NCBI RefSeq assembly: GCF_030269685.1
Contig: NZ_BSTT01000003.1
Span: forward strand, 62,001 to 126,000
Source: Actinomycetospora sp. NBRC 106378
GTDB lineage: Bacteria > Actinomycetota > Actinomycetes > Mycobacteriales > Pseudonocardiaceae
DNA length: 64,000 nt
Direction: 5' to 3'
Below are positions 1-64,000 of this stretch, in pieces. The stretch's first letter is position 1. Each line of letters starts with the position of its first letter. Under the pieces are notes generated by a model. The model did no database searches, was not told where the DNA came from, and worked only from the letters and a program-made list of their open reading frames with translations. A program made the position numbers and the translations under genes.

Positions 1-606
1 GGTGTGGCGGACCAGCGCGGCGACGTCGCTCGCCACGAACATCTCGCCGTCGCCGAGCCCCAGCACGATGGGGCTGCCGTTGCGGGCGACCACCAGCTCG
101 TCGGGCCGCTTCGCGTCCAGCACCACCAGCCCGTAGGTGCCCTCGACGACGCGCAGCGCCTCCCGCACCGCGGCCTCCAGCGAGTCCTGCTGCTCGACGG
201 ACTGCGCGATGAGGTGGGGGAGGACCTCGGTGTCGGTGTCGCTGGCCAACGTGATCCCGTCGGCCACCAGCTTCGCGCGGAGCTCCTCGGCGTTCTCGAC
301 GATGCCGTTGTGCACCACCGCGATCCGCCCTGCGGTGTCGGTGTGCGGGTGGGCGTTGCGCTCGCTCGGCTCGCCGTGCGTGGCCCACCGCGTGTGCGCG
401 ATCCCCGTCCGTCCCGACGACGGGTCCCCGGCCACCTTCGCCCGGAGGTCGTCCACCCGGCCGACCGCCTTCGTCGTCCGGAGGGCCTTGCGGTGGGCGA
501 CGGCGATGCCGGCGCTGTCGTACCCGCGGTACTCGAGACGGGCGAGCCCGTCGACCAGGATCCGCGCCGCCGGTCGGTTGCCGACGTACCCCACGATGCC
601 GCACAC
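1..606 (-). CDS. glmS: Glutamine--fructose-6-phosphate aminotransferase, N-terminal part (cut by window edge)
   Basis: This is the glutaminase half of GlmS, which makes glucosamine-6-phosphate from fructose-6-phosphate and glutamine for peptidoglycan precursors in the cytoplasm. The product starts MCGIVGYVGNRPA, so Cys2 becomes the N-terminal nucleophile (Ntn) after Met removal. The family motifs RLEYRGYDSAG, HTRWATHG and HNGIVEN follow in order. The GTG start at 606 is fixed by the need for Cys at position 2. The 202 codons present run to the first base of the window, so the sugar-isomerase domains lie outside. The small gene at 620-877 sits just upstream on the same strand. Confidence 0.97.
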   Translation of the reverse strand, partial: MCGIVGYVGNRPAARILVDGLARLEYRGYDSAGIAVAHRKALRTTKAVGRVDDLRAKVAGDPSSGRTGIAHTRWATHGEPSERNAHPHTDTAGRIAVVHNGIVENAEELRAKLVADGITLASDTDTEVLPHLIAQSVEQQDSLEAAVREALRVVEGTYGLVVLDAKRPDELVVARNGSPIVLGLGDGEMFVASDVAALVRHT

Positions 607-619
607 GGTGCTGCCCCCT

Positions 620-877
620 CTAGCCGTAGACGATCCGTCGCAGCTGCCGCTCGCTGACCTCGCCGGCCCGGACGGGCCGCGTCGCCAGTTCGGACGCGAT
701 CACCGCCCAGATCTCGGCGTTGCGCCGGTCGCGGGCCTGCAGCTCCCGGTGGCGTCGCCGCACGTACTCCTCGACGCTCTCGGAGAAGTAGGCGACGACG
801 TCGGCCACCACGCGGGCGGCGACCGGACCGGGCAGACCCGTCGACGCGGAGACGTTCCGCACCAGCTCCGGGTCCAT
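620..877 (-). CDS. Small conserved hypothetical protein upstream of glmS
   Basis: This 85-aa protein of unknown function starts MDPELVRNVSAST and ends SERQLRRIVYG. It is charged and predicted largely helical, with a central RRRHRELQARDRRNAEIWAV stretch, and has no signal peptide or membrane segment. From memory, short actinobacterial proteins with the same RRRHxEL and SERQLRRIxYG pattern exist, but I know of no function for them. It ends 13 bp before glmS on the same strand, so the two could be co-transcribed. I chose the ATG at 877 because it gives the family-like N-terminus; an in-frame GTG at 937 would add 20 unlike residues. No strong ribosome binding site is visible for either start. Confidence 0.6.
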   Translation of the reverse strand: MDPELVRNVSASTGLPGPVAARVVADVVAYFSESVEEYVRRRHRELQARDRRNAEIWAVIASELATRPVRAGEVSERQLRRIVYG

Positions 878-970
878 GCCGCAGGAGCCTGCCCGCCTTG
901 GACGATTCAGGCCAGGAGTTTGCCCGTAGACGGGCACGCTCGTGCGCAGAAAAGGGGGCTATGGGCCCAG
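878..970 (-). promoter_or_regulatory. Intergenic region with tandem small palindromes
   Basis: This is the 93-bp gap between the citrate-synthase-like gene and the small gene before glmS. It holds two adjacent inverted repeats, GCCCGT-AG-ACGGGC (922-935) and GCACG-CT-CGTGC (934-945). On the minus strand, a short GGGC/GCCC hairpin followed by CCTTTT (about 953-968) could end transcription of the upstream gene. Whether these act as operator, terminator or neither cannot be told from sequence. Confidence 0.3.
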
Positions 971-2098
971 TCAGCACTCACCAGGCGGAGCCACATAGCG
1001 GGCGGAGGGCCGGATGATCGTCGAGCTCCGCGTCTGCTCCAGGACGTGGGCGCACCACCCGACCATGCGGCTGACCGCGAAGGTGGGCGTGAACATCTCC
1101 CGCGGGATGCCGGCGAGCGACATCACCACGCCCGCCCAGAACTCCACGTTGACCCGGAGCTCCCGGCCCGGCCGGTGCTCGGCGAGCAGGGCCTCGGTCC
1201 GGTCCTGCGTCGCTCCGGCGAGCTCGACGAGCGGGCCGCCGAGGCCCTCGGCGACCTCTCGCAGCAGGACGGCTCTGGGGTCGGCGGTGCGGTACACGGC
1301 GTGCCCGAAGCCCATGACCCGGTCGCCCGCCGCGAGCTTTCCCCGCACGTAGGGCTCGATCCGGTCGGCGCTGCCGATCTCGTCGAGGGCCTCGAGCGCC
1401 CGGTCCGGCGCCCCGCCGTGCAACGGGCCGACGAAGGTCCCGATCGCGGCGACGACCGCCGACGCGACGTCGGTGCCCGCCGAGGCCGCGACCCGGGCGG
1501 TGAAGGTCGAGGCGTTGAACCCGTGCTCGATCGTCGCGACCAGGTAGCGCTCGACCGCCGCGGCCGCCGCCGGGTCCGGCTCGACCCCGTGCAGCGCCCA
1601 CAGCCAGGCCGCGCCGCCGTGCAGGTCGTCCCGCGGCTCGACCGGGTCGAGTCCCCGCCGGCGCCGCCACAGCGCGGCGAGGATCGTCGGGGTCACCGCC
1701 ACCACGCGCAGGACGTCGTCCCGACGGCGGGCGGGGGTCGCTCCCCACGTCGGCTCCAGTCCGTCGGCCTCCGCCAGCACGCAGAGCGCGGCGCGCAGGC
1801 CGGCGAGGGCGTCGAACCGGTCCCCGGCCCCGGCCACCGCCGGGAGCACCGCGACGACGGCGGCCGGGAGCGTCCGGTGCACGGCGAGCTCGGCGCGCAG
1901 GCCCGCACCGCCGTCGTCGGGAAGGGCGCCGTCGAGGACCAGCGCGGCGGCCTCGTCGAAGGAGACGGTGCGGGCGAGCTCGACGGCCGACCGGCCGCGG
2001 TAGTGGTAGTAGCCCTCGGCGCCGAGCACGTCGCCGATCGCGGTCTCGCTGACGACGACCCCGCGGAGCCCGGGAGGAACGTCGAGTGTGGATGTCAT
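971..2098 (-). CDS. Citrate synthase-like protein with Glu in place of the catalytic Asp
   Basis: This 375-aa member of the citrate/2-methylcitrate synthase family would condense oxaloacetate with an acyl-CoA. The two catalytic histidine motifs are present: GPLHGGA (His227) and GFGHAVYR (His266). The third motif reads NVEFWAG, so Glu319 replaces the Asp of the usual NVDFxSG motif. The helix after it (FAVSRMVGWCAH) is family-like. It starts at ATG 2098 and is divergent from the HTH-citrate synthase at 2153, sharing a 54-bp control region. Paired citrate-synthase-like genes, one with an HTH, occur in actinobacteria. The D-to-E change may alter substrate or activity; the true substrate is unknown. 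Confidence 0.85.
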   Translation of the reverse strand: MTSTLDVPPGLRGVVVSETAIGDVLGAEGYYHYRGRSAVELARTVSFDEAAALVLDGALPDDGGAGLRAELAVHRTLPAAVVAVLPAVAGAGDRFDALAGLRAALCVLAEADGLEPTWGATPARRRDDVLRVVAVTPTILAALWRRRRGLDPVEPRDDLHGGAAWLWALHGVEPDPAAAAAVERYLVATIEHGFNASTFTARVAASAGTDVASAVVAAIGTFVGPLHGGAPDRALEALDEIGSADRIEPYVRGKLAAGDRVMGFGHAVYRTADPRAVLLREVAEGLGGPLVELAGATQDRTEALLAEHRPGRELRVNVEFWAGVVMSLAGIPREMFTPTFAVSRMVGWCAHVLEQTRSSTIIRPSARYVAPPGEC

Positions 2099-2152
2099 GG
2101 CGGGAACGCTGCGCCGATCGATCAATGTCGTCAATCTTGATAGTGTCAACCC
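2099..2152. promoter_or_regulatory. Shared operator/promoter of the divergent citrate synthase pair
   Basis: This 54-bp divergent region carries four TCAA/TTGA half-sites at 2122, 2131, 2137 and 2146. They form a TTGA-N5-TCAA inverted repeat (2137-2149) overlapping a TCAA-N2-TTGA inverted repeat (2131-2140). On the minus strand TTGACA (2149-2144) could be a -35 box. The array ends 3 bp before the GTG of the HTH-citrate synthase, so there is no room for a Shine-Dalgarno and that mRNA is probably leaderless. The likely binder is the HTH domain of the 2153 gene product; this is inference. Confidence 0.5.
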
Positions 2153-3271
2153 GTGCGGACGTTGACGACCTCCGAGGCCGTGGCCCGGCTCGGGGTGAAG
2201 CCCGAGACGCTGTACGCCTACGTGAGCCGGGGGCTCCTCACGTCTCGGCGCGGGACCGGCGGGCGTCCGAGCACGTTCGACGCCGACGAGGTGGACGCGC
2301 TCGTCGCAGGCCGGGGACGTCGCCCGACCGGCGTCGCCGAGACGATCACCACCCGGTTGACGCTGGTCGAGCCGGACGACGCCGTCGTCCGGGGCCACCG
2401 GCTCGTCGACCTCGCGCGGACCGAGACCCCGGAACGGATGGCGTCGCTGCTGTGGCTCGGCGACCTCGACGCGCCGCTGCCGGAGGCCGTTCCCGACGAG
2501 GCCGTGGTCGCCAGGGTGCGCGGGCTCGTCGCGGGCATGCCGGGCGACGCCCGGCCGGTGGACCGCCTCCGGCTCGCCGTGGCCGCGCTGGCCCCGAGCG
2601 ACCCGTGGCGCTTCGATCTGGAGACGGCCGCCGCGAGCGGGCTGCGGTGCTGGCGGGGCATGACGGCGGCCCTCGGCGGACTCTGGCCCGCGCTGTCCGA
2701 CCGACCCGAGCCGCCCGGGGTCCTGCGCACCGCCCTCGTCCTGCTCGCCGACCACGGCCTGGCCGCGTCCACGCTGGCCGCGCGGGTCGCGGCGAGCGCG
2801 CGGGCCCATCCCTACGCGGTGGTGTCGGCCGGGCTCGGCGCCCTCGACGGCCCGGTCCACGGGACCGCGTCGACGGCCGCCTACCGGTTCCTCGCCGAGG
2901 CCCTCGACGACCCGTCCCGCGCCGTGGCGGACCGCCTGCGCGCGGGGGAGCGGCTCCCCGGGTTCGGGCACTCGATCTACCGGGAGCGCGATCCGCGGAC
3001 CGAGGTGCTGCTGGGGACGATCGCCGGGACCCGCGAGGCGGCGCTGGTGGCCGAGCTCGCGACGCAGGTCGCCGGGCGCCCCGGGGTGTTCCCCAACGTC
3101 GACCTCGGGCTCGCCGCCGTCATGCACGCCCACGGGATGCGCCCCGACGCCGGAGAGGCGGTCTTCGCGGTGGCCCGGACGGTCGGCTGGGTCGCGCACG
3201 CGATCGAGCAGTACGCCGAGCCGGGCCTGCGGTTCCGGGTCACCGGCACCTACGTGGGGGAGCGCCCGTGA
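2153..3271 (+). CDS. Citrate synthase-like protein with N-terminal MerR-type HTH
   Basis: This 372-aa protein has two parts. Residues 1 to about 60 look like a MerR/excisionase helix-turn-helix (LTTSEAVARLGVKPETLYAYVSRG). The rest is a citrate synthase fold with intact catalytic motifs: GPVHGTAS (His236), GFGHSIYR (His273) and NVDLGLA (Asp317). It may be both enzyme and DNA-binding protein, sensing a CoA or oxoacid ligand and controlling the divergent gene. The GTG start at 2153 is the only one that includes the full HTH, and there is no Shine-Dalgarno. The converging LysR gene ends 10 bp beyond its stop. Confidence 0.88.
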   Translation: MRTLTTSEAVARLGVKPETLYAYVSRGLLTSRRGTGGRPSTFDADEVDALVAGRGRRPTGVAETITTRLTLVEPDDAVVRGHRLVDLARTETPERMASLLWLGDLDAPLPEAVPDEAVVARVRGLVAGMPGDARPVDRLRLAVAALAPSDPWRFDLETAAASGLRCWRGMTAALGGLWPALSDRPEPPGVLRTALVLLADHGLAASTLAARVAASARAHPYAVVSAGLGALDGPVHGTASTAAYRFLAEALDDPSRAVADRLRAGERLPGFGHSIYRERDPRTEVLLGTIAGTREAALVAELATQVAGRPGVFPNVDLGLAAVMHAHGMRPDAGEAVFAVARTVGWVAHAIEQYAEPGLRFRVTGTYVGERP

Positions 3272-3281
3272 GTCCGTTCGC

Positions 3282-4220
3282 TCACGGCCCGTCGGGCCCG
3301 CGGCCCGGGCGCCGCTTCCGCGCGGCGGTCGAGCGCAGGGTGTCCATCGCAGCGCGTTGGAGCGGGGAGAACCAGGTGGTGTCGCGGGAGAAGAGACCGA
3401 TCGTCTCGACGAGCTCGGCTCCGCGGACCGGCACGGCCCGGAGGCGCCCGGCGGCGACGTCGTCGGCGACGCAGTAGAGCGGGGCGAAGCAGACCCAGCC
3501 GTTGTCGGCGACGGCCCGTTTGAGGGCCTCCGCGTGGCCCAGCCGGATCACGTACGACGGGGTGGTCAGGCCCGCCGCGCGCAGCTGCCGGTCGAGGACG
3601 CGTTCGATCGCGACGCCGGCCGGGACCCCGACGAGCGGGAGTCCGACGACGTCGGCGAGGTCGACGACGTCGTCGGCCGGGGGACCGTCGGGCGCCGCGC
3701 AGAGCACGATCGGTTCGTCCCAGAGCTTCTCGGAGCGGACGCCCGACGGCGGGACCTCGTCGAGCCAGGTGGTGACGGCGAAGTCGACCTCGCCCGTCTC
3801 GACGCGCCGCATCGCGACGGCGGGCTCGCTGATCGAGATCGTGATCTCGGCCCCCGCGCGCTCCCGGCGCAGGTCGGTCATCAGCGGCGGGATCAGGTAG
3901 GTGCCGATGGCCATGCTGGTCGCCACCGCCAGGGTGCCCGCCGCGCCGGAGGTCAGGTCGTCGATGTCCCGTTGGGCCTGCGCGGCACTCGCGAGGACCT
4001 CGGTGGCCCACGCGTAGAACCGCCGCCCCGCTTCGGTGAGCACGTTGCGGCGGCCCTCGCGCACGAACAGCGGTGCCCCCACCGACTTCTCCAGGGTGCG
4101 CAGCTGCGCCGACACCCAGGGCTGCGCCACGTGGAAGTGCTCGGCGGCCCGGGTGACGCCGCCCTCGTCGACGACCGCGCAGAACATCTCCAGGCGGCGC
4201 AGCTGGGAGACGAGAGCCAT
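3282..4220 (-). CDS. LysR-family transcriptional regulator of the adjacent catabolic operon
   Basis: This 312-aa LysR-type regulator starts MALVSQLRRLEMFCAVVDEG and has the winged HTH in residues 1-65 (VTRAAEHFHVAQPWVSAQLR), followed by a periplasmic-binding-like effector domain from about residue 95. It is divergent from the LLM monooxygenase gene at 4317 across a 96-bp promoter with inverted repeats, the standard arrangement for a LysR activator of the neighbouring operon. The inducer is unknown but is probably a substrate or intermediate of that pathway. The ATG at 4220 gives the canonical N-terminus; in-frame sequence upstream is non-coding in character. Confidence 0.93.
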   Translation of the reverse strand: MALVSQLRRLEMFCAVVDEGGVTRAAEHFHVAQPWVSAQLRTLEKSVGAPLFVREGRRNVLTEAGRRFYAWATEVLASAAQAQRDIDDLTSGAAGTLAVATSMAIGTYLIPPLMTDLRRERAGAEITISISEPAVAMRRVETGEVDFAVTTWLDEVPPSGVRSEKLWDEPIVLCAAPDGPPADDVVDLADVVGLPLVGVPAGVAIERVLDRQLRAAGLTTPSYVIRLGHAEALKRAVADNGWVCFAPLYCVADDVAAGRLRAVPVRGAELVETIGLFSRDTTWFSPLQRAAMDTLRSTAARKRRPGRGPDGP

Positions 4221-4316
4221 ACGAGAAAGCCTATCGGGAGGACGAACTTCTCGTCTTTGTCCTATGTGTCCTGCGTCTCTAGCGTTCCTCGCACCGGCAT
4301 CGACGAGGAGCCCGCG
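4221..4316. promoter_or_regulatory. LysR operator and promoter of the LLM-P450 operon
   Basis: A perfect 7-bp inverted repeat, ACGAGAA (4221-4227) and TTCTCGT (4248-4254), lies between the two genes. AGGAC (4239-4243) and GTCCT form a second nested pair. A plausible sigma-70-like promoter on the plus strand is TTGTCC (4257-4262), a 17-bp spacer, then TAGCGT (4280-4285). The dyad abuts the -35 box, as expected for a LysR activator site. Confidence 0.5.
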
Positions 4317-5486
4317 ATGAACCCGCTGTTCAACGACAACACCCTGAAGCTCGGTCTGTTCTGCACGAACGGGACGGGAGCGTCGCAGACCCTGGTGCCG
4401 GAGGCGCCCGACATGTCGTGGGACATGTCGCTGCGCACCGCCCGCGCCGCCGACCGGGCGGGCCTCGAGGCCGTGGTGCCCTTCGCGCGGTGGAAGGGCT
4501 ATCTCGAGGGCCGCCCCGAGCACCGTTCCGGTCGGGTCATGGAGCCCTTCACGTGGGCGGCGGGCATCGCGGCGGCCACCGAGCGGATCGGCGTGTTCGC
4601 CACCTCCCACGCGCCCACCCTGCACCCGATCGTCGCGGCCAAGCAGGCGGCGACGGTGGACCACATCTCGGGTGGGCGGTTCGCGCTCAACGTCGTGGGC
4701 GGCTGGAACCGCCCGGAGCTCGAGATGTTCGGCGCGCCGCTGCGTGAGCACGACGAGCGCTACGACCACCTCGCCGAGTGGCTCGAGGTGGTCCGGCGGC
4801 TCTGGGCGGAGACCGAGGAGTTCGATCTGCACGGTCGCTTCTTCGACGTCGTCGGAGGCGTGTCGCAGCCCAAGCCGGTGCAGCCCACCATCCCGATCAT
4901 GAACGCCGGCGGCTCGCCGCGCGGCATGCGGTTCGCGGCCGAGCACGCCGACCTCTGCTTCGTGATCGTGCACTCCGAGGACGAGGACGCGATCCGCCGC
5001 CAGGTGCAGGGCTACCAGCAGATGGCGCGCGAGGAGTTCGGCCGCGAGGTCCGTCTGTGGACGCACACCGTCGTGGTCCAGCGGGACACCCAGGCCGAGG
5101 CCGACGCCGCCCTGCGCCGCTTCTCCTCCGAGCTGGAGGACACCGAGAGCGTCGACGCCTGGATGCGGCTGCAGGGCGCGAACACCCAGGTGGTGCCGCC
5201 CGAGGTGATGGCCGCGATGCGGCAGCGGTTCGCCGCCGGCGCGGGCGGCTTCCCGCTGGTGGGGACCGCCGAGCGGATCTCCGAACGCCTCGAGATGCTC
5301 AGCGCCGCCGGCATCGACGGCGCCCTGCTCACCTGGGTCGACTACGACGCCGGGCTCGACGCCTTCACCACCGACGTGCTGCCGCGTCTCGAGCGGGCCG
5401 GGCTGCGTCGCCCGGTGGGTGCGGACGCCGGCGACGCCGCGGACGCCGTCGCCTCCCGTCCCGTCGCGGCGGCGGTGGCCGGATGA
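4317..5486 (+). CDS. LLM-class flavin-dependent monooxygenase (RutA/SfnG-like)
   Basis: This 389-aa luciferase-like monooxygenase would use reduced FMN from a separate reductase to oxygenate a small substrate. Recognisable family parts are FATSHAPTLHP, the DHISGGRFALNVVGGWN core shared with pyrimidine monooxygenase RutA and dimethylsulfone monooxygenase SfnG, and IMNAGGSPRG. It is the first gene of a six-gene set in which each stop overlaps the next start, so translation is probably coupled. It was assigned to the set by context; its substrate is unknown. ATG 4317 is chosen because it directly follows the promoter and begins the conserved FNDNTLKLGLF region. Confidence 0.9.
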   Translation: MNPLFNDNTLKLGLFCTNGTGASQTLVPEAPDMSWDMSLRTARAADRAGLEAVVPFARWKGYLEGRPEHRSGRVMEPFTWAAGIAAATERIGVFATSHAPTLHPIVAAKQAATVDHISGGRFALNVVGGWNRPELEMFGAPLREHDERYDHLAEWLEVVRRLWAETEEFDLHGRFFDVVGGVSQPKPVQPTIPIMNAGGSPRGMRFAAEHADLCFVIVHSEDEDAIRRQVQGYQQMAREEFGREVRLWTHTVVVQRDTQAEADAALRRFSSELEDTESVDAWMRLQGANTQVVPPEVMAAMRQRFAAGAGGFPLVGTAERISERLEMLSAAGIDGALLTWVDYDAGLDAFTTDVLPRLERAGLRRPVGADAGDAADAVASRPVAAAVAG

Positions 5487-6352
5487 GGCTCGCCCGCTTC
5501 TCGACGACCGACGGTGCCCGCGGCTTCGGCCTCGTCGAGGACCGCGAGGTCGTGCGGCTCGACCATCGCGTCGCGACCTTCGAGGCGCTGCTGGCCGACC
5601 CGGTGCCCGCCCGCGGGGACGACCCCCGGCTGCCGACCACCGACGTGACCTGGGAGCCGCCGATGGGCGAGCACCCCAAGGTCGTCTGCGTCGGGTTCAA
5701 CTACGCCGCGCACGCCGCCGAGTCCTCCCGGTCCGACCCCGGGACGCCCGCGCACCCGACCCTGTTCGCCCGCTTCGCCGACTCCCTGGTTGGCGCCGGC
5801 ACCCCGGTCGTGCGGCCGGCGGGGGAGGACACCCTCGACTGGGAGGGCGAGATGGCCGTCGTCGTCGGACGCCCCGGCCGTCGCATCGCCGCGGCCGACG
5901 CGTGGGACCACGTGGCCGGGGTGACCTGCATGGCCGAGAACAGCGTCCGCGACTGGCAGCTGCACTCCAGCCAGGCGACCGCCGGGAAGAACTGGTTCCG
6001 CTCCGGCTCGCTCGGCCCGTGGCTGACGACCACCGACGAGGCGGGTCGCGGTCCGTTCCGGGTGACGACGCGGCTCGGCGGCGAGGTCGTGCAGGACGAC
6101 ACCACCGACCGGCTGACCTTCCCGGTCGCCGAGCTCGTCGCCTACGTCAGCACGTTCACGCCGCTGCGTCCCGGCGACGTGATCGCCACCGGGACGCCGG
6201 CGGGGATCGGGCTGCGCCGGGAGCCCCCGCGCTTCCTGCGGCCGGGTGACGAGATCGAGGTCGAGGTCACCGGCGTCGGCGTCCTGCACCACGGGGTGGT
6301 CGACGAGGTGGGGGACGGCGTCGTCGCGACCCCGGCGGAGGTGTCCGCGTGA
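5483..6352 (+). CDS. Fumarylacetoacetate hydrolase (FAH) family protein
   Basis: This 289-aa member of the FAH superfamily hydrolyses, decarboxylates or isomerises beta-diketo acids in aromatic ring catabolism. The N-terminal cap (about 1-70) is followed by the catalytic core: VCVGFNYAAHA, the metal-binding acidic motif DWEGEMAVVVG, and GDVIATGTPAGIG. In this operon it could act after the cupin dioxygenase, as fumarylpyruvate hydrolase does after gentisate dioxygenase. The ATG overlaps the stop of the LLM gene by 4 bp, and its own stop overlaps the next GTG. Confidence 0.9.
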   Translation: MRLARFSTTDGARGFGLVEDREVVRLDHRVATFEALLADPVPARGDDPRLPTTDVTWEPPMGEHPKVVCVGFNYAAHAAESSRSDPGTPAHPTLFARFADSLVGAGTPVVRPAGEDTLDWEGEMAVVVGRPGRRIAAADAWDHVAGVTCMAENSVRDWQLHSSQATAGKNWFRSGSLGPWLTTTDEAGRGPFRVTTRLGGEVVQDDTTDRLTFPVAELVAYVSTFTPLRPGDVIATGTPAGIGLRREPPRFLRPGDEIEVEVTGVGVLHHGVVDEVGDGVVATPAEVSA

Positions 6353-7281
6353 GGTTCTTCGCCGAGGCCGACGTGCGCTCCGGACCCACCGTCCCCGACG
6401 TCGTCGAGGCCCTCGAGGCGGTCCTCGCCCACGAGGCCGAGGGCACCGCGTGGAACGTCGACAAGACCATGAGCACCTGGCCGACCGGGGCCGGCCGGGC
6501 CAGCGCCCACGGGCTCGGCGCGGTCGACCTCACCGCCGGTCTGACGGTCTTCAAGACCTGGGTGAACACCCCTGCCGGGGCGAGCGCCCTGCTCACGATG
6601 TTCGACGCCACCGACGGCCGCACGCTGGGCGTCGCCGAGGCGGGGACCGCCGGCGCGCTGCGGACCGCGGCCGTCAGCGGGGTCGCGACCCGGCACCTCG
6701 CCGACCCCGGTGCCGACGAGCTCGCCCTGCTCGGCGCGGGCCGGCAGGCGCTGCGGCAGGTCGAGGCCGTGGCCGCGGTCCGGCCGCTGCGGCGGGTGCG
6801 CCTCTGGAACCGGAGCGCCGCGGGCGCCGAGGCCCTCGCGCGACGGGTCCGCGACGAGTTGCACCTGACCGCCGACGTCGCCCCCACCGTGGAGGCCGCG
6901 ACCCACGACGCCCCGATCGTCACCACGATCACCCGCGCCGACGAACCGTTCCTGGCGGCACACCACCTCGCGGTCGGCGCCCACCTGAACGCCGTCGGGG
7001 CCATCCTGCCGAGCCACGCCGAGCTCGCCCCCGACGTCCTCGCCACCTCCTCGATGACCGTCGTCGACAGCGAGCCCAACGCCCGCCGCGGGTCCCGGGA
7101 GCTCCGCGAGCACCTCGGCGCCGACCCCGCGGACGACTGGAGCGGCGTGCACGGCCTCGCCCAGCTCGTCGTCGGGAAGGACGCCCGACCCACCGCACCT
7201 CGCCTCACCGTCTTCAAGGGAATGGGCATGGGACTCTCCGACCTGGCCGTGGCCGCGCTCCTCGTCGGGGGGCGGCCGTGA
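6349..7281 (+). CDS. Ornithine cyclodeaminase / mu-crystallin family enzyme
   Basis: This 310-aa protein of the ornithine cyclodeaminase family has an N-terminal dimer domain and a central Rossmann fold with LALLGAGRQALRQVEAV as the NAD(P)-binding loop. A later VTTITRADEPFL and NAVGAILPSHAEL match the family. Members deaminate amino acids or reduce cyclic imines (ketimines). Its presence between a FAH-type and a DapA-type gene suggests that the substrate of this operon contains nitrogen, which is inference. The GTG start overlaps the previous stop by 4 bp. Confidence 0.88.
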   Translation: MRFFAEADVRSGPTVPDVVEALEAVLAHEAEGTAWNVDKTMSTWPTGAGRASAHGLGAVDLTAGLTVFKTWVNTPAGASALLTMFDATDGRTLGVAEAGTAGALRTAAVSGVATRHLADPGADELALLGAGRQALRQVEAVAAVRPLRRVRLWNRSAAGAEALARRVRDELHLTADVAPTVEAATHDAPIVTTITRADEPFLAAHHLAVGAHLNAVGAILPSHAELAPDVLATSSMTVVDSEPNARRGSRELREHLGADPADDWSGVHGLAQLVVGKDARPTAPRLTVFKGMGMGLSDLAVAALLVGGRP

Positions 7282-8216
7282 AGTTCCGCAGCGACCCCAC
7301 CCGCATCCGCGGCTCGATCGCTCCCGTCGTCACCCCGTTCACCGACGACGGCGCCCTCGACCTCGACTCGCTGCGCGGGCTCGTCCGCCGGCAGCTCGAG
7401 GCCGGCGCGCACGGCGTCTCCGTCGGGGGCTCCACCGGGGAGCCGTCCGCGCAGTCGGTGGCCGAACGGATCGCGGCGATCCGCGCGGTCGCCGCGGAGG
7501 TCGACGACGCCGTGCCGTTCCTGCCCGGCACGGGCTCGGCGAAGCTCGACGAGACCCTGGAGATCACGGCGGCCGCCCGGGACGCGGGCGCCGACGCCGT
7601 CCTCGTCATCACGCCGTACTACGCGCGCCCCACCCAGGAGGCGCTCTACCGCTGGTTCTCCACGGTCGCCGGTGAGTTCCCCGACCTGCCGGTCGTCCTC
7701 TACAACGTGCCCTCCCGGACGGCGGTCGACGTCGACCCCGACACCGTCGCGCGGCTCTTCCGGGACCACGACAACGTCGTCGGGATCAAGGAGACGACGA
7801 AGGACTTCGAGCACTTCTCGCGGGTGCTCCACCGGTGCGGGCGCGACCTGCTGGTGTGGTCGGGCATCGAGCTCCTCGGGCTCCCGCTCCTCGCGCTCGG
7901 CGGCGCCGGCTTCATCTCGGCGGTCAGCAACCTCGCCCCCGGCGCGGTCGCACGGATGTACGAGGCGTGGGAGGCGGGCGACCACGAGACCGCCCGCGAC
8001 CTGCACTACGCGCTGCACCCGCTCGTCGATCTCCTGTTCGTCGAGACCAACCCGGCCCCCGCGAAGTGGGTGCTGCACCAGCAGGGACGGCTGGCCTCCG
8101 CCCACGTCCGCGCCCCGCTCCTGCCCCTCACCGCCGAGGCCCGCCCCCGGGTCGAGGCGCTGCTCGCGCAGGGCGCCGCCCTGCTCGATCGTCCCCTCGA
8201 GAGGAAGACCTCATGA
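7278..8216 (+). CDS. Dihydrodipicolinate synthase / N-acetylneuraminate lyase family aldolase
   Basis: This 312-aa TIM-barrel class I aldolase forms a Schiff base with a 2-oxoacid such as pyruvate. GGSTGEP is the carboxylate-binding loop, YNVPSRT carries the catalytic Tyr, and VGIKETTKD holds the Schiff-base Lys. It is not likely to be housekeeping DapA because it sits inside a catabolic operon and its loop residues differ from lysine-pathway enzymes. A role in cleaving or hydrating a pyruvate-containing ring-cleavage product is plausible. The GTG start overlaps the preceding stop by 4 bp. Confidence 0.9.
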   Translation: MKFRSDPTRIRGSIAPVVTPFTDDGALDLDSLRGLVRRQLEAGAHGVSVGGSTGEPSAQSVAERIAAIRAVAAEVDDAVPFLPGTGSAKLDETLEITAAARDAGADAVLVITPYYARPTQEALYRWFSTVAGEFPDLPVVLYNVPSRTAVDVDPDTVARLFRDHDNVVGIKETTKDFEHFSRVLHRCGRDLLVWSGIELLGLPLLALGGAGFISAVSNLAPGAVARMYEAWEAGDHETARDLHYALHPLVDLLFVETNPAPAKWVLHQQGRLASAHVRAPLLPLTAEARPRVEALLAQGAALLDRPLERKTS

Positions 8217-9352
8217 GCCTCACCGACACCCGTCCCGAGACCGCGGCCCGGATGCTCGACGTCAGCGGGGACCCCGCCTCGACGCCGCAGCCGTGGGCAC
8301 CCGTCAAGGTCCCCCGCCACGCCGTCGAGGCCGAGATCCAGCGCCTCGCCGACGCCCCCCGACCGGCGAACGGGCGCCGGGCGAGCCGCATCGTGCACCC
8401 GGCGGCGGTCGCGCCGGGACTGGGGCTCGCGCCCGGTGTGGCGGTGACCATCGAGGTGCTCAACCCGGGGGAGGAGACCGTCCCGCTCCGGGAGAACGCG
8501 CACCGGGTGGAGATCGGCATCCTGGGTCGCGGACGCATCGAGGTCGCCGACACCGCGGTCGACCTCGCGCACCTCGACGTCGCGAACCTCCCCTCGATGC
8601 AGCCGTTCCGCTTCCGCAACGACGGCCCCGGGGTGTGGGCCCGGCTGAGCTACTCCAACGCCCCGCTGCTGGAGAAGCTCGGCGTGCACTACGCCGAGGA
8701 CCTGCCCGGGTCCTGGCGGCCCTCCCCGCTCGACGCGCCCGCCCCGGCGACCGAGGACAGCGAGAAGGTCACCTACACCCGACGGACCGCCCCGGACATC
8801 GCGATCGGTGACCAGGGGGCGCGGCTGCGGGGCTACGAGTTCCTCGTGGACATCGAGGTCGTCGAGTCCCGCCCCCTGCACTGGCCGTGGGCCGAGGTCT
8901 CGTCCCACCTCTCGAGTGCGGCCGGCGACGGGAAGCGCACGATCATGGCCCTGTACAACCCGGCCACCCAGCGCCGTCAGGGTGCCACGCACAGCTTCTT
9001 CGTGACGGCGTCCGCGATGCCCGCCGGACGTCCGCCGCGCCCGCGCGGCCCGGGGCACCGGCACTCGTCGGTCGCGATCAACTACCACTTCGCCGGGTCC
9101 GGGGTCAGCACGGTCGACGGCGTCGACATCCCGTGGGAGGCCGGCGACCTGCTCCTCTCCGCACCCGGCTGGCTCGAGCACGCCCACTACGAGGGCCCCG
9201 AGGGGCTCGCCGTCTACACCGTCCAGGACCACCCGCTGCACGTCGGCATGGAGTCCCTGGTCTGGCAGGAGGAGATGGACGGGCCGGTGCTCGCCCTCGG
9301 CTCGGAGGCCGGACAGACCGGCTACGTCGGCCCACGCGAGGCGGGGGCGTGA
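8213..9352 (+). CDS. Gentisate 1,2-dioxygenase-like bicupin protein
   Basis: This 379-aa protein has two cupin domains. The C-terminal cupin holds a metal-site pattern, GPGHRHSSVAINYHFAG with HxH, then APGWLEHAHY supplying a further His. The layout resembles gentisate 1,2-dioxygenase and related ring-cleaving Fe(II) cupins. The N-terminal cupin (VTIEVLNPGEETVPLRENAHR) lacks an obvious full His set. As a ring-cleavage enzyme it would feed the FAH-family hydrolase encoded upstream. Substrate not determined; a cupin isomerase is an alternative. ATG 8213 overlaps the aldolase stop. Confidence 0.8.
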   Translation: MSLTDTRPETAARMLDVSGDPASTPQPWAPVKVPRHAVEAEIQRLADAPRPANGRRASRIVHPAAVAPGLGLAPGVAVTIEVLNPGEETVPLRENAHRVEIGILGRGRIEVADTAVDLAHLDVANLPSMQPFRFRNDGPGVWARLSYSNAPLLEKLGVHYAEDLPGSWRPSPLDAPAPATEDSEKVTYTRRTAPDIAIGDQGARLRGYEFLVDIEVVESRPLHWPWAEVSSHLSSAAGDGKRTIMALYNPATQRRQGATHSFFVTASAMPAGRPPRPRGPGHRHSSVAINYHFAGSGVSTVDGVDIPWEAGDLLLSAPGWLEHAHYEGPEGLAVYTVQDHPLHVGMESLVWQEEMDGPVLALGSEAGQTGYVGPREAGA

Positions 9353-10530
9353 GCCCGGTCGACCTGGACCCGTACGCGGCCGACCTCACCGAGCCCACCG
9401 TCTGGGAGGTCTACGAGGCGGCCCGGGAGGCCGGGCCGGTCGCGTGGTCGGACCGGCGCGGCGGCTTCTGGGTGGTGACCGGCTACGACGACGTCCGCGC
9501 CGTCCTCCGCGACGCCGCCACGTTCTCCTCGGCCTCCGGGCACCGCATCCCCACCGACGGCACGCAGCGGGCCGTCCCCATCGACTTCGACCCGCCGCTG
9601 CACACCGGCTACCGCAAGCTCATGACGCCGGTGCTCTCGCCGGCGCGCGTGCGCGCCCTCCGGCCGTTCCTCGAGCGGACGATCAGTGAGCTCGTCCGCG
9701 CGTTCGCCACGCGGGGCGGGGGCGACTTCGTCACCGAGGTCGCGCTGCCCCTGCCCCTGGCGGTCCTCACCGAGCTGGTCGGGTTCGCCCCGTCGACCGT
9801 GGAGCGGTTCCGCGAGGTCACCGAGCAGATGTGGTCCGGGCTGGACGCGGACGGCGCGGCCGTCGACTTCGTCGGGGCCCGGCAGCGGGTGTACGACCTG
9901 ATGGCCGACGAGCTGGCGGCCCACCGGTCGGACCCGGTCGACGACGTCGTCGGTTCGTTGCTGACGGCGGAGGTCGACGGGCGCGCCCTCGACGAGGATG
10001 AGCGGATCAGCATCCTCGCGACCTTCGCCGTCGCGGGGCACGAGACGACCATGAACGCGGCGAGCACCCTGGTGCACCTCCTGGTCGCGCACCCGGAGCA
10101 CCAGCGCCGGCTGCGCGCCGACCCGGAGCGTGCGCCCGCCTACGTCGAGGAGATGCTGCGCCACCGCAGTCCCGCCCAGAACTTCGCCCGGCGGGCGACG
10201 TGCCCCGCCTCGGTGGCGGGCCACCGGATCGCGGAGGGCGACGCGGTCCTGCTCTCCCTCGCGGCGGCGAACCGCGACCCCGAGCGGTTCGCCGATCCCG
10301 CGTGCTTCGACCCGGACCGTGACGCGCGCGGCCACCTTGGCTTCGGCTGGGGCATCCACCAGTGCCCCGGCGGGGTCCTCGCGCGGACCGAGCTGGCCAT
10401 CCTGCTGCGGACGCTGGGTGAGCTGCCGCCCCTGCACCTCGACGGCGAGGTCACCTGGAGCGGGCTCCAGGGCGGCAACCACCTCGGGCCGACCCGTCTG
10501 CCGATCCGGTTCGCCACGGACGGCGCCTGA
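9349..10530 (+). CDS. Cytochrome P450
   Basis: This 393-aa soluble bacterial P450 has the I-helix motif VAGHETT, a K-helix ExxR in EEMLRHR, and the heme loop FGWGIHQCPGG with the thiolate Cys339. It closes the LysR-controlled operon and probably hydroxylates or demethylates the pathway substrate. No ferredoxin gene is adjacent, so redox partners must come from elsewhere. GTG 9349 overlaps the cupin stop by 4 bp. A strong hairpin follows 90 bp after the stop. Confidence 0.95.
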   Translation: MSPVDLDPYAADLTEPTVWEVYEAAREAGPVAWSDRRGGFWVVTGYDDVRAVLRDAATFSSASGHRIPTDGTQRAVPIDFDPPLHTGYRKLMTPVLSPARVRALRPFLERTISELVRAFATRGGGDFVTEVALPLPLAVLTELVGFAPSTVERFREVTEQMWSGLDADGAAVDFVGARQRVYDLMADELAAHRSDPVDDVVGSLLTAEVDGRALDEDERISILATFAVAGHETTMNAASTLVHLLVAHPEHQRRLRADPERAPAYVEEMLRHRSPAQNFARRATCPASVAGHRIAEGDAVLLSLAAANRDPERFADPACFDPDRDARGHLGFGWGIHQCPGGVLARTELAILLRTLGELPPLHLDGEVTWSGLQGGNHLGPTRLPIRFATDGA

Positions 10531-10672
10531 GGCGGCCGTCGGCGAGGACGGGTGCGCGGAGGTCCCCGGCGTGTGGCGGGACCCGGGCGTGGGCACTCCC
10601 GACCTCTCGACGAGCGGCGCCCGGGGACCCGGTCGACCGGGCACCCCGGGCGCGACGAAGGAGTACGACGAC
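10531..10672 (+). terminator. Hairpin region between P450 and BLUF gene
   Basis: Within this 142-bp gap, CCCGGGG-A-CCCGGT (10620-10633) pairs with ACCGGG-CA-CCCCGGG (10636-10650), giving a near-perfect GC stem with a small bulge. A weaker dyad, GGTCCC and GGGACC, lies at 10561-10583. No T-run follows, so it may be a GC-type actinobacterial terminator for the P450 operon or a leader structure for the BLUF gene. AAGGAG (10658-10663) is the ribosome binding site of the BLUF gene. Confidence 0.45.
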
Positions 10673-11143
10673 GTGACCGACACGACCGCGGACCTCGGGC
10701 AGCAGGTCTTCCGCCTCGTCTACCGCAGCCGCACGACGATGGGCAGCGAGAACCGGCCCGCCGAACTCGAGGAGATCTTCGAGGTCTCGCGCCGCAAGAA
10801 CCACGACCTCGGGCTCAGCGGGGCGCTGCTCGTGTGGCAGGACACCTTCGTCCAGGTCCTCGAGGGCGACGAGGCACGGGTGCGCGACCTGTACGCCACC
10901 ATCGCCGCCGACCAGCGCCACGAGAAGGTGGAGACGCTCGACGAGGGCGTGGTGTCCGCGCGCGCCTTCGGCCTGTGGGCGATGGCGCACGTGTCCGACG
11001 ACGAGGGCGCCGACCTGCCGGCCGCACGCGGGGCGGAGGCGACCGACGCGCCGCACGCCATCCCGCGGCTCGAGGACCGACGTCAGGAGATGCTGCTCGA
11101 CCTGATGCGCGAGTACGCGAACCCGGAGATCACCCCGCTCTGA
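10673..11143 (+). CDS. BLUF-domain blue-light photoreceptor
   Basis: This 156-aa protein is essentially one BLUF domain (FAD-binding blue-light sensor) with a short helical tail. The key residues are in place: Tyr17 in FRLVYRSR, Asn43 in KNHDLGLSG, Gln61 in FVQVLEG, and the Trp102/Met104 pair in LWAMAHV. Together these form the flavin hydrogen-bond switch. There is no attached output domain, so it would signal through a partner protein, like the short BLUF proteins PixD and BlrB. GTG 10673 is set by the AAGGAG 9 bp upstream. The 3' end overlaps the converging GNAT gene by 14 bp. Confidence 0.9.
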   Translation: MTDTTADLGQQVFRLVYRSRTTMGSENRPAELEEIFEVSRRKNHDLGLSGALLVWQDTFVQVLEGDEARVRDLYATIAADQRHEKVETLDEGVVSARAFGLWAMAHVSDDEGADLPAARGAEATDAPHAIPRLEDRRQEMLLDLMREYANPEITPL

Positions 11144-11771
11144 GCGCCGACGGGGCGAGACCGGCCCGGTCCGATCCGGGCGCGTGGATGGGGTAGAGCG
11201 ACGGCCCCCCGGGCAGGGGGATCTCGGGTCCGGTGCGCTGCAGGCCCATCGCCTGCCAGAGCGCGAGGTTGACCGGACTGGACGCCTCGGCGTAGAGCCC
11301 CACGGCGGGATCGCCGAGGCGGCGGGTGAGGGCGCGCAGCATCAGCACGCCGCGTCCGGCGGCCTCGGGGCGGGCTGCGGCGAACATGACGTGCACGTGG
11401 GGCGGCAGGTCGCCCGGGTGGTGCTCGTCGAGGGCCGCCATGAGGGTGACGGCGCGCTCGGCGCACGGCCCGGTGACGCGCGCGAGCTCCGCGAGCCACG
11501 CGGCGTTCCCGGCCTCGTCCAGGTCGGGCTGCCCCGGGGGCGACCACACCGCGACCGCCTCGTGCCCCGAGGTGTGGGCCACCCGTCCGTCGTGGGCGAG
11601 GAGCAGCGCCGTGGTCGACCGGAGGAACCCGTCGAGCCACCGCTCCCGGTCGGGGGTCTCCGGCGGCACGGTCCAGCGCAGGACGGGGTCGTCCCGGAAG
11701 GCCTCGACGAGGGTGGCGGTCACGGCGTCGAGATCGGGGTCGGCGGTGACGACGAACGGCTCGGGGTTCAC
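11130..11771 (-). CDS. GNAT-family N-acyltransferase
   Basis: This 213-aa GCN5-related N-acetyltransferase has the acyl-CoA pyrophosphate-binding loop ARPEAAGRGVLML and the following family strand GLYAEASSPVNLALW. It is the last gene of a four-gene minus-strand set (FAAL, ACP, PLP decarboxylase, GNAT) in which every junction overlaps by 4 bp. In that setting the acyl donor could be the loaded ACP rather than acetyl-CoA and the acceptor an amine made by the decarboxylase; this is inference. GTG 11771 overlaps the decarboxylase stop. Confidence 0.88.
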   Translation of the reverse strand: MNPEPFVVTADPDLDAVTATLVEAFRDDPVLRWTVPPETPDRERWLDGFLRSTTALLLAHDGRVAHTSGHEAVAVWSPPGQPDLDEAGNAAWLAELARVTGPCAERAVTLMAALDEHHPGDLPPHVHVMFAAARPEAAGRGVLMLRALTRRLGDPAVGLYAEASSPVNLALWQAMGLQRTGPEIPLPGGPSLYPIHAPGSDRAGLAPSALRAG

Positions 11772-13198
11772 GGGGCCTCCTCGAGGACCAGCGCGCCGGG
11801 GTGGCGCAGGCGGGCGCGGAGCTCGACGACCACGTCGGCGCACGTGTCGACCTCGTCGGTGCCGGTCTGCCAGTTGCAGACCGAGAAGCGCAGCGCGGGC
11901 TCGCCGTCGGCGACCGTGGGACTGGCCCAGGCCCGCCCGTCGGCCTGCAGGGCGGCGGTGACCGCGGCGGTGACCTCGGCGCGCGAGCGGTCGGGCTCGG
12001 GGTCGAAGCGGACGAGGACCTGGTTGAGGACGACGTCGTTGACGACCGACATGCCGTCGGCGGCCGCGAGGCGCCCGGCCAGTCGGCGGGCGAGCGCGCA
12101 GCACCGCTCGACGAGGTCGACCACCCCGTCGCGACCGAGGTGGCGCAGCGTGGTCCACAGCACGACCGCGCGGGCCCGCCGGGACATCTCCGGGGTCCAG
12201 TCGACGGGGTCCCGGTGCTGTGGGGCGGCCACGGTGAGGTACTCGGCGTGCGTGCGCAGCGCCGCCCGGTGGGCCTTTGGATCGGCGCAGAAGGCCAGCC
12301 CGCAGTCGTAGGGGACGTTGAGCCACTTGTGGGCGTCGGTCGCCCACGAGTCGGCGTCCGCCAGGCCCGCCAGCCGCGGCCGCAGCCGGGGGCTCGCGGC
12401 GGCCCACATGCCGAAGGCCGCGTCGAGGTGGACCCAGCCGCCGCGGGCGTGGGTCAGGGCGCAGACCTCGGCCAGCGGGTCGACGGCGCCGGTGTCGACG
12501 TTGCCCGCCTGCGCGCAGACGATCAACGGACCGTCCCCGTCGTCGAGGACCCGCGCGAAGGCGTCGAGGCGCATGCGCCCCTGGTCGTCGGTGTCGATCA
12601 TCCGGATCTGCCCGGCGAGCCCCAGGAGCCGCAGAGCGCGCAGCACCGTCGCGTGGCACGCGCGGCTGACGAGCACCCGGGGGACCGGTGCGCCCACGAG
12701 CCCCTGGGCCTCGACGTCCCAGCCGTGCCGGGCGAAGACCCGGTGCCGGGCCGCCGCGAGACCGGTGAGATTGGCGGTGGCGCACCCCGAGGTGACCCCG
12801 ACCGACGTCGTCGTCGGCAACCCGAACAGGTCGACCAGCCACGCGGCCGTGACCTCCTCGGCGACCGACGCGGCGGGGCTGGTCGCGTGCAGCGCGGCGC
12901 ACTGGTCCCAGACCGAGAGCAGCCACTCGGTCGCGACGGCGACCGGGTGGGCGCCGCCCATGACGAAGCCGAAGAAGCCCGGGGCGGCCGAGGGCAGCAG
13001 TCCCGGCTCCGCGCCCCGGACCAGCTCGTCGAGCACCTCCGCGGCGTCCTGGCCGTGCGCGGGCAGCGGACCGCCGAGCGCGGCGCGCAGGACGTCGGTG
13101 CTCGCGGCGACCGAGACCGGCCGGGAGGCGGCGCGGGCCTCGTACTCGGTCGCGTGGTCGGTGACGCGGCGAAGCAGGTCGGGCAGGGCCGTCGTCAT
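11768..13198 (-). CDS. Pyridoxal-phosphate-dependent (group II) amino acid decarboxylase
   Basis: This 476-aa PLP enzyme of the aromatic-L-amino-acid/glutamate/diaminobutyrate decarboxylase family has the PLP lysine Lys291 in WATDAHKWLNVPYDCG. The family core VGVTSGCATANLTGL binds the phosphate, and HLDAAFGMWA holds the PLP-contacting Asp. It would convert an amino acid to an amine in the cytoplasm. Its substrate is not evident, and aspartate, aromatic and diamino acids are all possible. ATG 13198 overlaps the ACP stop and its own stop overlaps the GNAT start, so the proteins are probably made together. Confidence 0.92.
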   Translation of the reverse strand: MTTALPDLLRRVTDHATEYEARAASRPVSVAASTDVLRAALGGPLPAHGQDAAEVLDELVRGAEPGLLPSAAPGFFGFVMGGAHPVAVATEWLLSVWDQCAALHATSPAASVAEEVTAAWLVDLFGLPTTTSVGVTSGCATANLTGLAAARHRVFARHGWDVEAQGLVGAPVPRVLVSRACHATVLRALRLLGLAGQIRMIDTDDQGRMRLDAFARVLDDGDGPLIVCAQAGNVDTGAVDPLAEVCALTHARGGWVHLDAAFGMWAAASPRLRPRLAGLADADSWATDAHKWLNVPYDCGLAFCADPKAHRAALRTHAEYLTVAAPQHRDPVDWTPEMSRRARAVVLWTTLRHLGRDGVVDLVERCCALARRLAGRLAAADGMSVVNDVVLNQVLVRFDPEPDRSRAEVTAAVTAALQADGRAWASPTVADGEPALRFSVCNWQTGTDEVDTCADVVVELRARLRHPGALVLEEAP

Positions 13199-13446
13199 GC
13201 CCGCACCCGCGCCCGGACGAGGTCGGCGAGGGCGCCGACCGTGTGGGTGTCGAAGACCTCGGCGTCGTCGAGCTGGACGCCGAAGTGTTCCTCGATGCGG
13301 GTCACGAGGCGCAGGAGCCGCAGCGAGTCGACGCCGTCGAGGGTGCGCAGATCGGTCGCGGCGTGGAGCGGACCCTCGATGCCGAGCTGGTCGGCGACGA
13401 TGGCAGCCACGGCGGGGGCGAGGTCGGTGGGGGCGGGGGTCGTCAT
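13195..13446 (-). CDS. Acyl carrier protein (FAAL-associated)
   Basis: This 83-aa four-helix carrier protein has the phosphopantetheine serine Ser41 in GVDSLRLLRLV and an acidic helix II (TRIEEHFGVQLDDAEVFDTH). It lies between the FAAL and the PLP decarboxylase with 4-bp overlaps both ways. The FAAL is therefore expected to load it with a fatty acyl group. No phosphopantetheinyl transferase gene is present in the window. Confidence 0.95.
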   Translation of the reverse strand: MTTPAPTDLAPAVAAIVADQLGIEGPLHAATDLRTLDGVDSLRLLRLVTRIEEHFGVQLDDAEVFDTHTVGALADLVRARVRA

Positions 13447-15104
13447 GCGGACGCTCCGGGGACGGGCCGCCCGAGGGCCGCGACGCGGTCGCGGGTGTCG
13501 AGACGGCGGACCTTGCCGCTGGTGGTGCGGGGGATGGTGCGCGGCGGGACGGGGAGGACGACGAGGGGCAGGGCGCCGAGGGCGGCCGCGACGCGGGCGC
13601 GGAGGGTCTCGACGAGGGCGGTGGTCGTGGGGTCGCGGGGGTCGGCGGTCTCGACGACGAGCTCGATGCGCTCGCGCCCGTCGTCGTCGGTCCCGGTGAG
13701 CGCGACGCAGCGACCGCGGTGCACGCCGGGCAGGTCGCGGACGAGGTCCTCGACGTCGGCCGGGTAGAGGTTGCGTCCGGCGACGGTGACCATCTCCTTG
13801 CGGCGGCCGGTGAAGAACAGCTCGCCGTCGCGGAGGTAGCCGAGGTCGCCGCTGCGCAGCCACCCGTCGGCGGTGTACAGCTCGGTGTCGCCGGCGGTGC
13901 CGGCGAGGTAGCCGCGGGTGGCCATCGGCCCGCGCAGCTGGATCTCGCCGATCCCGCCGTCCGGCCGGGGTCCGTCGTCGTCGGCGATGCGCAGCTCGAG
14001 ACCGGGGACGGGGGAGCCGAGGCCGACCAGGGCACGGGCGTCCGGGTCGTCGGGAGCGACCGGGACGGCCTCGCCGGTACCGGCGGCGAGGGCGCGGTCG
14101 ACGTGCTCGACGCGGAGCGGGCGGCCGGGCGGCGGCAGGGTCGCCGCGAGGGTCACCTCGGCCATCCCGTAGGCGGGCATGAGCACGCCGGGCCGGAGGC
14201 CGGCCGGGGTGAAGCGCTCCAGGAACGCGGCGCTCGCGGTGGCGGAGACGGCCTCGGCGCCGTCGAAGGCGATCCGCCAGTGGGAGAGGTCGAGCCGGGC
14301 GGCCTGCTCGGCGTCGACCGTGGCGACCAGGGTGTCGTAGCCGAAGTTCGGCATCGCGCAGATCGTGGCGCCGGACGCGGCGAAGGCGGCCAGCCAGCGG
14401 GCCGGGCGGCGGACGAAGCCCGCGGGCGACCACAGGTGGGCCGGGTTGCCGTGCAGGATCGCGGTGAGCGCCCCGAACAGGCCCATGTCGTGGAACAGCG
14501 GCAGCCACGCGCCGTGCACGTCGTCGTCGCGCAGGTCGATCGCGGTCGCGATGGCCCGGAGGCAGTGGCCCACGTTGGCGTGGGTGAGCACGACCCCCTT
14601 CGGCCGGGCGGTGCTGCCGGAGGTGAACTGCACGACGACGGGTGCGTCGACGTCGACCGTGCGCACCGGCGCCGCGACGTCGGCCCGCTCCAGGTCGCGG
14701 TCGTCGATCAGCAGGGGGCCGTCGGCCAACGCGGGCGTGACGCGGTCGGCGAGGCGGTGGGAGACGACGACGCGCTCGATCCCACCGGCGGCGAGCACTC
14801 CGCGCAGGCGGACGGCCCAGTCGACGACGTCGGCGCCCATCGGCAGCGACAGCGGGGCCGCCGCCGCACCGACCCGGCTGCACGCGAACAGCGCGACCAG
14901 GAACTCCGGGGCGTTCGGCGCCAGAATCCCGACCCGGTCGCCCGGGCGCACGCCGTGGGCGTCGAGGCCGGCCGCGGCGGACGCGGAGCGCGTGGCGAGG
15001 TCGGCGGCGGTGAGGCTCTCGTCCTCGTCCGGGAAGTGGATCGGCGTCGCCGGGCGCCGGCGGGCCGTGGCCTCGAGGTGGACGTGCAGGGGGACGGTCG
15101 ACAT
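13443..15104 (-). CDS. Fatty acyl-AMP ligase (FAAL)
   Basis: This 553-aa ANL-superfamily enzyme activates a fatty acid with ATP and passes it to a carrier protein. The ATP-binding P-loop is QFTSGSTARPKGV. WLPLFHDMGLFGAL, the PNFGYDTL stretch and AYGMAEVTLA are typical of FAALs rather than acyl-CoA synthetases. The C-terminal catalytic Lys is in PRTTSGKVRR. It heads the FAAL-ACP-PLP decarboxylase-GNAT operon. ATG 15104 is preceded by GAGG at a normal distance (15108-15115 region, minus strand). Fatty acid chain length cannot be read from sequence. Confidence 0.93.
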   Translation of the reverse strand: MSTVPLHVHLEATARRRPATPIHFPDEDESLTAADLATRSASAAAGLDAHGVRPGDRVGILAPNAPEFLVALFACSRVGAAAAPLSLPMGADVVDWAVRLRGVLAAGGIERVVVSHRLADRVTPALADGPLLIDDRDLERADVAAPVRTVDVDAPVVVQFTSGSTARPKGVVLTHANVGHCLRAIATAIDLRDDDVHGAWLPLFHDMGLFGALTAILHGNPAHLWSPAGFVRRPARWLAAFAASGATICAMPNFGYDTLVATVDAEQAARLDLSHWRIAFDGAEAVSATASAAFLERFTPAGLRPGVLMPAYGMAEVTLAATLPPPGRPLRVEHVDRALAAGTGEAVPVAPDDPDARALVGLGSPVPGLELRIADDDGPRPDGGIGEIQLRGPMATRGYLAGTAGDTELYTADGWLRSGDLGYLRDGELFFTGRRKEMVTVAGRNLYPADVEDLVRDLPGVHRGRCVALTGTDDDGRERIELVVETADPRDPTTTALVETLRARVAAALGALPLVVLPVPPRTIPRTTSGKVRRLDTRDRVAALGRPVPGASA

Positions 15105-15286
15105 GGGGTCCTCACGGAGCGCTCGTCGCGTCGGTGCGGAACCCAGTCAAGGTCTCCGTCCGGGGACCGATCAAGGTCGATACCGAGCCGCCACGGGTCC
15201 GATAGCCGGGTGCTCCGGCCTCGCGCGCATGAGGCGGTGCCTATGGCGCGCCGTCCCGCCGCGCCGGGACGGCGACCATCGCGCGC
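15105..15286. promoter_or_regulatory. Divergent promoter region with direct repeats
   Basis: This 182-bp region separates the FAAL operon from the phosphotriesterase-like operon. It holds a direct repeat TCAAGGTC at 15147-15154 and 15171-15178, 24 bp apart, which read GACCTTGA on the FAAL strand. Two TTGAxx boxes within the repeats could be alternative -35 elements for FAAL. The spacing puts both repeats on nearly the same helix face, so a shared regulator site is possible. Confidence 0.35.
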
Positions 15287-16267
15287 ATGACGACGACCAG
15301 CACGACGACGGTGCCGACCGTCCGGGGTCCCGTGGCCGCCGACCAGCTCGGGCAGGTCCTCGCCCACGAGCACGTCTTCGTGCGCAGCGAGGAGATCCTG
15401 CGCAACTACCCGCACCTGTGGGACGAGCCGGCGCGCGTCGCCGACGCGGTGGCGCGGCTGCAGACCATGGTCGACCGGGGCGTGCGCACGATCGTCGACC
15501 CGACCGTGATCGGGCTGGGCCGCGACGTCGAACGGGTCGCCCGGGTCAACGCGCAGGTCCACCTGAACATCGTGGTCGCCACCGGGGTCTACACCTACGA
15601 CTCGGTGCCGTTCTTCTTCTCGCAGTACGGGCCGGGCACGCTGCTCGGGGGCGACGATCCGATGGTCGAGCTGTTCGTCCGGGACATCACCGACGGCATC
15701 GCCGACACCGGCATCCGGGCGGGGATGCTGAAGTGCGCCATCGAGACCGAGCTGACTGTCGGGGTCGAGCGGGTGCTCGTGGCCGTCGCCGCCGCGCACC
15801 GGGCGACCGGGACGCCGATCACCGTGCACACCAGCCCCGGGCACGGCACCGGGGCGGTGGCACTCGACGTGCTCGAGCGGGAGGGCGTGGACCTGTGCCG
15901 CGTCGTGCTCGGGCACAGCGGCGACTCCGACGACGTCGACGCCCTGCGCGGCCTCGCCGACCGGGGCGCGATCCTGGGGATGGACCGCTTCGGGCTGGAC
16001 GTGCTGCTGCCGACCGACCGCCGCGTCGCCACGATCGCCGCGCTGGCCGCCGCCGGGTACGCCGACCGCATGGTCGTCGCGCACGACGCCTCGTGCCGGA
16101 TCGACTGGTTCGCCCCCGAGACCCTCGCGGCCCTCGCGCCCAACTGGCACTTCACCTTCATCCACGACGAGGTGCTGCCCGCCCTGCGCGCCGCCGGGGT
16201 CACCGCCGAGCAGGTCACGACGATGCTCGTGGACGTCCCGCGCCGGCACCTGGCCGGTGGGCTGTGA
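15287..16267 (+). CDS. Phosphotriesterase-family metal hydrolase (lactonase-like)
   Basis: This 326-aa binuclear-metal TIM barrel of the amidohydrolase superfamily has the ligands in order: HEH in AHEHVF, the carboxylated Lys in GMLKCAIE, His in TVHTSPGHG, His in GHSGDSDD and Asp in AHDAS. Close relatives include phosphotriesterase-like lactonases that open acyl-homoserine or other lactones, and arylesterases. It begins an operon with a tyrosine phosphatase and a hotdog thioesterase, divergent from the FAAL operon. ATG 15287 is the first codon giving a full N-terminus. Confidence 0.92.
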   Translation: MTTTSTTTVPTVRGPVAADQLGQVLAHEHVFVRSEEILRNYPHLWDEPARVADAVARLQTMVDRGVRTIVDPTVIGLGRDVERVARVNAQVHLNIVVATGVYTYDSVPFFFSQYGPGTLLGGDDPMVELFVRDITDGIADTGIRAGMLKCAIETELTVGVERVLVAVAAAHRATGTPITVHTSPGHGTGAVALDVLEREGVDLCRVVLGHSGDSDDVDALRGLADRGAILGMDRFGLDVLLPTDRRVATIAALAAAGYADRMVVAHDASCRIDWFAPETLAALAPNWHFTFIHDEVLPALRAAGVTAEQVTTMLVDVPRRHLAGGL

Positions 16268-17013
16268 CCGCGCCCGCGCGGCTGTGCAACGTCCGCGACG
16301 TCGCGACCGCCGCTCCCGACCTGCTGCGCCCCGGCGTGCTGTACCGCTCGGAGGCACCGCAGGCGCTCGACGAGACGCCCACGGGGCTCGTCTGGCCGCC
16401 CGCCACGGTCGTCGACCTGCGCGGGGAGCGCGAGCGGGCGGGTCGGCACCCGCTGACGGGCCCGGGCACGCGGGTGGTGGCGCTCGGTCTGGCCGACGCC
16501 CTCGCGCCGGACGCACGGACGCGGAACCGGGCGCGGTCCGCGTCGTGGACGCGGCTCTACCTCGACGTGCTCGACGTGGCGGACGCCTGGCTGCCGCCGC
16601 TGGTCGACCTCGCCGCGACCGCCGAGGGGCCGGTGCTGCTGCACTGCGCCGCGGGGAAGGACCGCACCGGGATCGCGGTGGCGCTGCTGCTCACGCTCGC
16701 CGGGGTGCCCCGACCCGCCGTCGTGGCGGACTACGCGCGCAGCGCCGACGGCCTGTCGGGGGTGCACGCGCGGCTCGACGCGGCCGCCGCCGCGGCCGGA
16801 CGGATCGTCGACCCGCACAGCGGGACCGCGCCGGAGGCCCTGGGAGCAGTGCTCGACGCGGTCGGGTTCGCGGTCGCGAGGGGTGTGTCCGCGTCCGCGC
16901 TGACCCGCTGGCGGAGCCGCGTACGCCGGGCCACATCGGACGATCGGCACCGCCTCTTCACGGCGGCGCCCGGGGACCGCGGTGGGCACCATGCGGTCGT
17001 CGCACCGGAGTGA
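16264..17013 (+). CDS. Tyrosine-protein phosphatase family protein
   Basis: This 249-aa protein of the PTP/dual-specificity phosphatase superfamily has the P-loop LHCAAGKDRTGIAVAL, with Cys as nucleophile and Arg as phosphate binder. TVVDLRGERER is the usual upstream motif, and LYRSEAP near the N-terminus matches the bacterial Y_phosphatase3 type (MptpB-like). It could act on phosphotyrosine or phosphoinositide substrates. The GTG start overlaps the lactonase stop by 4 bp. Confidence 0.88.
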   Translation: MTAPARLCNVRDVATAAPDLLRPGVLYRSEAPQALDETPTGLVWPPATVVDLRGERERAGRHPLTGPGTRVVALGLADALAPDARTRNRARSASWTRLYLDVLDVADAWLPPLVDLAATAEGPVLLHCAAGKDRTGIAVALLLTLAGVPRPAVVADYARSADGLSGVHARLDAAAAAAGRIVDPHSGTAPEALGAVLDAVGFAVARGVSASALTRWRSRVRRATSDDRHRLFTAAPGDRGGHHAVVAPE

Positions 17014-17029
17014 CGAGGGGGACGCGGAG

Positions 17030-17506
17030 ATGGCGGAGGTCGACGACCGGCGGGACGACACCGACCGGGCGCGGGACTACCGGGCGTTGGTGGAGTACGG
17101 CGCGGCGGCGGGGATCGGGCTCGGACACTCGCTCGGGTTCCGGCTGGAGTCACTGACCGCGGGCCGGTCGGTGTGGACGCTCGTGCCGTCCTCGCGGGCC
17201 GCCGACGCGCGCTACGCGCTGGCCGGCGGAGTGCTGGCCGCCCTGATCGAGGTGGCGATCTCCAGCGCGGTGCAGGCCGGGCTCCCCGACCGGACGACGC
17301 AGACGACCTCGCAGCTGTCGACCTCCTTCGTCGGCGCGGTGCGCGTCGACGACCCGGAGATCTGTTGCGAGGCCACCGTCCTGCACCTCGGGGGGCGGAC
17401 CGCCACGGCCGAGGCGCGGGTGTTCGGGTGCGACGGGACCCTCGTCGCGCACGGCACCGCGACCTGCCTGCTGTTCCCGATCCCGTCCGGAGCGGCCCAC
17501 GAGTGA
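17030..17506 (+). CDS. PaaI-type hotdog thioesterase
   Basis: This 158-aa single hotdog domain contains ALAGGVLAALIEVAISSAVQA, the central helix with the GG turn where PaaI-like acyl-CoA thioesterases carry HGG. Residues QLSTSFVGAVRV and GRTATAEARVF give the following strands. ATG 17030 is set by GAGGGGG about 8 bp upstream; a GTG at 16982 would overlap the phosphatase gene and lacks a binding site. It lies 16 bp after the phosphatase and probably shares its transcript. Substrate unknown. Confidence 0.85.
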   Translation: MAEVDDRRDDTDRARDYRALVEYGAAAGIGLGHSLGFRLESLTAGRSVWTLVPSSRAADARYALAGGVLAALIEVAISSAVQAGLPDRTTQTTSQLSTSFVGAVRVDDPEICCEATVLHLGGRTATAEARVFGCDGTLVAHGTATCLLFPIPSGAAHE

Positions 17507-17623
17507 CGGGCGCTACCCGCTGCCGCGGACGGTGATGCCCCGGCACGATCCAGTTCCTCCGACGTTCACGCGTCGTTGCCCGGGGCCTCCTACGGTCGGA
17601 GTCACCACCGCCGAGGAGACCCC

Positions 17624-18565
17624 ATGGAACTGCGGCACCTGCACTCGTTCCTCGCCATCTCGGAGGAACTGCACTTCGGACGCGCAGCGCAGCGCCTGCA
17701 TCTCGCCCAACCCTCGCTGAGCCAACAGCTCCAGCGGCTCGAGCAGAGCGTCGGGGTCCAGCTGGTCGCCCGGTCCTCCCACGAGGTCCGGCTGACCCCG
17801 GCCGGGGAGGCCTTCTGCCCCGAGGCGCGCGCCGTGCTCGCCCAGGTGGAGAAGGCGGGCGAGGCCGCCCGCCAGGCCGCCGCCGGCCGGACGGGCACGG
17901 TGCGGGTCGGCTACAACTACCCGGCCGGTCAGGGCGTGCTGCCACGCGTCCTGGCCCGGGTGCACGCGGAATTGCCCGAGGTCGTCGTCACCCCGCGCGA
18001 GATGCGGACCGGCCCGCAGATCCGGGCGTTGCTCGACGGGGACATCGACGTCGGGATGATCTACGGCCGGCCCACCGACGCCTCCCTGGGCCACCGCCGG
18101 CTCCTGCGGCTGCCGCTGGTCGCGCTCGTGGGGGAGCGCCACCCGTGGGCCTCGCTGGCCCAGGTGCCCTTCGCGGAGCTCGCCCACCAGCAGTGCCTGC
18201 TGTTCCGGCGCGAGCAGAGTCCGGCGATGTACGACCTGATCACCCACACCGCCCAGGCCGCGGGGTTCACGCTCGACGTCGTCGACCAGGTCGAGGACCC
18301 GGTGGCGACCTCCATCGTCGTCTCCACCCGCAACGTCGTCGGGTTCTGCTCGGCACCGCGCGCGGCGTCGGTCTGCTCCTCGGCGACGGGGATCCGGCCC
18401 GTGGCGTTGTCGCTGGTCGACCCCACCCCGGTCCTGGAGCTGCACGTGGTGTGGCGGGTGGACGTGGACAACGCGCTGGTCGAGGAGTTCCTCCGCTGCG
18501 TGCAGGCGGCCGGGCCGTTCGGGATGCCGGGCCTGCCGCGGGAGGCGCGGGCAGTCGGCGCCTGA
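17624..18565 (+). CDS. LysR-family transcriptional regulator
   Basis: This 313-aa LysR regulator starts MELRHLHSFLAISEELHFG and has the HTH AAQRLHLAQPSLSQQLQRLE, typical of the CatR/BenM/CbbR branch. The effector domain starts near residue 90 (TVRVGYNYPAGQGVLPRVL). It is followed in the same direction by the MBL hydrolase at 18692 with a 126-bp gap. Its target is not obvious because no gene is divergent from it. The ATG at 17624 is preceded by GAGGAG; the longer ORF start at 17576 lacks family similarity. The 117-bp upstream gap shows no clear operator. Confidence 0.92.
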   Translation: MELRHLHSFLAISEELHFGRAAQRLHLAQPSLSQQLQRLEQSVGVQLVARSSHEVRLTPAGEAFCPEARAVLAQVEKAGEAARQAAAGRTGTVRVGYNYPAGQGVLPRVLARVHAELPEVVVTPREMRTGPQIRALLDGDIDVGMIYGRPTDASLGHRRLLRLPLVALVGERHPWASLAQVPFAELAHQQCLLFRREQSPAMYDLITHTAQAAGFTLDVVDQVEDPVATSIVVSTRNVVGFCSAPRAASVCSSATGIRPVALSLVDPTPVLELHVVWRVDVDNALVEEFLRCVQAAGPFGMPGLPREARAVGA

Positions 18566-18691
18566 GATACGCGCACGGGGATCGCCCGGGTCGATCGGGT
18601 GATCGGAAGTCCGCCCTTGCCGTCCCCGTCGTCCCATCCCGACGATCGGGGCCGGTCGGCGCCGCGCCGGCCCGGAGGACCGGGAGGCGAC

Positions 18692-19513
18692 GTGGAGCTG
18701 ACGGTGCTGGGCTGCTGCTCGGGCATGCCGGCGGGCGGCGAGGCGAGCTCGGGCTACCTCGTGCGCGGAGGCGGCACCTCGGTGCTGCTCGACTGCGGGC
18801 CGGGGATCGCGACGGCGCTGGGGGCGCTCGGCGGGCCCGCCCCGCTCGGAGCGGTGGTGATCAGTCACCTGCACCTCGACCACTGCTACGACCTGCTGCC
18901 CCTGGGCAAGACCCTTTTGACGATGGTGCTCGACTACCCGGGTGGCCCACCGCGGGCGGCCGGCGCGCCCGACCCGCTGCCGCTCTACCTCCCGCACGGC
19001 TGCGCCGACCTGCTGCGCCGGTGGGCGGCCCTCTTCCCGGTCCCGACGCTGCCCCAGCTCGACCGCGCCTTCGACCTCGCCTTCGACGTGCGCGAGTACC
19101 GCCCGGGCGACACCGCCCGGATCGGCGCGCTGGACCTCGAGCTGCACGAGCTGCGCCACGGCGCGCCGAACTGCGGCACCCGGATCACCGACGGCGCCGC
19201 GACGCTCGCCTACACCGGCGACACCGGCGTCACGCCCGCGCTCGAGGACCTCGCACGCGACGTGGATCTGTTCGTCGCCGAGTGCTCCCTCGACCGCACC
19301 GACACGGGCCCGCAGGGGCACCTCAGCGGCGCCGACGCCGGGCGGGCGGCCACGAGTGCCGACGCCCGGGAGCTCCTGCTGACCCACTGGACCAGCGACG
19401 ACCCGGCCTGGCGGGCGGCCCGCCGCGACGACGCCCGTGCGGTCTACGGCGGGCCGGTCCACGCCGCGCACGCGGGCTGGACCGACCGCGTCGGCGCGCT
19501 GACGCGCCTCTGA
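18692..19513 (+). CDS. Metallo-beta-lactamase fold hydrolase (RNase Z/ElaC-like)
   Basis: This 273-aa MBL-fold protein starts VELTVLGCCSGMPAGG. Its zinc motif is ISHLHLDHCYDL (HxHxDH), followed by YTGDTGVTPALEDLA with the bridging Asp and a late THW. The N-terminal LGCCSG and the layout match the short ElaC/RNase Z-like hydrolases. The substrate could be RNA or a small ester. GTG 18692 follows GGGAGG at 5 bp; an upstream in-frame ATG at 18599 would add 31 proline-rich residues and is less likely. Confidence 0.87.
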   Translation: MELTVLGCCSGMPAGGEASSGYLVRGGGTSVLLDCGPGIATALGALGGPAPLGAVVISHLHLDHCYDLLPLGKTLLTMVLDYPGGPPRAAGAPDPLPLYLPHGCADLLRRWAALFPVPTLPQLDRAFDLAFDVREYRPGDTARIGALDLELHELRHGAPNCGTRITDGAATLAYTGDTGVTPALEDLARDVDLFVAECSLDRTDTGPQGHLSGADAGRAATSADARELLLTHWTSDDPAWRAARRDDARAVYGGPVHAAHAGWTDRVGALTRL

Positions 19514-19607
19514 GCACGTCGAATCGCGCCATAGCCCTCCGGGGCGGCCGGCTGGGCTGCGATGGGTGCGTCCGTGAGCTCACGACGCGACGAGGAGCCC
19601 CACCCCG

Positions 19608-20459
19608 ATGGACGTCACCACCGCCGACGGCGCGACCTTCGTCGTCCGGCTGACCGAGGCCGCCGATCCGGCCGCACCCGTGGTCGTGGTGCTGCCGGCG
19701 ATGGCCATGAAGGCCAAGTTCTACCGGCCGCTCGCCGCCGCCCTGCACGCCGAGGGTCTCGCGGCCGCCACCTGCGACCTGCGGGGGCACGGCGAGTCCA
19801 CGCCCGCCCTCGCGCCCGGGGCCCGCCACGGGTACCGCGAGATGATCGAGACCGACCTGACCGCGGTCCTCGACGCCCTGCACGACCGCCTCCCGGACGC
19901 CCCGGTGGTCCTGCTCGGGCACAGCCTCGGCGGCCAGGTCGCCCTGCTGCACACGGCCTGGCGCCCCGAGCGGGTCGCGGGCCTGGTCCTCGTCGCCGTC
20001 GGCACGGTCCACTGGTGGCGCTTCCGTACGCTGCGTCGGCGCCTCGAGGTGCTCGGCCAGGTGCAGTGGATGGCGCTGCGCAGCCGCCTCGCCGGCTGGT
20101 GGCCCGGCGGGGTCGTGGTGCCGCTGCCGGTCTCCGGCCCGGTGGTCCGCGACTGGGCCCGCCACTGCCTGACCGGTCGGTACCGGCCCGCCGGCTCGCG
20201 GGTCGCCTACGACCGGGCCCTCGCCCTCCTCGACCGCCCGGTGCTGTCGATCTCGCTGGTCGACGACCCGCTCGGCCCGACCGAGACCGTCGACGCCCTC
20301 GGGTGGCGGCTGCGCGCGGCGTCGGTCACCCGCCGCCACCTCGGCCCCGACGACGGGGTCGCGGAGCCCGGCCACTTCGGGTGGATCGCCAGTGCGCCGG
20401 CCGTCGCCGCCGAGGTCGCCCGCTGGATCTCGGCCGCCCGGACGGCGACGCCCGCATGA
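19608..20459 (+). CDS. Alpha/beta hydrolase
   Basis: This 283-aa alpha/beta-fold hydrolase has the nucleophile elbow LLGHSLGGQVALL, the oxyanion strand VVVVLPAMAMKAKFY and the C-terminal His in AEPGHFGWI. LRGHGEST is the usual post-strand-4 motif of serine esterases and lipases. The four-base overlap with the acyl-CoA synthetase gene suggests it releases a fatty acid that the synthetase then activates. ATG 19608 follows GAGGAG. Confidence 0.9.
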   Translation: MDVTTADGATFVVRLTEAADPAAPVVVVLPAMAMKAKFYRPLAAALHAEGLAAATCDLRGHGESTPALAPGARHGYREMIETDLTAVLDALHDRLPDAPVVLLGHSLGGQVALLHTAWRPERVAGLVLVAVGTVHWWRFRTLRRRLEVLGQVQWMALRSRLAGWWPGGVVVPLPVSGPVVRDWARHCLTGRYRPAGSRVAYDRALALLDRPVLSISLVDDPLGPTETVDALGWRLRAASVTRRHLGPDDGVAEPGHFGWIASAPAVAAEVARWISAARTATPA

Positions 20460-22054
20460 CCGCCGTCACGAGCCCGCTCGCCGCGCTCGCCGACGGCGGC
20501 CCGCCGGTCGACCTGCCCGACGACCGCGGCCTCGCCCACGTCGTCGACGAGCATGCACGCACCGACCCCGGGCGCGCCGTGTTCCTGCTGCCCGACGGGA
20601 CGGAGATCCCCGCCGGGCGGCTGCGGGACGACGTCGACCGCGCGGCGGCCCGTCTCCTCGCCGCGGGACTCGGGACGGGGGAGCGCCTGGCCGTCCTCGG
20701 CGTCACGAGCTACGCGTGGGTGGTCGCCGACCTCGCCGCCCTGTCCGTCGGCGGGGTGGTCGTCCCGGTGTACCCGACGTCGTCGCCGGCCCAGCTGCGC
20801 CACCTGCTCGCCGACTCCGGGGCGGTGCTCGCGCTCGCCGACACCGCCGAGCAGCGCGCCGCCCTCGACGCCACGGGTCCGGGGCTGCGCCGCCCGGCGG
20901 CGCCGCTCGCCGACGTGGTCGCCCCGGGCGAGGCGCCCGCGGCGCCGGACCTCACCCGACGTCGGGACGAGGTCGGCGCGGACGACCTCGCGACGATCGT
21001 CTACACGAGCGGAACGACCGGGGACCCCAAGGGCTGCATGATCACCCACCGGAACATGTTCGTGGCGGCCGCGGGCGTGGTCGACCGGCAGCCGGGCATG
21101 TTCGGCGTGGACGGGAGCGCGGCGACGACCGTGCTCGCCCTCCCGCTCTCCCACGTCTTCGGGCGGACCGTGCTCATGTCGTGCCTGATCGGCCGGACCC
21201 GGGTCACGCCGGTGCCGGGCTTCCCCGAGATGCTCGAGGCCCTGCCCCGTGTCACGCCCACGTTCATGACACTCGTGCCGTACGCCCTGGAGAAGATCCG
21301 CAAGGCCGGCGCGACGTCGTTCGGCGGGCGGTTGCGGCACGTCATCTGCGGCGGCGCCTCGCTCGACCCCTCGACGCACGCCTGGTTCGCCGACCAGGGG
21401 GTCACCGTGTACCAGGCGTACGGGCTGACCGAGTCGGCCACGGCCGTCACGGTCAACGGACCGGGACCGGACGACCGGATCGGCACGGTGGGCCGGCCGA
21501 TCGCCGGCGTCCGGGTGGGGATCGCGGCCGACGGCGAGGTGCTCGTCGCCGGCCGCAACGTCACGCCCGGGTACTGGGGCCGGCACCCGGCGACGGCGGA
21601 CGGCTGGCTGCCCACCGGGGACCTCGGTGCCCTCGACGACGACGGCTTCCTCACCATCACCGGCCGGCGCAAGGAGATCCTCGTGACCTCCGGCGGCAAG
21701 AACGTCGCGCCGACCCCGCTCGAGGACCGGGTGCGGCTGCACCCGCTGATCAGCGCCTGCATGGTGGTCGGGGAGGGCCGGTCCTACGTCGCGGCGCTCG
21801 TGACGCTCGACGAATCCGCGCTCGAGCGCGCCGGGCTCGACCGCGACCACCACGCCGACACGATCCGCGCCGGAGTCGCCGAGGCCGTCGACGCCGCGTC
21901 GGCGACCGTCTCGCGCGCGGAGGCCATCCGCCGTTTCCGGATCGTCCGCGGCGATTTCACGGTGGCCGGCGGACACCTGACACCGTCCATGAAACTCAAG
22001 CGGGCGGCCATTCTGCGGGACTGGTCGGCGGATCTCGACGAATTGTATTCCTGA
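20456..22054 (+). CDS. Long-chain acyl-CoA synthetase (AMP-forming)
   Basis: This 532-aa AMP-binding enzyme activates fatty acids to acyl-CoA. It has the P-loop IVYTSGTTGDPKGCM, the adenine-binding YQAYGLTESA and the hinge motif GDLGALDDDGFLTITGRRKEI; a C-terminal Lys in TPSMKLKR serves catalysis. Unlike the two FAALs in the window it has the LC-FACS layout (LSHVFGRTV). ATG 20456 overlaps the alpha/beta hydrolase stop. A strong terminator follows directly. Confidence 0.93.
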   Translation: MTAVTSPLAALADGGPPVDLPDDRGLAHVVDEHARTDPGRAVFLLPDGTEIPAGRLRDDVDRAAARLLAAGLGTGERLAVLGVTSYAWVVADLAALSVGGVVVPVYPTSSPAQLRHLLADSGAVLALADTAEQRAALDATGPGLRRPAAPLADVVAPGEAPAAPDLTRRRDEVGADDLATIVYTSGTTGDPKGCMITHRNMFVAAAGVVDRQPGMFGVDGSAATTVLALPLSHVFGRTVLMSCLIGRTRVTPVPGFPEMLEALPRVTPTFMTLVPYALEKIRKAGATSFGGRLRHVICGGASLDPSTHAWFADQGVTVYQAYGLTESATAVTVNGPGPDDRIGTVGRPIAGVRVGIAADGEVLVAGRNVTPGYWGRHPATADGWLPTGDLGALDDDGFLTITGRRKEILVTSGGKNVAPTPLEDRVRLHPLISACMVVGEGRSYVAALVTLDESALERAGLDRDHHADTIRAGVAEAVDAASATVSRAEAIRRFRIVRGDFTVAGGHLTPSMKLKRAAILRDWSADLDELYS

Positions 22055-22096
22055 TCACGGCGACGGGTCCGCCGGGCGGCGGACCCGTCATCGTGA
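22055..22096. terminator. Bidirectional hairpin terminator
   Basis: A perfect 12-bp stem, GACGGGTCCGCC (22062-22073) and GGCGGACCCGTC (22078-22089), has a GGGC loop, with TCACG/CGTGA pairing at the outside. It sits between the convergent acyl-CoA synthetase and hotdog genes, as expected for a shared terminator. Confidence 0.8.
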
Positions 22097-22116
22097 ACGG
22101 AATGTCGTGGAGGGAT

Positions 22117-22638
22117 TCAGCCGACCTGGCAGACGTAGTCGAACGCCATCTTCGCGACGAGGACCCCGGATTCGTCGCGGAGCACGGCCTTGCCGTCCAT
22201 GTCGAACTTCCCGCGGGTGTCCCCGGCGAGGACGGAACGCACCACGCGGTCCTCGACGGTGCCGTAGGCGCTGATGCGCCCGAGGGCCGGCTTGAGGAAC
22301 GTGGTGCGGGCGTCGCGCAGCACGAACAGCTTCACCTCGCCGAGCACCGGGGCGAACGCGCCGCACATCGCCGCGGCACACGCCACCTCGCCGAGCAGGA
22401 ACAACACGCCGGCGTGCACGGTGCCCATCTGGTTGTGCAGGTGCTCGGCGGCCGGGTTCTCCACCGTCGCGCCCTCGGGCCCGACCTCGGCGATCCGCAG
22501 GCCCACGTGCGCGGTGAACGGCACGATCGCGTCGACCGTGGTGCGGATGAGGTCGTAGTCGGGCTCCTCGCCGGGCGCCGGCGCGATGTCGGCGAAATTC
22601 GACGGGCGGAACGTGGACAACGTCGAGGTCTGCGTCAT
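22117..22638 (-). CDS. DUF4442/PaaI-like hotdog thioesterase
   Basis: This 173-aa hotdog-fold protein contains HNQMGTVHAGVLFLLGEVACA, the signature helix of the YiiD-C/DUF4442 thioesterase group, then LFVLRDARTTFLKPALGR. It probably hydrolyses an acyl-thioester or acts as an acyl-binding partner. It is divergent from the 22-kb lipid operon, so it may share its control. ATG 22638 is chosen because upstream in-frame residues lie in the divergent promoter and look non-coding. Confidence 0.82.
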   Translation of the reverse strand: MTQTSTLSTFRPSNFADIAPAPGEEPDYDLIRTTVDAIVPFTAHVGLRIAEVGPEGATVENPAAEHLHNQMGTVHAGVLFLLGEVACAAAMCGAFAPVLGEVKLFVLRDARTTFLKPALGRISAYGTVEDRVVRSVLAGDTRGKFDMDGKAVLRDESGVLVAKMAFDYVCQVG

Positions 22639-22824
22639 GGGCCGCACCCTCACCGATCGACATGGACGGCCGGTGAACGGCAGGGGTGAATCGTCGCGGT
22701 CATCGCCGGCGGCTATCACCCGATCCCGGGGAACGTCTGTGCGTTGCTTTCGCAGAGTGCGACTCCGCATGCTCGTCGTCGAGATCGAACCGATCACCGC
22801 AATCGCATGAGGAGTGTTCGCAAC
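22639..22824. promoter_or_regulatory. Probable promoter region of the 22-kb lipid operon
   Basis: This 186-bp divergent gap contains TTGCTT, an 18-bp spacer and CATGCT (within 22744-22775), a weak sigma-70-like pair on the plus strand. GAGGAG just before 22825 is the ribosome binding site of the first gene. No clear operator dyad was found, and no regulator gene lies within the operon itself. Confidence 0.35.
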
Positions 22825-24045
22825 ATGTACGACGTCGTCGTGGTGGGCGCGCGGGTCGCGGGTTCCTCACTCGCCCTGCTGCTGGCCCGTCAGGGGCACA
22901 AGGTCCTCGTCGTCGACCGGGCGACGTTCCCGAGCGACACCATCTCGAGCCACTTCCTGCAGCAGACCGCGCTGACGCGGCTGCGCGACTGGGGCGTGCT
23001 GGAGGCGGCGGTCGGGGACTGCACCCCCTTCCGCAACCTGACCATGCACTACACCGGCATCGTGCTCGACGGGTTCGCCGACCCGGTGGACGGCTTCGCC
23101 GAGACCTACGCCCCACGGCGCACCGTCTTCGACGCCGCGCTCGTCGACGCCGCCCGCGAGTCGGGCGCCGAGGTGCGCGAGGGCGTCACCGTCGAGGACG
23201 TCATCTTCGACGAGGGCCGCGCGGTGGGCGTGCGGATCCGCGAGGGCGACGGCCCCGTGCACGACGTCCGCGCCCGCGTGGTCGTCGGCGCCGACGGCGC
23301 GAACTCGCTGGTCGCCGAGAAGGTCGGCGCCGAGAAGTACGACGTGCACCCCGCGGGCTGCTTCGTCGTCTACTCCTACTTCAGCGGCCTCGACTGGTCC
23401 GCTCACCACCGCACCGGCTTCGGCCGCGAGCAGATGGGCGCCTGGCCGACCAACCACGGCCTGCACATGGTGGCGACGATGGCCTCCCGCGACCAGATGC
23501 GCGCCTACCGCAGCGACATCGAGGGCAACGTCGACGGCACCATCGCCCGCTGCGCCCCCGAGTTGATCGAGGACCTGCGCGACTCCGGGGTCCGCGAGGA
23601 GCGGTGGCGCCAGATGGCCTACCCGGACAACTTCTACCGCCGCTCGCACGGGGCGGGCTGGGCGCTGGTCGGTGACGCCGGCTACCACAAGGACCCGTTC
23701 ACCGGGCAGGGGATGACCGACGCGATCAAGTACGCCGAGCTGCTCGCCGAGCACCTGGGCGCGGCCCTGGCGGGGGAGCGGGAGGTCGACGGCGCGCTCG
23801 CCGAGTACGCCCGCGAGCGCGACGAGCGCAGCCACCACACCTTCGAGTTCACGGTGGCGATCTCCGAGCTGACGCTGCCGCCGAACCTGGAGCCGGCCCT
23901 GCGCGCCACCGCGATGAGCCCGGAGTACACCCGCAAGTTCTTCGGGATGGTCGCGGGCGCCGTGTCCGGCGAGGACTTCTTCGCCCCGGACAACCTCGCC
24001 TGGCTCTACGAGACCACCGGCATGCCCTCGACCGTCGCCGCCTGA
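22825..24045 (+). CDS. FAD-dependent oxidoreductase (geranylgeranyl-reductase/PHBH-like)
   Basis: This 406-aa flavoprotein of the FAD_binding_3 or geranylgeranyl reductase type has the dinucleotide-binding N-terminus YDVVVVGARVAGSSLALLLA, RVVVGADGANS in the middle and the second FAD motif GDAGYHKDPFTGQGMTDAI. It could epoxidise, hydroxylate or reduce a lipid double bond. It is the first gene of the lipid operon, 28 bp before the SGNH hydrolase. ATG 22825 follows AGGAG at about 10 bp; the earlier in-frame starts are in the divergent promoter. Confidence 0.88.
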   Translation: MYDVVVVGARVAGSSLALLLARQGHKVLVVDRATFPSDTISSHFLQQTALTRLRDWGVLEAAVGDCTPFRNLTMHYTGIVLDGFADPVDGFAETYAPRRTVFDAALVDAARESGAEVREGVTVEDVIFDEGRAVGVRIREGDGPVHDVRARVVVGADGANSLVAEKVGAEKYDVHPAGCFVVYSYFSGLDWSAHHRTGFGREQMGAWPTNHGLHMVATMASRDQMRAYRSDIEGNVDGTIARCAPELIEDLRDSGVREERWRQMAYPDNFYRRSHGAGWALVGDAGYHKDPFTGQGMTDAIKYAELLAEHLGAALAGEREVDGALAEYARERDERSHHTFEFTVAISELTLPPNLEPALRATAMSPEYTRKFFGMVAGAVSGEDFFAPDNLAWLYETTGMPSTVAA

Positions 24046-24073
24046 CTAACCTCCGCCGACCGGGAGCGCCGCC

Positions 24074-24682
24074 GTGCCGACCATGCGACTGACCGTGCTG
24101 GGCGACAGCTTCGTCGAGGGCCGGGGCGACCCCGATCCCGACGGCGGGTTCCGCGCCTGGGCCCCGCTGCTGGCCGAGTCCCTGGGGGTGCGCCCCGACC
24201 GGTGGCGCAACCTCGGGGTCTACCGGGCCACCACCCAGGACGTGGTGGACCGTCAGCTGCCCCGCGCGGTCGCCGACCAGTCGCCGCTGGTCGGCGTGGT
24301 GGTCGGCACCAACGACGTGGTGTCCGACTACGAGCCGGCCCGCTTCCGCGCCAACCTCGACACGATCTTCGGCGCCCTCACCGGCGCCGGGACCGTCGTC
24401 TTCACCGCGGGCTATCCCGACATGCCCGCCCGCCTCCCGGTGCCCGAGCGGTACCGGACCCTCCTGCGCGACCGCTTCACCGAGGCCAACGCCGCCCTCG
24501 CGATGACCGCCCGCCGCCACGGCGTCGTCGTGCTCGACCTCGCCCGGTGCCCGCACTGGGCCGCCGACGACGTGTGGTCCGCCGACGGGCTGCACCCCAA
24601 CGCGGCCGGGCACCGGCGCTTCGCCGCGACCGTGCGCGACGCCCTGGCCGACGACGGCTGGGGCGTCCCCGCCGCGGCCTGA
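24074..24682 (+). CDS. SGNH/GDSL hydrolase
   Basis: This 202-aa SGNH-fold esterase has the block I motif LGDSFVEG (catalytic Ser), block III VGTNDVVSDY (Asn) and block V SADGLHPNAAGH (Asp and His). No signal peptide is present, so it acts in the cytoplasm. In the lipid operon it may cut an ester or transfer an acyl group. GTG 24074 has GGGAG 8 bp upstream; ATG 24083 is an alternative. Confidence 0.88.
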   Translation: MPTMRLTVLGDSFVEGRGDPDPDGGFRAWAPLLAESLGVRPDRWRNLGVYRATTQDVVDRQLPRAVADQSPLVGVVVGTNDVVSDYEPARFRANLDTIFGALTGAGTVVFTAGYPDMPARLPVPERYRTLLRDRFTEANAALAMTARRHGVVVLDLARCPHWAADDVWSADGLHPNAAGHRRFAATVRDALADDGWGVPAAA

Positions 24683-24738
24683 CCGCGCGTGCCGACCCGC
24701 CCCGCCGTCGGGAACCCCCCGCCTTCTCGAGGAGCCCC

Positions 24739-27700
24739 GTGAGCCCCGCCGTCCCCTCCCCGCACCGCCCCGGTGACCTGTCCGCACGCCGGCTGGCCGA
24801 GACCCCGATCGCGGTCGTCGGCATGGGCGGGCTCTTCCCGCAGGCGCCGACCGCGCGCGACTACTGGCAGAACATCGTCGACGGCACCGACTGCACCACC
24901 GAGGTCCCGGCCGACCGGTGGCGCATCGAGGACCACTACGACCCCGACCCGTCGGCGCCGGACAAGTCGTACTCGCGGCGCGGCGGGTTCGTGCCCGACG
25001 TCGACTTCGACCCGCTGGAGTTCGGGCTGCCGCCCAACCAGCTCGAGGTGACCAGCGCCCTGCAGACGCTGTCCCTCGGCGTCGCCCGCGACACCCTCGC
25101 CGACGCCGGGGCCACCGGTTCGAGCTGGTACGACCCGAGCCGTACCGGCTGCGTCCTCGGCGTGACGGGTCCGGTGCCGCTGATGCACCCGCTCGCGGCG
25201 CGGCTCTCGACGCCGGTGCTGCGCGAGGTCGTCCGCAGCTGCGGGCTCACCGAGGACGACGGCCGGCGGATCGCCGAGACCTACGCGCAGGCGTTCGCCC
25301 CGTGGGTGGAGAACTCGTTCCCGGGGCTGCTGCCGAACGTGACGGCCGGGCGGGTCGCGAACCGGCTCGGGCTCGGCGGCATGAACTCCACCGTCGACGC
25401 GGCCTGCGCGGCGTCGCTGTCGGCGATCCGCGTGGCGGTGGCCGAGCTGGTCGACGGCCGCGCCGACCTCATGCTCACCGGCGGCGCCGACACCGAGAAC
25501 TCGATCTTCATCTACCTGTGCTTCGCCAAGGTCGGGGCGCTCTCGCACTCCGACCGCATCGCCCCGTTCGACCGCTCCGCCGACGGCACACTGATCGGCG
25601 AGGGCATCGGCATGCTCGCGCTCAAGCGCCTCGCCGACGCCCACCGCGACGGCGACCGGGTCTACGCCGTGATCTCCGGGCTCGGCTCCTCCAGCGACGG
25701 CCGGCACAAGAGCATCTACGCCCCGCGCGCCGAGGGCCAGCGCCTCGCGCTCGAGCGGGCCTACGACGACGCACAGCTCTCGCCCGCCGAGCTCGGCCTC
25801 GTCGAGGCGCACGCCACGGGCACCGCCGTCGGCGACCGGACCGAGCTCACCGCGCTCGGCGGGCTGCTCTCCGACCACGGCGCGACGCCCCGTTCCGTCG
25901 CCATCGGCAGCGTGAAGTCCCAGATCGGTCACACCAAGGGCGCGGCCGGCACGGCGAGCCTCATGAAGGTCGCGTACGCCCTCCACCAGCGGGTCCTGCC
26001 CGGGACGATCAACGTCGAGGCGCCGAACGAGGCCCTCGACGCCGACTCCGCGCTCTACGCCAACACGCGCACCCGTCCCTGGGTCAGCGGCCGCCCGCGC
26101 CGCGGCGCCGTCTCCGCCATGGGCTTCGGCGGGACCAACTTCCACGTCGTGCTCTCCGAGGAGCCCGTCGTCGGGCCCCGCCCGGTGCTGCACCGGACGG
26201 CGCGGTCGTCCGTCTTCCACGCCGCGGACCTGCCCTCGCTGAGGGCGTTGCTGTCGTCCGACGCCCTTCCCGACGAGGGGCCGGTGCCGGACGGGCACGT
26301 CCGGGTCGGCTTCGCCGCGGCGGGCGAGGAGGACGTCGCGGAGCTGCGGGCGCTGGCGCACGCCGGCCTGCAGGGGCTCGCCGACGACGTCGAGGAGTGG
26401 ACGCACCCGCGCGGGATCTGGTTCCGCCGCGCCCCGCTCGCCGACCGCCGGGTGGCCGCGGTGTTCGCCGGCCAGGGGAGCCAGTACCTCGACATGGGCC
26501 TCGACGCGGCGCTGAACAACCCGACAGTGGCGGACGCCCTGGATCTGGCCGACTCCGTGGTCCCCGGGCTCGGCGCGACGATCTTCCCGCCCCCGGTGTT
26601 CGACGCGGCGGAGCGGCGCGCGCAGGAGGCGGCGCTGCGGGCCACCGAGCACGCCCAGCCGGCGATCGGGGCCCTCGCGGCCGGCCAGTTCCGGTCCCTC
26701 GCCGAGCGCGGCCTCGACGTGTCCGCCGCGATGGGCCACAGCTTCGGGGAGCTCACCGCGCTGTGGGCCGCCGGGTCGCTCACCGACGCCGACTTCGTCG
26801 CGCTCGCCCGGGCGCGGGGGGCGGCGATGGCCCCCGGTTCCTCGGGTGACCCCGGCACGATGGCGGCCGTCTCGGCGACGCGGGACCAGGTCGAGGAGCT
26901 GATCGCCGGCGCCGGGCTGGACGACGTCACGGTGTGCAACCACAACGCCCCCGAGCAGGTCGTCGTCGGCGGCGGCACCGAGCAGGTCGAGCGGTTCGTC
27001 GCCGCGTGCGCCGAGCAGGGGATCGGGGCGAAGGCCCTGCCGGTCGCCGCGGCGTTCCACACCGCCCACGTGGCGCACGCGGTCGGCCCGTTCCGGGCCG
27101 CCCTCGCCGAGGTCGACGTCGCCGAGCCGCGTATCCCGGTCGTCGCGAACACCGCGGGCGCCGCCTACGGCGCGGACGTGGCGGCGAACCGGGAGGTGCT
27201 CGTCGGGCAGCTCTCGGCGCCGGTCGAGTTCGTCGCCGGGCTCGAGGCGCTGCGGGGGACGGTCGGCGTGGTCGTCGAATTCGGCCCGAAGCAGGTGCTC
27301 ACCGGGTTGGTCCGGCGGGTCCTGGGCGACGACGTCATCGCGATCCCCACCGACGCCGGCCCCGTCGGCGACTCCGACCTCGCCCTCGAGCAGGCCGCCA
27401 CCCGGCTCGCCGTCCTCGGCGTGCCGCTGTCCGCACCCGTCCGCGGCACGGTGCCGTCGCTGCCCGAGCGTCGGTCCGGCGGCATGACCGTCACCCTGAC
27501 CGGCGCCGAGCACGTCCCCGCCGAGCGGGCCGCGGCATACGCGGCGGCCCTGGCGGACGAGCGGCCGTTGGAGGCGGTGGCGTCCGCGGCGGCGGCGGCG
27601 GCCACCTCGCGTGAGGGGAACCCTCGTGCCACAAGAGCGCTCGATTCCTCCCCTCACGGGGTGAGCGCCCCGGCCGTCCCCGTCGCGCCCGTTCCACCCG

Positions 27701-30700
27701 TTTCGAGCGAAGGGTCCCCTCGCGCAGGAGAGCCGCCCGTGGGCGCCCACGGCCAGAACGTCCCGGAGAATCCCGTGTCCGAGCCGTCCGCCGACGTCCT
27801 CGCCCAGCACACCGCCCTGCACACCCGCTACCTCGACGGGCAGCTCGACCTCGCGCAGCGTCTCGTCGACGCCTGGCACGCCGACGCCGGCCCGGAGACC
27901 ACGGAGCGGCTCCGCGCGGTCGCCGACCACGCCGACGCCATGTCCCGGGCCCACGTGCGCGCCAACGAGGTGCTGGCGTCCCTGGCGGCGCTGGAGCACG
28001 GGGTCGCACCCGGCCCCGTTCCGAGCGAAGGGTCCCCTCGCGCGGTAGAGCCGCCCGTGGGCGCCCCTCGCCAGCTCGCCGCCGCGCCGCCCGTGCCCGC
28101 GCCCGCCCCCGTTCCGACCGAAGGGTCCCTTCGCGCGGTAGAGCCGCCCGTGGGCGCCCCTCGCCAGATCGCCGCGCCGGCCCCCGTTCCGACCGAAGGG
28201 TCCCCTCGCGCAGTAGAGCCGCCCGTGGGCGCCCCTCGCCAGGAGCTCGCCGCCACCAACGGCCACGCCACCAACGGCCACGCCCCGACGACGCCCTCCA
28301 CGCCCCAGCCCGCCGGGTTCGATGCCGCCGCGCTGCGCCAGGTGCTCGTCGAGGTCGTGGCCGACAAAACGGGCTACCCGGCGTCGATGGTCGACCCGGG
28401 CCTGGACCTGGAGGCCGACCTCGGCGTCGACTCGATCAAGCGGGTCCAGGTCCTCGGGGCGGTGCAGGAGCGCTATCCCGATCTGCCCGCGATCGGTCCG
28501 GAGTCGATGGCCGAGCTGCGCACCCTGGACCAGATCGTGCAGCACTTCGCCGCCGAGGCCCCCGCAACCACCCAGCCGGTCGGCGGGTTCGACGCCGCGG
28601 CCCTGCGTCAGGTGCTGGTCGAGGTCGTTGCGGACAAGACGGGTTATCCGGCGTCGATGGTCGACCCGGGTCTGGACCTGGAGGCCGACCTCGGCGTCGA
28701 CTCGATCAAGCGGGTCCAGGTCCTCGGGGCGGTGCAGGAGCGCTATCCCGATCTGCCCGCGATCGGTCCGGAGTCGATGGCCGAGCTGCGCACCCTGGAC
28801 CAGATCGTGCAGCACTTCGCCGCCGAGGCCCCCGCAACCACCCAGCCGGTCGGCGGGTTCGACGCCGCGGCCCTGCGTCAGGTGCTGGTCGAGGTCGTCG
28901 CCGACAAGACGGGTTATCCGGCGTCGATGGTCGACCCGGGTCTGGACCTGGAGGCCGACCTGGGCGTGGACTCGATCAAGCGCGTGCAGGTGCTCGGGGC
29001 GGTGCAGGAGCGCTATCCGGACCTGCCGGCGATCGGTCCGGAGTCGATGGCCGAGCTGCGCACCCTCGACCAGATCGTGCAGCACTTCGCCGCGGACGAG
29101 CCGCGCGCACCGAAGCCCGCGGCACCCGCCGTTGGGAAGGACGAGGACACCGTCGAGCGCCACGCCGTCGAGCTCGTCGACCTCCCCGCCCGCGAGGACG
29201 GCGCCGCGGCCTTCGCGGCCGACCCGGTCGCCGTGCTGGTCGACCGCGGTGGCCCCGAGCCGGACGCCCTGGACGAGGCGCTCACCGCCGGCGGGTGGAC
29301 CGTGCGCCGCGTCGGCCTGCCCGAGACCACGGGGTGCGACTGGCCCGACCCTGCCGACGATCGCACGCTCGACGGCCTCGACGACGCGCTCACCGGGCAG
29401 GTCGACGCGGTCCTGCTCGTCCTGCGCGACGACGAGGACCTCGCGAGCAGCGTCAGCCAGCTCGCCGACGCGGTGCTCGTCGCCGGAGCGGCCCGCGACG
29501 TGCTGACCCGTACCGCACAGGCCGGCACCCGCGCCGCGTTCGTCACCATCACCCGCACCGACGGCGGCCTGGGCCTGCTCGGGCACCGCATCGCGGCCGA
29601 CGCGGTGCTCGCCGGGGTCGGCGGACTCGTCAAGACCCTGGCGCGCGAGGCACCGGTCGTCTTCTGCCGGGCCCTCGACATCGCTCCGGTCGACAGTCCG
29701 GACTCCGCCGCGGAGATCGTCCTCGCCGAGCTCACCGACGCGGCGACCGACGTCGTCGAGGTCGGTGTCGACGCCGACGGACACCGTCGCACGGTCCGCG
29801 TGTCCGACCGACCCGCCCCGACCATCGGCGACGCCACTCCCGTGGGGCCCGAGGACGTCGTCGTCGTCACCGGCGGCGCCCGCGGCGTCACGGCCGACTG
29901 TGTCCGCGAGCTCGCGCGCCGGGTCGCCCCGGAGATCGTCCTGCTCGGTCGGACCACGCTCGCCGAGGAGCCGGCCTGGGCCGTCCAGGTTCCCGACGAC
30001 GGGCTGACCGCGGCTGCCGCCCGAGCGCTCGCCACCGACGGGCGGCCCGGCCCCCGCGAGGTCGCCGCCGCCCGCGACGCGGTGCTCGCGCAGCGCGAGG
30101 TGCGGGCGACCCTGGAGGCGGCCCGGACACACGGCTCGGCGGTCCACTACCGGTCCGTCGACGTGACCGACGCCGACCAGGTCCGCGACGCCCTCGCCGA
30201 CGTCGCCCACCGCGCCACGGTCCTCGTGCACGCCGCCGGTGCCCTCGCCGACGCCACGCTGCCGGACAAGACCCCCGCGGCCGTGCACCGGGTGCTCGCC
30301 CCGAAGCTCGTGGGCCTGCACCACGTCGCCGAGGCCCTGCGCGACGCGCCGCTGCACACGGTGGTCCTGTTCGGCTCGGTCGCGGGCGTCCACGGCAACC
30401 CCGGCCAGGCCGACTACGCCCTGGCCAACGAGGCCCTCGCCCGCTTCGGCGCCAGCGCCGACCGCCACCGCGCCCCGCGCCGGGTGAGCACGTTGTCCTG
30501 GGGCGCCTGGGACGGCGGGATGGTCACGCCCGACCTGCGCGAACACTTCCGGGCCCGCGGCGTCCCGCTCATCGATCCCGACGCCGGGTCGCGCGCCTTC
30601 GCCGACCACCTCACCGGCGGCGCCACCGGCTGGGTCCTGCTCGGCGCCCCCGACCCGCTCACGGGTGAGCAGCCGCGGCCCGTCGCCCTGCCCGCCACCA

Positions 30701-31536
30701 CGTCCCGCGACCTCGAGAGGCTGCGCGCCGAGCCCGTGCTCGCCGCCCACCGGATCGGCGACGAGCCGGTCCTGCCGGCCACGGTCGCGCTCGGCTGGAT
30801 GATCGATGCCACCGAGCGGCGCACCCCCGACCGCGTCGTCACCGGCGTCCGCGACCTCGCCGTCCGCAGCGGTCTGGTCTTCGGCGACGAGGCCGCCGGG
30901 TCGCTCACCGCGGAGATCGACGCTCCCCACGACGACGGGTCGGTGCCGGTCGCCGTCCGCGGCGACGGGTCCGCCCCGCGGTACTCGGCGACCCTGCGCC
31001 TCGGACCGGTCATGCCCGAGGCCGGCACGGTCCGTGACCTGCCCACCGGCCCCGGCGAGGACGGCACGGAGCTCTACCGCCGCGCGGTCCTCTTCCACGG
31101 CCCGGCCCTGCAGGGCGTGCGGCGGGTGCTCGAGCAGTCCGACGACCGCGTCGTCCTGGAGTGCGCCCTGCCGCCGACCCCGCTCGCCCGCGGCGCCTAC
31201 GCCGGGCGCCGGCACGACCCGGTGACCGCCGACGTCGTCCTGCACGGCCCGCTCGTCCTCGGCCACCGGCTGCTCGGGTCGGCGTGCCTGCCGCTCGCGA
31301 TCGGCCGGATCGACCTGGACGCGGTGATCCCGGCGGGGGAGACGTTCGTGCTCCTCGTCGAGAACCCGCGCGCCGGGACGAGCACCCTGCGCTGCGACGT
31401 CACCGTGTGCGCTGCCGACGGCACCGTCCTGCAGCGCTGGATCGACGTCGAGGTCGTCACCACCGCGGGTATGGACGAGCGCTTCGCCCGGGGGGTCGCC
31501 TCCTGGAACGGCGCGACGACGGCGGCCGCCCGGTGA
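24739..31536 (+). CDS. PfaA-like secondary-lipid/polyketide synthase, KS-AT-ACPx3-KR-DH
   Basis: This 2265-aa iterative megasynthase builds an acyl chain from malonyl units. The domains in order are as follows. KS (about 20-470) has Cys223 in VDAACAASLS, His358 in EAHATGTAVGD and His398 in IGHTKGAAG. AT (about 570-870) has Ser668 in GHSFGE. A low-complexity linker (about 930-1190) contains short repeats. Three near-identical ACPs have DSIK serines 1232, 1322 and 1412. KR has the NADPH loop TGGARGVT at 1711-1718, Ser1880 and Tyr1893. A C-terminal dehydratase-like double hotdog has HRIGDEPVLP with His2004. The order matches PfaA of PUFA synthases, which however usually end after KR or a DH. Five ORFs downstream complete the machinery. 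GTG 24739 follows GAGGAG. Confidence 0.93.
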   Translation: MSPAVPSPHRPGDLSARRLAETPIAVVGMGGLFPQAPTARDYWQNIVDGTDCTTEVPADRWRIEDHYDPDPSAPDKSYSRRGGFVPDVDFDPLEFGLPPNQLEVTSALQTLSLGVARDTLADAGATGSSWYDPSRTGCVLGVTGPVPLMHPLAARLSTPVLREVVRSCGLTEDDGRRIAETYAQAFAPWVENSFPGLLPNVTAGRVANRLGLGGMNSTVDAACAASLSAIRVAVAELVDGRADLMLTGGADTENSIFIYLCFAKVGALSHSDRIAPFDRSADGTLIGEGIGMLALKRLADAHRDGDRVYAVISGLGSSSDGRHKSIYAPRAEGQRLALERAYDDAQLSPAELGLVEAHATGTAVGDRTELTALGGLLSDHGATPRSVAIGSVKSQIGHTKGAAGTASLMKVAYALHQRVLPGTINVEAPNEALDADSALYANTRTRPWVSGRPRRGAVSAMGFGGTNFHVVLSEEPVVGPRPVLHRTARSSVFHAADLPSLRALLSSDALPDEGPVPDGHVRVGFAAAGEEDVAELRALAHAGLQGLADDVEEWTHPRGIWFRRAPLADRRVAAVFAGQGSQYLDMGLDAALNNPTVADALDLADSVVPGLGATIFPPPVFDAAERRAQEAALRATEHAQPAIGALAAGQFRSLAERGLDVSAAMGHSFGELTALWAAGSLTDADFVALARARGAAMAPGSSGDPGTMAAVSATRDQVEELIAGAGLDDVTVCNHNAPEQVVVGGGTEQVERFVAACAEQGIGAKALPVAAAFHTAHVAHAVGPFRAALAEVDVAEPRIPVVANTAGAAYGADVAANREVLVGQLSAPVEFVAGLEALRGTVGVVVEFGPKQVLTGLVRRVLGDDVIAIPTDAGPVGDSDLALEQAATRLAVLGVPLSAPVRGTVPSLPERRSGGMTVTLTGAEHVPAERAAAYAAALADERPLEAVASAAAAAATSREGNPRATRALDSSPHGVSAPAVPVAPVPPVSSEGSPRAGEPPVGAHGQNVPENPVSEPSADVLAQHTALHTRYLDGQLDLAQRLVDAWHADAGPETTERLRAVADHADAMSRAHVRANEVLASLAALEHGVAPGPVPSEGSPRAVEPPVGAPRQLAAAPPVPAPAPVPTEGSLRAVEPPVGAPRQIAAPAPVPTEGSPRAVEPPVGAPRQELAATNGHATNGHAPTTPSTPQPAGFDAAALRQVLVEVVADKTGYPASMVDPGLDLEADLGVDSIKRVQVLGAVQERYPDLPAIGPESMAELRTLDQIVQHFAAEAPATTQPVGGFDAAALRQVLVEVVADKTGYPASMVDPGLDLEADLGVDSIKRVQVLGAVQERYPDLPAIGPESMAELRTLDQIVQHFAAEAPATTQPVGGFDAAALRQVLVEVVADKTGYPASMVDPGLDLEADLGVDSIKRVQVLGAVQERYPDLPAIGPESMAELRTLDQIVQHFAADEPRAPKPAAPAVGKDEDTVERHAVELVDLPAREDGAAAFAADPVAVLVDRGGPEPDALDEALTAGGWTVRRVGLPETTGCDWPDPADDRTLDGLDDALTGQVDAVLLVLRDDEDLASSVSQLADAVLVAGAARDVLTRTAQAGTRAAFVTITRTDGGLGLLGHRIAADAVLAGVGGLVKTLAREAPVVFCRALDIAPVDSPDSAAEIVLAELTDAATDVVEVGVDADGHRRTVRVSDRPAPTIGDATPVGPEDVVVVTGGARGVTADCVRELARRVAPEIVLLGRTTLAEEPAWAVQVPDDGLTAAAARALATDGRPGPREVAAARDAVLAQREVRATLEAARTHGSAVHYRSVDVTDADQVRDALADVAHRATVLVHAAGALADATLPDKTPAAVHRVLAPKLVGLHHVAEALRDAPLHTVVLFGSVAGVHGNPGQADYALANEALARFGASADRHRAPRRVSTLSWGAWDGGMVTPDLREHFRARGVPLIDPDAGSRAFADHLTGGATGWVLLGAPDPLTGEQPRPVALPATTSRDLERLRAEPVLAAHRIGDEPVLPATVALGWMIDATERRTPDRVVTGVRDLAVRSGLVFGDEAAGSLTAEIDAPHDDGSVPVAVRGDGSAPRYSATLRLGPVMPEAGTVRDLPTGPGEDGTELYRRAVLFHGPALQGVRRVLEQSDDRVVLECALPPTPLARGAYAGRRHDPVTADVVLHGPLVLGHRLLGSACLPLAIGRIDLDAVIPAGETFVLLVENPRAGTSTLRCDVTVCAADGTVLQRWIDVEVVTTAGMDERFARGVASWNGATTAAAR
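27611..27657. repeat. Palindromic repeat, copy A1, inside the synthase linker
   Basis: GTGAGGGGA (27611-27619) and TCCCCTCAC (27649-27657) form an inverted repeat around a 29-bp centre. The centre closely resembles the one at 42788-42817. It lies in frame in the AT-ACP linker and codes for a low-complexity stretch. Confidence 0.65.
27701..28242. repeat. Four copies of a 50-58 bp repeat in the synthase linker
   Basis: The unit occurs at about 27701-27750, 28018-28073, 28111-28167 and 28185-28242. Each has the core GCGAAGGGTCCCCTCGCGC or a close variant, an imperfect palindrome, then a conserved GAGCCGCCCGTGGGCGCCC. All four are in the same reading frame and encode VPxEGSxRAxEPPVGAxxQ-type peptides between the AT and the first ACP. 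A 15-bp tandem duplication (28252-28281) follows. Confidence 0.75.
28318..29098 (+). repeat. Three tandem 270-bp ACP-coding repeats
   Basis: Units start at 28318, 28588 and 28858, exactly 270 bp (90 codons) apart. They are nearly identical in DNA, including silent sites, over most of their length, so recent duplication or gene conversion keeps them alike. Each encodes one ACP with LGVDSIKRVQVLG. Unit 3 differs most, near its 3' half. Confidence 0.95.
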
Positions 31537-33488
31537 GCGCCGTCCTGGAGTTCGACGGCGAGGCGTTCGACCCCCTCGCCGCGCCGCAGCAGGTGCCCGT
31601 CCCCGTCACCGCTCCGACGACGACGGCGGCCGGCTCCGTCGAGCCCGCCGCGACCCTCGCCCGGCTCCGCGCCGGGGTGGTCGCCGCCCACGCCGGTGCG
31701 CTCACCGCTCAGACCGCGCTGGCCCGCCGCCTGCTCGCCGGCGCCAGCCCGACCGCCCCCACCCCTTTCCGAACGAGCGGCACTCTCGCGCACCTAGAGA
31801 CTGCGAACGGCACTCTCGCGCACAACACCGTGCCTCCGCCCTCCACCCGGGAGGCCGCGTTCAAGCCCCCGGCCCGCCCGAACCGGACCGACCTCGACCG
31901 CCCCGCCCTCGACGCCCTGGCCATCGGGGACATCGCCGCCGTGTTCGGCCCCCGCTACGACCAGCGCGGCACGAACCCCGAGGTGCGCACGCACGGCGGG
32001 CACCTCGACGCCGTCGCGAACCTCGACCTCCGCGGCGGCGCGACCGGACGCGGCGGGCTGACCGCCACCCCGACGCCGGGTGCGACCCTGCGTGGCGCCG
32101 CCGTCGAGGCCGTCGAGGTGCTGGCGATCGCGCTCGGGCTCCCGCTCGTGCTCGCCGGCACCACGCTCGAGTCCACCTCGGACGCCCCCGAGGTCCCCGT
32201 GCACCAGGAACTGACCGTCGACGCCCTCGAGGTCGACCTCATCCCTCGGCCGCACGTCGTCGCCCGGGTCGGCGCCCACGAGGTCACCGTCACCGTCCGG
32301 GAGCTGCCGGGCACGGCGGTCGGCCCGGACGCCACCGGCCGCCTGGCCACCCCCGGCCGGGTCTGCTCACAGGGCGAGCTCGCGGTGCTCGGCGAGTTCC
32401 ACTTCACGCACATGTCCCGCGGCGAACCGGGCCTCGCGCACGGCCCGCAGTATGCCCACCTCCTCGGCCGCCGGGCCACCCGGCTGCCGAGCCACGGCCT
32501 GCAGCTCGTCGACCGGGTCGTCTCGATCGACGGGGAACGCGGCGCCTTCACCGACGCCACCTACGTCACCGAGTACGACGCCCCCGCCGACGCCTGGTAC
32601 TTCCACGACACCGGCAACGTCGACGCCCCCAACGTCATGCTGATGGAGACGTCGCTGCAGTCGGCGCTGCTCGTCGGCTACCACCTCGGCGCCACGCTCT
32701 CCGACCCCGGCCAGGACTACGTGCTGCGCAACCTCGGCGGCACCGCGACCCTGCGCCGCGAGCTGGACCTCCGGGACCGGACGATCCGCCAGCACTCCCG
32801 GATCACCGCCACCACCCCGATGCCCGGCTCGATCCTGCAGGAGTTCACCTACTCCCTGACCGTCGACGGCGAGCCCTACTACGACGGCGAGTCGATGTTC
32901 GGCTTCTTCACCGCCACCACGATGGCCAACCAGACGGGGCTCGACGGCGGCCGCGACGTCCCCTCCTGGCTCGACCGGGAGGACCCGACGTCGCGCCGGA
33001 CCCTCGACGCCGCCGTCCGTGGCCCGCGCCGGCCCGTCGACCACCTCGCGTTGCTGGAGCGCATCACGGTGGTCGACGGCGGCGGCGAGCACGGGCAGGG
33101 CTACCTGCACGTCGCGCAGCCGATCGACCCCGGCGCCTGGTACTTCGCCCGCCACTTCCACCTGGACCCCGTGATCCCGGGCTCGCTCGGGGTGGAGCAG
33201 GTGCTCCAGGCGATGCAGGCGTGGGCGCTCGACGCCGGGCTCGCCGACGAGCTCGACGCCCCCGACTTCGTCGTCCCGGTCGGTGCCACGCTGACCTGGC
33301 GCTACCGCGGCCAGGTCGTCCCGACCGACGGCACCGTCACCTTCGAGGTCCACCTCCGCGGCGTCGAGCGGCGGCCCGGCCGCATCCGCGTGAGCGCCGA
33401 CGCGAGCCTGTGGAAGCCCGGGCTGCGGATCTACGAGATCCTGAACGCGACGATCGAACTGCGCGAGGCGGGAGCCGCACCATGGTGA
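31533..33488 (+). CDS. FabA-type double dehydratase protein (PfaC DH part without KS-CLF)
   Basis: This 651-aa protein resembles the dehydratase half of PfaC. A helical N-terminus (about 30-75) and [12 protein letters not shown] (about 129-140) correspond to the PfaC region just before DH1. A 165-aa extra segment (about 153-317) follows and ends in a second similar stretch ([20 protein letters not shown]). DH1 (about 318-480) contains [14 protein letters not shown]2 (about 505-645) has [17 protein letters not shown] with His541 in the FabA active-site position. The KS and chain-length-factor domains of PfaC are absent. It dehydrates and possibly isomerises beta-hydroxyacyl-ACP. GTG 31533 overlaps the synthase stop. 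Confidence 0.87.
31771..31823. repeat. Short direct/palindromic repeat inside the dehydratase gene
   Basis: The 16-bp word CGGCACTCTCGCGCAC occurs at 31778-31793 and again at 31808-31823, 30 bp apart. Each copy starts in a GCGA/GAGC context and ends TCGCGC, so it is also weakly palindromic. It encodes [16 protein letters not shown] between the N-terminal helix and the first conserved motif. Confidence 0.6.
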
Positions 33489-35035
33489 GCACCGACGCCC
33501 TCCACGACCTCGACCGTCCCTGCTGGGCGGTCGCCGGCCCGCAAGGCCCGTTCCTGACGTCGAGCCCTCCCGCGGCCGGGCAGCGCGTGCTCGCCGCCGT
33601 CGGGCCGATCCGGGAGGAGTCGCTCGGCGCTGCGTCCTTCGGCCGGCACCACGGAGTGCGCCGCGCGGTCATGAGCGGCGCCATGGCCGGCGGCATCGCC
33701 TCCGCCGACCTGGTCGCGGCGATGGCGCGGGCGGGCTACCTCGGCTCGTTCGGCGCCGCCGGGCTCACCGCCGCCCGGATCGAGGACGCGCTGACGCAGC
33801 TCGACCGGGCCGGCGCCCCGTACGCCGTCAACCTCATCCACAGCCCCCACGAGCCGGCGCTGGAACGGACGATCGTCGACGCGTGCCTGCGCCACGGCGT
33901 GCGCACGGTGGAGGCGTCGGCGTTCCTCGACCTCACCGAGGAGGTCGTCCGGTACCGGGCGACCGGCCTGCGCCGGGCCTCCGACGGTGGCGTGACCACC
34001 GACCACCGGGTCATCGCCAAGGTCTCCCGCGCGGAGGTCGCCGAGGTGTTCCTGCGCCCCGCACCCGAGCCGGTGCTGCGCCGCCTCGTCGCGCGCGGCG
34101 CGATCACCGTCGATCAGGCCGACCTCGCCCGCCACGTCCCGATGGCCGACGACCTCACCGCCGAGGCCGACTCCGGTGGCCACACCGACCGCCGACCGCT
34201 CCCGGTCCTGCTGCCGGCCATGCTCGCGCTGGCCGAGCAGGTGGCCCGGGAGTCGGGGACGACGCCGGCCCGGGTCGGCGCCGCGGGCGGGATCGGCACG
34301 CCCGCGGCGATGGCCGCCGCGTTCGCCGCGGGCGCCGCCTACGTCGTCACCGGCTCGGTCAACCAGTCGTGCGTCGAGGCCGACCAGTGCGCCGCGACGA
34401 AGGAGCTGCTCGCCGCCGCCGGCGTGGCCGACACCGTCATGGCGCCCTCGGCGGACATGTTCGAGCTCGGCGTCGACGTCCAGGTGCTGGGCCGCGGCAC
34501 GATGTTCCCCGCCCGCGCCCGCCGCCTCTTCGAGCTCTACCGCAGCCGGGACTCCCTGGCCGACCTCACCGCCGCCGAGCGCACCGAGCTCGAGGAGCGC
34601 ATCCTGCGCCGCCCGGTCGAGGCGGTCTGGGACGACACCCGGCGGTTCTTCGCCGAGCGGGACCCGTCCCAGGTCGCCCGCGCCGAGACCGACGAGAAGC
34701 GGCGGATGGCCCTGGTGTTCCGCTGGTACCTCGGCCTGTCGTCGACGTGGTCGAGCCGCGGCGAGCCCGACCGGGTCCTCGACTACCAGATCTGGTGCGG
34801 CCCGGCGATGGGCGCGTTCAACGCCTGGGTCGCCGGCACCCACCTCGCCGCGCCCGCGCACCGGCGGGTCGCCGAGGTCACCGACGCCCTGCTGCACGGC
34901 GCCGCGATCGAGGCCCGCGCCACCGTGCTGCGCCTGGCCGGGCTCCGCCTGCCGCCCTCGGCGAGCACCTACCGCCCCGTGCCACCGACGACCGACGACC
35001 GCATCCCCGCTCTCGCCATCCGGGAGAACCGATGA
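33482..35035 (+). CDS. PfaD-family trans-acting enoyl reductase
   Basis: This 517-aa member of the PfaD family is an FMN-dependent, nitropropane-dioxygenase-like TIM barrel that reduces enoyl-ACP intermediates in PUFA and trans-AT polyketide systems. [17 protein letters not shown] lies near the N-terminus, and the FMN phosphate-binding [15 protein letters not shown] and [18 protein letters not shown] in the middle are diagnostic. The C-terminal helical extension ([21 protein letters not shown]) is also family-typical. ATG 33482 overlaps the dehydratase stop by 7 bp. Confidence 0.93.
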
Positions 35036-36744
35036 CCGCCGCCCGTACCGACGACACCGGCGACTGGCTGGTCTGTGCCGGCTGCCGGACCCTGCTCTAC
35101 GCCCGCCGCTTCCGCCGCCACCGCCAGGTCTGCCCGGACTGCGGTCACCACGCCCCGTTGACCGCCCCGGACCGCGTCGCCGACCTGTTCGACGAGGGCA
35201 CCGCCCGCACCTGGGAGCCGACCGCCACCGACGTCGACCCGCTCGGCTTCGTCGACAGCCGCCCCTACCCGCAGCGCGTCGTCGAGGCCCGCGCCCGCAC
35301 CGGCCTCGACGAGGGCGTGCTCTGCGTCCGCGGCACCATCGCGGGCCGGTCCGTCGTCGCCGCCGTCATGGACTTCCGCTTCCTCGGCGGCAGCCTCGGT
35401 GCCGCGGTGGGCGAGCGCATCACCGCCGCCGCCGAGGCCGCGCTGGCGCAGCGGGCCCCCCTGCTGCTGGTGTGCGCCTCCGGCGGTGCCCGCATGCAGG
35501 AGGGCGTCGTCGCCCTCATGCAGATGGCGAAGACCGTCGCGGCGCTGCAGGCCCTCGACGAGGCGGGGGTCCTGACGATCTCGCTGGTCACCGACCCCAC
35601 CTACGGCGGCGTCGCGGCCTCCTTCGCCACGCTCGCCGACGTGGTGATCGCCGAGCCCGGTGCCCGCCTGGGCTTCGCCGGCCGCCGCGTCATCGAGCAG
35701 ACCATCCGCGAGGAGCTGCCCGAGGGCTTCCAGACCGCGGAGTTCCTGCTCGCCCACGGCATGCTCGACCTCATCGTGCCCCGCCCCGAGCTGCGCACCA
35801 CGATCGGCCGGCTGCTCGGCGCCGCGTCCGGCGGCGGGCCCCGGCCGCTGCGCACCTCCCCGCTCGTCACCGATCCCACGGCCCTCCCCGAGCGCGACCC
35901 GTGGGAGGCGGTGCGCCTCGCCCGCCGCCTCGGGCGCCCGACGACGCTGGACTACCTCACCCACGTCGTCGAGGACTTCGTCGAGCTCCACGGCGACCGT
36001 CGCCACGGCGACGACCCGGCCATCGTCGCGGGGCTCGGCCGCCTCGACGGCCGGCCGGTCGCCGTCGTCGGGACCCAGAAGGGCCACGACGCGGCCGCCC
36101 TCGCCGCCCGCGGCTACGGCATGTCCGGCCCGGCCGGCTACCGCAAGGCCGCCCGGGTGATGACGCTGGCCGCGAAGCTCGGCCTGCCGGTGGTCACCCT
36201 CATCGACACCGCCGGCGCCTACCCGGGCGTCGCCGCCGAGGAGCAGGGCCAGGCGCTCGCGATCGCCGAGAACATCGGGCTCATGGCGTCGCTGCCGGTG
36301 CCGGTCGTCGCCGTCGTCACCGGGGAGGGCGGCAGCGGGGGAGCGCTCGCGCTCGCCGTCGCCGACCGCGTCCTCGCCTGCGCGAACGCCGTCTACTCGG
36401 TGATCAGCGCCGAGGGCTGCGCCTCCATCCTCTGGAAGGACGCCGCGCAGGCCCCGCGCGCCGCGGCCGCGCTGCAGGTCGACGCCCGCGCCCTGCTGCG
36501 GCTCGGGATCGTCGACGGCGTGCTGCCCGAGCCCGGCGACGGCGCCGACTCCGACCACCTCGTCGCCGCGCGCACCCTGCGCGACGCCGTCTCCGCCGCC
36601 CTGCAGGGCCTCGAGGGTCACGACGGCGGGTCGCTCGTCGCGTCCCGCCGGGCCCGGTTCCGCGCCTACGGCGCCGAGACCGCGCTCGGGGCCGTCGAGA
36701 CCGGATCCACCGCCGTGATCACCGACGTCCGGGAGTCCGCGTGA
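35032..36744 (+). CDS. accDA: Acetyl-CoA carboxylase carboxyltransferase, fused beta-alpha (AccDA)
   Basis: This 570-aa single chain joins both carboxyltransferase subunits. The AccD half (about 1-265) starts with a zinc ribbon [20 protein letters not shown] plus CPDC and holds [18 protein letters not shown]. The AccA half (about 290-570) has [15 protein letters not shown] and [19 protein letters not shown]. It transfers CO2 from carboxybiotin to acetyl-CoA to form malonyl-CoA. It is of the plastid/E. coli type rather than the PccB-like type usual in actinobacteria, which suggests a dedicated supply for the neighbouring synthase. ATG 35032 overlaps the PfaD stop. Confidence 0.94.
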
Positions 36745-37298
36745 GCACCCCGCCCCATGTCAGCGGTGGCACACGGCTGACGCCCGACGTCAGCAGCGCG
36801 CCACCGTCGCACGACGGTCCCGTCCCGTCGCCCGCCGACCTGGACGCCGTCCTCACCGTCCTGGTCCGGCACGTCCGCGACCTGGCCGGCCTCGGCACGG
36901 TCCGGATCGCCGCCGGCGCGGTGACCCTCGAGGTCGGGCCGGCCACGACGGCAGAAGTCGCACCGGCGCCCGTCGTCAGGAACCCGCCTCCGGTGCTCGC
37001 AGCGGTGCCGGACCCGGAGCCCCCTGTCGGCGTGCTCGATCGCTCTGTCGGGCCGGACGGACCGACCGTGTGCTCGACGACCGTGGGCGTGTTCTACCGG
37101 GCCGCCGAGCCCGGGGCCGCGCCCTTCGTCGCCGAGGGCGACACCGTCGCCGTCGGGCAGCAGATCGGGATCGTCGAGGCGATGAAGCTGATGATCCCCC
37201 TCGAGTCCGACCGCGCCGGGACGATCGCGGAGATCCTCGTCGGCGACGGCGACGCCGTGGAGCACGGCCAGCCGGTGCTGCGTCTGGCGTCCTCGTGA
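36741..37298 (+). CDS. accB: Biotin carboxyl carrier protein of acetyl-CoA carboxylase
   Basis: This 185-aa BCCP has a C-terminal biotinyl domain with the biotinylated Lys149 in [14 protein letters not shown] and the preceding thumb-like stretch [20 protein letters not shown], as in AccB. The N-terminal 70 residues include an inverted-repeat-encoded stretch and a [18 protein letters not shown] helix; the linker is proline rich. GTG 36741 overlaps the AccDA stop by 4 bp. No biotin ligase gene is in the window. Confidence 0.93.
36764..36806. repeat. 18-bp imperfect inverted repeat at the start of accB
   Basis: CGGTGGCACACGGCTGAC (36764-36781) and GTCAGCAGCGCGCCACCG (36789-36806) pair at 15 of 18 positions with a 7-bp loop. 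It begins 8 codons after the accB start and is translated. It could be another inserted palindromic element or an mRNA structure. Confidence 0.6.
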
Positions 37299-38644
37299 AG
37301 AAGGTGCTGGTCGCGAACCGCGGCGAGATCGCGGTCCGCGTGATCCGGGCGTGCCGAGACCTCGGGCTCGGCACCGTCGCGGTCCACTCGGCCGCCGACC
37401 GCGACTCACTCGCGGTGCGCCTGGCCGACGAGTCGGTGCAGGTCGGGCCGGCCGCAGCGCGGGCGAGCTACCTCAACATCCCGGCGCTCGTCGAGGCCGC
37501 CCGCATCCGGGGCGCGGACGCCGTGCACCCCGGGTACGGCTTCCTCTCCGAGAACCCCGACTTCGCCGAGGTGTGCACAGCCGAGGGCCTCACGTTCATC
37601 GGGCCACCCGCGCCGGTGATCGAGGCGCTGGGCGACAAGGCCCGCGCCCGGGCCACCGCGATCGAGGCGGGTCTGCCGCTGCTGCCCGGCTCCCGCGGCG
37701 AGCTGGCCGACGTCGACGCCGCGCAGTCCCTGGCCGACGAGATCGGCTACCCGGTCATCGTCAAGGCGGTCGCCGGTGGGGGTGGGCGCGGGATGGCGGT
37801 GGTGCGCCGGTCGGAGGACCTCGCGCGGGCGTGGGCCGAGACCCGTGCCGCCGCCGTCGCCGTGTTCCGCGACGGCCGATTGTTCCTCGAGCGCTACCTC
37901 GACTCCGCCCGGCACGTCGAGGTGCAGATCCTCGCCGACGCCCACGGGCATGCGGTGCACCTCGGGACCCGCGACTGCACCCTGCAGCGCCGCCACCAGA
38001 AGCTCGTCGAGGAGTGCCCGGCGCCCGCCCTGCCGCCGTCGTTCCTCGCCGAGATCGCCGACGCCGCGGTCCGGATGGTGCAGGCGTCGGGCTACGTGGG
38101 CGCGGGCACCGTGGAGTTCCTGGTCGACCCCTCCGGCCCGGCGTTCTTCTTCATGGAGGTCAACTGCCGGCTGCAGGTCGAGCACCCGGTCACCGAGATC
38201 GCGACCGGCATGGACCTCGTCGCCGAGCAGCTGCGGGTCGCCGCGGGGGAGCCGCTCGGGTTCACCCAGGCCGACCTCGTGGTCCGCGGCGCCGCCGTCG
38301 AGTGCCGCATCAACTGCGAGGACCCGGCCCGCGGCTTCGTGCCCACCCCCGGTGTCATCGAGCGCTGCGAACTGCCGGGCGGCGCGTTCGTGCGGGTCGA
38401 CACCCACGTGCACGCCGGCTACCGCGTGCCCGCCGCCTACGACTCCCTGCTCGCCAAGGTCGTCGTCTGGGCCCCCGACCGGGAGCGCGCCTTCGCCCGC
38501 ATGCGCGGCGCCCTCTCCGAGGTCCGCATCGAGGGTCCCGGCATCGCGACGACGGCGGGCTTCCTGCGTGACCTGCTCGACCACCCCCGCGTCGTCGCGG
38601 TGGAGCACGACACCGGCCTCATCGGCGAGGTCGTCGGCGCCTGA
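37295..38644 (+). CDS. accC: Biotin carboxylase of acetyl-CoA carboxylase
   Basis: This 449-aa ATP-grasp biotin carboxylase starts [34 protein letters not shown] is the ATP lid, EVQILADAHGHAVHLGTRDC and RRHQKLVEECPAPAL are conserved, and EVNCRLQVEHPVTE holds the catalytic Glu/Asn/Arg set. It is a stand-alone AccC, not the BC-BCCP fusion common in actinobacteria. GTG 37295 overlaps the accB stop by 4 bp. A 96-bp gap to the desaturase follows. Confidence 0.95.
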   Translation: MKKVLVANRGEIAVRVIRACRDLGLGTVAVHSAADRDSLAVRLADESVQVGPAAARASYLNIPALVEAARIRGADAVHPGYGFLSENPDFAEVCTAEGLTFIGPPAPVIEALGDKARARATAIEAGLPLLPGSRGELADVDAAQSLADEIGYPVIVKAVAGGGGRGMAVVRRSEDLARAWAETRAAAVAVFRDGRLFLERYLDSARHVEVQILADAHGHAVHLGTRDCTLQRRHQKLVEECPAPALPPSFLAEIADAAVRMVQASGYVGAGTVEFLVDPSGPAFFFMEVNCRLQVEHPVTEIATGMDLVAEQLRVAAGEPLGFTQADLVVRGAAVECRINCEDPARGFVPTPGVIERCELPGGAFVRVDTHVHAGYRVPAAYDSLLAKVVVWAPDRERAFARMRGALSEVRIEGPGIATTAGFLRDLLDHPRVVAVEHDTGLIGEVVGA

Positions 38645-38740
38645 CCTATCGCGCGAGTGCTCCTCCCTCTGCGCCGACCACCGACCCGTCCGGCGCACCA
38701 CGATCGGTTCCGACGCCCCAGCCCCTCCCCGGAGCTCCCC

Positions 38741-39682
38741 ATGGTCGACACGACCGCCGTCCCCCGTGAGCCTGCCCGCAGGACGATCAGCAACCCCTAC
38801 CTGCACCGCCTGCAGCGCCGGCACTTCCTCCTCTTCGACGTCGCCCCGATCGCCGGCACCGCCGCCGCGCTCGCCCTGATCCCCGTGCTGCCGTTCGGGG
38901 CCACCGAGATCGGGCTGCTGATCGGGATGTGGATCGTCACCGGCCTCGGGATCACCGTCGGCTACCACCGGCTGTTCACCCACCGCACGTTCACCGCCTC
39001 GCCCCTGACCCGCACCGCCCTCGCGATCGCCGGGTCGATGGCCGGGCAGGGCGGGGTCGTGTCGTGGGTCGCCATCCACCGCCGCCACCACGAGTGCAGC
39101 GACCGGGAGGGCGACCCGCACTCGCCGAACCTCTCCGGCGACGGGCTGCGCGGCGTGCTCCGCGGCCTCGTGCACTCGCACTTCCTGTGGATGCGCCGCC
39201 ACGAGTACCCCAACATCGCCCACTACGCGCCCGACCTGCTGCGCGACCGCCGCGTCGTCGCCGTCGGCCGGCGCTACTACACGTGGGTCCTCGTCGGCCT
39301 CGCCCTGCCCACCGTGATCGGCGGGCTGGTGCACCTGTCCTGGACGGGCGCGGTGTCCGGGCTGCTCTGGGGCGGCCTCGTCCGCATCTTCGTGCTCGAG
39401 CACATCATCTGGGCGATCAACAGCTTCCTGCACCGCTGGGGCACGAAGCCCTACGACTCCCGCGAGAACAGCCGCAACGGCGGGGTGTTCGCCCTGCTGA
39501 CCTTCGGCGAGTCCTGGCACAACAACCACCACGCGTTCCCGGAGTCGCCCACGTTCGGGCTCCAGTGGTACCGGCTCGACCCGGGCTTCTGGCTCATCCG
39601 CTCCCTCCAGGCGGTCGGCCTCGTCCGGGACCTGAAGACCCCCAGCGCCGACCGCATCGCCTCGAAGAAGGTCACCGCATGA
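38741..39682 (+). CDS. Acyl-CoA/acyl-lipid delta-9-type fatty acid desaturase
   Basis: This 313-aa membrane di-iron desaturase has the three His boxes HRLFTH (76-81), HRRHH (113-117) and HNNHH (in GESWHNNHHAFP). Hydrophobic segments at about 33-52, 57-73, 95-107 and a pair near 190-230 give four membrane spans. It places a cis double bond in an acyl chain. In the operon it may act on the synthase product or precursor before the methyltransferase. ATG 38741 follows GGAG; the in-frame upstream start would extend into the 96-bp gap. Confidence 0.95.
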   Translation: MVDTTAVPREPARRTISNPYLHRLQRRHFLLFDVAPIAGTAAALALIPVLPFGATEIGLLIGMWIVTGLGITVGYHRLFTHRTFTASPLTRTALAIAGSMAGQGGVVSWVAIHRRHHECSDREGDPHSPNLSGDGLRGVLRGLVHSHFLWMRRHEYPNIAHYAPDLLRDRRVVAVGRRYYTWVLVGLALPTVIGGLVHLSWTGAVSGLLWGGLVRIFVLEHIIWAINSFLHRWGTKPYDSRENSRNGGVFALLTFGESWHNNHHAFPESPTFGLQWYRLDPGFWLIRSLQAVGLVRDLKTPSADRIASKKVTA

Positions 39683-39936
39683 GCACCGGTCCGGACACCG
39701 CCGAGATCCTCACCTGGGCCCGCGGGTACCTCGCCGACCTCCTCGGCACCGACCCGACCGCCCTCGACCCGCACGCCGACTTCGACCAGCTCGGAGTCGA
39801 CTCCGCCCTCGCGGTCTCGCTGCTCATGGAGATCGAGGGCCGCTACGGGGTGGACGTCCCGCCCGAGTCGCTGTTCGAGAACCCGACACTGGCGGCGGTG
39901 GCCGCGATCGTGGCCGCCGAGCGGGCACCGGCGTGA
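39679..39936 (+). CDS. Acyl carrier protein (discrete, DSA motif)
   Basis: This 85-aa carrier protein has the phosphopantetheine site at Ser42 in LGVDSALAVSLLMEIE, so the usual DSL reads DSA. PESLFENPTLAAVAAIV is the helix III region typical of PKS-type ACPs. The 4-bp overlaps with the desaturase and methyltransferase genes suggest it carries the chain during modification or receives the acyl group from the FAAL at 42854. Confidence 0.93.
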   Translation: MSTGPDTAEILTWARGYLADLLGTDPTALDPHADFDQLGVDSALAVSLLMEIEGRYGVDVPPESLFENPTLAAVAAIVAAERAPA

Positions 39937-40787
39937 CCCTGTCCGCCGCGGCCGCCGTCCGGCACCACTACGACGTCGGCAACGACTTCTACCGCCTCTG
40001 GCTCGACCCCGGGCTCACCTACTCCTGCGCCCTGCCCGCGGGTCCCGACGACGGGCTCGCCGCAGCCCAGGCCCGCAAGGTCGCCCACCACCTCGACGCC
40101 GTCGGACCCTGTCGGCATCTGCTCGACGTCGGGTGCGGCTGGGGAGGAGTCCTCGACGCGGCCCTCGAGCGGGGCACGCGGACCGCGGTCGGGCTCACCC
40201 TCGCCGAGGAGCAGGCGGCGCACGTCCGGGCCACCGCCCGGCCCGGCGTCGAGGTCCGGGTGGAGAACTGGACCGACCACGAGCCCGACGCGCCCTACGA
40301 CGGCATCGTCTCCGTCGGCGCCCTCGAACACTTCGCCCGCCCCGAGGACGACGACGAGCGCCGCGTCGGGCGCTACCGCGACTTCCTCACCCGCTGCCGC
40401 GACTGGCTCGTCCCCGGCGGCGTGCTCTCCCTGCAGACCATCGCCTACGGCTCGATGGACCGCAGCGAGGCGAGCGCCTTCATCCAGCAGGACATCTTCC
40501 CCGCCGCCGACCTGCCGTCGCTCGTCGACCTCGCCCGCGCCGCCGACGGTCTGATGGAGGTGCGCACGCTGCGCGACGACCGCCCGCACTACGCCTGGAC
40601 CTGCGAACGCTGGCTGGCCAACCTCCGGGCGCACCGGGACGAGGCGGTCGCCCTGGTCGGCGAGGAGGTCACCGCACGCTACGAGCGCTACCTGCTGCAG
40701 TCCGCCCTGGGCTTCCGCATGGGGCGGATCGGGCTGCTGCGGATGGTCCTCGCGCCGCGGCAGCGGGCCTGGGGTGCGCTCCGGTGA
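39933..40787 (+). CDS. Cyclopropane/mycolic-acid-synthase-like SAM methyltransferase
   Basis: This 284-aa methyltransferase starts with the family signature VRHHYDVGNDFYRLWLDPG and YSCA, then SAM motif I LLDVGCGWGGVLDAAL. FIQQDIFPAADLPS is another CFA-family motif. The length fits mycobacterial CmaA-type enzymes (about 287 aa), shorter than E. coli Cfa. It would add a methylene or methyl group at a cis double bond, such as one made by the adjacent desaturase. The GTG start overlaps the ACP stop. Confidence 0.93.
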   Translation: MTLSAAAAVRHHYDVGNDFYRLWLDPGLTYSCALPAGPDDGLAAAQARKVAHHLDAVGPCRHLLDVGCGWGGVLDAALERGTRTAVGLTLAEEQAAHVRATARPGVEVRVENWTDHEPDAPYDGIVSVGALEHFARPEDDDERRVGRYRDFLTRCRDWLVPGGVLSLQTIAYGSMDRSEASAFIQQDIFPAADLPSLVDLARAADGLMEVRTLRDDRPHYAWTCERWLANLRAHRDEAVALVGEEVTARYERYLLQSALGFRMGRIGLLRMVLAPRQRAWGALR

Positions 40788-42022
40788 CCGCGTCGGGCGC
40801 CGTCCGGTTCAACCCGTTCGACCCGGCCTTCCGCGCCGATCCCTACCCGCAGTACCGGGCGCTGCGCGAGCACGCCCCGGTCCACCGGGCCTTCGGGATG
40901 TGGGTCCTGACCCGCCACGCCGACGTCACCGTGGTGCTCCGCGACCGCACGGCCTCGGTCGGGCTCGTCCCCGACCTCGTCGAGCGCCAGACCGCCCGAT
41001 CCGCGGCCCGGACGACCGTGGCGCCGGAGTCGCTCATGCGGATCTCCCGGCTCGCCCGTACCTCGCTGGTGTTCACCGACGACCCCGCCCACCAGCGCCT
41101 CCGGGCCCTGACCGGCCGGACGTTCGGGCCCCGCACCCTCGAGGCGCTCCGGCCCGGGATCGTCGCCGAGGCCCGCCGGCTCGCCACCGCGCTGCGGCTC
41201 GACGGCGGCGGCGACGCGGTCACCGACCTCGCGGCACCGCTGCCGCTCGCGGTGCTGGTCGACGCGCTCGGACTGCCGCCCGAGCGGCGCGGGGACGTGG
41301 CGGACTGGACCCACCGCATCCGGTTCCTGCTCGAGCCGGGGCTGCTCACCGCCGACGACCTGCCGGACGTCGCGGACGCCGTCGACGCGTTCGCCGCCAC
41401 CCTGCACGACGTCGCCGCCGCCCGTCGTCGCGATCCACGCGAGGACCTCCTCGGCAGCCTGGCCGCCGCCCGCACCCCCGACGGTGATCGGCTCGACGAC
41501 GAGGAGCTCGTCCTCGTCGCGATCATGACGTGCGTCGCCGGGCTCGAGACCACCGCCGCTCTGCTGGGCAACGGCCTGCACGCCCTGCTGGCCCACCCCG
41601 ACCAGGCCGCCCTCCTGCGCGCCGAGCCGCACCGCCTCCGGGACGCGGTCGCCGAGCTGCTCCGCTTCGACAGCCCGTTGCAGCTCACCCGACGTGCGAC
41701 GACGCGGGAGACCGTGCTCGGCGACGCCGTCGTCCCCGCCGGCGCGTCGGTGCTGCTCTGCCTCGGCGCCGCGAACCGGGACCCGGAGGTCTTCGTGGAC
41801 CCGGACGTCCTCGACGTCACCCGCACCGCGGGCGCCCACCTGGCCTACGGCCGCGGGCTGCACGGCTGCGTCGGCGCGTCGCTGGCGAGCCTCGTCGCCG
41901 AGGTCGCGCTCCGCGAGCTCCTGCTGCTCCCGGGGACCCTCCGGCCGGCCGGACCGGTGACCTGGCAGGAGCACAGCCAGATCGTCCGCGCCGTCGCGCA
42001 CCTGCCGGTGGTCCTGCGGTGA
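40784..42022 (+). CDS. Cytochrome P450 of the lipid operon
   Basis: This 412-aa P450 has I-helix VAGLETTAAL, K-helix ELLRFDSP, and heme loop AYGRGLHGCVGASLA with Cys362. The usual Phe seven residues before Cys is Tyr. It probably hydroxylates the ACP-bound or free acyl chain. The redox partner is not encoded next to it; the reductase at 50589 is one candidate. GTG 40784 overlaps the methyltransferase stop. Confidence 0.94.
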   Translation: MTASGAVRFNPFDPAFRADPYPQYRALREHAPVHRAFGMWVLTRHADVTVVLRDRTASVGLVPDLVERQTARSAARTTVAPESLMRISRLARTSLVFTDDPAHQRLRALTGRTFGPRTLEALRPGIVAEARRLATALRLDGGGDAVTDLAAPLPLAVLVDALGLPPERRGDVADWTHRIRFLLEPGLLTADDLPDVADAVDAFAATLHDVAAARRRDPREDLLGSLAAARTPDGDRLDDEELVLVAIMTCVAGLETTAALLGNGLHALLAHPDQAALLRAEPHRLRDAVAELLRFDSPLQLTRRATTRETVLGDAVVPAGASVLLCLGAANRDPEVFVDPDVLDVTRTAGAHLAYGRGLHGCVGASLASLVAEVALRELLLLPGTLRPAGPVTWQEHSQIVRAVAHLPVVLR

Positions 42023-42870
42023 GCCGTCGGTCCTGGCTGCGGCGTTCCGACGACGGGGATGCGCGGCTCACGCTGGTCTGTCTGCCGCACGCCGGCGCGG
42101 GCGCCTCGTCGTTCGCGCGGTGGCCGGCGCTGGTCGGGCCGGACGTGCGGGTCGTGCGGGCGCAGCTGCCCGGGCGGGAGGAGGTCGCCCACGAGGAGCC
42201 GGTCCGCCGGGTCGCCGACGCGGTCGCGGGCCTCGGCCCCGACGTCGCACGCCTGGCCGCCACCGGGCCGGTCGCCCTGTACGGGCACAGCATGGGAGCG
42301 CTCGTCGCCTACGAGCTCACGCGGGCGCTCGTCGCGCTCGACCTTCCGCCGGTGCACCTCGCGGTGTCCGGCCGCCGCGCCCCGCACCTGCCCCGGCGGT
42401 TCCCGCTGATGCACCTGCTGCCCGACGAGGAGTTCCTCGAGCGCCTCGACGCCATGGCGGTCACCCCCGAGGGACCGCCCCCGCCGGCCCGTTCGGCCGC
42501 CAACCGGCGCTACGCCCTGCGCGTGGCGCGCGCCGACCTGGAGCTGGGCGAGACCTACGCGCACCGGGGACCGCCGTTCGACGTGCCGGTCTCCGCCTTC
42601 GTGGGGGAGTACGACCCGGTCGTCGACCTCGCCGAGACGCTGGCGTGGAGCGAGGTCACCCGGGGCCCGTTCCGCGCCCGCCGCCTGCCCGGCGGACACC
42701 TGCTCGACCAGTCGGCCCGCGTCGCGCTGGTCGACGCCCTGCGGGCGGACTGGGCAGCCCTCGTCCCCACTCCCCGTGGTGCGAGGGGAACCCTCGCACC
42801 ACGAGAGCGCCCGAGTCCTCCCCTCACCCGACGACCCACCACGGAGACCGCCGATGCCCGGCCCGCGTGA
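42019..42870 (+). CDS. Type II thioesterase
   Basis: This 283-aa alpha/beta thioesterase has LVCLPHAGAGASSFARW at the N-terminus (TEII signature), the nucleophile elbow YGHSMGALVAYEL and the catalytic His in PGGHLLDQ. It may edit or release chains from the synthase or ACP. The last about 30 residues (from PRGARGTLAPRERP on) are encoded by a palindromic repeat and run past the normal end of the family. The stop overlaps the FAAL start by 17 bp. Confidence 0.93.
   Translation: MSRRSWLRRSDDGDARLTLVCLPHAGAGASSFARWPALVGPDVRVVRAQLPGREEVAHEEPVRRVADAVAGLGPDVARLAATGPVALYGHSMGALVAYELTRALVALDLPPVHLAVSGRRAPHLPRRFPLMHLLPDEEFLERLDAMAVTPEGPPPPARSAANRRYALRVARADLELGETYAHRGPPFDVPVSAFVGEYDPVVDLAETLAWSEVTRGPFRARRLPGGHLLDQSARVALVDALRADWAALVPTPRGARGTLAPRERPSPPLTRRPTTETADARPA
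42778..42829. repeat. Palindromic repeat, copy A2, at the 3' end of the thioesterase gene
   Basis: GGTGCGAGGG (42778-42787) and CCCTCGCACC (42791-42800) make a perfect 10-bp stem with a GAA loop. The rest, up to CCCCTCAC, matches copy A1 at 27611-27657 at most positions. It is translated as the thioesterase C-terminal tail and would form a strong mRNA hairpin 55 bp before the FAAL start. Confidence 0.7.
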
Positions 42871-44512
42871 GGTCCTCCGCCGTCGTGCCCGCGAGACCCC
42901 CGACCGGCGCGCCTACGTCTTCCTCGGCCCGGACGGCACGGAGGTCGAGGCCCTGACCTACGGCGAGCTGCACGCCCGGGCCCGCGCGACCGCGCTGCGG
43001 CTGGCCGCCCACGCGTCCCCGGGCGACCGCGCGCTGCTGCTCTTCGCGCCCGGGCTGGACTTCCTCGTTGCGTTCTTCGGGTGCCTGGAGGCGGGCGTCA
43101 TCGCGGTGCCCGTCGCCCCGCCGCGGCGCGGGCACGTGCAGGACGCGACCCGCAGCATCGTCGCCGACGCGGAGCCCGCCGTCGTCCTCGCCGACCCCAC
43201 GACGACGGCGGAGGCCCGCGACGCGCTCGCGCCGCACCTGCCGTGGCTGCTGGTGGAGGGCGTCGCGGAGGGCCGTCCCGACGAGGGGCCCGCCGACCCC
43301 GCGAGCCCGGCCTTCCTGCAGTACACGTCCGGCTCGACGTCGGCGCCCAAGGGCGTCGTCGTCACCCACGGCAACCTCGCGGCGAACGAGGACATGATCC
43401 GCCGCGCCTTCGGCCACGACGGGACGTCGACCTTCGTCGGCTGGGCGCCGCACTTCCACGACCAGGGCCTCATCGGCAACGTCCTGCAGCCGCTGCACCT
43501 GGGCACGCTCGCCGTCCTGATGGCGCCGTCGACCTTCATCCGGCGCCCGCTGGTCTGGCCGGAGACGGTGTCGCGCTTCCGCGCCCGCACCAGCGGCGGC
43601 CCGGACTTCGCCTTCGCCGCGTGCGTCGCCGCCGCGGCCCGCTCCGGCCTGCCTGCAGGGCTCGACCTCAGCTGTTGGACGGTCGCCTTCGACGGCGCCG
43701 AACCGCTGCGCCCCTCGACCCTGCGCGGCTTCGCGGCGACGTTCGGCCCGGCCGGGTTCGACCCCGGCGCGCTCTACCCCTGCTACGGCCTCGCGGAGGC
43801 GACGCTGCTCGTCACCGGGAGCCGTCCCGGCCGTGGACCGCGGTGGCTCGGCGTCGACCCCGAGGCCCTCACCCGCGGGCGCCTCGAACCCGGGACCCGG
43901 ACGATCGTCGGGTCGGGGCAGGTGCTGCCCGGCGAGGAGGTCCGGATCGTCGACCCCGACACCGAGCACGCCTGCGCCGACGGCGAGGTCGGCGAGATCC
44001 GCGTCGCCGGCGCGCACGTCGCGGCGGGGTACTGGCGGAACGCGGCGGCGACGGACGCGACCTTCGGCGGCGGCGAGCTGCGGACCGGCGACCTCGGCGC
44101 CCTGGTCGACGGCGAGCTCTACGTCGTGGGCCGGCGCAGCGACGTCATCGTCGTCCGCGGCCGCAACCACCACCCCGGCGACCTGGAGACGACCGCGCTC
44201 GGCGCCCACCCGGCCCTCGCCCCGTCCGGTCCGGCCACCGCCGTCGCGGTCGGGCTTCCCGACGACGAGGGCGGCGGGGAACGGGTCGCCGTGGTGCTGG
44301 AGGTGCGGGACCCCGACCTCGACGAGGCCCAGGTCGTCGGAGCCGTCCGGGCCGCGGTCCTGCGCGAGCACGACCTGGCCCTCGCCGCCGTCGTCCTCAC
44401 CCGTCCCGGCGCCCTGCCCCGCACGAGCAGCGGCAAGATCCGTCGTCGGGCCGCCCGCGACGTCCACCTCACCCACGGGTTCCCCGCCCTCGTCCCGGAG
44501 GAGGTCCGATGA
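42854..44512 (+). CDS. Fatty acyl-AMP ligase of the lipid operon
   Basis: This 552-aa FAAL starts MPGPREVLRRRARETPDRRAYVFLG. The P-loop is LQYTSGSTSAPKGVVV; WAPHFHDQGLIGN, SGGPDFAFAACV and YPCYGLAEATLLV are FAAL signatures; PRTSSGKIRRR has the catalytic Lys. It probably loads a starter or exogenous fatty acid onto the discrete ACP or a synthase ACP. ATG 42854 lies within the end of the thioesterase gene; GGAG sits just upstream. Confidence 0.94.
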   Translation: MPGPREVLRRRARETPDRRAYVFLGPDGTEVEALTYGELHARARATALRLAAHASPGDRALLLFAPGLDFLVAFFGCLEAGVIAVPVAPPRRGHVQDATRSIVADAEPAVVLADPTTTAEARDALAPHLPWLLVEGVAEGRPDEGPADPASPAFLQYTSGSTSAPKGVVVTHGNLAANEDMIRRAFGHDGTSTFVGWAPHFHDQGLIGNVLQPLHLGTLAVLMAPSTFIRRPLVWPETVSRFRARTSGGPDFAFAACVAAAARSGLPAGLDLSCWTVAFDGAEPLRPSTLRGFAATFGPAGFDPGALYPCYGLAEATLLVTGSRPGRGPRWLGVDPEALTRGRLEPGTRTIVGSGQVLPGEEVRIVDPDTEHACADGEVGEIRVAGAHVAAGYWRNAAATDATFGGGELRTGDLGALVDGELYVVGRRSDVIVVRGRNHHPGDLETTALGAHPALAPSGPATAVAVGLPDDEGGGERVAVVLEVRDPDLDEAQVVGAVRAAVLREHDLALAAVVLTRPGALPRTSSGKIRRRAARDVHLTHGFPALVPEEVR

Positions 44513-44931
44513 CCGCCCCGAACCCCGACTACGACGCGTTCATCCGCCGTGTCATCGCGACGATGCCGGCGCTGCGGTCCTTGGGGATCGAGGTCGTCGA
44601 CCTCGCGCCGGGTCACGCCGAGGTCCGGCTGCCGGAGCGTGCCGAGCTCGCCCAGCACGACGGCTACGTGCAGGGCGGCCTGATCGGCACCCTCGCGGAC
44701 GTGGCCGGTGGCTGCGCGACGGCCACCCTGCTCCCCGCGGGCTGGGTCGGGATGACCGCCGACTACACCGTCAAACTCGTCGCCCCGGCCCGCGGGACCC
44801 TCACCGCGCGAGGGCGCGTCGTGTCCGCCCGGCGCACGACGAGCGTGGCCGCCGCCGACGTCCTCGACGCCGACGGCACGGTGTGCGCGACGGCCCTGGT
44901 CACCATGCGCAACGTCGACACGGGCCGCTGA
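44509..44931 (+). CDS. PaaI-type hotdog thioesterase
   Basis: This 140-aa single hotdog domain contains HDGYVQGGLIGTLADVAGGCA, the PaaI helix with GG at the turn, then GMTADYTVKLVAPARG. It is the last gene of the lipid operon, translationally coupled to the FAAL (ATG in the stop overlap). It probably clears acyl-CoA or aberrant acyl-thioesters. It converges with the P450 at 44959; the 27-bp gap has no strong hairpin. Confidence 0.9.
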   Translation: MTAPNPDYDAFIRRVIATMPALRSLGIEVVDLAPGHAEVRLPERAELAQHDGYVQGGLIGTLADVAGGCATATLLPAGWVGMTADYTVKLVAPARGTLTARGRVVSARRTTSVAAADVLDADGTVCATALVTMRNVDTGR

Positions 44932-44958
44932 CGGCGGGCCCCGGCCGTGCCGGTGCGC

Positions 44959-46209
44959 TCAGGCGGGCGCGCCGAGGTGCACCGGCAGGGTCGCACGGCC
45001 GGACACCAGCGTGGTGGGACGGCGCTCGCCGGCCCCGACCGGGGTGAGCCGGGGGAAGCGCCGGAACAGGGCCGCGAGCCCGGTGGCGGCCTCCATCCGG
45101 GCGAGCCCCGCACCGAGGCAGTGGTGCGGACCGTGGGAGAACGCCAGGTGGGCGCGCACGTTCGGGCGCCGTACGTCGAACCGGGACGGGTCGGGGAACA
45201 CCGCCGGGTCGTGTCCCGTCGCGCTCACGTGCACGAGGACGAGCGTGCCGGCGGGCACGGTCGTCCCGGCGACCTCGACGTCGCACACCGCCCGGCGGGC
45301 CGCGCGGGTGACCGGGCCCTCGAGGCGCAGCAGCTCGTCGACGGCATCGGGCCACCGGTCCGGCTCGACGGCGAGGAGGGCGGCCTGCCCCGGGTGGGCG
45401 GTGAGAGCGACCGCGCCGGTCGAGAGGAGGTGGGTGGTCGTCTCGAACCCGGCCGCGAGCAGGAACATCGCGGTGACGACCAGCTCGTCGGGGTCGTCGT
45501 CGGGGTTCTCGTCCGCCAGGCGCCCGAGCAGCCCGGAGGCGTGCCCGAGCTCGCCGCGCAACCACGTCTGCAGCGCGGACAGGTCGTCCTCGATCGCCGC
45601 GAAGCGCTCGAACGACATCCCGGTGTCCAACGCCGCCACCACGGAGTCGCTCCATCGCGGCAGCCCGGCGGGCAACGGGCGGGTGAGCCCGAGGAACGCC
45701 GTGATCAGGCGCAGGGGCAACGGGTGGGCGTAGCCGGCGACGAGGTCCACCACCCCGCCGTCGCCCGCCGTACCCGGGAGGTCGTCGAGCAGGTCGTCGG
45801 CGATCCGCGCGGCCTCGTCGCTCCAGGCCGTGAGGGCGCGCGGGGTGAAGGCGCGGGAGAGCCGGGCGCGGTGGCGGACGTGGTCGTCGCCGTCGAGCGC
45901 GATCAACGACGGCCGGTGCTGCGGGCCCGGGGGACCGTCCGTACCCGAGGGTGGTGGCGGCATGGCGAAGGCCCGCGAGGCCAGGACCTCGCGGGCCACG
46001 TCGTGGTGGACGGTGACGAGCGTGCCGGGCAGGGCGCCCTCGGCGAAGGGGCGGTGCGCCCGGAGCTCCGCCCAGGCCACCTGGCGCTCGTCGGCGCCGG
46101 TCTCCTCGTCGGCGAGCACGGCGTCGGCGACGCCGGCCCGCGCCCGCCGTCGGACCGTCCCCCGCACCACGCCGTGCGAGGCCGCCCACCGGCGCCGCCG
46201 GTCGCTCAC
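44959..46209 (-). CDS. Cytochrome P450 linked to an ABC importer
   Basis: This 416-aa P450 has the I-helix AAGFETTTHLL, K-helix ELLRLEGP and heme loop AFSHGPHHCLGAGLA with Cys364. GTG 46209 overlaps the stop of the upstream ABC permease by 4 bp, so the P450 is the last member of a minus-strand operon containing a whole sugar-type importer and, at the other end, a ferredoxin reductase. It may oxidise the imported compound. Redox partner inferred, not shown. Confidence 0.94.
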   Translation of the reverse strand: MSDRRRRWAASHGVVRGTVRRRARAGVADAVLADEETGADERQVAWAELRAHRPFAEGALPGTLVTVHHDVAREVLASRAFAMPPPPSGTDGPPGPQHRPSLIALDGDDHVRHRARLSRAFTPRALTAWSDEAARIADDLLDDLPGTAGDGGVVDLVAGYAHPLPLRLITAFLGLTRPLPAGLPRWSDSVVAALDTGMSFERFAAIEDDLSALQTWLRGELGHASGLLGRLADENPDDDPDELVVTAMFLLAAGFETTTHLLSTGAVALTAHPGQAALLAVEPDRWPDAVDELLRLEGPVTRAARRAVCDVEVAGTTVPAGTLVLVHVSATGHDPAVFPDPSRFDVRRPNVRAHLAFSHGPHHCLGAGLARMEAATGLAALFRRFPRLTPVGAGERRPTTLVSGRATLPVHLGAPA

Positions 46210-47015
46210 CGCAGCCCGGAGCGCACGAACGCGCTGACCACCTGGCGCTGCAGCACGAGGTAGAGCGCGAACACCGGCAGGCAGGCGAGCCCCGACGCCG
46301 CCATCAGCGGCCCCCACCGCACGCCCTCGGTGCCGAGGAACCCGCGGATGCCGAGCTGGATCACCGCGCCCGAGCGCTGCAGCACCATCGCCGGCCAGAA
46401 GTACTCGTTCCAGGCGGTCACGAACAGCAGGATCGCCAGCGCCGCGAGCGCGGGGCGCAGGACCGGGACGACGACGGTCCACAGCGTCCCCCACGACCCG
46501 CGGCCGTCCATGCGGGCCGCCTCGAGCAGCTCGCCGGGGATGGACCGCATGTGGGAGCGGAGCAGCAGCACCGCGACCCCGGAGAGCAGCTGCGGGAGGA
46601 TCACGCCGGCGAGGGTGTTGAGCAGTCCGGCCTGGTAGAGCAGCACGTAGTTGGGCAGCATCGTCACCTGGAACGGGATCAGCCAGGTGCCGATCATGGC
46701 GAGGTAGAGCAGTTTCTCGCCGCGGAACCGGTAGGCGGCGAACGCGTACGCCGCGAGCAGGGCCACCAGCAGCTGGCCGACCGCCACCCCGACCGCGACC
46801 ACTGCGGTGTTCGCGAGCAGCCCGACCACGTCGAGCTCCCGGGCGGCCTCGCGGTAGCTCCCCAGCGAGAGCGGCCAGGGCAGGAGCGAGGTGGCGAACA
46901 CGTCGCCCGGCCGGCGCAGCGACGTCGCGTACATCCAGTAGATCGGGAACACGCACGCCAGCCCGACGGCGGCCAGCACCAGGTGGCCGCGCACGGCCCG
47001 GAGACGGTCGGTCAC
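46206..47015 (-). CDS. Carbohydrate-type ABC transporter permease (MalG/UgpE-like)
   Basis: This 269-aa inner-membrane permease has six predicted spans and the EAA loop ELLEAARMDGRGSWGTLWTVVVPVLRPAL contacting the ATPase. The N-terminus LVLAAVGLACVFPIYWMYATSL is the first span. It pairs with the 47027 permease. The GTG at 47015 is chosen because AGGGGCGAG precedes it; its stop overlaps the P450 start. Confidence 0.92.
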   Translation of the reverse strand: MTDRLRAVRGHLVLAAVGLACVFPIYWMYATSLRRPGDVFATSLLPWPLSLGSYREAARELDVVGLLANTAVVAVGVAVGQLLVALLAAYAFAAYRFRGEKLLYLAMIGTWLIPFQVTMLPNYVLLYQAGLLNTLAGVILPQLLSGVAVLLLRSHMRSIPGELLEAARMDGRGSWGTLWTVVVPVLRPALAALAILLFVTAWNEYFWPAMVLQRSGAVIQLGIRGFLGTEGVRWGPLMAASGLACLPVFALYLVLQRQVVSAFVRSGLR

Positions 47016-47026
47016 GAGGCTCGCCC

Positions 47027-47977
47027 CTAGTCGTCGTGGAAGCTCAGGCGGTCGGACAGGGTCACCAGCACCCACGCCACGGCGAGGAAGACGACGAAGA
47101 ACACGAGGCCCGCGGCCGCTCCGTGACCGGCGTCGAACGAGCGGAAGCCGTACTCCCAGAGCAGGTAGTAGATACTCGTCGTCGCGTCGCCCGGGCCGCC
47201 CTGGGTCAGGGTGTCGACCAGCGGGAAGCTCCACTGGGCCGACAGCAGGATCGTCATCAGCGTGAGGAACACCAGGGTCGGCGAGAGCAGCGGCAGCGTG
47301 ATCCGCCAGGTGATCTGCCGGGGCCGGGCGCCGTCCACCGACGCTGCGGCGGCGTACTCGTCGTCGGTGCCGCCCAGCCCGGCGGAGACGATCAGCGTCG
47401 CGAAGCCGAGGACGTGCCACCCGGTCACGACGATGATCGCGACCTGCGCGGCCGTCGGGTCGGCGAGCCAGTTGACCTGCAGGCCGAGGACCCGGTTGAC
47501 CGCGCCGGAGCCGGGGTCGAGCAGCCACTGCCAGATCGCGGCGCTGGCCACGGGGGCGACGAGCATCGGCGCGAACACCAGCGCCTGGTAGAGGGTGCGG
47601 GCCCGCCCGCGCACGCGGCGGGCGGACAGCGCGATCACCACCGGCAGCACGATCGTGAAGGGCAGCAGCCCGACGATGAACAGCGCGGTGACCCCGACGG
47701 CGTCGCCGAGTTCCGGCGCGGTCAGCACCTCGCGGAAGTTCGCCGCCCCCACCGGCGTGGCCGGCGAGGTCGGGAGCAGGTTCCACGACAGCGTGGACAA
47801 CTGCACGGCCTGCAGCAGCGGGCGGTACGTCCAGACGACGAGCAGGGCGAGGGCCGGCGCGAGGTAGAGGTAGGGCGCGGCGGCCCCGACGAGCCGCCGC
47901 CCGGCGGACCGGCGGGCGGGCGGCACCTCCGCCGCCGGCGCGGGGGCCGGCGGCGGGACCTCGACGAGCAGGGTCAT
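47027..47977 (-). CDS. Carbohydrate-type ABC transporter permease (MalF/UgpA-like)
   Basis: This 316-aa permease has an extended cytoplasmic N-terminus (about 30 residues, proline and alanine rich), six spans and the EAA-type loop EYAAAASVDGARPRQITWRITLPLL. It forms the heterodimeric channel with the MalG-like permease 11 bp downstream. ATG 47977 overlaps the solute-binding protein stop. Confidence 0.92.
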   Translation of the reverse strand: MTLLVEVPPPAPAPAAEVPPARRSAGRRLVGAAAPYLYLAPALALLVVWTYRPLLQAVQLSTLSWNLLPTSPATPVGAANFREVLTAPELGDAVGVTALFIVGLLPFTIVLPVVIALSARRVRGRARTLYQALVFAPMLVAPVASAAIWQWLLDPGSGAVNRVLGLQVNWLADPTAAQVAIIVVTGWHVLGFATLIVSAGLGGTDDEYAAAASVDGARPRQITWRITLPLLSPTLVFLTLMTILLSAQWSFPLVDTLTQGGPGDATTSIYYLLWEYGFRSFDAGHGAAAGLVFFVVFLAVAWVLVTLSDRLSFHDD

Positions 47978-49361
47978 CGGGTGGTCGGCAGCAGCGCCGC
48001 CGCCTCGTTCTGCGCCGCGGTCATGGTGGCGGTCGGGTCGGCGCCCTGGAAGACGACGCTCTCGACGCCGGCCATCATGCGGTCCTTGATCCGGGTGTAG
48101 TCGTTGCCCGGGAAGGACTGCCAGCGCTGCAGGCGGGAGAGCTGCTCGAGGTTCGGCGCGAGGAGCGGGTTCCTCGCCGCCCACGGCTGCAGGTAGCGGG
48201 GGTCGTCGACGAGCGACGTGCGCAGCGGCAGGTAGCCGATCTTCGAGGAGATCGTGGTGTAGGCGCGGTCGCTGGTCAGGAACTGCACCAGCTCCCACGC
48301 GGCGCGCTGTTTCGCCGGGTCGTTCGAGAGCACGAACAGCGCCGCCCCGGAGTTGGTCGGCATGGTCGGGCGGCCGTCGAAGGAGGGCATCGGGGCGGCG
48401 CGGAGGTCCCACTTGCCGGCCGCGCCCTTCTGGAACGTGCCCTGCAGCGAGCTCGACTCGAGCAGCATCCCCATCTCCCCGCGGGCGAACTGCGGGTAGG
48501 CCTGGGCCTGGGAGAGCTTCGGCGCGGCGCCGGAGTTCACGAGGTCCTGGACCATCGCGACGGCGCCGACGGCGGGCGGTTCGCCGAAGGTCAGACGGGA
48601 GCGGTCGTCGGAGATCACCGAGCCGCCGTTGGACTCGACGAGCGCCTGGTAGCACCAGTCGTTGGCCACGCGGGTCACGCAGTCGACGTAGCTGCCGTCG
48701 CGACCCGTCCGCGCCTTGATGGCCTGGGCCGCGGTCTTCACCTCGGCCCACGTCCGCGGCGGGGTGTTCGGATCGAGGCCGGCGGCCGCGAACAGCGACG
48801 CGTTGTAGTAGAGCACCGGGGTGGAGAAGACGAAGGGGACGCCGTAGGTCTTCCCCTCCCAGTCGCCGAGCGTCCGCGCCGCCGGGGCGTAGGGGTGCTC
48901 GCCGCCGAAGTTCGCATCGACGGCGGGCCGGCCGACGAGGTCGTCGAGCGGCTTCGCCCCGAGCTGGTGGACGGTGAAGTCGAGGTCGCCGAAGCCGAGC
49001 TGGGCGACGTCGGGCGGGTTCCCGGTGACGAGCTGCGCCTGGACGCTCGGGACCGCGTTCGAGACGCCGTTGGGGCTCGTGCCCTGCGGCTTCTGCGCGT
49101 TGACCGTGATGTTCGGGTGCTCGCGGGAGAACTCGCCGAGGAGCTCGTTGAAGGTGTCGGTCCAGGTCCCGGCCTGCGAGAGGTTGTAGCTCTCGAAGGT
49201 GATCGTGACCTTCTGGTCGGGGGCGAGCTCCGGGGCGAACGCGGTGCCGCCGGAGGTGGTGGGCGCCCCGATCCCGCACGCGGTGAGCACGAGGGCGGCG
49301 GCGACCAGGAGGCCGGCGAGACGGGCGGGTGGACGGGTCAGCAGGTGGCGGGACGGGCGTG

Positions 49362-49365
<4 letters not shown>
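47974..49365 (-). CDS. Extracellular solute-binding lipoprotein (family 1)
   Basis: This 463-aa periplasmic-type binding protein is anchored as a lipoprotein. The signal peptide of 29 residues ends in the lipobox LTAC with Cys30. The mature part has VTITFESYNLS, VQAQLVTGNPPDVAQLG and YGVPFVFSTPVLYYNASLF, as in sugar/glycerol-3-phosphate binding proteins (UgpB, MalE). The ligand is unknown. The presence of P450 and reductase genes suggests it may not be a plain sugar. GTG 49365 overlaps the ATPase stop. Confidence 0.93.
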
Positions 49366-50552
<1,187 letters not shown>

Positions 50553-50588
50553 GTCCGGGGTCTCCTCCGGGTGTCGGGCTAGCGGTCG

Positions 50589-51575
50589 CTAGAGGTCGAG
50601 GACGAGGCGAGGGGAGCGCGCGCGGGAGACGCACAGGAACATCGAGGTCCCGGCGGCCCGCTCCTCGTCGGTCAGGATCGAGTCGCGGTGGTCGACGAGG
50701 CCGTCGACGACGCCGGTCTCGCAGCTCGCGCAGGTCCCCTCGCGGCAGGAGGAGGGGACGTCGGCGCCGGCGCGGCTGACGGCGTCGAGGACGCTCTGGC
50801 CCTCGGCCACCTGCACGACGGCGCCGGTGGAGCGCAGCAGGACCTCGAACGGTCCGTCGGCGTCGGCGTCGGTCACGACCGCCTTCGGCGCGAAGCGCTC
50901 GACGTGCAGCGTCACGTGGTCGGGGCGGGCGGCCTCGGCCGCGGCGAGCAGGCCCTCCGGGCCGCAGCAGGACACGGCGGTGCCCGGCGCGAGTCCGGCG
51001 AGCAGCCCGGCGACGTCGAGCAGCCCGTCGACGTCGTCGTGGTGGTGCTCGCCGCCGAGCGCGGTGACCTCGGCGGCGAAGGGGGACCGGGCGGCCGAGC
51101 GGGTCGCGTGCAGCAGACGGACGGGGGTACCGCGCCGGTGGAGCTCGCGGGCCATCGGCAGCAGGGGCGTGATCCCGATGCCGCCCCCGAGGAGCAGGTG
51201 CGCCGGGGCGTCCGGCAGCGCGAAGTTGTTGCGGGGGTCGCCGACCTCGAGGACCGAGCCGACCCCGATCTCGTCGTGCAGGGCCACCGAGCCGCCGCGC
51301 CCCCCGGCCTCACGCAGGACGCCGAGGCGCCAGCGGCCGCGATCGGCGGGGTCGCCGCACAGCGAGTACTGGCGGACGGTGGCGGCGTTCAGCACCACGT
51401 CGACGTGCGCGCCGGGGGCCCAGGCGGGCAGGGGAGCGCCCTGCGGGTCGACGAGGTCGAGGGCCACGACGTCGTCGCACTCCACGGTGCGGCGGTCGAC
51501 GCGCAGCGGTCGGGTCCCCGAGGGGCCGATGTCGGCGGGGTCCGGGGAGACGGTCAGGGGGGCGGAGCGGGACAT
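50589..51575 (-). CDS. Phthalate-dioxygenase-reductase-like FMN/2Fe-2S oxidoreductase
   Basis: This 328-aa PDR-family reductase has a flavin-binding barrel (RQYSLCGDP), an NAD(P)H domain (LLLGGGIGITPLLPMA, SCCGPEGLL) and a C-terminal plant-type [2Fe-2S] ferredoxin domain with SSCREGTCASCETG and FLCVSRA. It moves electrons from NAD(P)H to an oxygenase. As the first gene of the operon ending in the P450 at 44959 it is the best candidate partner for that P450. No Rieske oxygenase gene is nearby. Confidence 0.92.
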   Translation of the reverse strand: MSRSAPLTVSPDPADIGPSGTRPLRVDRRTVECDDVVALDLVDPQGAPLPAWAPGAHVDVVLNAATVRQYSLCGDPADRGRWRLGVLREAGGRGGSVALHDEIGVGSVLEVGDPRNNFALPDAPAHLLLGGGIGITPLLPMARELHRRGTPVRLLHATRSAARSPFAAEVTALGGEHHHDDVDGLLDVAGLLAGLAPGTAVSCCGPEGLLAAAEAARPDHVTLHVERFAPKAVVTDADADGPFEVLLRSTGAVVQVAEGQSVLDAVSRAGADVPSSCREGTCASCETGVVDGLVDHRDSILTDEERAAGTSMFLCVSRARSPRLVLDL

Positions 51576-51745
51576 GGTCGGACTCCGTCGCAGACGACGT
51601 GGGGGAGCGGGAGGAGCCGGGTACCGAGCGGCCCGGCGACGTGAGCAACCCTGACAGCCCGCCCCCGGGAGGTGCGCCGATCAGGTCATCGGAAACGACG
51701 ATCGAGGGGCGGGCCGGAGGGGATCGTTCGCCAGGCTCACCACCT
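51576..51745. promoter_or_regulatory. Divergent region between the reductase operon and the MFS gene
   Basis: This 170-bp gap contains an inverted repeat ACGATC (51698-51703) and GATCGT (51722-51727), which could be an operator for either side. In-frame GTG codons at 51599 and 51641 could extend the MFS gene into this region but have no ribosome binding site. Confidence 0.3.
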
Positions 51746-53230
51746 GTGAGCAGCACCGTGTCGCGCCGTCACCTGTCGCGCGGGGGTGGCTTCGCCGCCC
51801 TCGGCCTCGTGCTGGGCCTGTTCTTCTTCGCCGCCGCCGCACCCTCGGCGCTCTACGCCCTCTACCAGGCGCAGTGGCGGTACTCGGTGACGACGCTGAC
51901 GGCGGTGTTCGCCGTCTACGCGATCGCGCTGCTCGTGGCGTTGCTGACGACGGGTTCCCTCTCGGACGTCGTCGGGCGCCGCCCGGTGCTGCTCGTGGCC
52001 ATCGGGGCCCAGCTCGTGGCGCTGGTGCTCTTCGCCGCGGCCGACGGGGTGGGCTGGTTGTTCGCGGCCCGGGCGGTGCAGGGCGTGGCCACCGGGCTCG
52101 CGACGTCCGTGCTGTCGGCCGGCCTCGTCGACCTGGCCCCGCCGGAGCGTCCCTCGACGGCGTCGGTGGTGACGACCGGCGGGCCCACCACGGGGCAGGC
52201 GCTCGGTGCGGTGGGCGCGGGGGCGTTGGTGCAGTTCGCGCCGGCGCCGACCGTGCTCGTGTACGCGGTGATGATCGTCGGGTTCCTCGCCTGTGCGGTC
52301 GCCGTGTGGTTCCTCCCCGAGCCGGTGACCCGACGGCCGTTGCGGGTCGGGGTCTTCGTCCCGCGGGTCGGCCTGCCGCGGGAGGCACGACCCGCCTTCC
52401 TGGCTGCGGCACCCTGCGTGATCGCGGTGTGGGCGCTCTCCGGGCTGCACCTGTCGCTGGGGCCCTCGCTCGCCGGCGTGCTGCTCGGGTCGGGCGACCG
52501 GCTCCTCAGCGCCCTCGTGGTCACCCTCCTGACCGGCTGCGGGGCCGTGGCCGCGGTGTCCGGCCGGGGGCGACCGCCCCGGACGGTGCTCGTCGCGGGC
52601 TGCGGGTTCCTGCTGCTCGGGATGGCGCTGACGCTGTGGGGGATCGGGCCGACGGCCTCGGTGACGGTGTTCTACGTCGGGACGGGGGTCGCCGGCCTCG
52701 GCTTCGGACTGGGCCTGCTCGGGACCGTGTCGACGGTCATGACGGCAGCGCCGGCGGCCGACCGGGCCCGGGTTGCCGCGACGATGTTCGTCCTGGCCTA
52801 CCTGTCGTTCGGGCTGCCCGCCGTCGCGGCCGGAGCAGCGACGCCGACGTTCGGGCTCCGGACCGTGGCGATGGTCTACGGCCTCGCGGTCGGGGTGCTC
52901 GCCCTGGTCGCGCTGGTGGCGACCCTCGTGGTGCGGCCGGCTCCTGCCCCGGCCGCCGATGCCCCGGCCGCCGATGCCCCGTGCCCGACCCTCCGTGGCC
53001 ACGTCCGTGACGCCGAGGGCGGCGCGGTCGACGCCGTGCTCACGCTCGTCGACCGCCACGGGCGCCAGGTGGCGTGCGGGACCACCGACCATGACGGCGG
53101 GTTCGCCCTGGCCGGCGCGACCGCCGCGGGCACGGGCATCCTCGTGGTCCGCCGTCGTGACGGGGATCGGGCGCCCACCGCCGTGTCGGTCGCGGTCGGG
53201 CAGACGGTGACCCACGACGTCGTGGTGTGA
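51746..53230 (+). CDS. MFS transporter with C-terminal carboxypeptidase-regulatory-like domain
   Basis: This 494-aa protein has 12 predicted spans from GFAALGLVLGLFFFAAAAP to about residue 410. GSLSDVVGRRPVLL is the MFS motif A between TM2 and TM3. A duplicated PAADAPAADAP linker then leads to an about 80-aa domain (TLRGHVRDAEGGAVDAVLTL to TVTHDVVV) that matches the CarboxypepD_reg/prealbumin-like beta-sandwich pattern. That fusion is unusual for MFS drug/metabolite exporters. The start is uncertain: GTG 51746, GTG 51758 and upstream codons are all possible. Confidence 0.82.
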   Translation: MSSTVSRRHLSRGGGFAALGLVLGLFFFAAAAPSALYALYQAQWRYSVTTLTAVFAVYAIALLVALLTTGSLSDVVGRRPVLLVAIGAQLVALVLFAAADGVGWLFAARAVQGVATGLATSVLSAGLVDLAPPERPSTASVVTTGGPTTGQALGAVGAGALVQFAPAPTVLVYAVMIVGFLACAVAVWFLPEPVTRRPLRVGVFVPRVGLPREARPAFLAAAPCVIAVWALSGLHLSLGPSLAGVLLGSGDRLLSALVVTLLTGCGAVAAVSGRGRPPRTVLVAGCGFLLLGMALTLWGIGPTASVTVFYVGTGVAGLGFGLGLLGTVSTVMTAAPAADRARVAATMFVLAYLSFGLPAVAAGAATPTFGLRTVAMVYGLAVGVLALVALVATLVVRPAPAPAADAPAADAPCPTLRGHVRDAEGGAVDAVLTLVDRHGRQVACGTTDHDGGFALAGATAAGTGILVVRRRDGDRAPTAVSVAVGQTVTHDVVV

Positions 53231-53251
53231 GCGCCTCCTGCCAAGGTGGCG

Positions 53252-54304
53252 TCAGGAGTGCCCGGGAGCGACGAGCATCTTCCCGGTGTTCTCCCCGCGC
53301 AGGAGGCCGCGGAAGGCGTCGACGGCGTGGTCGATCCCGCCGACCACGGTCTCTCGGAACCGGAGCTGTCCCCCGGCGACCCACGGCGTGACGTCCTCCA
53401 GGAAGTCGGCGTTGCGGTCGAGCGAGTCGGTGACGATGAAGCCGCGGATCGAGAGGCGTTTGCGGACGATCTGGGCGAGGTTGCCGACGCCCGCCGAGGG
53501 CTGCTCGGCCGTGTCGTTGTAGCCCGCGATCATGCCGCAGACGGCGAAGCGCGCGAAGTCGTTCGCCGAGGCGAGGGCGGCCTCCAGGTGGTCGTGGCCG
53601 ACGTTGTCGAAGTAGAGGTCGATGCCGTCCGGTGCGGCGGCGCGCAGGGAGCGACGCACGGGTCCGTCGCGGTAGGAGAACGCGGCGTCGAACCCCAGTT
53701 CGTCGGTCAGCCACGCGACCTTCTCGGCGGAGCCGGCGCTGCCGATCACCCTGGCTGCGCCCTTGAGCCGGGCCAGCTGACCGACGAGGCTGCCCACGGC
53801 GCCCGCCGCCCCGGACACGAACACGGTGTCGCCGGCGCGCAGTCCGGCGATGTCGAGCAGCCCGACCCACGCGGTGAGTCCCGGGACCCCGAGGACGCCC
53901 AGGTAGGCCGAGGGCGGCACTCCGTCGGGAACCCGGAGACGTTCCACGCTGCTCGCGGGGGCGATTCCATGGGTGCGCCAGCCGAGGTTCGTGCGGACGA
54001 GGTCGCCGACGGCGACGTCGTCGACGGTCGAGGCGAGCACCTCGCCGATCGCGCGCCCGTCCATGACCTCGCCGAGGGCGTAGGGCGCGACGTAGCTCGG
54101 GATGTCGTTCATCCGCCCGCGCATGTAGGGGTCGACCGAGAAGTGGTGGTTGGCCACCAGCACCTCGTGCTCGCCGAGCCCCGTGAGCTCGCGGTCGACC
54201 AGGGCGAAGTCGTCGTGCTCGGGGAACCCGTGCGGGCGCCGGACGAGGTGGACCTCGCGCGCGACGACCGCGCGCGGGAGCGGATGCACCACTGCCGTGT
54301 TCAT
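53252..54304 (-). CDS. NADP-dependent zinc-less oxidoreductase (CurA/prostaglandin-reductase type)
   Basis: This 350-aa medium-chain dehydrogenase/reductase of the leukotriene B4 dehydrogenase family reduces alpha,beta-unsaturated ketones or aldehydes. VSVDPYMRGRMN-like FSVDPYMRGRMND at the N-terminus, TVFVSGAAGAVGSLVGQLA as the Rossmann loop, and YFDNVGHDHLEA are family motifs. ATG 54304 overlaps the deacetylase stop. A small hairpin (CTCCTG/CAGGAG, 53235-53258) lies at its 3' end. Confidence 0.94.
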   Translation of the reverse strand: MNTAVVHPLPRAVVAREVHLVRRPHGFPEHDDFALVDRELTGLGEHEVLVANHHFSVDPYMRGRMNDIPSYVAPYALGEVMDGRAIGEVLASTVDDVAVGDLVRTNLGWRTHGIAPASSVERLRVPDGVPPSAYLGVLGVPGLTAWVGLLDIAGLRAGDTVFVSGAAGAVGSLVGQLARLKGAARVIGSAGSAEKVAWLTDELGFDAAFSYRDGPVRRSLRAAAPDGIDLYFDNVGHDHLEAALASANDFARFAVCGMIAGYNDTAEQPSAGVGNLAQIVRKRLSIRGFIVTDSLDRNADFLEDVTPWVAGGQLRFRETVVGGIDHAVDAFRGLLRGENTGKMLVAPGHS

Positions 54305-55251
54305 GCCCAGCTCCAGTCGTAGGTCCCGCCGACGCGCTCCACGACCCGCCGGAGGATGCCGTCGTAGACGGCGATGCTGTCCTCACCGGCCACCGGCGCC
54401 GCGTCGAGCACCGCGGCCAGCGCCTCGGGTTCCACGCTGCGCACCGGGTCCCCGGACGCCAGGGCGTAGCGCTGCAGGTGGTTGCGGAACAGGCGGGTGG
54501 CCGGGGAGAAGGACCGGTTCGCCGGATGGGCCATCGCGGTCTCGAGGGACACGAACCGCACGCCGAGATCGCGGAAGCGACCGAGGATCTCCGAGGTGAG
54601 GTCCTCGGCGAGAGGGGTGCCGTGGATGAGCCAGATGTAGGGGAACGCGGCGCCGAACATGCGCTTCCCGGCCTCGGCGTGCCAGACGAGGTGGCCCACG
54701 GCCGCGTCGACGAAGGAGGTCCGCAACAGCGCCTGCGCTTCGGTGTCCCCGGTGCGGACCGCGCGCTCGTACGGTGCGGTCCAGGCGAAGTCGCCGAACC
54801 AGGCGGTGATCGGTGCGGTGGTGTAGCCCTGCTCCCGGAGGTGGTCCTCGACGGCTCCCCGCTTGGCCTCGGTCTGCCCGGAGGAGTCCATGGCGTGCCG
54901 GAAGTAGCGGACCGGGGCCTGGTCGACGTAGCGCCCGATCCACCGCTCCGCGCGGGCGATGTCGGCGCAGTAGGCCTGCGCGTCGAGCCAGTTCAGGCTC
55001 GCGTGGTGATGCGTGTGGTTGCCCAGGTGGTGCCCGGCGGCGCACCAGGTCTCGAGGACCCCCTCGAGGGAGGGATCGTCCTCGACGGGGGAGGTGTGGG
55101 CGAAGCCGTAGACGCCCGACAGTCCGTGCTCGGCGAAGGCCCGGCACAGCCCGTCGGTGATCGTCCGTGCGGTGTGGCCCGCCGGCATCGGCGTGCCTTC
55201 CCACAGGATCAGCTCGTCCACCGTGACAGCGACATCGATGTCCAGGTGCAT
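54301..55251 (-). CDS. Polysaccharide deacetylase family protein
   Basis: This 316-aa NodB-homology protein carries VAVTVDEL near the N-terminus where typical members have TFDDG, so the second Asp is Glu, and GNHTHHHASLN as the metal-binding HxxxH motif. YFRHAMDSS is the motif 3 equivalent. It has no signal peptide, so it may act on a small cytoplasmic amide rather than a wall polymer. It is coupled to the CurA-type gene (4-bp overlap), and the AraC regulator lies 54 bp upstream. Confidence 0.87.
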   Translation of the reverse strand: MHLDIDVAVTVDELILWEGTPMPAGHTARTITDGLCRAFAEHGLSGVYGFAHTSPVEDDPSLEGVLETWCAAGHHLGNHTHHHASLNWLDAQAYCADIARAERWIGRYVDQAPVRYFRHAMDSSGQTEAKRGAVEDHLREQGYTTAPITAWFGDFAWTAPYERAVRTGDTEAQALLRTSFVDAAVGHLVWHAEAGKRMFGAAFPYIWLIHGTPLAEDLTSEILGRFRDLGVRFVSLETAMAHPANRSFSPATRLFRNHLQRYALASGDPVRSVEPEALAAVLDAAPVAGEDSIAVYDGILRRVVERVGGTYDWSWA

Positions 55252-55305
55252 GACGCCACCGTGGTGCCGAGCGCCGCGCAGGAGTTCGTCGCGGGCGCAC
55301 GGAAG

Positions 55306-56241
55306 TCAGCGTGGACGCACCGACACCGCGCGGGCCGGCGCGGAGGTCCGCCGGACATCGACCGGGCGCAGCCCGAAGCGCCGTCGGAACGCCGTGCTGA
55401 AGGCACCGGGGCTCGCGAACCCGCACTCCGCGGCGATCCGGGCGATCGAGGTGGTCGTCCCCTGCTCGAGACGGGCCCGGGCGCGCTCGAGCCGCACCTC
55501 ACGGATCAGGGCGGTCGGGGTCGTCCCCTCGTCGTGGAGCACCGTCTGGACGTAGCGCTGCGACCAGCCCAGGGCTGCGGCGACCGCAGGGCCGTCGAGT
55601 GCGGGGTCGTCCGCGTGCTCCTCGACGAAGCGCCGGACCGACGCGGACACCGCCGCACCGTGGCCCGAGCCCGCGTCGCGGGCCCCGGCCGCCGCGAGGC
55701 ACACCAGGTCGACGGCACGCTCGCAGACCGTGTCGAACTCCCGCTCGGTGAGCGCCGCTCGCTCGCCCCAGAGCGTGCGGAGGAGCTCGAAGGCCACCCG
55801 TCCGACCCCCGCACCACGGTCCAGGGCGGTCGCCGGCCGACCGACGGGCGACCACCGCCCGAGGACACTCGCCTCGGGCACGACCAGGGCGACCGCGGCG
55901 AAGCCCGCGCCGTGCCAGAGCGCCGTCGCCCGGTCGGCCGGGCAGAGGACCATCGTGCCGCGCGCGAGGTCGACCCGACGGCCGCCCTGCTCCACACGGC
56001 CCCGCCCGCGCACGGCCGCGAACAGCGAGAAGGTCCCGCGCGGGTCCCGGCGCACGTCCTGGGGGGCCCGGCGCACGCCCTCCTCGTCCCCGGACCAGCA
56101 GACCATGCGGTGGCGCTCGGAGCGCTGCCAGGTCAGGCGGCCCCGGTAGTGCTGCGGTGTCGCGATCCGCACCCGCCCGTGCTGCTCGCTGACCGCCGCG
56201 GACCAACGCTCGTCGGCGACCCGCTCACCGCCTTCGTACAC
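55306..56241 (-). CDS. AraC-family transcriptional regulator
   Basis: This 311-aa regulator has an N-terminal AraC-binding-like domain (about 1-175, cupin-type effector pocket) and a C-terminal double HTH (AAALGWSQRYVQTVLHDEG and IAAECGFASPGAFSTAFRRRFG). It lies upstream of the deacetylase and CurA-type genes in the same direction and probably controls them. GTG 56241 has GGAGGT 5-7 bp before it; the longer upstream ORF has no such site. Confidence 0.92.
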   Translation of the reverse strand: MYEGGERVADERWSAAVSEQHGRVRIATPQHYRGRLTWQRSERHRMVCWSGDEEGVRRAPQDVRRDPRGTFSLFAAVRGRGRVEQGGRRVDLARGTMVLCPADRATALWHGAGFAAVALVVPEASVLGRWSPVGRPATALDRGAGVGRVAFELLRTLWGERAALTEREFDTVCERAVDLVCLAAAGARDAGSGHGAAVSASVRRFVEEHADDPALDGPAVAAALGWSQRYVQTVLHDEGTTPTALIREVRLERARARLEQGTTTSIARIAAECGFASPGAFSTAFRRRFGLRPVDVRRTSAPARAVSVRPR

Positions 56242-56562
56242 GGGCACCTCCGGCTCGTCCGATGCACCATCTTGGCCCGGGACACCCGCTCGATCGAGCG
56301 GTCGAGATGCCCGGGTGCCGTCGGCTCGCGGTCGCCTCCGCCTCGGAGGACGCTCCTCAGGCTCGTCCACCTCGGACGTCAGATGTGGGCCTTGGCGACG
56401 ATCACGCGGCGACGATGTGCCGAGGCACCGACAGCAGCACCGATCCCGCTGCCGCACGATGCGAACTCCGTCACCCACCCCGTCCTGTCACGACGAGGTC
56501 TCGACCGACGATGATCCCTGGGGGCAGCGCGTGGCCGGGGGACATCGACAGCGAGGGATGGC
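56242..56562. promoter_or_regulatory. Divergent intergenic region with nested palindromes
   Basis: This 321-bp gap holds a perfect 16-bp palindrome, CCGCTCGATCGAGCGG (56286-56301), flanked at equal distance by CCCGGG (56276-56281 and 56310-56315). A CCTCCG/CGGAGG inverted repeat lies at 56335-56349. The 16-bp palindrome is 45 bp upstream of the AraC start, a good place for an operator. No coding sequence was seen here. Confidence 0.45.
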
Positions 56563-57489
56563 GTGGTGGCACAGGCGACACCGACCGTGGACGACCGCGA
56601 CGGCGAGCCCGGGCCGGTCCACCCCTACGTCGAGGCGCTGACCGGCCTGCCCGGCGTGGAGCACGTGGCGGTCGTGGACATCTCCGGGCAGCACGTGCTG
56701 GGGGAGTGGGGCGGCCCGGCCGGCTCGGCGGACCCACTGCTCGCCCGCGCCCGCGAGGCCGCGGACCGGACGGGACGCCGCGAGCTCGAGGACGTCGTGT
56801 CGACGACCCCCGCCGCCTTCCACCTCTCCCGGCTCGTCCTCGCCGGCCCGGGTCACCCCGAGTCGGTGTGGGTGGCCCTGCGGGTCGATCGGGCGCAGGG
56901 GAGCCTCCCGTGGTCCCGGGCGGCGCTCGCCGGGCTGGACGGCCCCACGGGAGCCCCCGTCCCGCGGATCCCGGCGCCCCGGGAGGAACCGTCCGGCGGA
57001 CCGGTGGTGCCCTCGCCGCGGATCGTGCCCCCGCCGCCCGTGCCGCTGGTGGCTCCCGCACCCGCCGTTCCCGCCGTTCCCGCCGCACCCGCCGCCGTCG
57101 TGCCGGTGCGGACCCACGTCACCCTCACGGCTCGAGCGGCCGCGCCCGCCCCGGTCGCTCCTCCGCCCCCGGACGACCGGACCGCCGAGACCCCGCTCGT
57201 CGAGGTCCCGACGACGGTGGAGCTGCGTCTCCCGGCGCCGCCGGCTCCCGAGCCCGAGCCCCCGGCCGCCGAGCCGGAGCGGCGCAGTTCGTTCGCGCCG
57301 GTGCTCACCGTGGCGCCGCCACCCTCACCGGTCCCCGACGACGGGACTACCGAGGAGCCGGCGCCCATGCCCGCGCCGGTCGTCTACGCCCCGGACCCCG
57401 TCGAGGAGCCCCGGGCGGCGGACGAGGTGGACGCCGACGAGCCGCGGGTCATGCGGCGCCTGATCCACGGTCTCCGCCGCCGCACGTAG
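56563..57489 (+). CDS. Roadblock-like protein with long proline-rich tail
   Basis: This 308-aa protein has an N-terminal about 115-residue domain (YVEALTGLPGVEHVAVVDISG, then AAFHLSRLVLAGPG, VWVALRVDRAQGSLPWSRAAL) that fits the roadblock/LC7 pattern seen in actinobacterial GTPase-linked regulators. Residues about 120-290 are a proline/alanine/glutamate-rich disordered region, ending in a basic MRRLIHGLRRRT. No GTPase or kinase partner is adjacent, so a direct role is open. GTG 56563 or 56566 may be used; GAGGGA lies just upstream. Confidence 0.6.
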   Translation: MVAQATPTVDDRDGEPGPVHPYVEALTGLPGVEHVAVVDISGQHVLGEWGGPAGSADPLLARAREAADRTGRRELEDVVSTTPAAFHLSRLVLAGPGHPESVWVALRVDRAQGSLPWSRAALAGLDGPTGAPVPRIPAPREEPSGGPVVPSPRIVPPPPVPLVAPAPAVPAVPAAPAAVVPVRTHVTLTARAAAPAPVAPPPPDDRTAETPLVEVPTTVELRLPAPPAPEPEPPAAEPERRSSFAPVLTVAPPPSPVPDDGTTEEPAPMPAPVVYAPDPVEEPRAADEVDADEPRVMRRLIHGLRRRT

Positions 57490-57562
57490 GCCGAGACGTC
57501 CCTCATCGGGCTCCCGGTGCCCCGCCGGCCCGATGAGTGACGCCTCGGCCGGCACGCCGGCC
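57489..57562. terminator. Bidirectional terminator: 23-bp stem and 7-bp stem
   Basis: The arms 57489-57511 and 57528-57550 pair at 21 of 23 positions with a 16-bp loop. A second hairpin GGCCGGC-AC-GCCGGCC (57547-57562) overlaps its 3' end. It sits between the converging roadblock-like gene and the ABC-2 permease gene. Confidence 0.8.
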
Positions 57563-57588
57563 GGCCCGACGGGTGACGACCCGAGCCG

Positions 57589-58446
57589 TCAGCTCGTGAT
57601 GTCCTTGCGCCGGAACCACCAGACCGCCGTGGCGCCGAAGGCGACCGCCCACACGAGCGCGGCGAGCACACCCTGGGCCATCTCGGTGCCGTCGACGTCG
57701 GCGGTGAGCAGGTCGGTCCACGCGAACGCGTAGTGCGTCGGGAGCACGTTCCGGATCGATCCGAGCGCGTCCACCGTGTCGAGGATCTGCGACAGGATCG
57801 ACACCAGCACCGCGCCGCCGACCGCCCCGAGCGGCGCGTCCGTGACCACCGAGAGCAGCGTCGCGACGCCCGCCACCCACGTCAGCTGCAGCGCGACGTA
57901 GACCGTCGCCAGCAGCAGGCGCAGCACCCCGGTGCCGTAGGGCAGCGTCTCCCCGGTCGGCGACGCGAGCGGTCCGTCGCCGTAGACCAGCGTGCCGAGC
58001 GCCAGCGCGACGAGCGGCAGGACGGCGATCACCGTGATCGAGAGCAGGCCCGCGACGATCACCTTCTGCCGCAGCAACCGCACCCGCGGCACGGGGATCG
58101 CCAGGAGGTAGCGCAGCGACGACCACGACGCCTCGCTCGCCACGGTGTCCCCGAAGAACAGGGCCACGACCACGACGAACAGGAAGCTCGCCGAGGAGAA
58201 CAGCGCGAAGACCACGAAGTTCGGCCCGGAGGTCTGCGCGAGGTCGGTCAGCGAGAGCCCGGCCTGCCCCGACGAGTCGTCGCCCACCGAGAACGCGATC
58301 CAGAGGATCACCGGCAGCAGCGCGAACAGCCCCACCGTGATCTGGGTGCGCCGGCGGCGGAGCTGCCGCAGCAGCTCGATGCGGACCGGCAAGGTCCGTC
58401 CCGACGACGCCTGCCGCGGCCCCAGCCGCACGTCACCGCTGGTCAT
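57589..58446 (-). CDS. ABC-2 type permease subunit
   Basis: This 285-aa membrane protein has a cytoplasmic N-terminus and six predicted spans (ITVGLFALLPVILWIAF; FVVFALFSSASFLFVVVVALFFG; LSITVIAVLPLVALALGTLVYG and others). ARYLLAIPVPR-like YLLAIPVPRVRLLRQK is the usual ABC-2 coupling loop. It is coupled by a 4-bp overlap to the hydrolase-ABC ATPase fusion and is its expected membrane partner. Substrate unknown. Confidence 0.9.
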   Translation of the reverse strand: MTSGDVRLGPRQASSGRTLPVRIELLRQLRRRRTQITVGLFALLPVILWIAFSVGDDSSGQAGLSLTDLAQTSGPNFVVFALFSSASFLFVVVVALFFGDTVASEASWSSLRYLLAIPVPRVRLLRQKVIVAGLLSITVIAVLPLVALALGTLVYGDGPLASPTGETLPYGTGVLRLLLATVYVALQLTWVAGVATLLSVVTDAPLGAVGGAVLVSILSQILDTVDALGSIRNVLPTHYAFAWTDLLTADVDGTEMAQGVLAALVWAVAFGATAVWWFRRKDITS

Positions 58447-61301
58447 CGCTGCTCCTCCCCGATCAGCGCGAGGAACGCGTCCTCGAGGCGCCGCCGCGGG
58501 CCCACCCCGACGACGTCCACGCCCGCCTCGACCAGCAGCCGGACGACGGCGGCCCGCTCGGTCTCCGTGCTGCCGCTGTCGGCGATGACCACGTCCGCCC
58601 GCTCCGGGTCGGACTCGGCGGCGAACCCGCCGTCGCGCAGCAGCACCACCGCGCGGTCGCGGTCACCGGCGACGGCGACCGCCACCTGCCCACCCGCGAC
58701 GAGCTCGGCCACCTCCCCGGCCGCGACGACCTCGCCCCGGTGCATGACGACGACGTGGTCGCAGGTCTGCTCCACCTCCGCCAGCAGGTGGCTCGACACC
58801 AGCACCGTCCGCCCGCTGCCCCCGCCCGCGTACTGCTTGAGCACCTCACGCATGGCGTGGATCTGGGGCGGGTCGAGGCCGTTGGTCGGCTCGTCGAGCA
58901 CGAGCAGGTCGGGCAGCCCCAGCATCGCCTGGGCGATCGCGAGGCGCTGCCGCATGCCCTGCGAGTAGGTGCGCACGACCCGGTCGACCGCCATGCCGAG
59001 CCCTGCGATCTCCAGGGCCTCGTCCATCCGCGCCTCGCCGATCGGGCGCCCGGTCGCCGCCCAGTACAGCTCCAGGTTGGACCGCCCCGACAGGTGCGGC
59101 AGGAAGCCGGGACCCTCGACGAACGACCCGATCCGTCCCAGGACCGGCGCCCCCGGCGTGACGCGGACCCCGAAGACCCGCAGCTCACCGGCCGTCGGGC
59201 GCAACAGTCCCAGCAGCATCCGCAGCGTCGTCGTCTTGCCCGCCCCGTTGGGTCCGAGCAGCCCGAGCACCTGCCCGCGCTCCACGCGGAACGACACGTC
59301 GCGCACCGCGGTGAACCCGTTGCGGTACCGCTTCGCGAGCGAGCGGACCACGAGCGGCACGTCGACCAGGTCCGCGTCGACGGCGAGGTCCCCGCCGGGC
59401 TCGGCGTCCCGACGACGGCGCCGGGCCGCCACGACCCGCCCGATCACCACCGCGGCGACGACGCCGAGCAGCAGCACCCCGATGGCGACCAGCGGTCCGG
59501 CCGGCACGCTCGACCCGCCGGTCTGCTCGCCGGGCACCTCGGGCACGGACAGGGCGGACCCGGCGAGCGCGATCCGGTACACGGCCGGGTCGGCGGGCGA
59601 CGCGAACCCCTGGTCGGTCGTGGCGAAGGCGACCTCGAGGCGGTGTCCTGCCTGCACGGTCGCGACGACGGCGGGCAGCGTCACGGTGACCGTCTGCGTC
59701 CCGGGCTGCGCGGCCAGGCGCAGCGGGGCCACGGCGTTGCCGAGCAGCGAGCGCGTGTCCGGCGCCCCGTTCCGCCCCGGGGCGACGTCGTAGACCTTGC
59801 CGAAGAGCACCGGTCCCGACGACGGAGCCGGGGCACCCGGGGCGGTCGCGCCCGTCGTCGTGACCGCGATCCGGACCCGCGGCGACCCCGAGACGATCGT
59901 GCGGTCGGCCAGCGGGGCGGTGCGGAAGGTCGCGGCCTGGCCCGGGAGGTCGGACGCGAGCCGGCCGAGCAGGGCGCTCGCCCCGCCGCCCCCGCCACCA
60001 CCGGAGCCCCCGCCGCCCGAGCTCCCGGAGCCCGAGGCGTCGGACCCACCGCCCGCGCCGCCCGCCAGCGCCGACAGCCCCGGGATGGAGGACACCGAGC
60101 CCGGCACGCCGCCCGCGGGGGCGACGACCGCCTGCTCGTCGCCGGTGAGCGCGAGGTCGGTCCGGGGCGCGGCCGCCGGGTACGACGGCGCGGTGACGAC
60201 GCGCTGGGTGGGGGCCGACCGACTGCGCACGCCCGAGGGCAGGACGTAGGTGAACTCGGCCGGCGGCGCCGTCGTCGTGGTGCCCAGCAGATAGTGGTCG
60301 AGCCATGCGGAGATCCGGGCGTTCGTGCGGGAGTCCGTCGACCCGCCGTCGTGACCCCCGTTGAACCACGCCACGGCGACCGTGCCGCCGCCGGCGGCGA
60401 TGGCGCGGGCGTTCGCGTCGGCCTGGTCGAGGCCGAAGAGCGTGTCGTTCTCGCCCTGCACGAGCAGCGTCGGGGCCTGGATCCGGTTCGCGACGGAGGC
60501 GGGGGAGGACCGTTCGAGGTAGCTCGCGAGGGCGGCGGGCTCGCGGCCGGTGCGCACCGCCTCGACGTAGCCCGCGCAGACCTCGGGGAGGAACCGGCCG
60601 CAGACGTCGGGGGTCTGGCCGGAGCCGGACCGCGTGCCGATCCCGAAGAACAGGGACGCCCAGGACCGCTTGAACACCCCGTCCGGCGCGTCCGCCCCGA
60701 CCGCCGGGGTGCCGGCGAGCGGACCGGTCGCCGCGTCGTTGGGGAAGAGCGCCTGGCCGAGGTCGTTCCAGGTGATCATCGGGACGGTGACGTCGATGCG
60801 CCGGTCGTAGGCGGCGAGCAGCAGGGCGAGTGCGCCGCCGTAGGAGCCGCCCATGACCCCGACCCGCGGGTCGCCCGGGCCGTCCTGGGTCACCTCGGGC
60901 CGCGCGGCGAGCCAGTCGACGAGCTGGGAGGCGTCGGCGACCTCGTAGTCGGGGTTGTTCAGCGCGATCTGCCCGGTGCTCTGCCCGAACCCGCGGGCCG
61001 ACCACGCCAGGACGACGTACCCGCGGGCGGCGAGGCTGCGGGCCTCGTCCGCGACCGACCGCTTGTCCGCGCCGAACCCGTGGGCCAGCAGCATCGCCGG
61101 CGCCGGGGTGCGCGCCGGGAGGTAGAGGGTGGCGTCGAGGGACTGCGGCTGGTCCCGTGCGGGGCCGTCGCGGACCTCGATGCGGAGGTCCTGCGTGCGG
61201 ACGTCGCCGTCCTGGGTCTGGGTGGGCACCGCCTGGGCCGGGGCTGCGAGGAACACCCCCAGCAGCACGATCAGGGGCAGCACGAACAGGCGGATCACCA
61301 C
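58443..61301 (-). CDS. Secreted alpha/beta hydrolase fused through one TM helix to a cytoplasmic ABC ATPase
   Basis: This 952-aa single chain has a signal peptide (1-24, ending AQA) and an X-Pro-dipeptidyl-peptidase/CocE-like hydrolase (about 40-330). The hydrolase has GGSYGG (Ser153), QGENDTLF (Asp) and GGHDGGS (His). A glycine/serine-rich linker (about 410-445), a beta-sandwich like the PepX C-domain (about 445-590) and a membrane span (about 602-625) followed by RRRRR come next. A complete ABC ATPase (from about 650) has Walker A LGPNGAGKTT (Lys689), signature YSQGMRQRL and Walker B LLVLDEPTNGLDP. The ORF is unbroken, so this is a real fusion in this sequence. It pairs with the ABC-2 permease at 57589. 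Confidence 0.92.
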   Translation of the reverse strand: MVIRLFVLPLIVLLGVFLAAPAQAVPTQTQDGDVRTQDLRIEVRDGPARDQPQSLDATLYLPARTPAPAMLLAHGFGADKRSVADEARSLAARGYVVLAWSARGFGQSTGQIALNNPDYEVADASQLVDWLAARPEVTQDGPGDPRVGVMGGSYGGALALLLAAYDRRIDVTVPMITWNDLGQALFPNDAATGPLAGTPAVGADAPDGVFKRSWASLFFGIGTRSGSGQTPDVCGRFLPEVCAGYVEAVRTGREPAALASYLERSSPASVANRIQAPTLLVQGENDTLFGLDQADANARAIAAGGGTVAVAWFNGGHDGGSTDSRTNARISAWLDHYLLGTTTTAPPAEFTYVLPSGVRSRSAPTQRVVTAPSYPAAAPRTDLALTGDEQAVVAPAGGVPGSVSSIPGLSALAGGAGGGSDASGSGSSGGGGSGGGGGGGASALLGRLASDLPGQAATFRTAPLADRTIVSGSPRVRIAVTTTGATAPGAPAPSSGPVLFGKVYDVAPGRNGAPDTRSLLGNAVAPLRLAAQPGTQTVTVTLPAVVATVQAGHRLEVAFATTDQGFASPADPAVYRIALAGSALSVPEVPGEQTGGSSVPAGPLVAIGVLLLGVVAAVVIGRVVAARRRRRDAEPGGDLAVDADLVDVPLVVRSLAKRYRNGFTAVRDVSFRVERGQVLGLLGPNGAGKTTTLRMLLGLLRPTAGELRVFGVRVTPGAPVLGRIGSFVEGPGFLPHLSGRSNLELYWAATGRPIGEARMDEALEIAGLGMAVDRVVRTYSQGMRQRLAIAQAMLGLPDLLVLDEPTNGLDPPQIHAMREVLKQYAGGGSGRTVLVSSHLLAEVEQTCDHVVVMHRGEVVAAGEVAELVAGGQVAVAVAGDRDRAVVLLRDGGFAAESDPERADVVIADSGSTETERAAVVRLLVEAGVDVVGVGPRRRLEDAFLALIGEEQR

Positions 61302-61418
61302 CGGAACCCTAGGTGGCCGTGGTGATGTCGGCGTGCGGCGCCGGGGTTGCCGTCCCCCGGGAGTGAACTTCGGAACACCCCGGGTGCCTGCTGTGGACCG
61401 GCCATGGAAGAGTCCGCG

Positions 61419-61563
61419 GTGGAGGGGAGTATCCCCGGATCGCCTGCGAGCGCCTCGTCAGCACGACAGCCGGAAGATGTCCGGGGCGCTCGGTGCGCCG
61501 GCCCATCGCGGGTCGGGCGCGGGAGAGACCTCCGGTGTGAACGTCGTACGTCGTCACCGGAGG
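61419..61563 (+). promoter_or_regulatory. yybP-ykoY (Mn2+) riboswitch with translational expression platform
   Basis: The P1 5' strand GGAGG (61421-61425) pairs with CCTCC (61529-61533). GGGGAGTA (61424-61431) is loop L1. P2 is GAGCGCC (61448-61454) with GGCGCTC (61485-61491). Loop L3 has TCGTCAGCA (61455-61463) then P3 GACA/TGTC and CGG. A P4-like hairpin (61495-61520) follows, and AGACCT closes P1. All diagnostic pieces of the manganese-sensing yybP-ykoY family are in order. CCTCCGGTG (61529-61537) is the exact reverse complement of the terC Shine-Dalgarno region CACCGGAGG (61555-61563). Forming P1 when ligand is bound would free the ribosome site. Confidence 0.9.
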
Positions 61564-61572
61564 AAGAACATC

Positions 61573-62595
61573 GTGCTGTCTGCTGTGCCGGGGCCCCTGG
61601 TGGCCACCGAGGGTGAGCCGTTCTGGGTGTGGGCCCTGACGATCACCGGTCTGGCCGTGATCTTCGCGATCGACCTGTGGGCGGGCCGTAAACCCGCCGA
61701 GGTCACGATGCGCCAGGCCGGGCGCGGGGTCGCGATCTACGTCGGGTTGGCGGTGATCTTCGCGGCCGGGGTTCTGCTGTTCGGCGGTCAGCCGAAGGCC
61801 ACCGCGTTCATCGCCGGCTACGTCACCGAGTACTCGCTGTCGGTGGACAACCTGTTCGTGTTCCTGCTGATCATGACCGCGTTCGCCGTGCCGAAGGCGT
61901 TCCAGCACCGGGTGCTGCTGGTCGGGATCCTGATCGCACTGATCATGCGCGGCGGGTTCATCCTCGCCGGGGCCGCGGTGATCGAACGGTTCTCCTGGGT
62001 GTTCTACCTCTTCGGCGCCTTCCTCGTGCTCACCGCGATCAAGGTGTGCTTCGAGAAGAGCGACGACGAGGAGGAGTTCCGGGAGAACGCCCTGCTGCGG
62101 CTGGTCCGGCGGGTCGTGCCGGTCACCGAGGACTACCGCGGCGCGAAGCTCACCGTGCGGGAGGCGGGGCGGCGGATGATCACCCCGATGCTGATGGTGA
62201 TGATCGCCATCGGGCTGACCGACCTGCTCTTCGCGCTGGACTCGATCCCGGCGATCTTCGGGCTCACCAAGGACCCGTACATCGTCTTCACCGCCAACGC
62301 CTTCGCCCTGCTCGGCCTGCGGCAGCTGTACTTCCTGCTCGGCGGGCTGCTGTCGCGGCTGGTCTACCTGCAGTACGGGCTCGGGGTGATCCTCGCGTTC
62401 ATCGGGGTGAAGCTCGTGCTCGAGGCCCTGCACACCAACACCCTCCCGTTCGTCAACGGCGGGCAGCCGGTGCCGGTGCCGCTGATCGGGATCGAGCTGT
62501 CCCTGGGCGTGATCATCGGGGTCCTCGCGATCACCACCGTGGCCAGCCTCCTGCGCACCCGGGCGAGCCGGGACCGCGATCTCGAATCGGTGTGA
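61573..62595 (+). CDS. TerC/Alx-family integral membrane protein
   Basis: This 340-aa TerC-family protein has about nine spans and the conserved acidic motifs YSLSVDNLFVFLLIM and GLTDLLFALDSIPAIFGLT. Alx/TerC/MntX members export Mn2+ and protect from excess manganese, in agreement with the riboswitch upstream. GTG 61573 is chosen because GGAGGA sits 8 bp before it and pairs with the riboswitch; an earlier GTG at 61537 lies in the riboswitch itself. Confidence 0.93.
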   Translation: MLSAVPGPLVATEGEPFWVWALTITGLAVIFAIDLWAGRKPAEVTMRQAGRGVAIYVGLAVIFAAGVLLFGGQPKATAFIAGYVTEYSLSVDNLFVFLLIMTAFAVPKAFQHRVLLVGILIALIMRGGFILAGAAVIERFSWVFYLFGAFLVLTAIKVCFEKSDDEEEFRENALLRLVRRVVPVTEDYRGAKLTVREAGRRMITPMLMVMIAIGLTDLLFALDSIPAIFGLTKDPYIVFTANAFALLGLRQLYFLLGGLLSRLVYLQYGLGVILAFIGVKLVLEALHTNTLPFVNGGQPVPVPLIGIELSLGVIIGVLAITTVASLLRTRASRDRDLESV

Positions 62596-62673
62596 GGCCT
62601 CACGGCGGATACGCCTCCCGGATGGCACTCTCGACGGAGTGAACGGGGTCGGCGGGACGGAGCGTGGCTGCGG

Positions 62674-63897
62674 GTGACCGCGATCCTCGACCGTCTCCGC
62701 CCGACCCGCGACGACGGGGCGCCGCCGCCGATCCGGTCCGTGCGGCTCCGGCGGTGGACCGTCGTCGCGGTGGTGGCGGCGCTGCTCGTGGCCGTGCCGG
62801 TCGTCGTCGCGGCCTGGCCCGTGTCGCCGGCGGTGTCGGTGTCGCCGTCGGAGCTGCGTGACCGCGTGGCGGCCTCGCAGGACCTGCCGTGGTCGGGGTA
62901 CGCCGAGGCGACCGGCGGGCTGAACCTGCCCGACGTCGCGCAGTTCTCCGACGTCACGTCGTTGCTCTCGGGCACCTCGCGGCTGCGCGGTTGGTACGCG
63001 GCGCCCGACCGGGTCCGCGTCGACCAGCTCTATCCGGGCGGCGAGCGCAGCCGCTACACGACCGGCACCGGTCAGGTCGTGTGGGACTACGGCGCCCAGC
63101 TGCTCACCTACGTCCGGCGCGACCCGCTCGTGCGTCTCCCGCGCCCCGACGACCTCCTCCCGCCCCAGCTCGCCCGGCGGCTCCTCTCCGGGACCCTTCC
63201 CGACGATCCGGTGGCCGCGTTGCCGGCCCGCCGCGTCGCCGGGGTGGACGCGGCCGGGTTCCGCGTGACCGTGGCCGACCCGCGGACCACCGTCGGCGCT
63301 CTCGACGTGTGGGCCGACCCGACGGACGGGCTGCCGGTCGCGGTCGAGGTGCGCACGAAGAACGCGTCGGGCGCGCTGGCGAGCGGACCCGCCGTCGGGA
63401 CCCGCTTCCTCGAGCTCGACCGCACGACGCCCGACCCGGCCCTGTTCGTCGCCGCGCAGACCCCGGGCGTCGGGGTGACCCGCAGCCCGACCTCCGACCT
63501 GTTCGGCGTGCTCGGCCGGGGGAGCCCCGACGCGGTCCCGGGCACCGTCGACGGGGTCGACCGGGTGGCGCCGCAGCGCGGGTTCGCCGCGATCGGGAAG
63601 TACGGGACGACGCTGTCCCAGCTCATCGTGGTCCCGCTGCCCGCCGACATCGCCGGCTCGCTGCTCGGCAACATCGGCGACGCCGGGTCCGCGGGCCGGA
63701 CCATCACCGTCACGGCGCCCCAGAACGCGCTCGGGCGCACGGCGAACGCGTCGGCAGGGGCGTTGGAGTCCTCGCTGCTGCGACTCGCCGTGCTGCGCGT
63801 GGGCAACCGGGCGTGGGCCGTCGGCGGGCTCGTGACCGACGACGTCCTCGACCGCGCCGTGGCCGACATCGCCGCCGACTCAGCAGGAGCACCGTGA
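62674..63897 (+). CDS. LolA/RseB-like lipoprotein-carrier-fold membrane-anchored protein
   Basis: This 407-aa protein has an N-terminal membrane anchor (about 25-48, WTVVAVVAALLVAVPVVVAAWP), then an extracytoplasmic domain with VDQLYPGGERSRYTTGTGQVVWDYGAQLLTYVRRD, a pattern of the RseB N-domain/LolA half-barrel fold. The C-terminal 130 residues hold a repeated beta pattern ending GNRAWAVGGLVTDDVLDRAV. Such proteins often lie beside an ABC transporter or sigma-factor genes. It is coupled to the next gene by a 4-bp overlap. Function unproven. Confidence 0.7.
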   Translation: MTAILDRLRPTRDDGAPPPIRSVRLRRWTVVAVVAALLVAVPVVVAAWPVSPAVSVSPSELRDRVAASQDLPWSGYAEATGGLNLPDVAQFSDVTSLLSGTSRLRGWYAAPDRVRVDQLYPGGERSRYTTGTGQVVWDYGAQLLTYVRRDPLVRLPRPDDLLPPQLARRLLSGTLPDDPVAALPARRVAGVDAAGFRVTVADPRTTVGALDVWADPTDGLPVAVEVRTKNASGALASGPAVGTRFLELDRTTPDPALFVAAQTPGVGVTRSPTSDLFGVLGRGSPDAVPGTVDGVDRVAPQRGFAAIGKYGTTLSQLIVVPLPADIAGSLLGNIGDAGSAGRTITVTAPQNALGRTANASAGALESSLLRLAVLRVGNRAWAVGGLVTDDVLDRAVADIAADSAGAP

Positions 63898-64000
63898 CCA
63901 ACCCGGGCGACCGTGGTCCCTCCGCCGGCACCGGGGTCCGCACCCCGAGCGAGCCCGTGCCCGTGCAGCGGGCGCGTCCGCTGCCGGGGCCGCCGGTCGA
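63894..64000 (+). CDS. Start of an unidentified gene cut by the window edge
   Basis: GTG 63894 overlaps the preceding stop by 4 bp and follows AGGAG at 7 bp. The 35 codons read VTNPGDRGPSAGTGVRT then a proline-rich stretch, a disordered N-terminus. From context (after a LolA/RseB-like protein) it may begin an ABC transporter ATPase, but no motif is present in what is visible. Confidence 0.55.
   Translation, partial: MTNPGDRGPSAGTGVRTPSEPVPVQRARPLPGPPV

Follow-up and report, generated by a model that had tools for sequence, protein, structure and literature searches.

Gene content of the locus

The window, a 64,000-nucleotide stretch of the draft genome of Actinomycetospora sp. NBRC 106378, holds fifteen plus-strand genes between positions 22825 and 44931. 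In the ORF check each is open at or very near the coordinates given in Table 1, and Pfam and NCBIfam profile searches found the domains named there in all fifteen. Neighbouring genes overlap by 4 bp at 10 of the 14 junctions. At the remaining four, 28 bp separate the flavoenzyme gene from GDSL, 56 bp GDSL from PfaA and 12 bp AccC from the desaturase (at its furthest upstream start), and TE and FAAL overlap by 17 bp with the FAAL start at 42854. The layout proposed in a sequence-only reading of this DNA, of same-strand genes with mostly 4-bp overlaps and the listed enzymes, is thus borne out. The cluster is a genuine secondary-lipid locus, one of a group present in many soil actinobacteria, and it consists of two units: a Pfa core (flavoenzyme, GDSL, PfaA, dehydratase, PfaD and often the acetyl-CoA carboxylase) and a second, separable acyl-ACP cassette (desaturase, ACP, methyltransferase, P450, thioesterase, FAAL and hotdog protein).

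Table 1 Genes of the lipid cluster and its flanks, in window coordinates
Feature	Coordinates	Strand	Evidence
4HBT hotdog protein	16982..17506	+	Pfam; near core in three other genomes (L039, L173, L175)
LysR regulator, recurs with importer	17576..18565	+	Pfam
Metallo-beta-lactamase-fold hydrolase, recurring neighbour	18599..19513	+	Pfam
Alpha/beta hydrolase, recurring neighbour	19608..20459	+	Pfam
DUF4442 hotdog protein, recurring neighbour	22117..22797	-	Pfam 5.6e-11
Flavoenzyme (core)	22825..24045	+	FAD_binding_3; fold of PHBH-like monooxygenases and halogenases
GDSL-like esterase/acyl hydrolase (core)	24074..24682	+	Pfam 1.9e-28
PfaA-type iterative synthase KS-AT-ACPx3-KR-DH, 2265 aa	24739..31536	+	Pfam; TIGR02813 1550 bits (cut-off 1010.1); active-site motifs; KS tree
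Tandem FabA-like dehydratase, PfaC C-terminal part only, no KS-CLF	31533..33488	+	
PfaD-type enoyl reductase	33485..35035	+	TIGR02814 603.3 bits (cut-off 449.25); PDB PfaD 6lkc, E 4.8e-152
AccDA fusion, carboxyltransferase of acetyl-CoA carboxylase	35032..36744	+	ACCA 1.3e-101, Carboxyl_trans, Zn ribbon; accD TIGR00515 329.1 bits (cut-off 317.45)
AccB biotin carboxyl carrier protein	36741..37298	+	EAMKLM motif; Biotin_lipoyl 1.4e-16; BCCP model below its cut-off
AccC biotin carboxylase	37295..38644	+	Pfam; PRK08591 614.7 bits (cut-off 597)
Membrane fatty-acid desaturase, opens second unit	38657..39682	+	FA_desaturase 2.4e-26; three His boxes; bimodal homologue identities
Stand-alone ACP	39679..39936	+	PP-binding 2.1e-17; GVDS site
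CMAS-family SAM methyltransferase, Gln replacing usual His	39933..40787	+	CMAS 2.9e-59; SLQTIAY string
Cytochrome P450	40784..42022	+	p450 5.6e-21; heme Cys string GLHGCVG
Type II thioesterase	42019..42870	+	Thioesterase 7.2e-30; GHSMG motif
Fatty acyl-AMP ligase (FAAL)	42854..44512	+	AMP-binding 1e-62; PDB 7r7e 5.8e-125, 3kxw, FadD23/28/32
DUF4442/4HBT hotdog thioesterase	44509..44931	+	Pfam; TIGR00369 64.7 bits (cut-off 36.6)
Second cytochrome P450, ends convergent operon	44961..46209	-	Frame, heme motif; NCBIfam P450 models below cut-offs
UgpE-like permease	46206..47030	-	BPD_transp_1; NCBIfam below cut-off
UgpA-like permease	47027..47977	-	NCBIfam below cut-off
UgpB-like substrate-binding protein	47974..49365	-	Pfam SBP; NCBIfam below cut-off
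UgpC/MalK-like ATPase	49362..50552	-	UgpC 424.7 bits (cut-off 432)
Ferredoxin reductase, C-terminal 2Fe-2S domain, recurring	50589..51575	-	Fer2 4.2e-13

PfaA bears the active-site strings DAAC and GHSFGE and three LGVDSIK strings, marking three ACPs, and these ACP repeats are alike letter for letter when the protein is compared by eye. The tandem dehydratase keeps its catalytic residues in a 33-row alignment with classic PfaC relatives and in a hotdog model. With PfaA and PfaD above their curated cut-offs and this dehydratase retained, the identification of a Pfa-like secondary-lipid synthase holds. Within the cluster, Pfam finds no second AT and no KS-CLF, the one AT lying inside PfaA and the dehydratase coming straight after PfaA, in agreement with the earlier claim that PfaB and KS-CLF are absent from it. 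The linked AccDA, AccB and AccC confirm that the cluster has its own acetyl-CoA carboxylase, and the domain searches likewise confirm the additional FAAL, desaturase, methyltransferase and P450 beside the Pfa genes, although the FAAL models of NCBIfam match the 42854 gene below their curated cut-offs. The cluster contains no PPTase; the genome has one PF01648 match, on another contig. Halogenases are the best fold matches of the 22825 flavoenzyme, yet the WxWxIP motif, which we take to be the mark of flavin-dependent halogenases, is missing from this protein and its relatives in a 16-row alignment, and we do not assign it to that class.

The cassette methyltransferase belongs to the sequence family of the mycolate/CFA cyclopropane synthases, and was aligned, without UmaA, MmaA1 and MmaA4, to five solved members (CmaA1, CmaA2, MmaA2, 1l1e and 5z9o). 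It retains the active-site Cys (YSCA), Glu (EHF) and Tyr of these enzymes. However, at the LLHTI position, where all five have the His that serves as bicarbonate ligand in the CMAS active site, the cassette copies have Gln, within the string SLQTIAY in 16 of 16 rows. Because this Gln replaces the His of the five solved synthases, cyclopropanation by the cassette enzyme is doubtful. Of the methylated or cyclopropanated product proposed from the sequence, the second alternative is weakened by a substitution common to the aligned cassette copies.

The sequence-only reading overlooked the recurring upstream genes (16982-22797), the convergent operon (44961-50552) and the ferredoxin reductase gene (50589-51575). 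The product of the last is a possible candidate electron donor.

Relationship to known synthases

The cluster KS belongs to a clade with full support (34 of 34 rows, 100/100), recovered in a larger KS tree as a core clade of 36 rows with support of 100, which includes Rhodococcus, Nocardia, Amycolatopsis, Pseudonocardia, Parafrankia and others. This clade stands away from Type P of Beijerinckia, the single typed reference in a tree built without HglE, canonical EPA/DHA PfaA or PksE, and the KS phylogeny therefore does not contradict the proposal. The searches made found no clade member with a known product. Judged by sequence, the cluster is a member of a distinct actinobacterial Pfa-synthase lineage without KS-CLF, found in Rhodococcus, Nocardia, Amycolatopsis, Pseudonocardia and Actinomycetospora. 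Elsewhere in the draft genome, which has 31 PF00109 matches by profile search, eight matches on contig C5 are 33-34% identical to the cluster KS and those on C15 and C2 28-35%, the best C15 match being 57% identical to a modular C5 KS. No Pfa-type KS occurs among these compared matches, a set that leaves aside other C5 matches and weak ones on C16, C24, C13, C1 and C8.

Secondary-lipid (Pfa-like) synthases have been divided into Types A-T, with Frankia genomes placed in Type M (Shulse and Allen 2011; PMC3098273). The KS of Parafrankia soli lies inside the core clade, in a tree built without the sequences that this paper names as Type M, and Frankia fragments bear matching dehydratase, PfaD and AccDA. 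The cluster shares with these synthases a PfaA with tandem ACPs and KR, a tandem DH/I and PfaD, and differs from them, as far as the cited sections describe them, in lacking KS-CLF and PfaB, in the flavoenzyme and GDSL genes in front, in AccDA/B/C and in the FAAL cassette. EPA/DHA synthases (Types A and B) resemble it in PfaA architecture, PfaD and FabA-like dehydratases, yet possess KS-CLF and PfaB (PMC3098273, section 6) and a linked PfaE PPTase; none of these is in the cluster, and an assignment to Types A/B finds no support in the gene content. Nor does the cluster match the heterocyst glycolipid synthase (Type F, Hgl), which is likewise Pfa-like and iterative and makes a long alkyl chain: its description in PMC3098273 gives HglC as KS-CLF-AT with no DH/I domains, and the cluster is the reverse, with DH/I present and KS-CLF absent.

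A linked FAAL, membrane desaturase and stand-alone ACP, as in the cassette, also form the trio of the JamABC alkyne cassette and of polyyne clusters (PMC8406139, PMC11837247). In the latter, as the cited parts describe, a TE is added, and ten actinobacterial genomes have a P450 replacing TE and rubredoxin (PMC11837247). By gene content, the basis of this likeness, our cassette differs from the systems so described in its one desaturase, its CMAS-family methyltransferase and its linkage to a Pfa synthase.

Distribution of the two units

In a family survey of 249 genomes, 13 with the core and 236 others, the cassette desaturase (identity of at least 68%) occurs in 7 of the 13 core genomes compared with 1 of the 236 others, Fisher values for which ignore kinship, and the methyltransferase at an identity of at least 58% marks the same 8 genomes. 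The co-occurrence that the sequence-only reading proposed to look for, examined for PfaD, desaturase, methyltransferase and flavoenzyme, is strong. Nevertheless, the core is present with or without the cassette: 6 of the 13 core genomes have no desaturase homologue at the 68% bar, and one genome (G212) has the cassette without a PfaD match. A set of 30 core genomes, picked for the absence of the cassette from the flank that was fetched, includes 16 with a desaturase of at least 68% identity, the next best value being 45%. Wherever it was read the cassette has one gene order, on the strand of PfaA at 7 of 13 loci and on the opposite strand at 6, and its linkage to the core is found in Pseudonocardiaceae, Nocardiaceae and Tsukamurellaceae. 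Separability of this kind does not bear out the earlier assumption of the Pfa chain as the substrate of every tailoring enzyme.

Across 12-13 loci the divergence of the cassette genes tracks that of KS and PfaD (rho 0.45-0.89), an agreement that shared ancestry may explain in part, since the distance comparison has no housekeeping control; with that of the flavoenzyme and GDSL it is hardly correlated (rho -0.04 to 0.34). The core itself varies in composition. Two of the 13 core genomes (G240, G143) have PfaA, GDSL and PfaD, with no dehydratase, flavoenzyme or AccDA match in the stretches read, and the same holds for the Saccharothrix locus L126 of G143; in A. chiangmaiensis about 41 kb separate the flavoenzyme gene from GDSL and PfaA. 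Within the genus, presence is patchy, with a PfaD match in 2 of 16 genomes.

Proposed pathway and its significance

The explanation we favour, and hold with reasonable though far from complete confidence, is that a distinct actinobacterial Pfa-synthase lineage has been joined to a separable acyl-ACP cassette. From the observed gene content, catalytic residues, clade, co-occurrence and separability we infer the activities, step order, priming and product as follows. AccDA/B/C would provide malonyl-CoA, from which PfaA, the tandem dehydratase and PfaD would iteratively make an acyl chain that is partly unsaturated, with neither PfaB nor KS-CLF taking part; PUFA synthases, according to the part of PMC9667614 cited here, pair PKS-like enzymes with tandem FabA-like DH to yield 2-trans and 3-cis double bonds. 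Given its resemblance to JamABC acyl-ACP cassettes, the cassette probably acts on a fatty acid that is loaded separately: the FAAL would charge the small ACP with a free fatty acid, on which the desaturase, methyltransferase and P450 would act while it is held there. The TE and hotdog proteins may serve in editing or release, the cassette acyl group would most likely be the primer of the Pfa synthase or be joined to its product, and the GDSL enzyme and flavoenzyme would complete the chain. The variable core and the core genomes without the cassette desaturase speak against this explanation, and the shared direction of cassette and PfaA, seen at six loci besides the one in the window, fits a single pathway as well.

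Such a pathway, with the Pfa-made chain as the common substrate of desaturase, methyltransferase and P450 and with the FAAL re-activating the released acid, strikes us as rather unlikely. The single-direction, overlapping operon of the window, the loci where the cassette shares the strand of PfaA and the co-divergence with KS and PfaD would all suit it, but not the loci of opposite orientation, the cores without a cassette desaturase or the cassette of G212. Less probable still are two further explanations. One supposes unrelated pathways sharing a hot spot between the LysR gene and the Ugp-like importer, both of which recur as flanks of the cluster. In its favour, LysR and UgpE enclose the lipid genes of the window, LysR with UgpCBAE also forms a unit on its own, without core genes, in core-less genomes, and cassette orientation varies; it is opposed by the enrichment of the cassette in core genomes, the linkage in three families and the co-divergence with PfaD of up to rho 0.89.

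The other, on which we set similarly little weight, is a membrane PUFA synthase: phospholipids would receive an EPA-like acid from the core, and the same membranes a branched or cyclopropane acid from the cassette. The PfaA and PfaD family scores and the conserved dehydratase residues are consistent with it, and desaturases and CMAS enzymes elsewhere are membrane-lipid enzymes. Against it stand the missing KS-CLF and PfaB, both described for EPA/DHA systems in the section of PMC3098273 cited above, the patchy presence within the genus, and a carrier-bound cassette with its own FAAL.

Returning to the synthase joined to a separable cassette, its furthest extension, which we offer as a tentative and rather speculative suggestion, would be a two-chain or starter-primed lipid family whose Pfa synthase has lost its chain-length factor and whose primer, carried on a dedicated ACP, is desaturated and gains from the altered-site methyltransferase a C-methyl group instead of a cyclopropane ring. 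To our knowledge, products are known for few secondary-lipid synthases. The methyltransferases with Gln for His form a family whose concrete peculiarity is open to assay, and in a lineage that lacks KS-CLF and has a two-unit architecture, single deletions can test both what is made and what the chain-length factor does.

Ketosynthase phylogeny and carriers

The Pfa-like secondary-lipid cluster that the sequence-only reading had described in the window is confirmed, and its genes fall into two units: a core, in the order flavoenzyme-GDSL-PfaA-dehydratase-PfaD and often with AccDA-AccB-AccC added, and a cassette, in the order desaturase-ACP-methyltransferase-P450-TE-FAAL-DUF4442. We gathered 118 KS rows, and in a careful tree of 61 of them (the 72 rows of a first quick tree, less 7 long-branch or duplicate rows, 3 PfaC-KS and 1 modular row) one clade at 100/100 unites all 34 core KS rows. 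This clade is separate from the Streptomyces Pfa synthases (63-65% identity to the window KS) that carry a KS-CLF, the KS with chain-length factor of classic PfaC. It also excludes a PfaD-first group, the KS of PfaC, modular KS, Persicobacter and Beijerinckia, the last being a Type P strain. The quick tree of 72 rows, from which chiefly CLF rows were omitted along with additional PfaC and modular KS, is concordant: its 36 core rows comprise the window, 34 of 80 named loci and a Rhodococcus opacus plasmid locus, with carriers in Actinomycetospora, Amycolatopsis, Actinokineospora, Nocardia, Rhodococcus, Williamsia, Tsukamurella, Pseudonocardia, Saccharopolyspora, Saccharothrix, Thermocatellispora and Parafrankia. 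Both trees, built without HglE, Shewanella PfaA and PksE, cover part of the placement against PfaA and HglE proposed earlier and give the core KS a clade of its own.

Among the KS genes compared from the window's own draft genome (part of its 31 PF00109 matches), no KS-CLF was found. Contig C5 of this genome carries giant genes for modular PKSs between about 34 and 132 kb; their open frames reach 10886 aa, and we take them to resemble polyene macrolide synthases. On a plasmid of Streptomyces sp. NBC_00503 (L160), a Pfa synthase with KS-CLF adjoins salicylate synthase, isochorismatase and amidohydrolase genes, and a hybrid product is possible at that locus.

Co-occurrence and two-unit organisation

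Our family survey covered 249 genomes of Pseudonocardiaceae, the window's own included, in an identical draw each time. PfaD matches occur in 67 of them, and 32 neighbourhoods were read including the window (the others match at 56% identity or less, apart from G061, at 57% on a 4-kb contig); 13 genomes were assigned to the core class by reading 20-kb stretches. The desaturase is found at 68% identity or more in 8/249 genomes (bar E 1e-110), and the methyltransferase at 58% or more marks the identical 8, with two others at 49-50%. Co-occurrence, which the sequence-only reading had proposed to check, is strong, the cassette being present in 7/13 core genomes versus 1/236 others (Fisher 1.2e-9, kinship ignored). 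The flavoenzyme, at 49% or more, is present in 11/13 versus 2/236 by the same kinship-blind test, and in those 2 it adjoins a different PKS. Flavoenzyme homologues at 48-51% identity precede a different large PKS at L171 (G244) and L172 (G237), that of L171 beginning with formyltransferase and AMP-binding domains. We also searched 30 core genomes in full, picked since their fetched flank had shown no cassette, and the desaturase was found at 68% or more in 16 of these. Five are judged to overlap with the family survey (L081, L095, L098, L126, L147). Six (L080, L095, L097, L100, L130, L131) were fragmentary and gave no usable KS row, and of L100 nothing beyond PfaD and ACC genes is known.

The core is not constant, because the dehydratase, flavoenzyme and AccDA have no match in the stretches read of G240, of G143 and of the Saccharothrix locus L126 (judged to belong to the G143 genome), and because in A. 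chiangmaiensis (L178) ~41 kb separate the PfaA operon from the flavoenzyme, which is grouped there with a ligase and a hydrolase, so that the core can be split. Cassette order is unchanged wherever readable in 12 other loci (Williamsia counted once), except that Saccharopolyspora indica has no TE and the Tsukamurella stretch stops inside the methyltransferase; the DUF4442 gene was not found in 2 of these 12. Relative to PfaA, the cassette lies on the same strand in 7/13 loci and on the opposite strand in 6/13 (window included). In genome G212 the genes desaturase-ACP-methyltransferase-P450-FAAL are present, with a lone UgpE-like gene and then a P450 behind them; nothing in the 35 kb read there matches PfaA, and a search of the whole genome for PfaD at E 1e-40 was negative. 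The lone permease gene lies at 21087-21797 of the joined stretch (L169, L170), directly after the cassette FAAL.

Pairwise distances, compared over 9-13 loci without a housekeeping control, show that cassette genes track PfaD (rho 0.65-0.89) and KS (rho 0.45-0.72), and that flavoenzyme and GDSL track KS (rho 0.79 and 0.73) and one another (0.78), whereas the latter two relate weakly to PfaD (rho 0.39 and 0.33) and not to the cassette (rho -0.04 to 0.34). Since this contrast lies between genes of one locus, it argues that their co-divergence reflects more than organism phylogeny alone.

Neighbouring genes and the importer

Features of the window in and around the lipid cluster
Feature	Coordinates	Strand	Remarks
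4HBT, LysR, MBL-fold, alpha/beta hydrolase and DUF4442 genes	16982-22797		beside the core in other genera too
LysR gene	17576-18565		left of the cluster
Lipid cluster	22825-44931	+	15 genes
Flavoenzyme	from 22825	+	first core gene
PfaA	24739-31536	+	KS-AT-ACPx3-KR-DH
Cassette	38657-44931	+	second unit
UgpC-, UgpB-, UgpA- and UgpE-like importer genes, second P450	44961-50552	-	convergent operon, 4-bp overlaps
Ferredoxin reductase gene	50589-51575		just upstream of the importer operon

Recurrent neighbours of the core are a LysR gene, hotdog proteins, hydrolases, ferredoxin reductase and the Ugp-like importer, whose subunits occur at 55% identity or more in the fetched stretches of 20/33 named core loci (L103 outside the count, L146 uncounted at 36-45%, A. 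chiangmaiensis entered via L040). The importer binding protein, at 60% or more, is present in 11/13 core genomes and also in 13/236 others. Twelve of these 13 were read: G234 has dehydratase and PfaA matches next to the importer, and its reclassification as core gives 12/14 versus 12/235. In the remaining 11 the importer stands without core genes, LysR adjoining it in 10/11 and no other conserved neighbour being found. A dedicated role in the pathway is consequently not upheld, and the importer may mark just a shared site or be a functional partner. Several core loci (L159, at 16052-17932 and FadD11-like; L178; L173; L086) have a second AMP-binding ligase before the flavoenzyme; in the window none was seen beside that gene.

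Predicted chemistry and known relatives

The PfaA AT domain contains AAFHTAH, which, by the AT motif rule, suggests malonyl. By eye, the three ACP repeats of PfaA appear letter-for-letter identical, with linkers of repeated EGSPRAVEPPVGAPRQ-like units. The flavoenzyme model is nearest in fold to halogenases and PHBH-like monooxygenases (VIA-align comparison); its top folds are halogenases, yet the halogenase motif is absent, and oxidation would therefore be likelier than halogenation. The tandem FabA-like dehydratase retains the conserved Glu372 and His541, as in aligned classic PfaC relatives. PUFA synthases form 2-trans bonds by a PKS-like DH and 3-cis bonds by tandem FabA-like DHs (PMC9667614), and given this division of labour the likeliest core product would be a chain that is saturated in part and has cis double bonds.

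The cassette FAAL aligns over its own length with solved FAALs, and the cassette joins FAAL, desaturase and ACP as JamABC does (PMC8406139, PMC11837247). Its methyltransferase shares Cys, Glu and Tyr with cyclopropane synthases; however, all 16 cassette rows have Gln (SLQTIAY), these rows coming from 13 species and including three pairs that either overlap or stem from strains of the same species, where CmaA1, MmaA2, CmaA2, 1l1e and 5z9o have His. Three more CMAS-like proteins at some loci (29-30% identity) are without SLQTIAY and were excluded from the cassette count.

A literature search with most subscription journals outside its reach found no characterised relative with the same gene set. 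In their accessible parts, PMC3098273 places Frankia, Actinosynnema, Renibacterium and S. avermitilis in Type M, a secondary-lipid synthase class, with no product given; PMC13291983 concerns PKS-NRPS hybrids, its main text being without the words FAAL and desaturase; and PMC5550956, PMC7413640 and PMC10134820 do not describe a cluster of the window type. The class of synthase is already known; the lineage and its two-unit organisation are a new variant of it.
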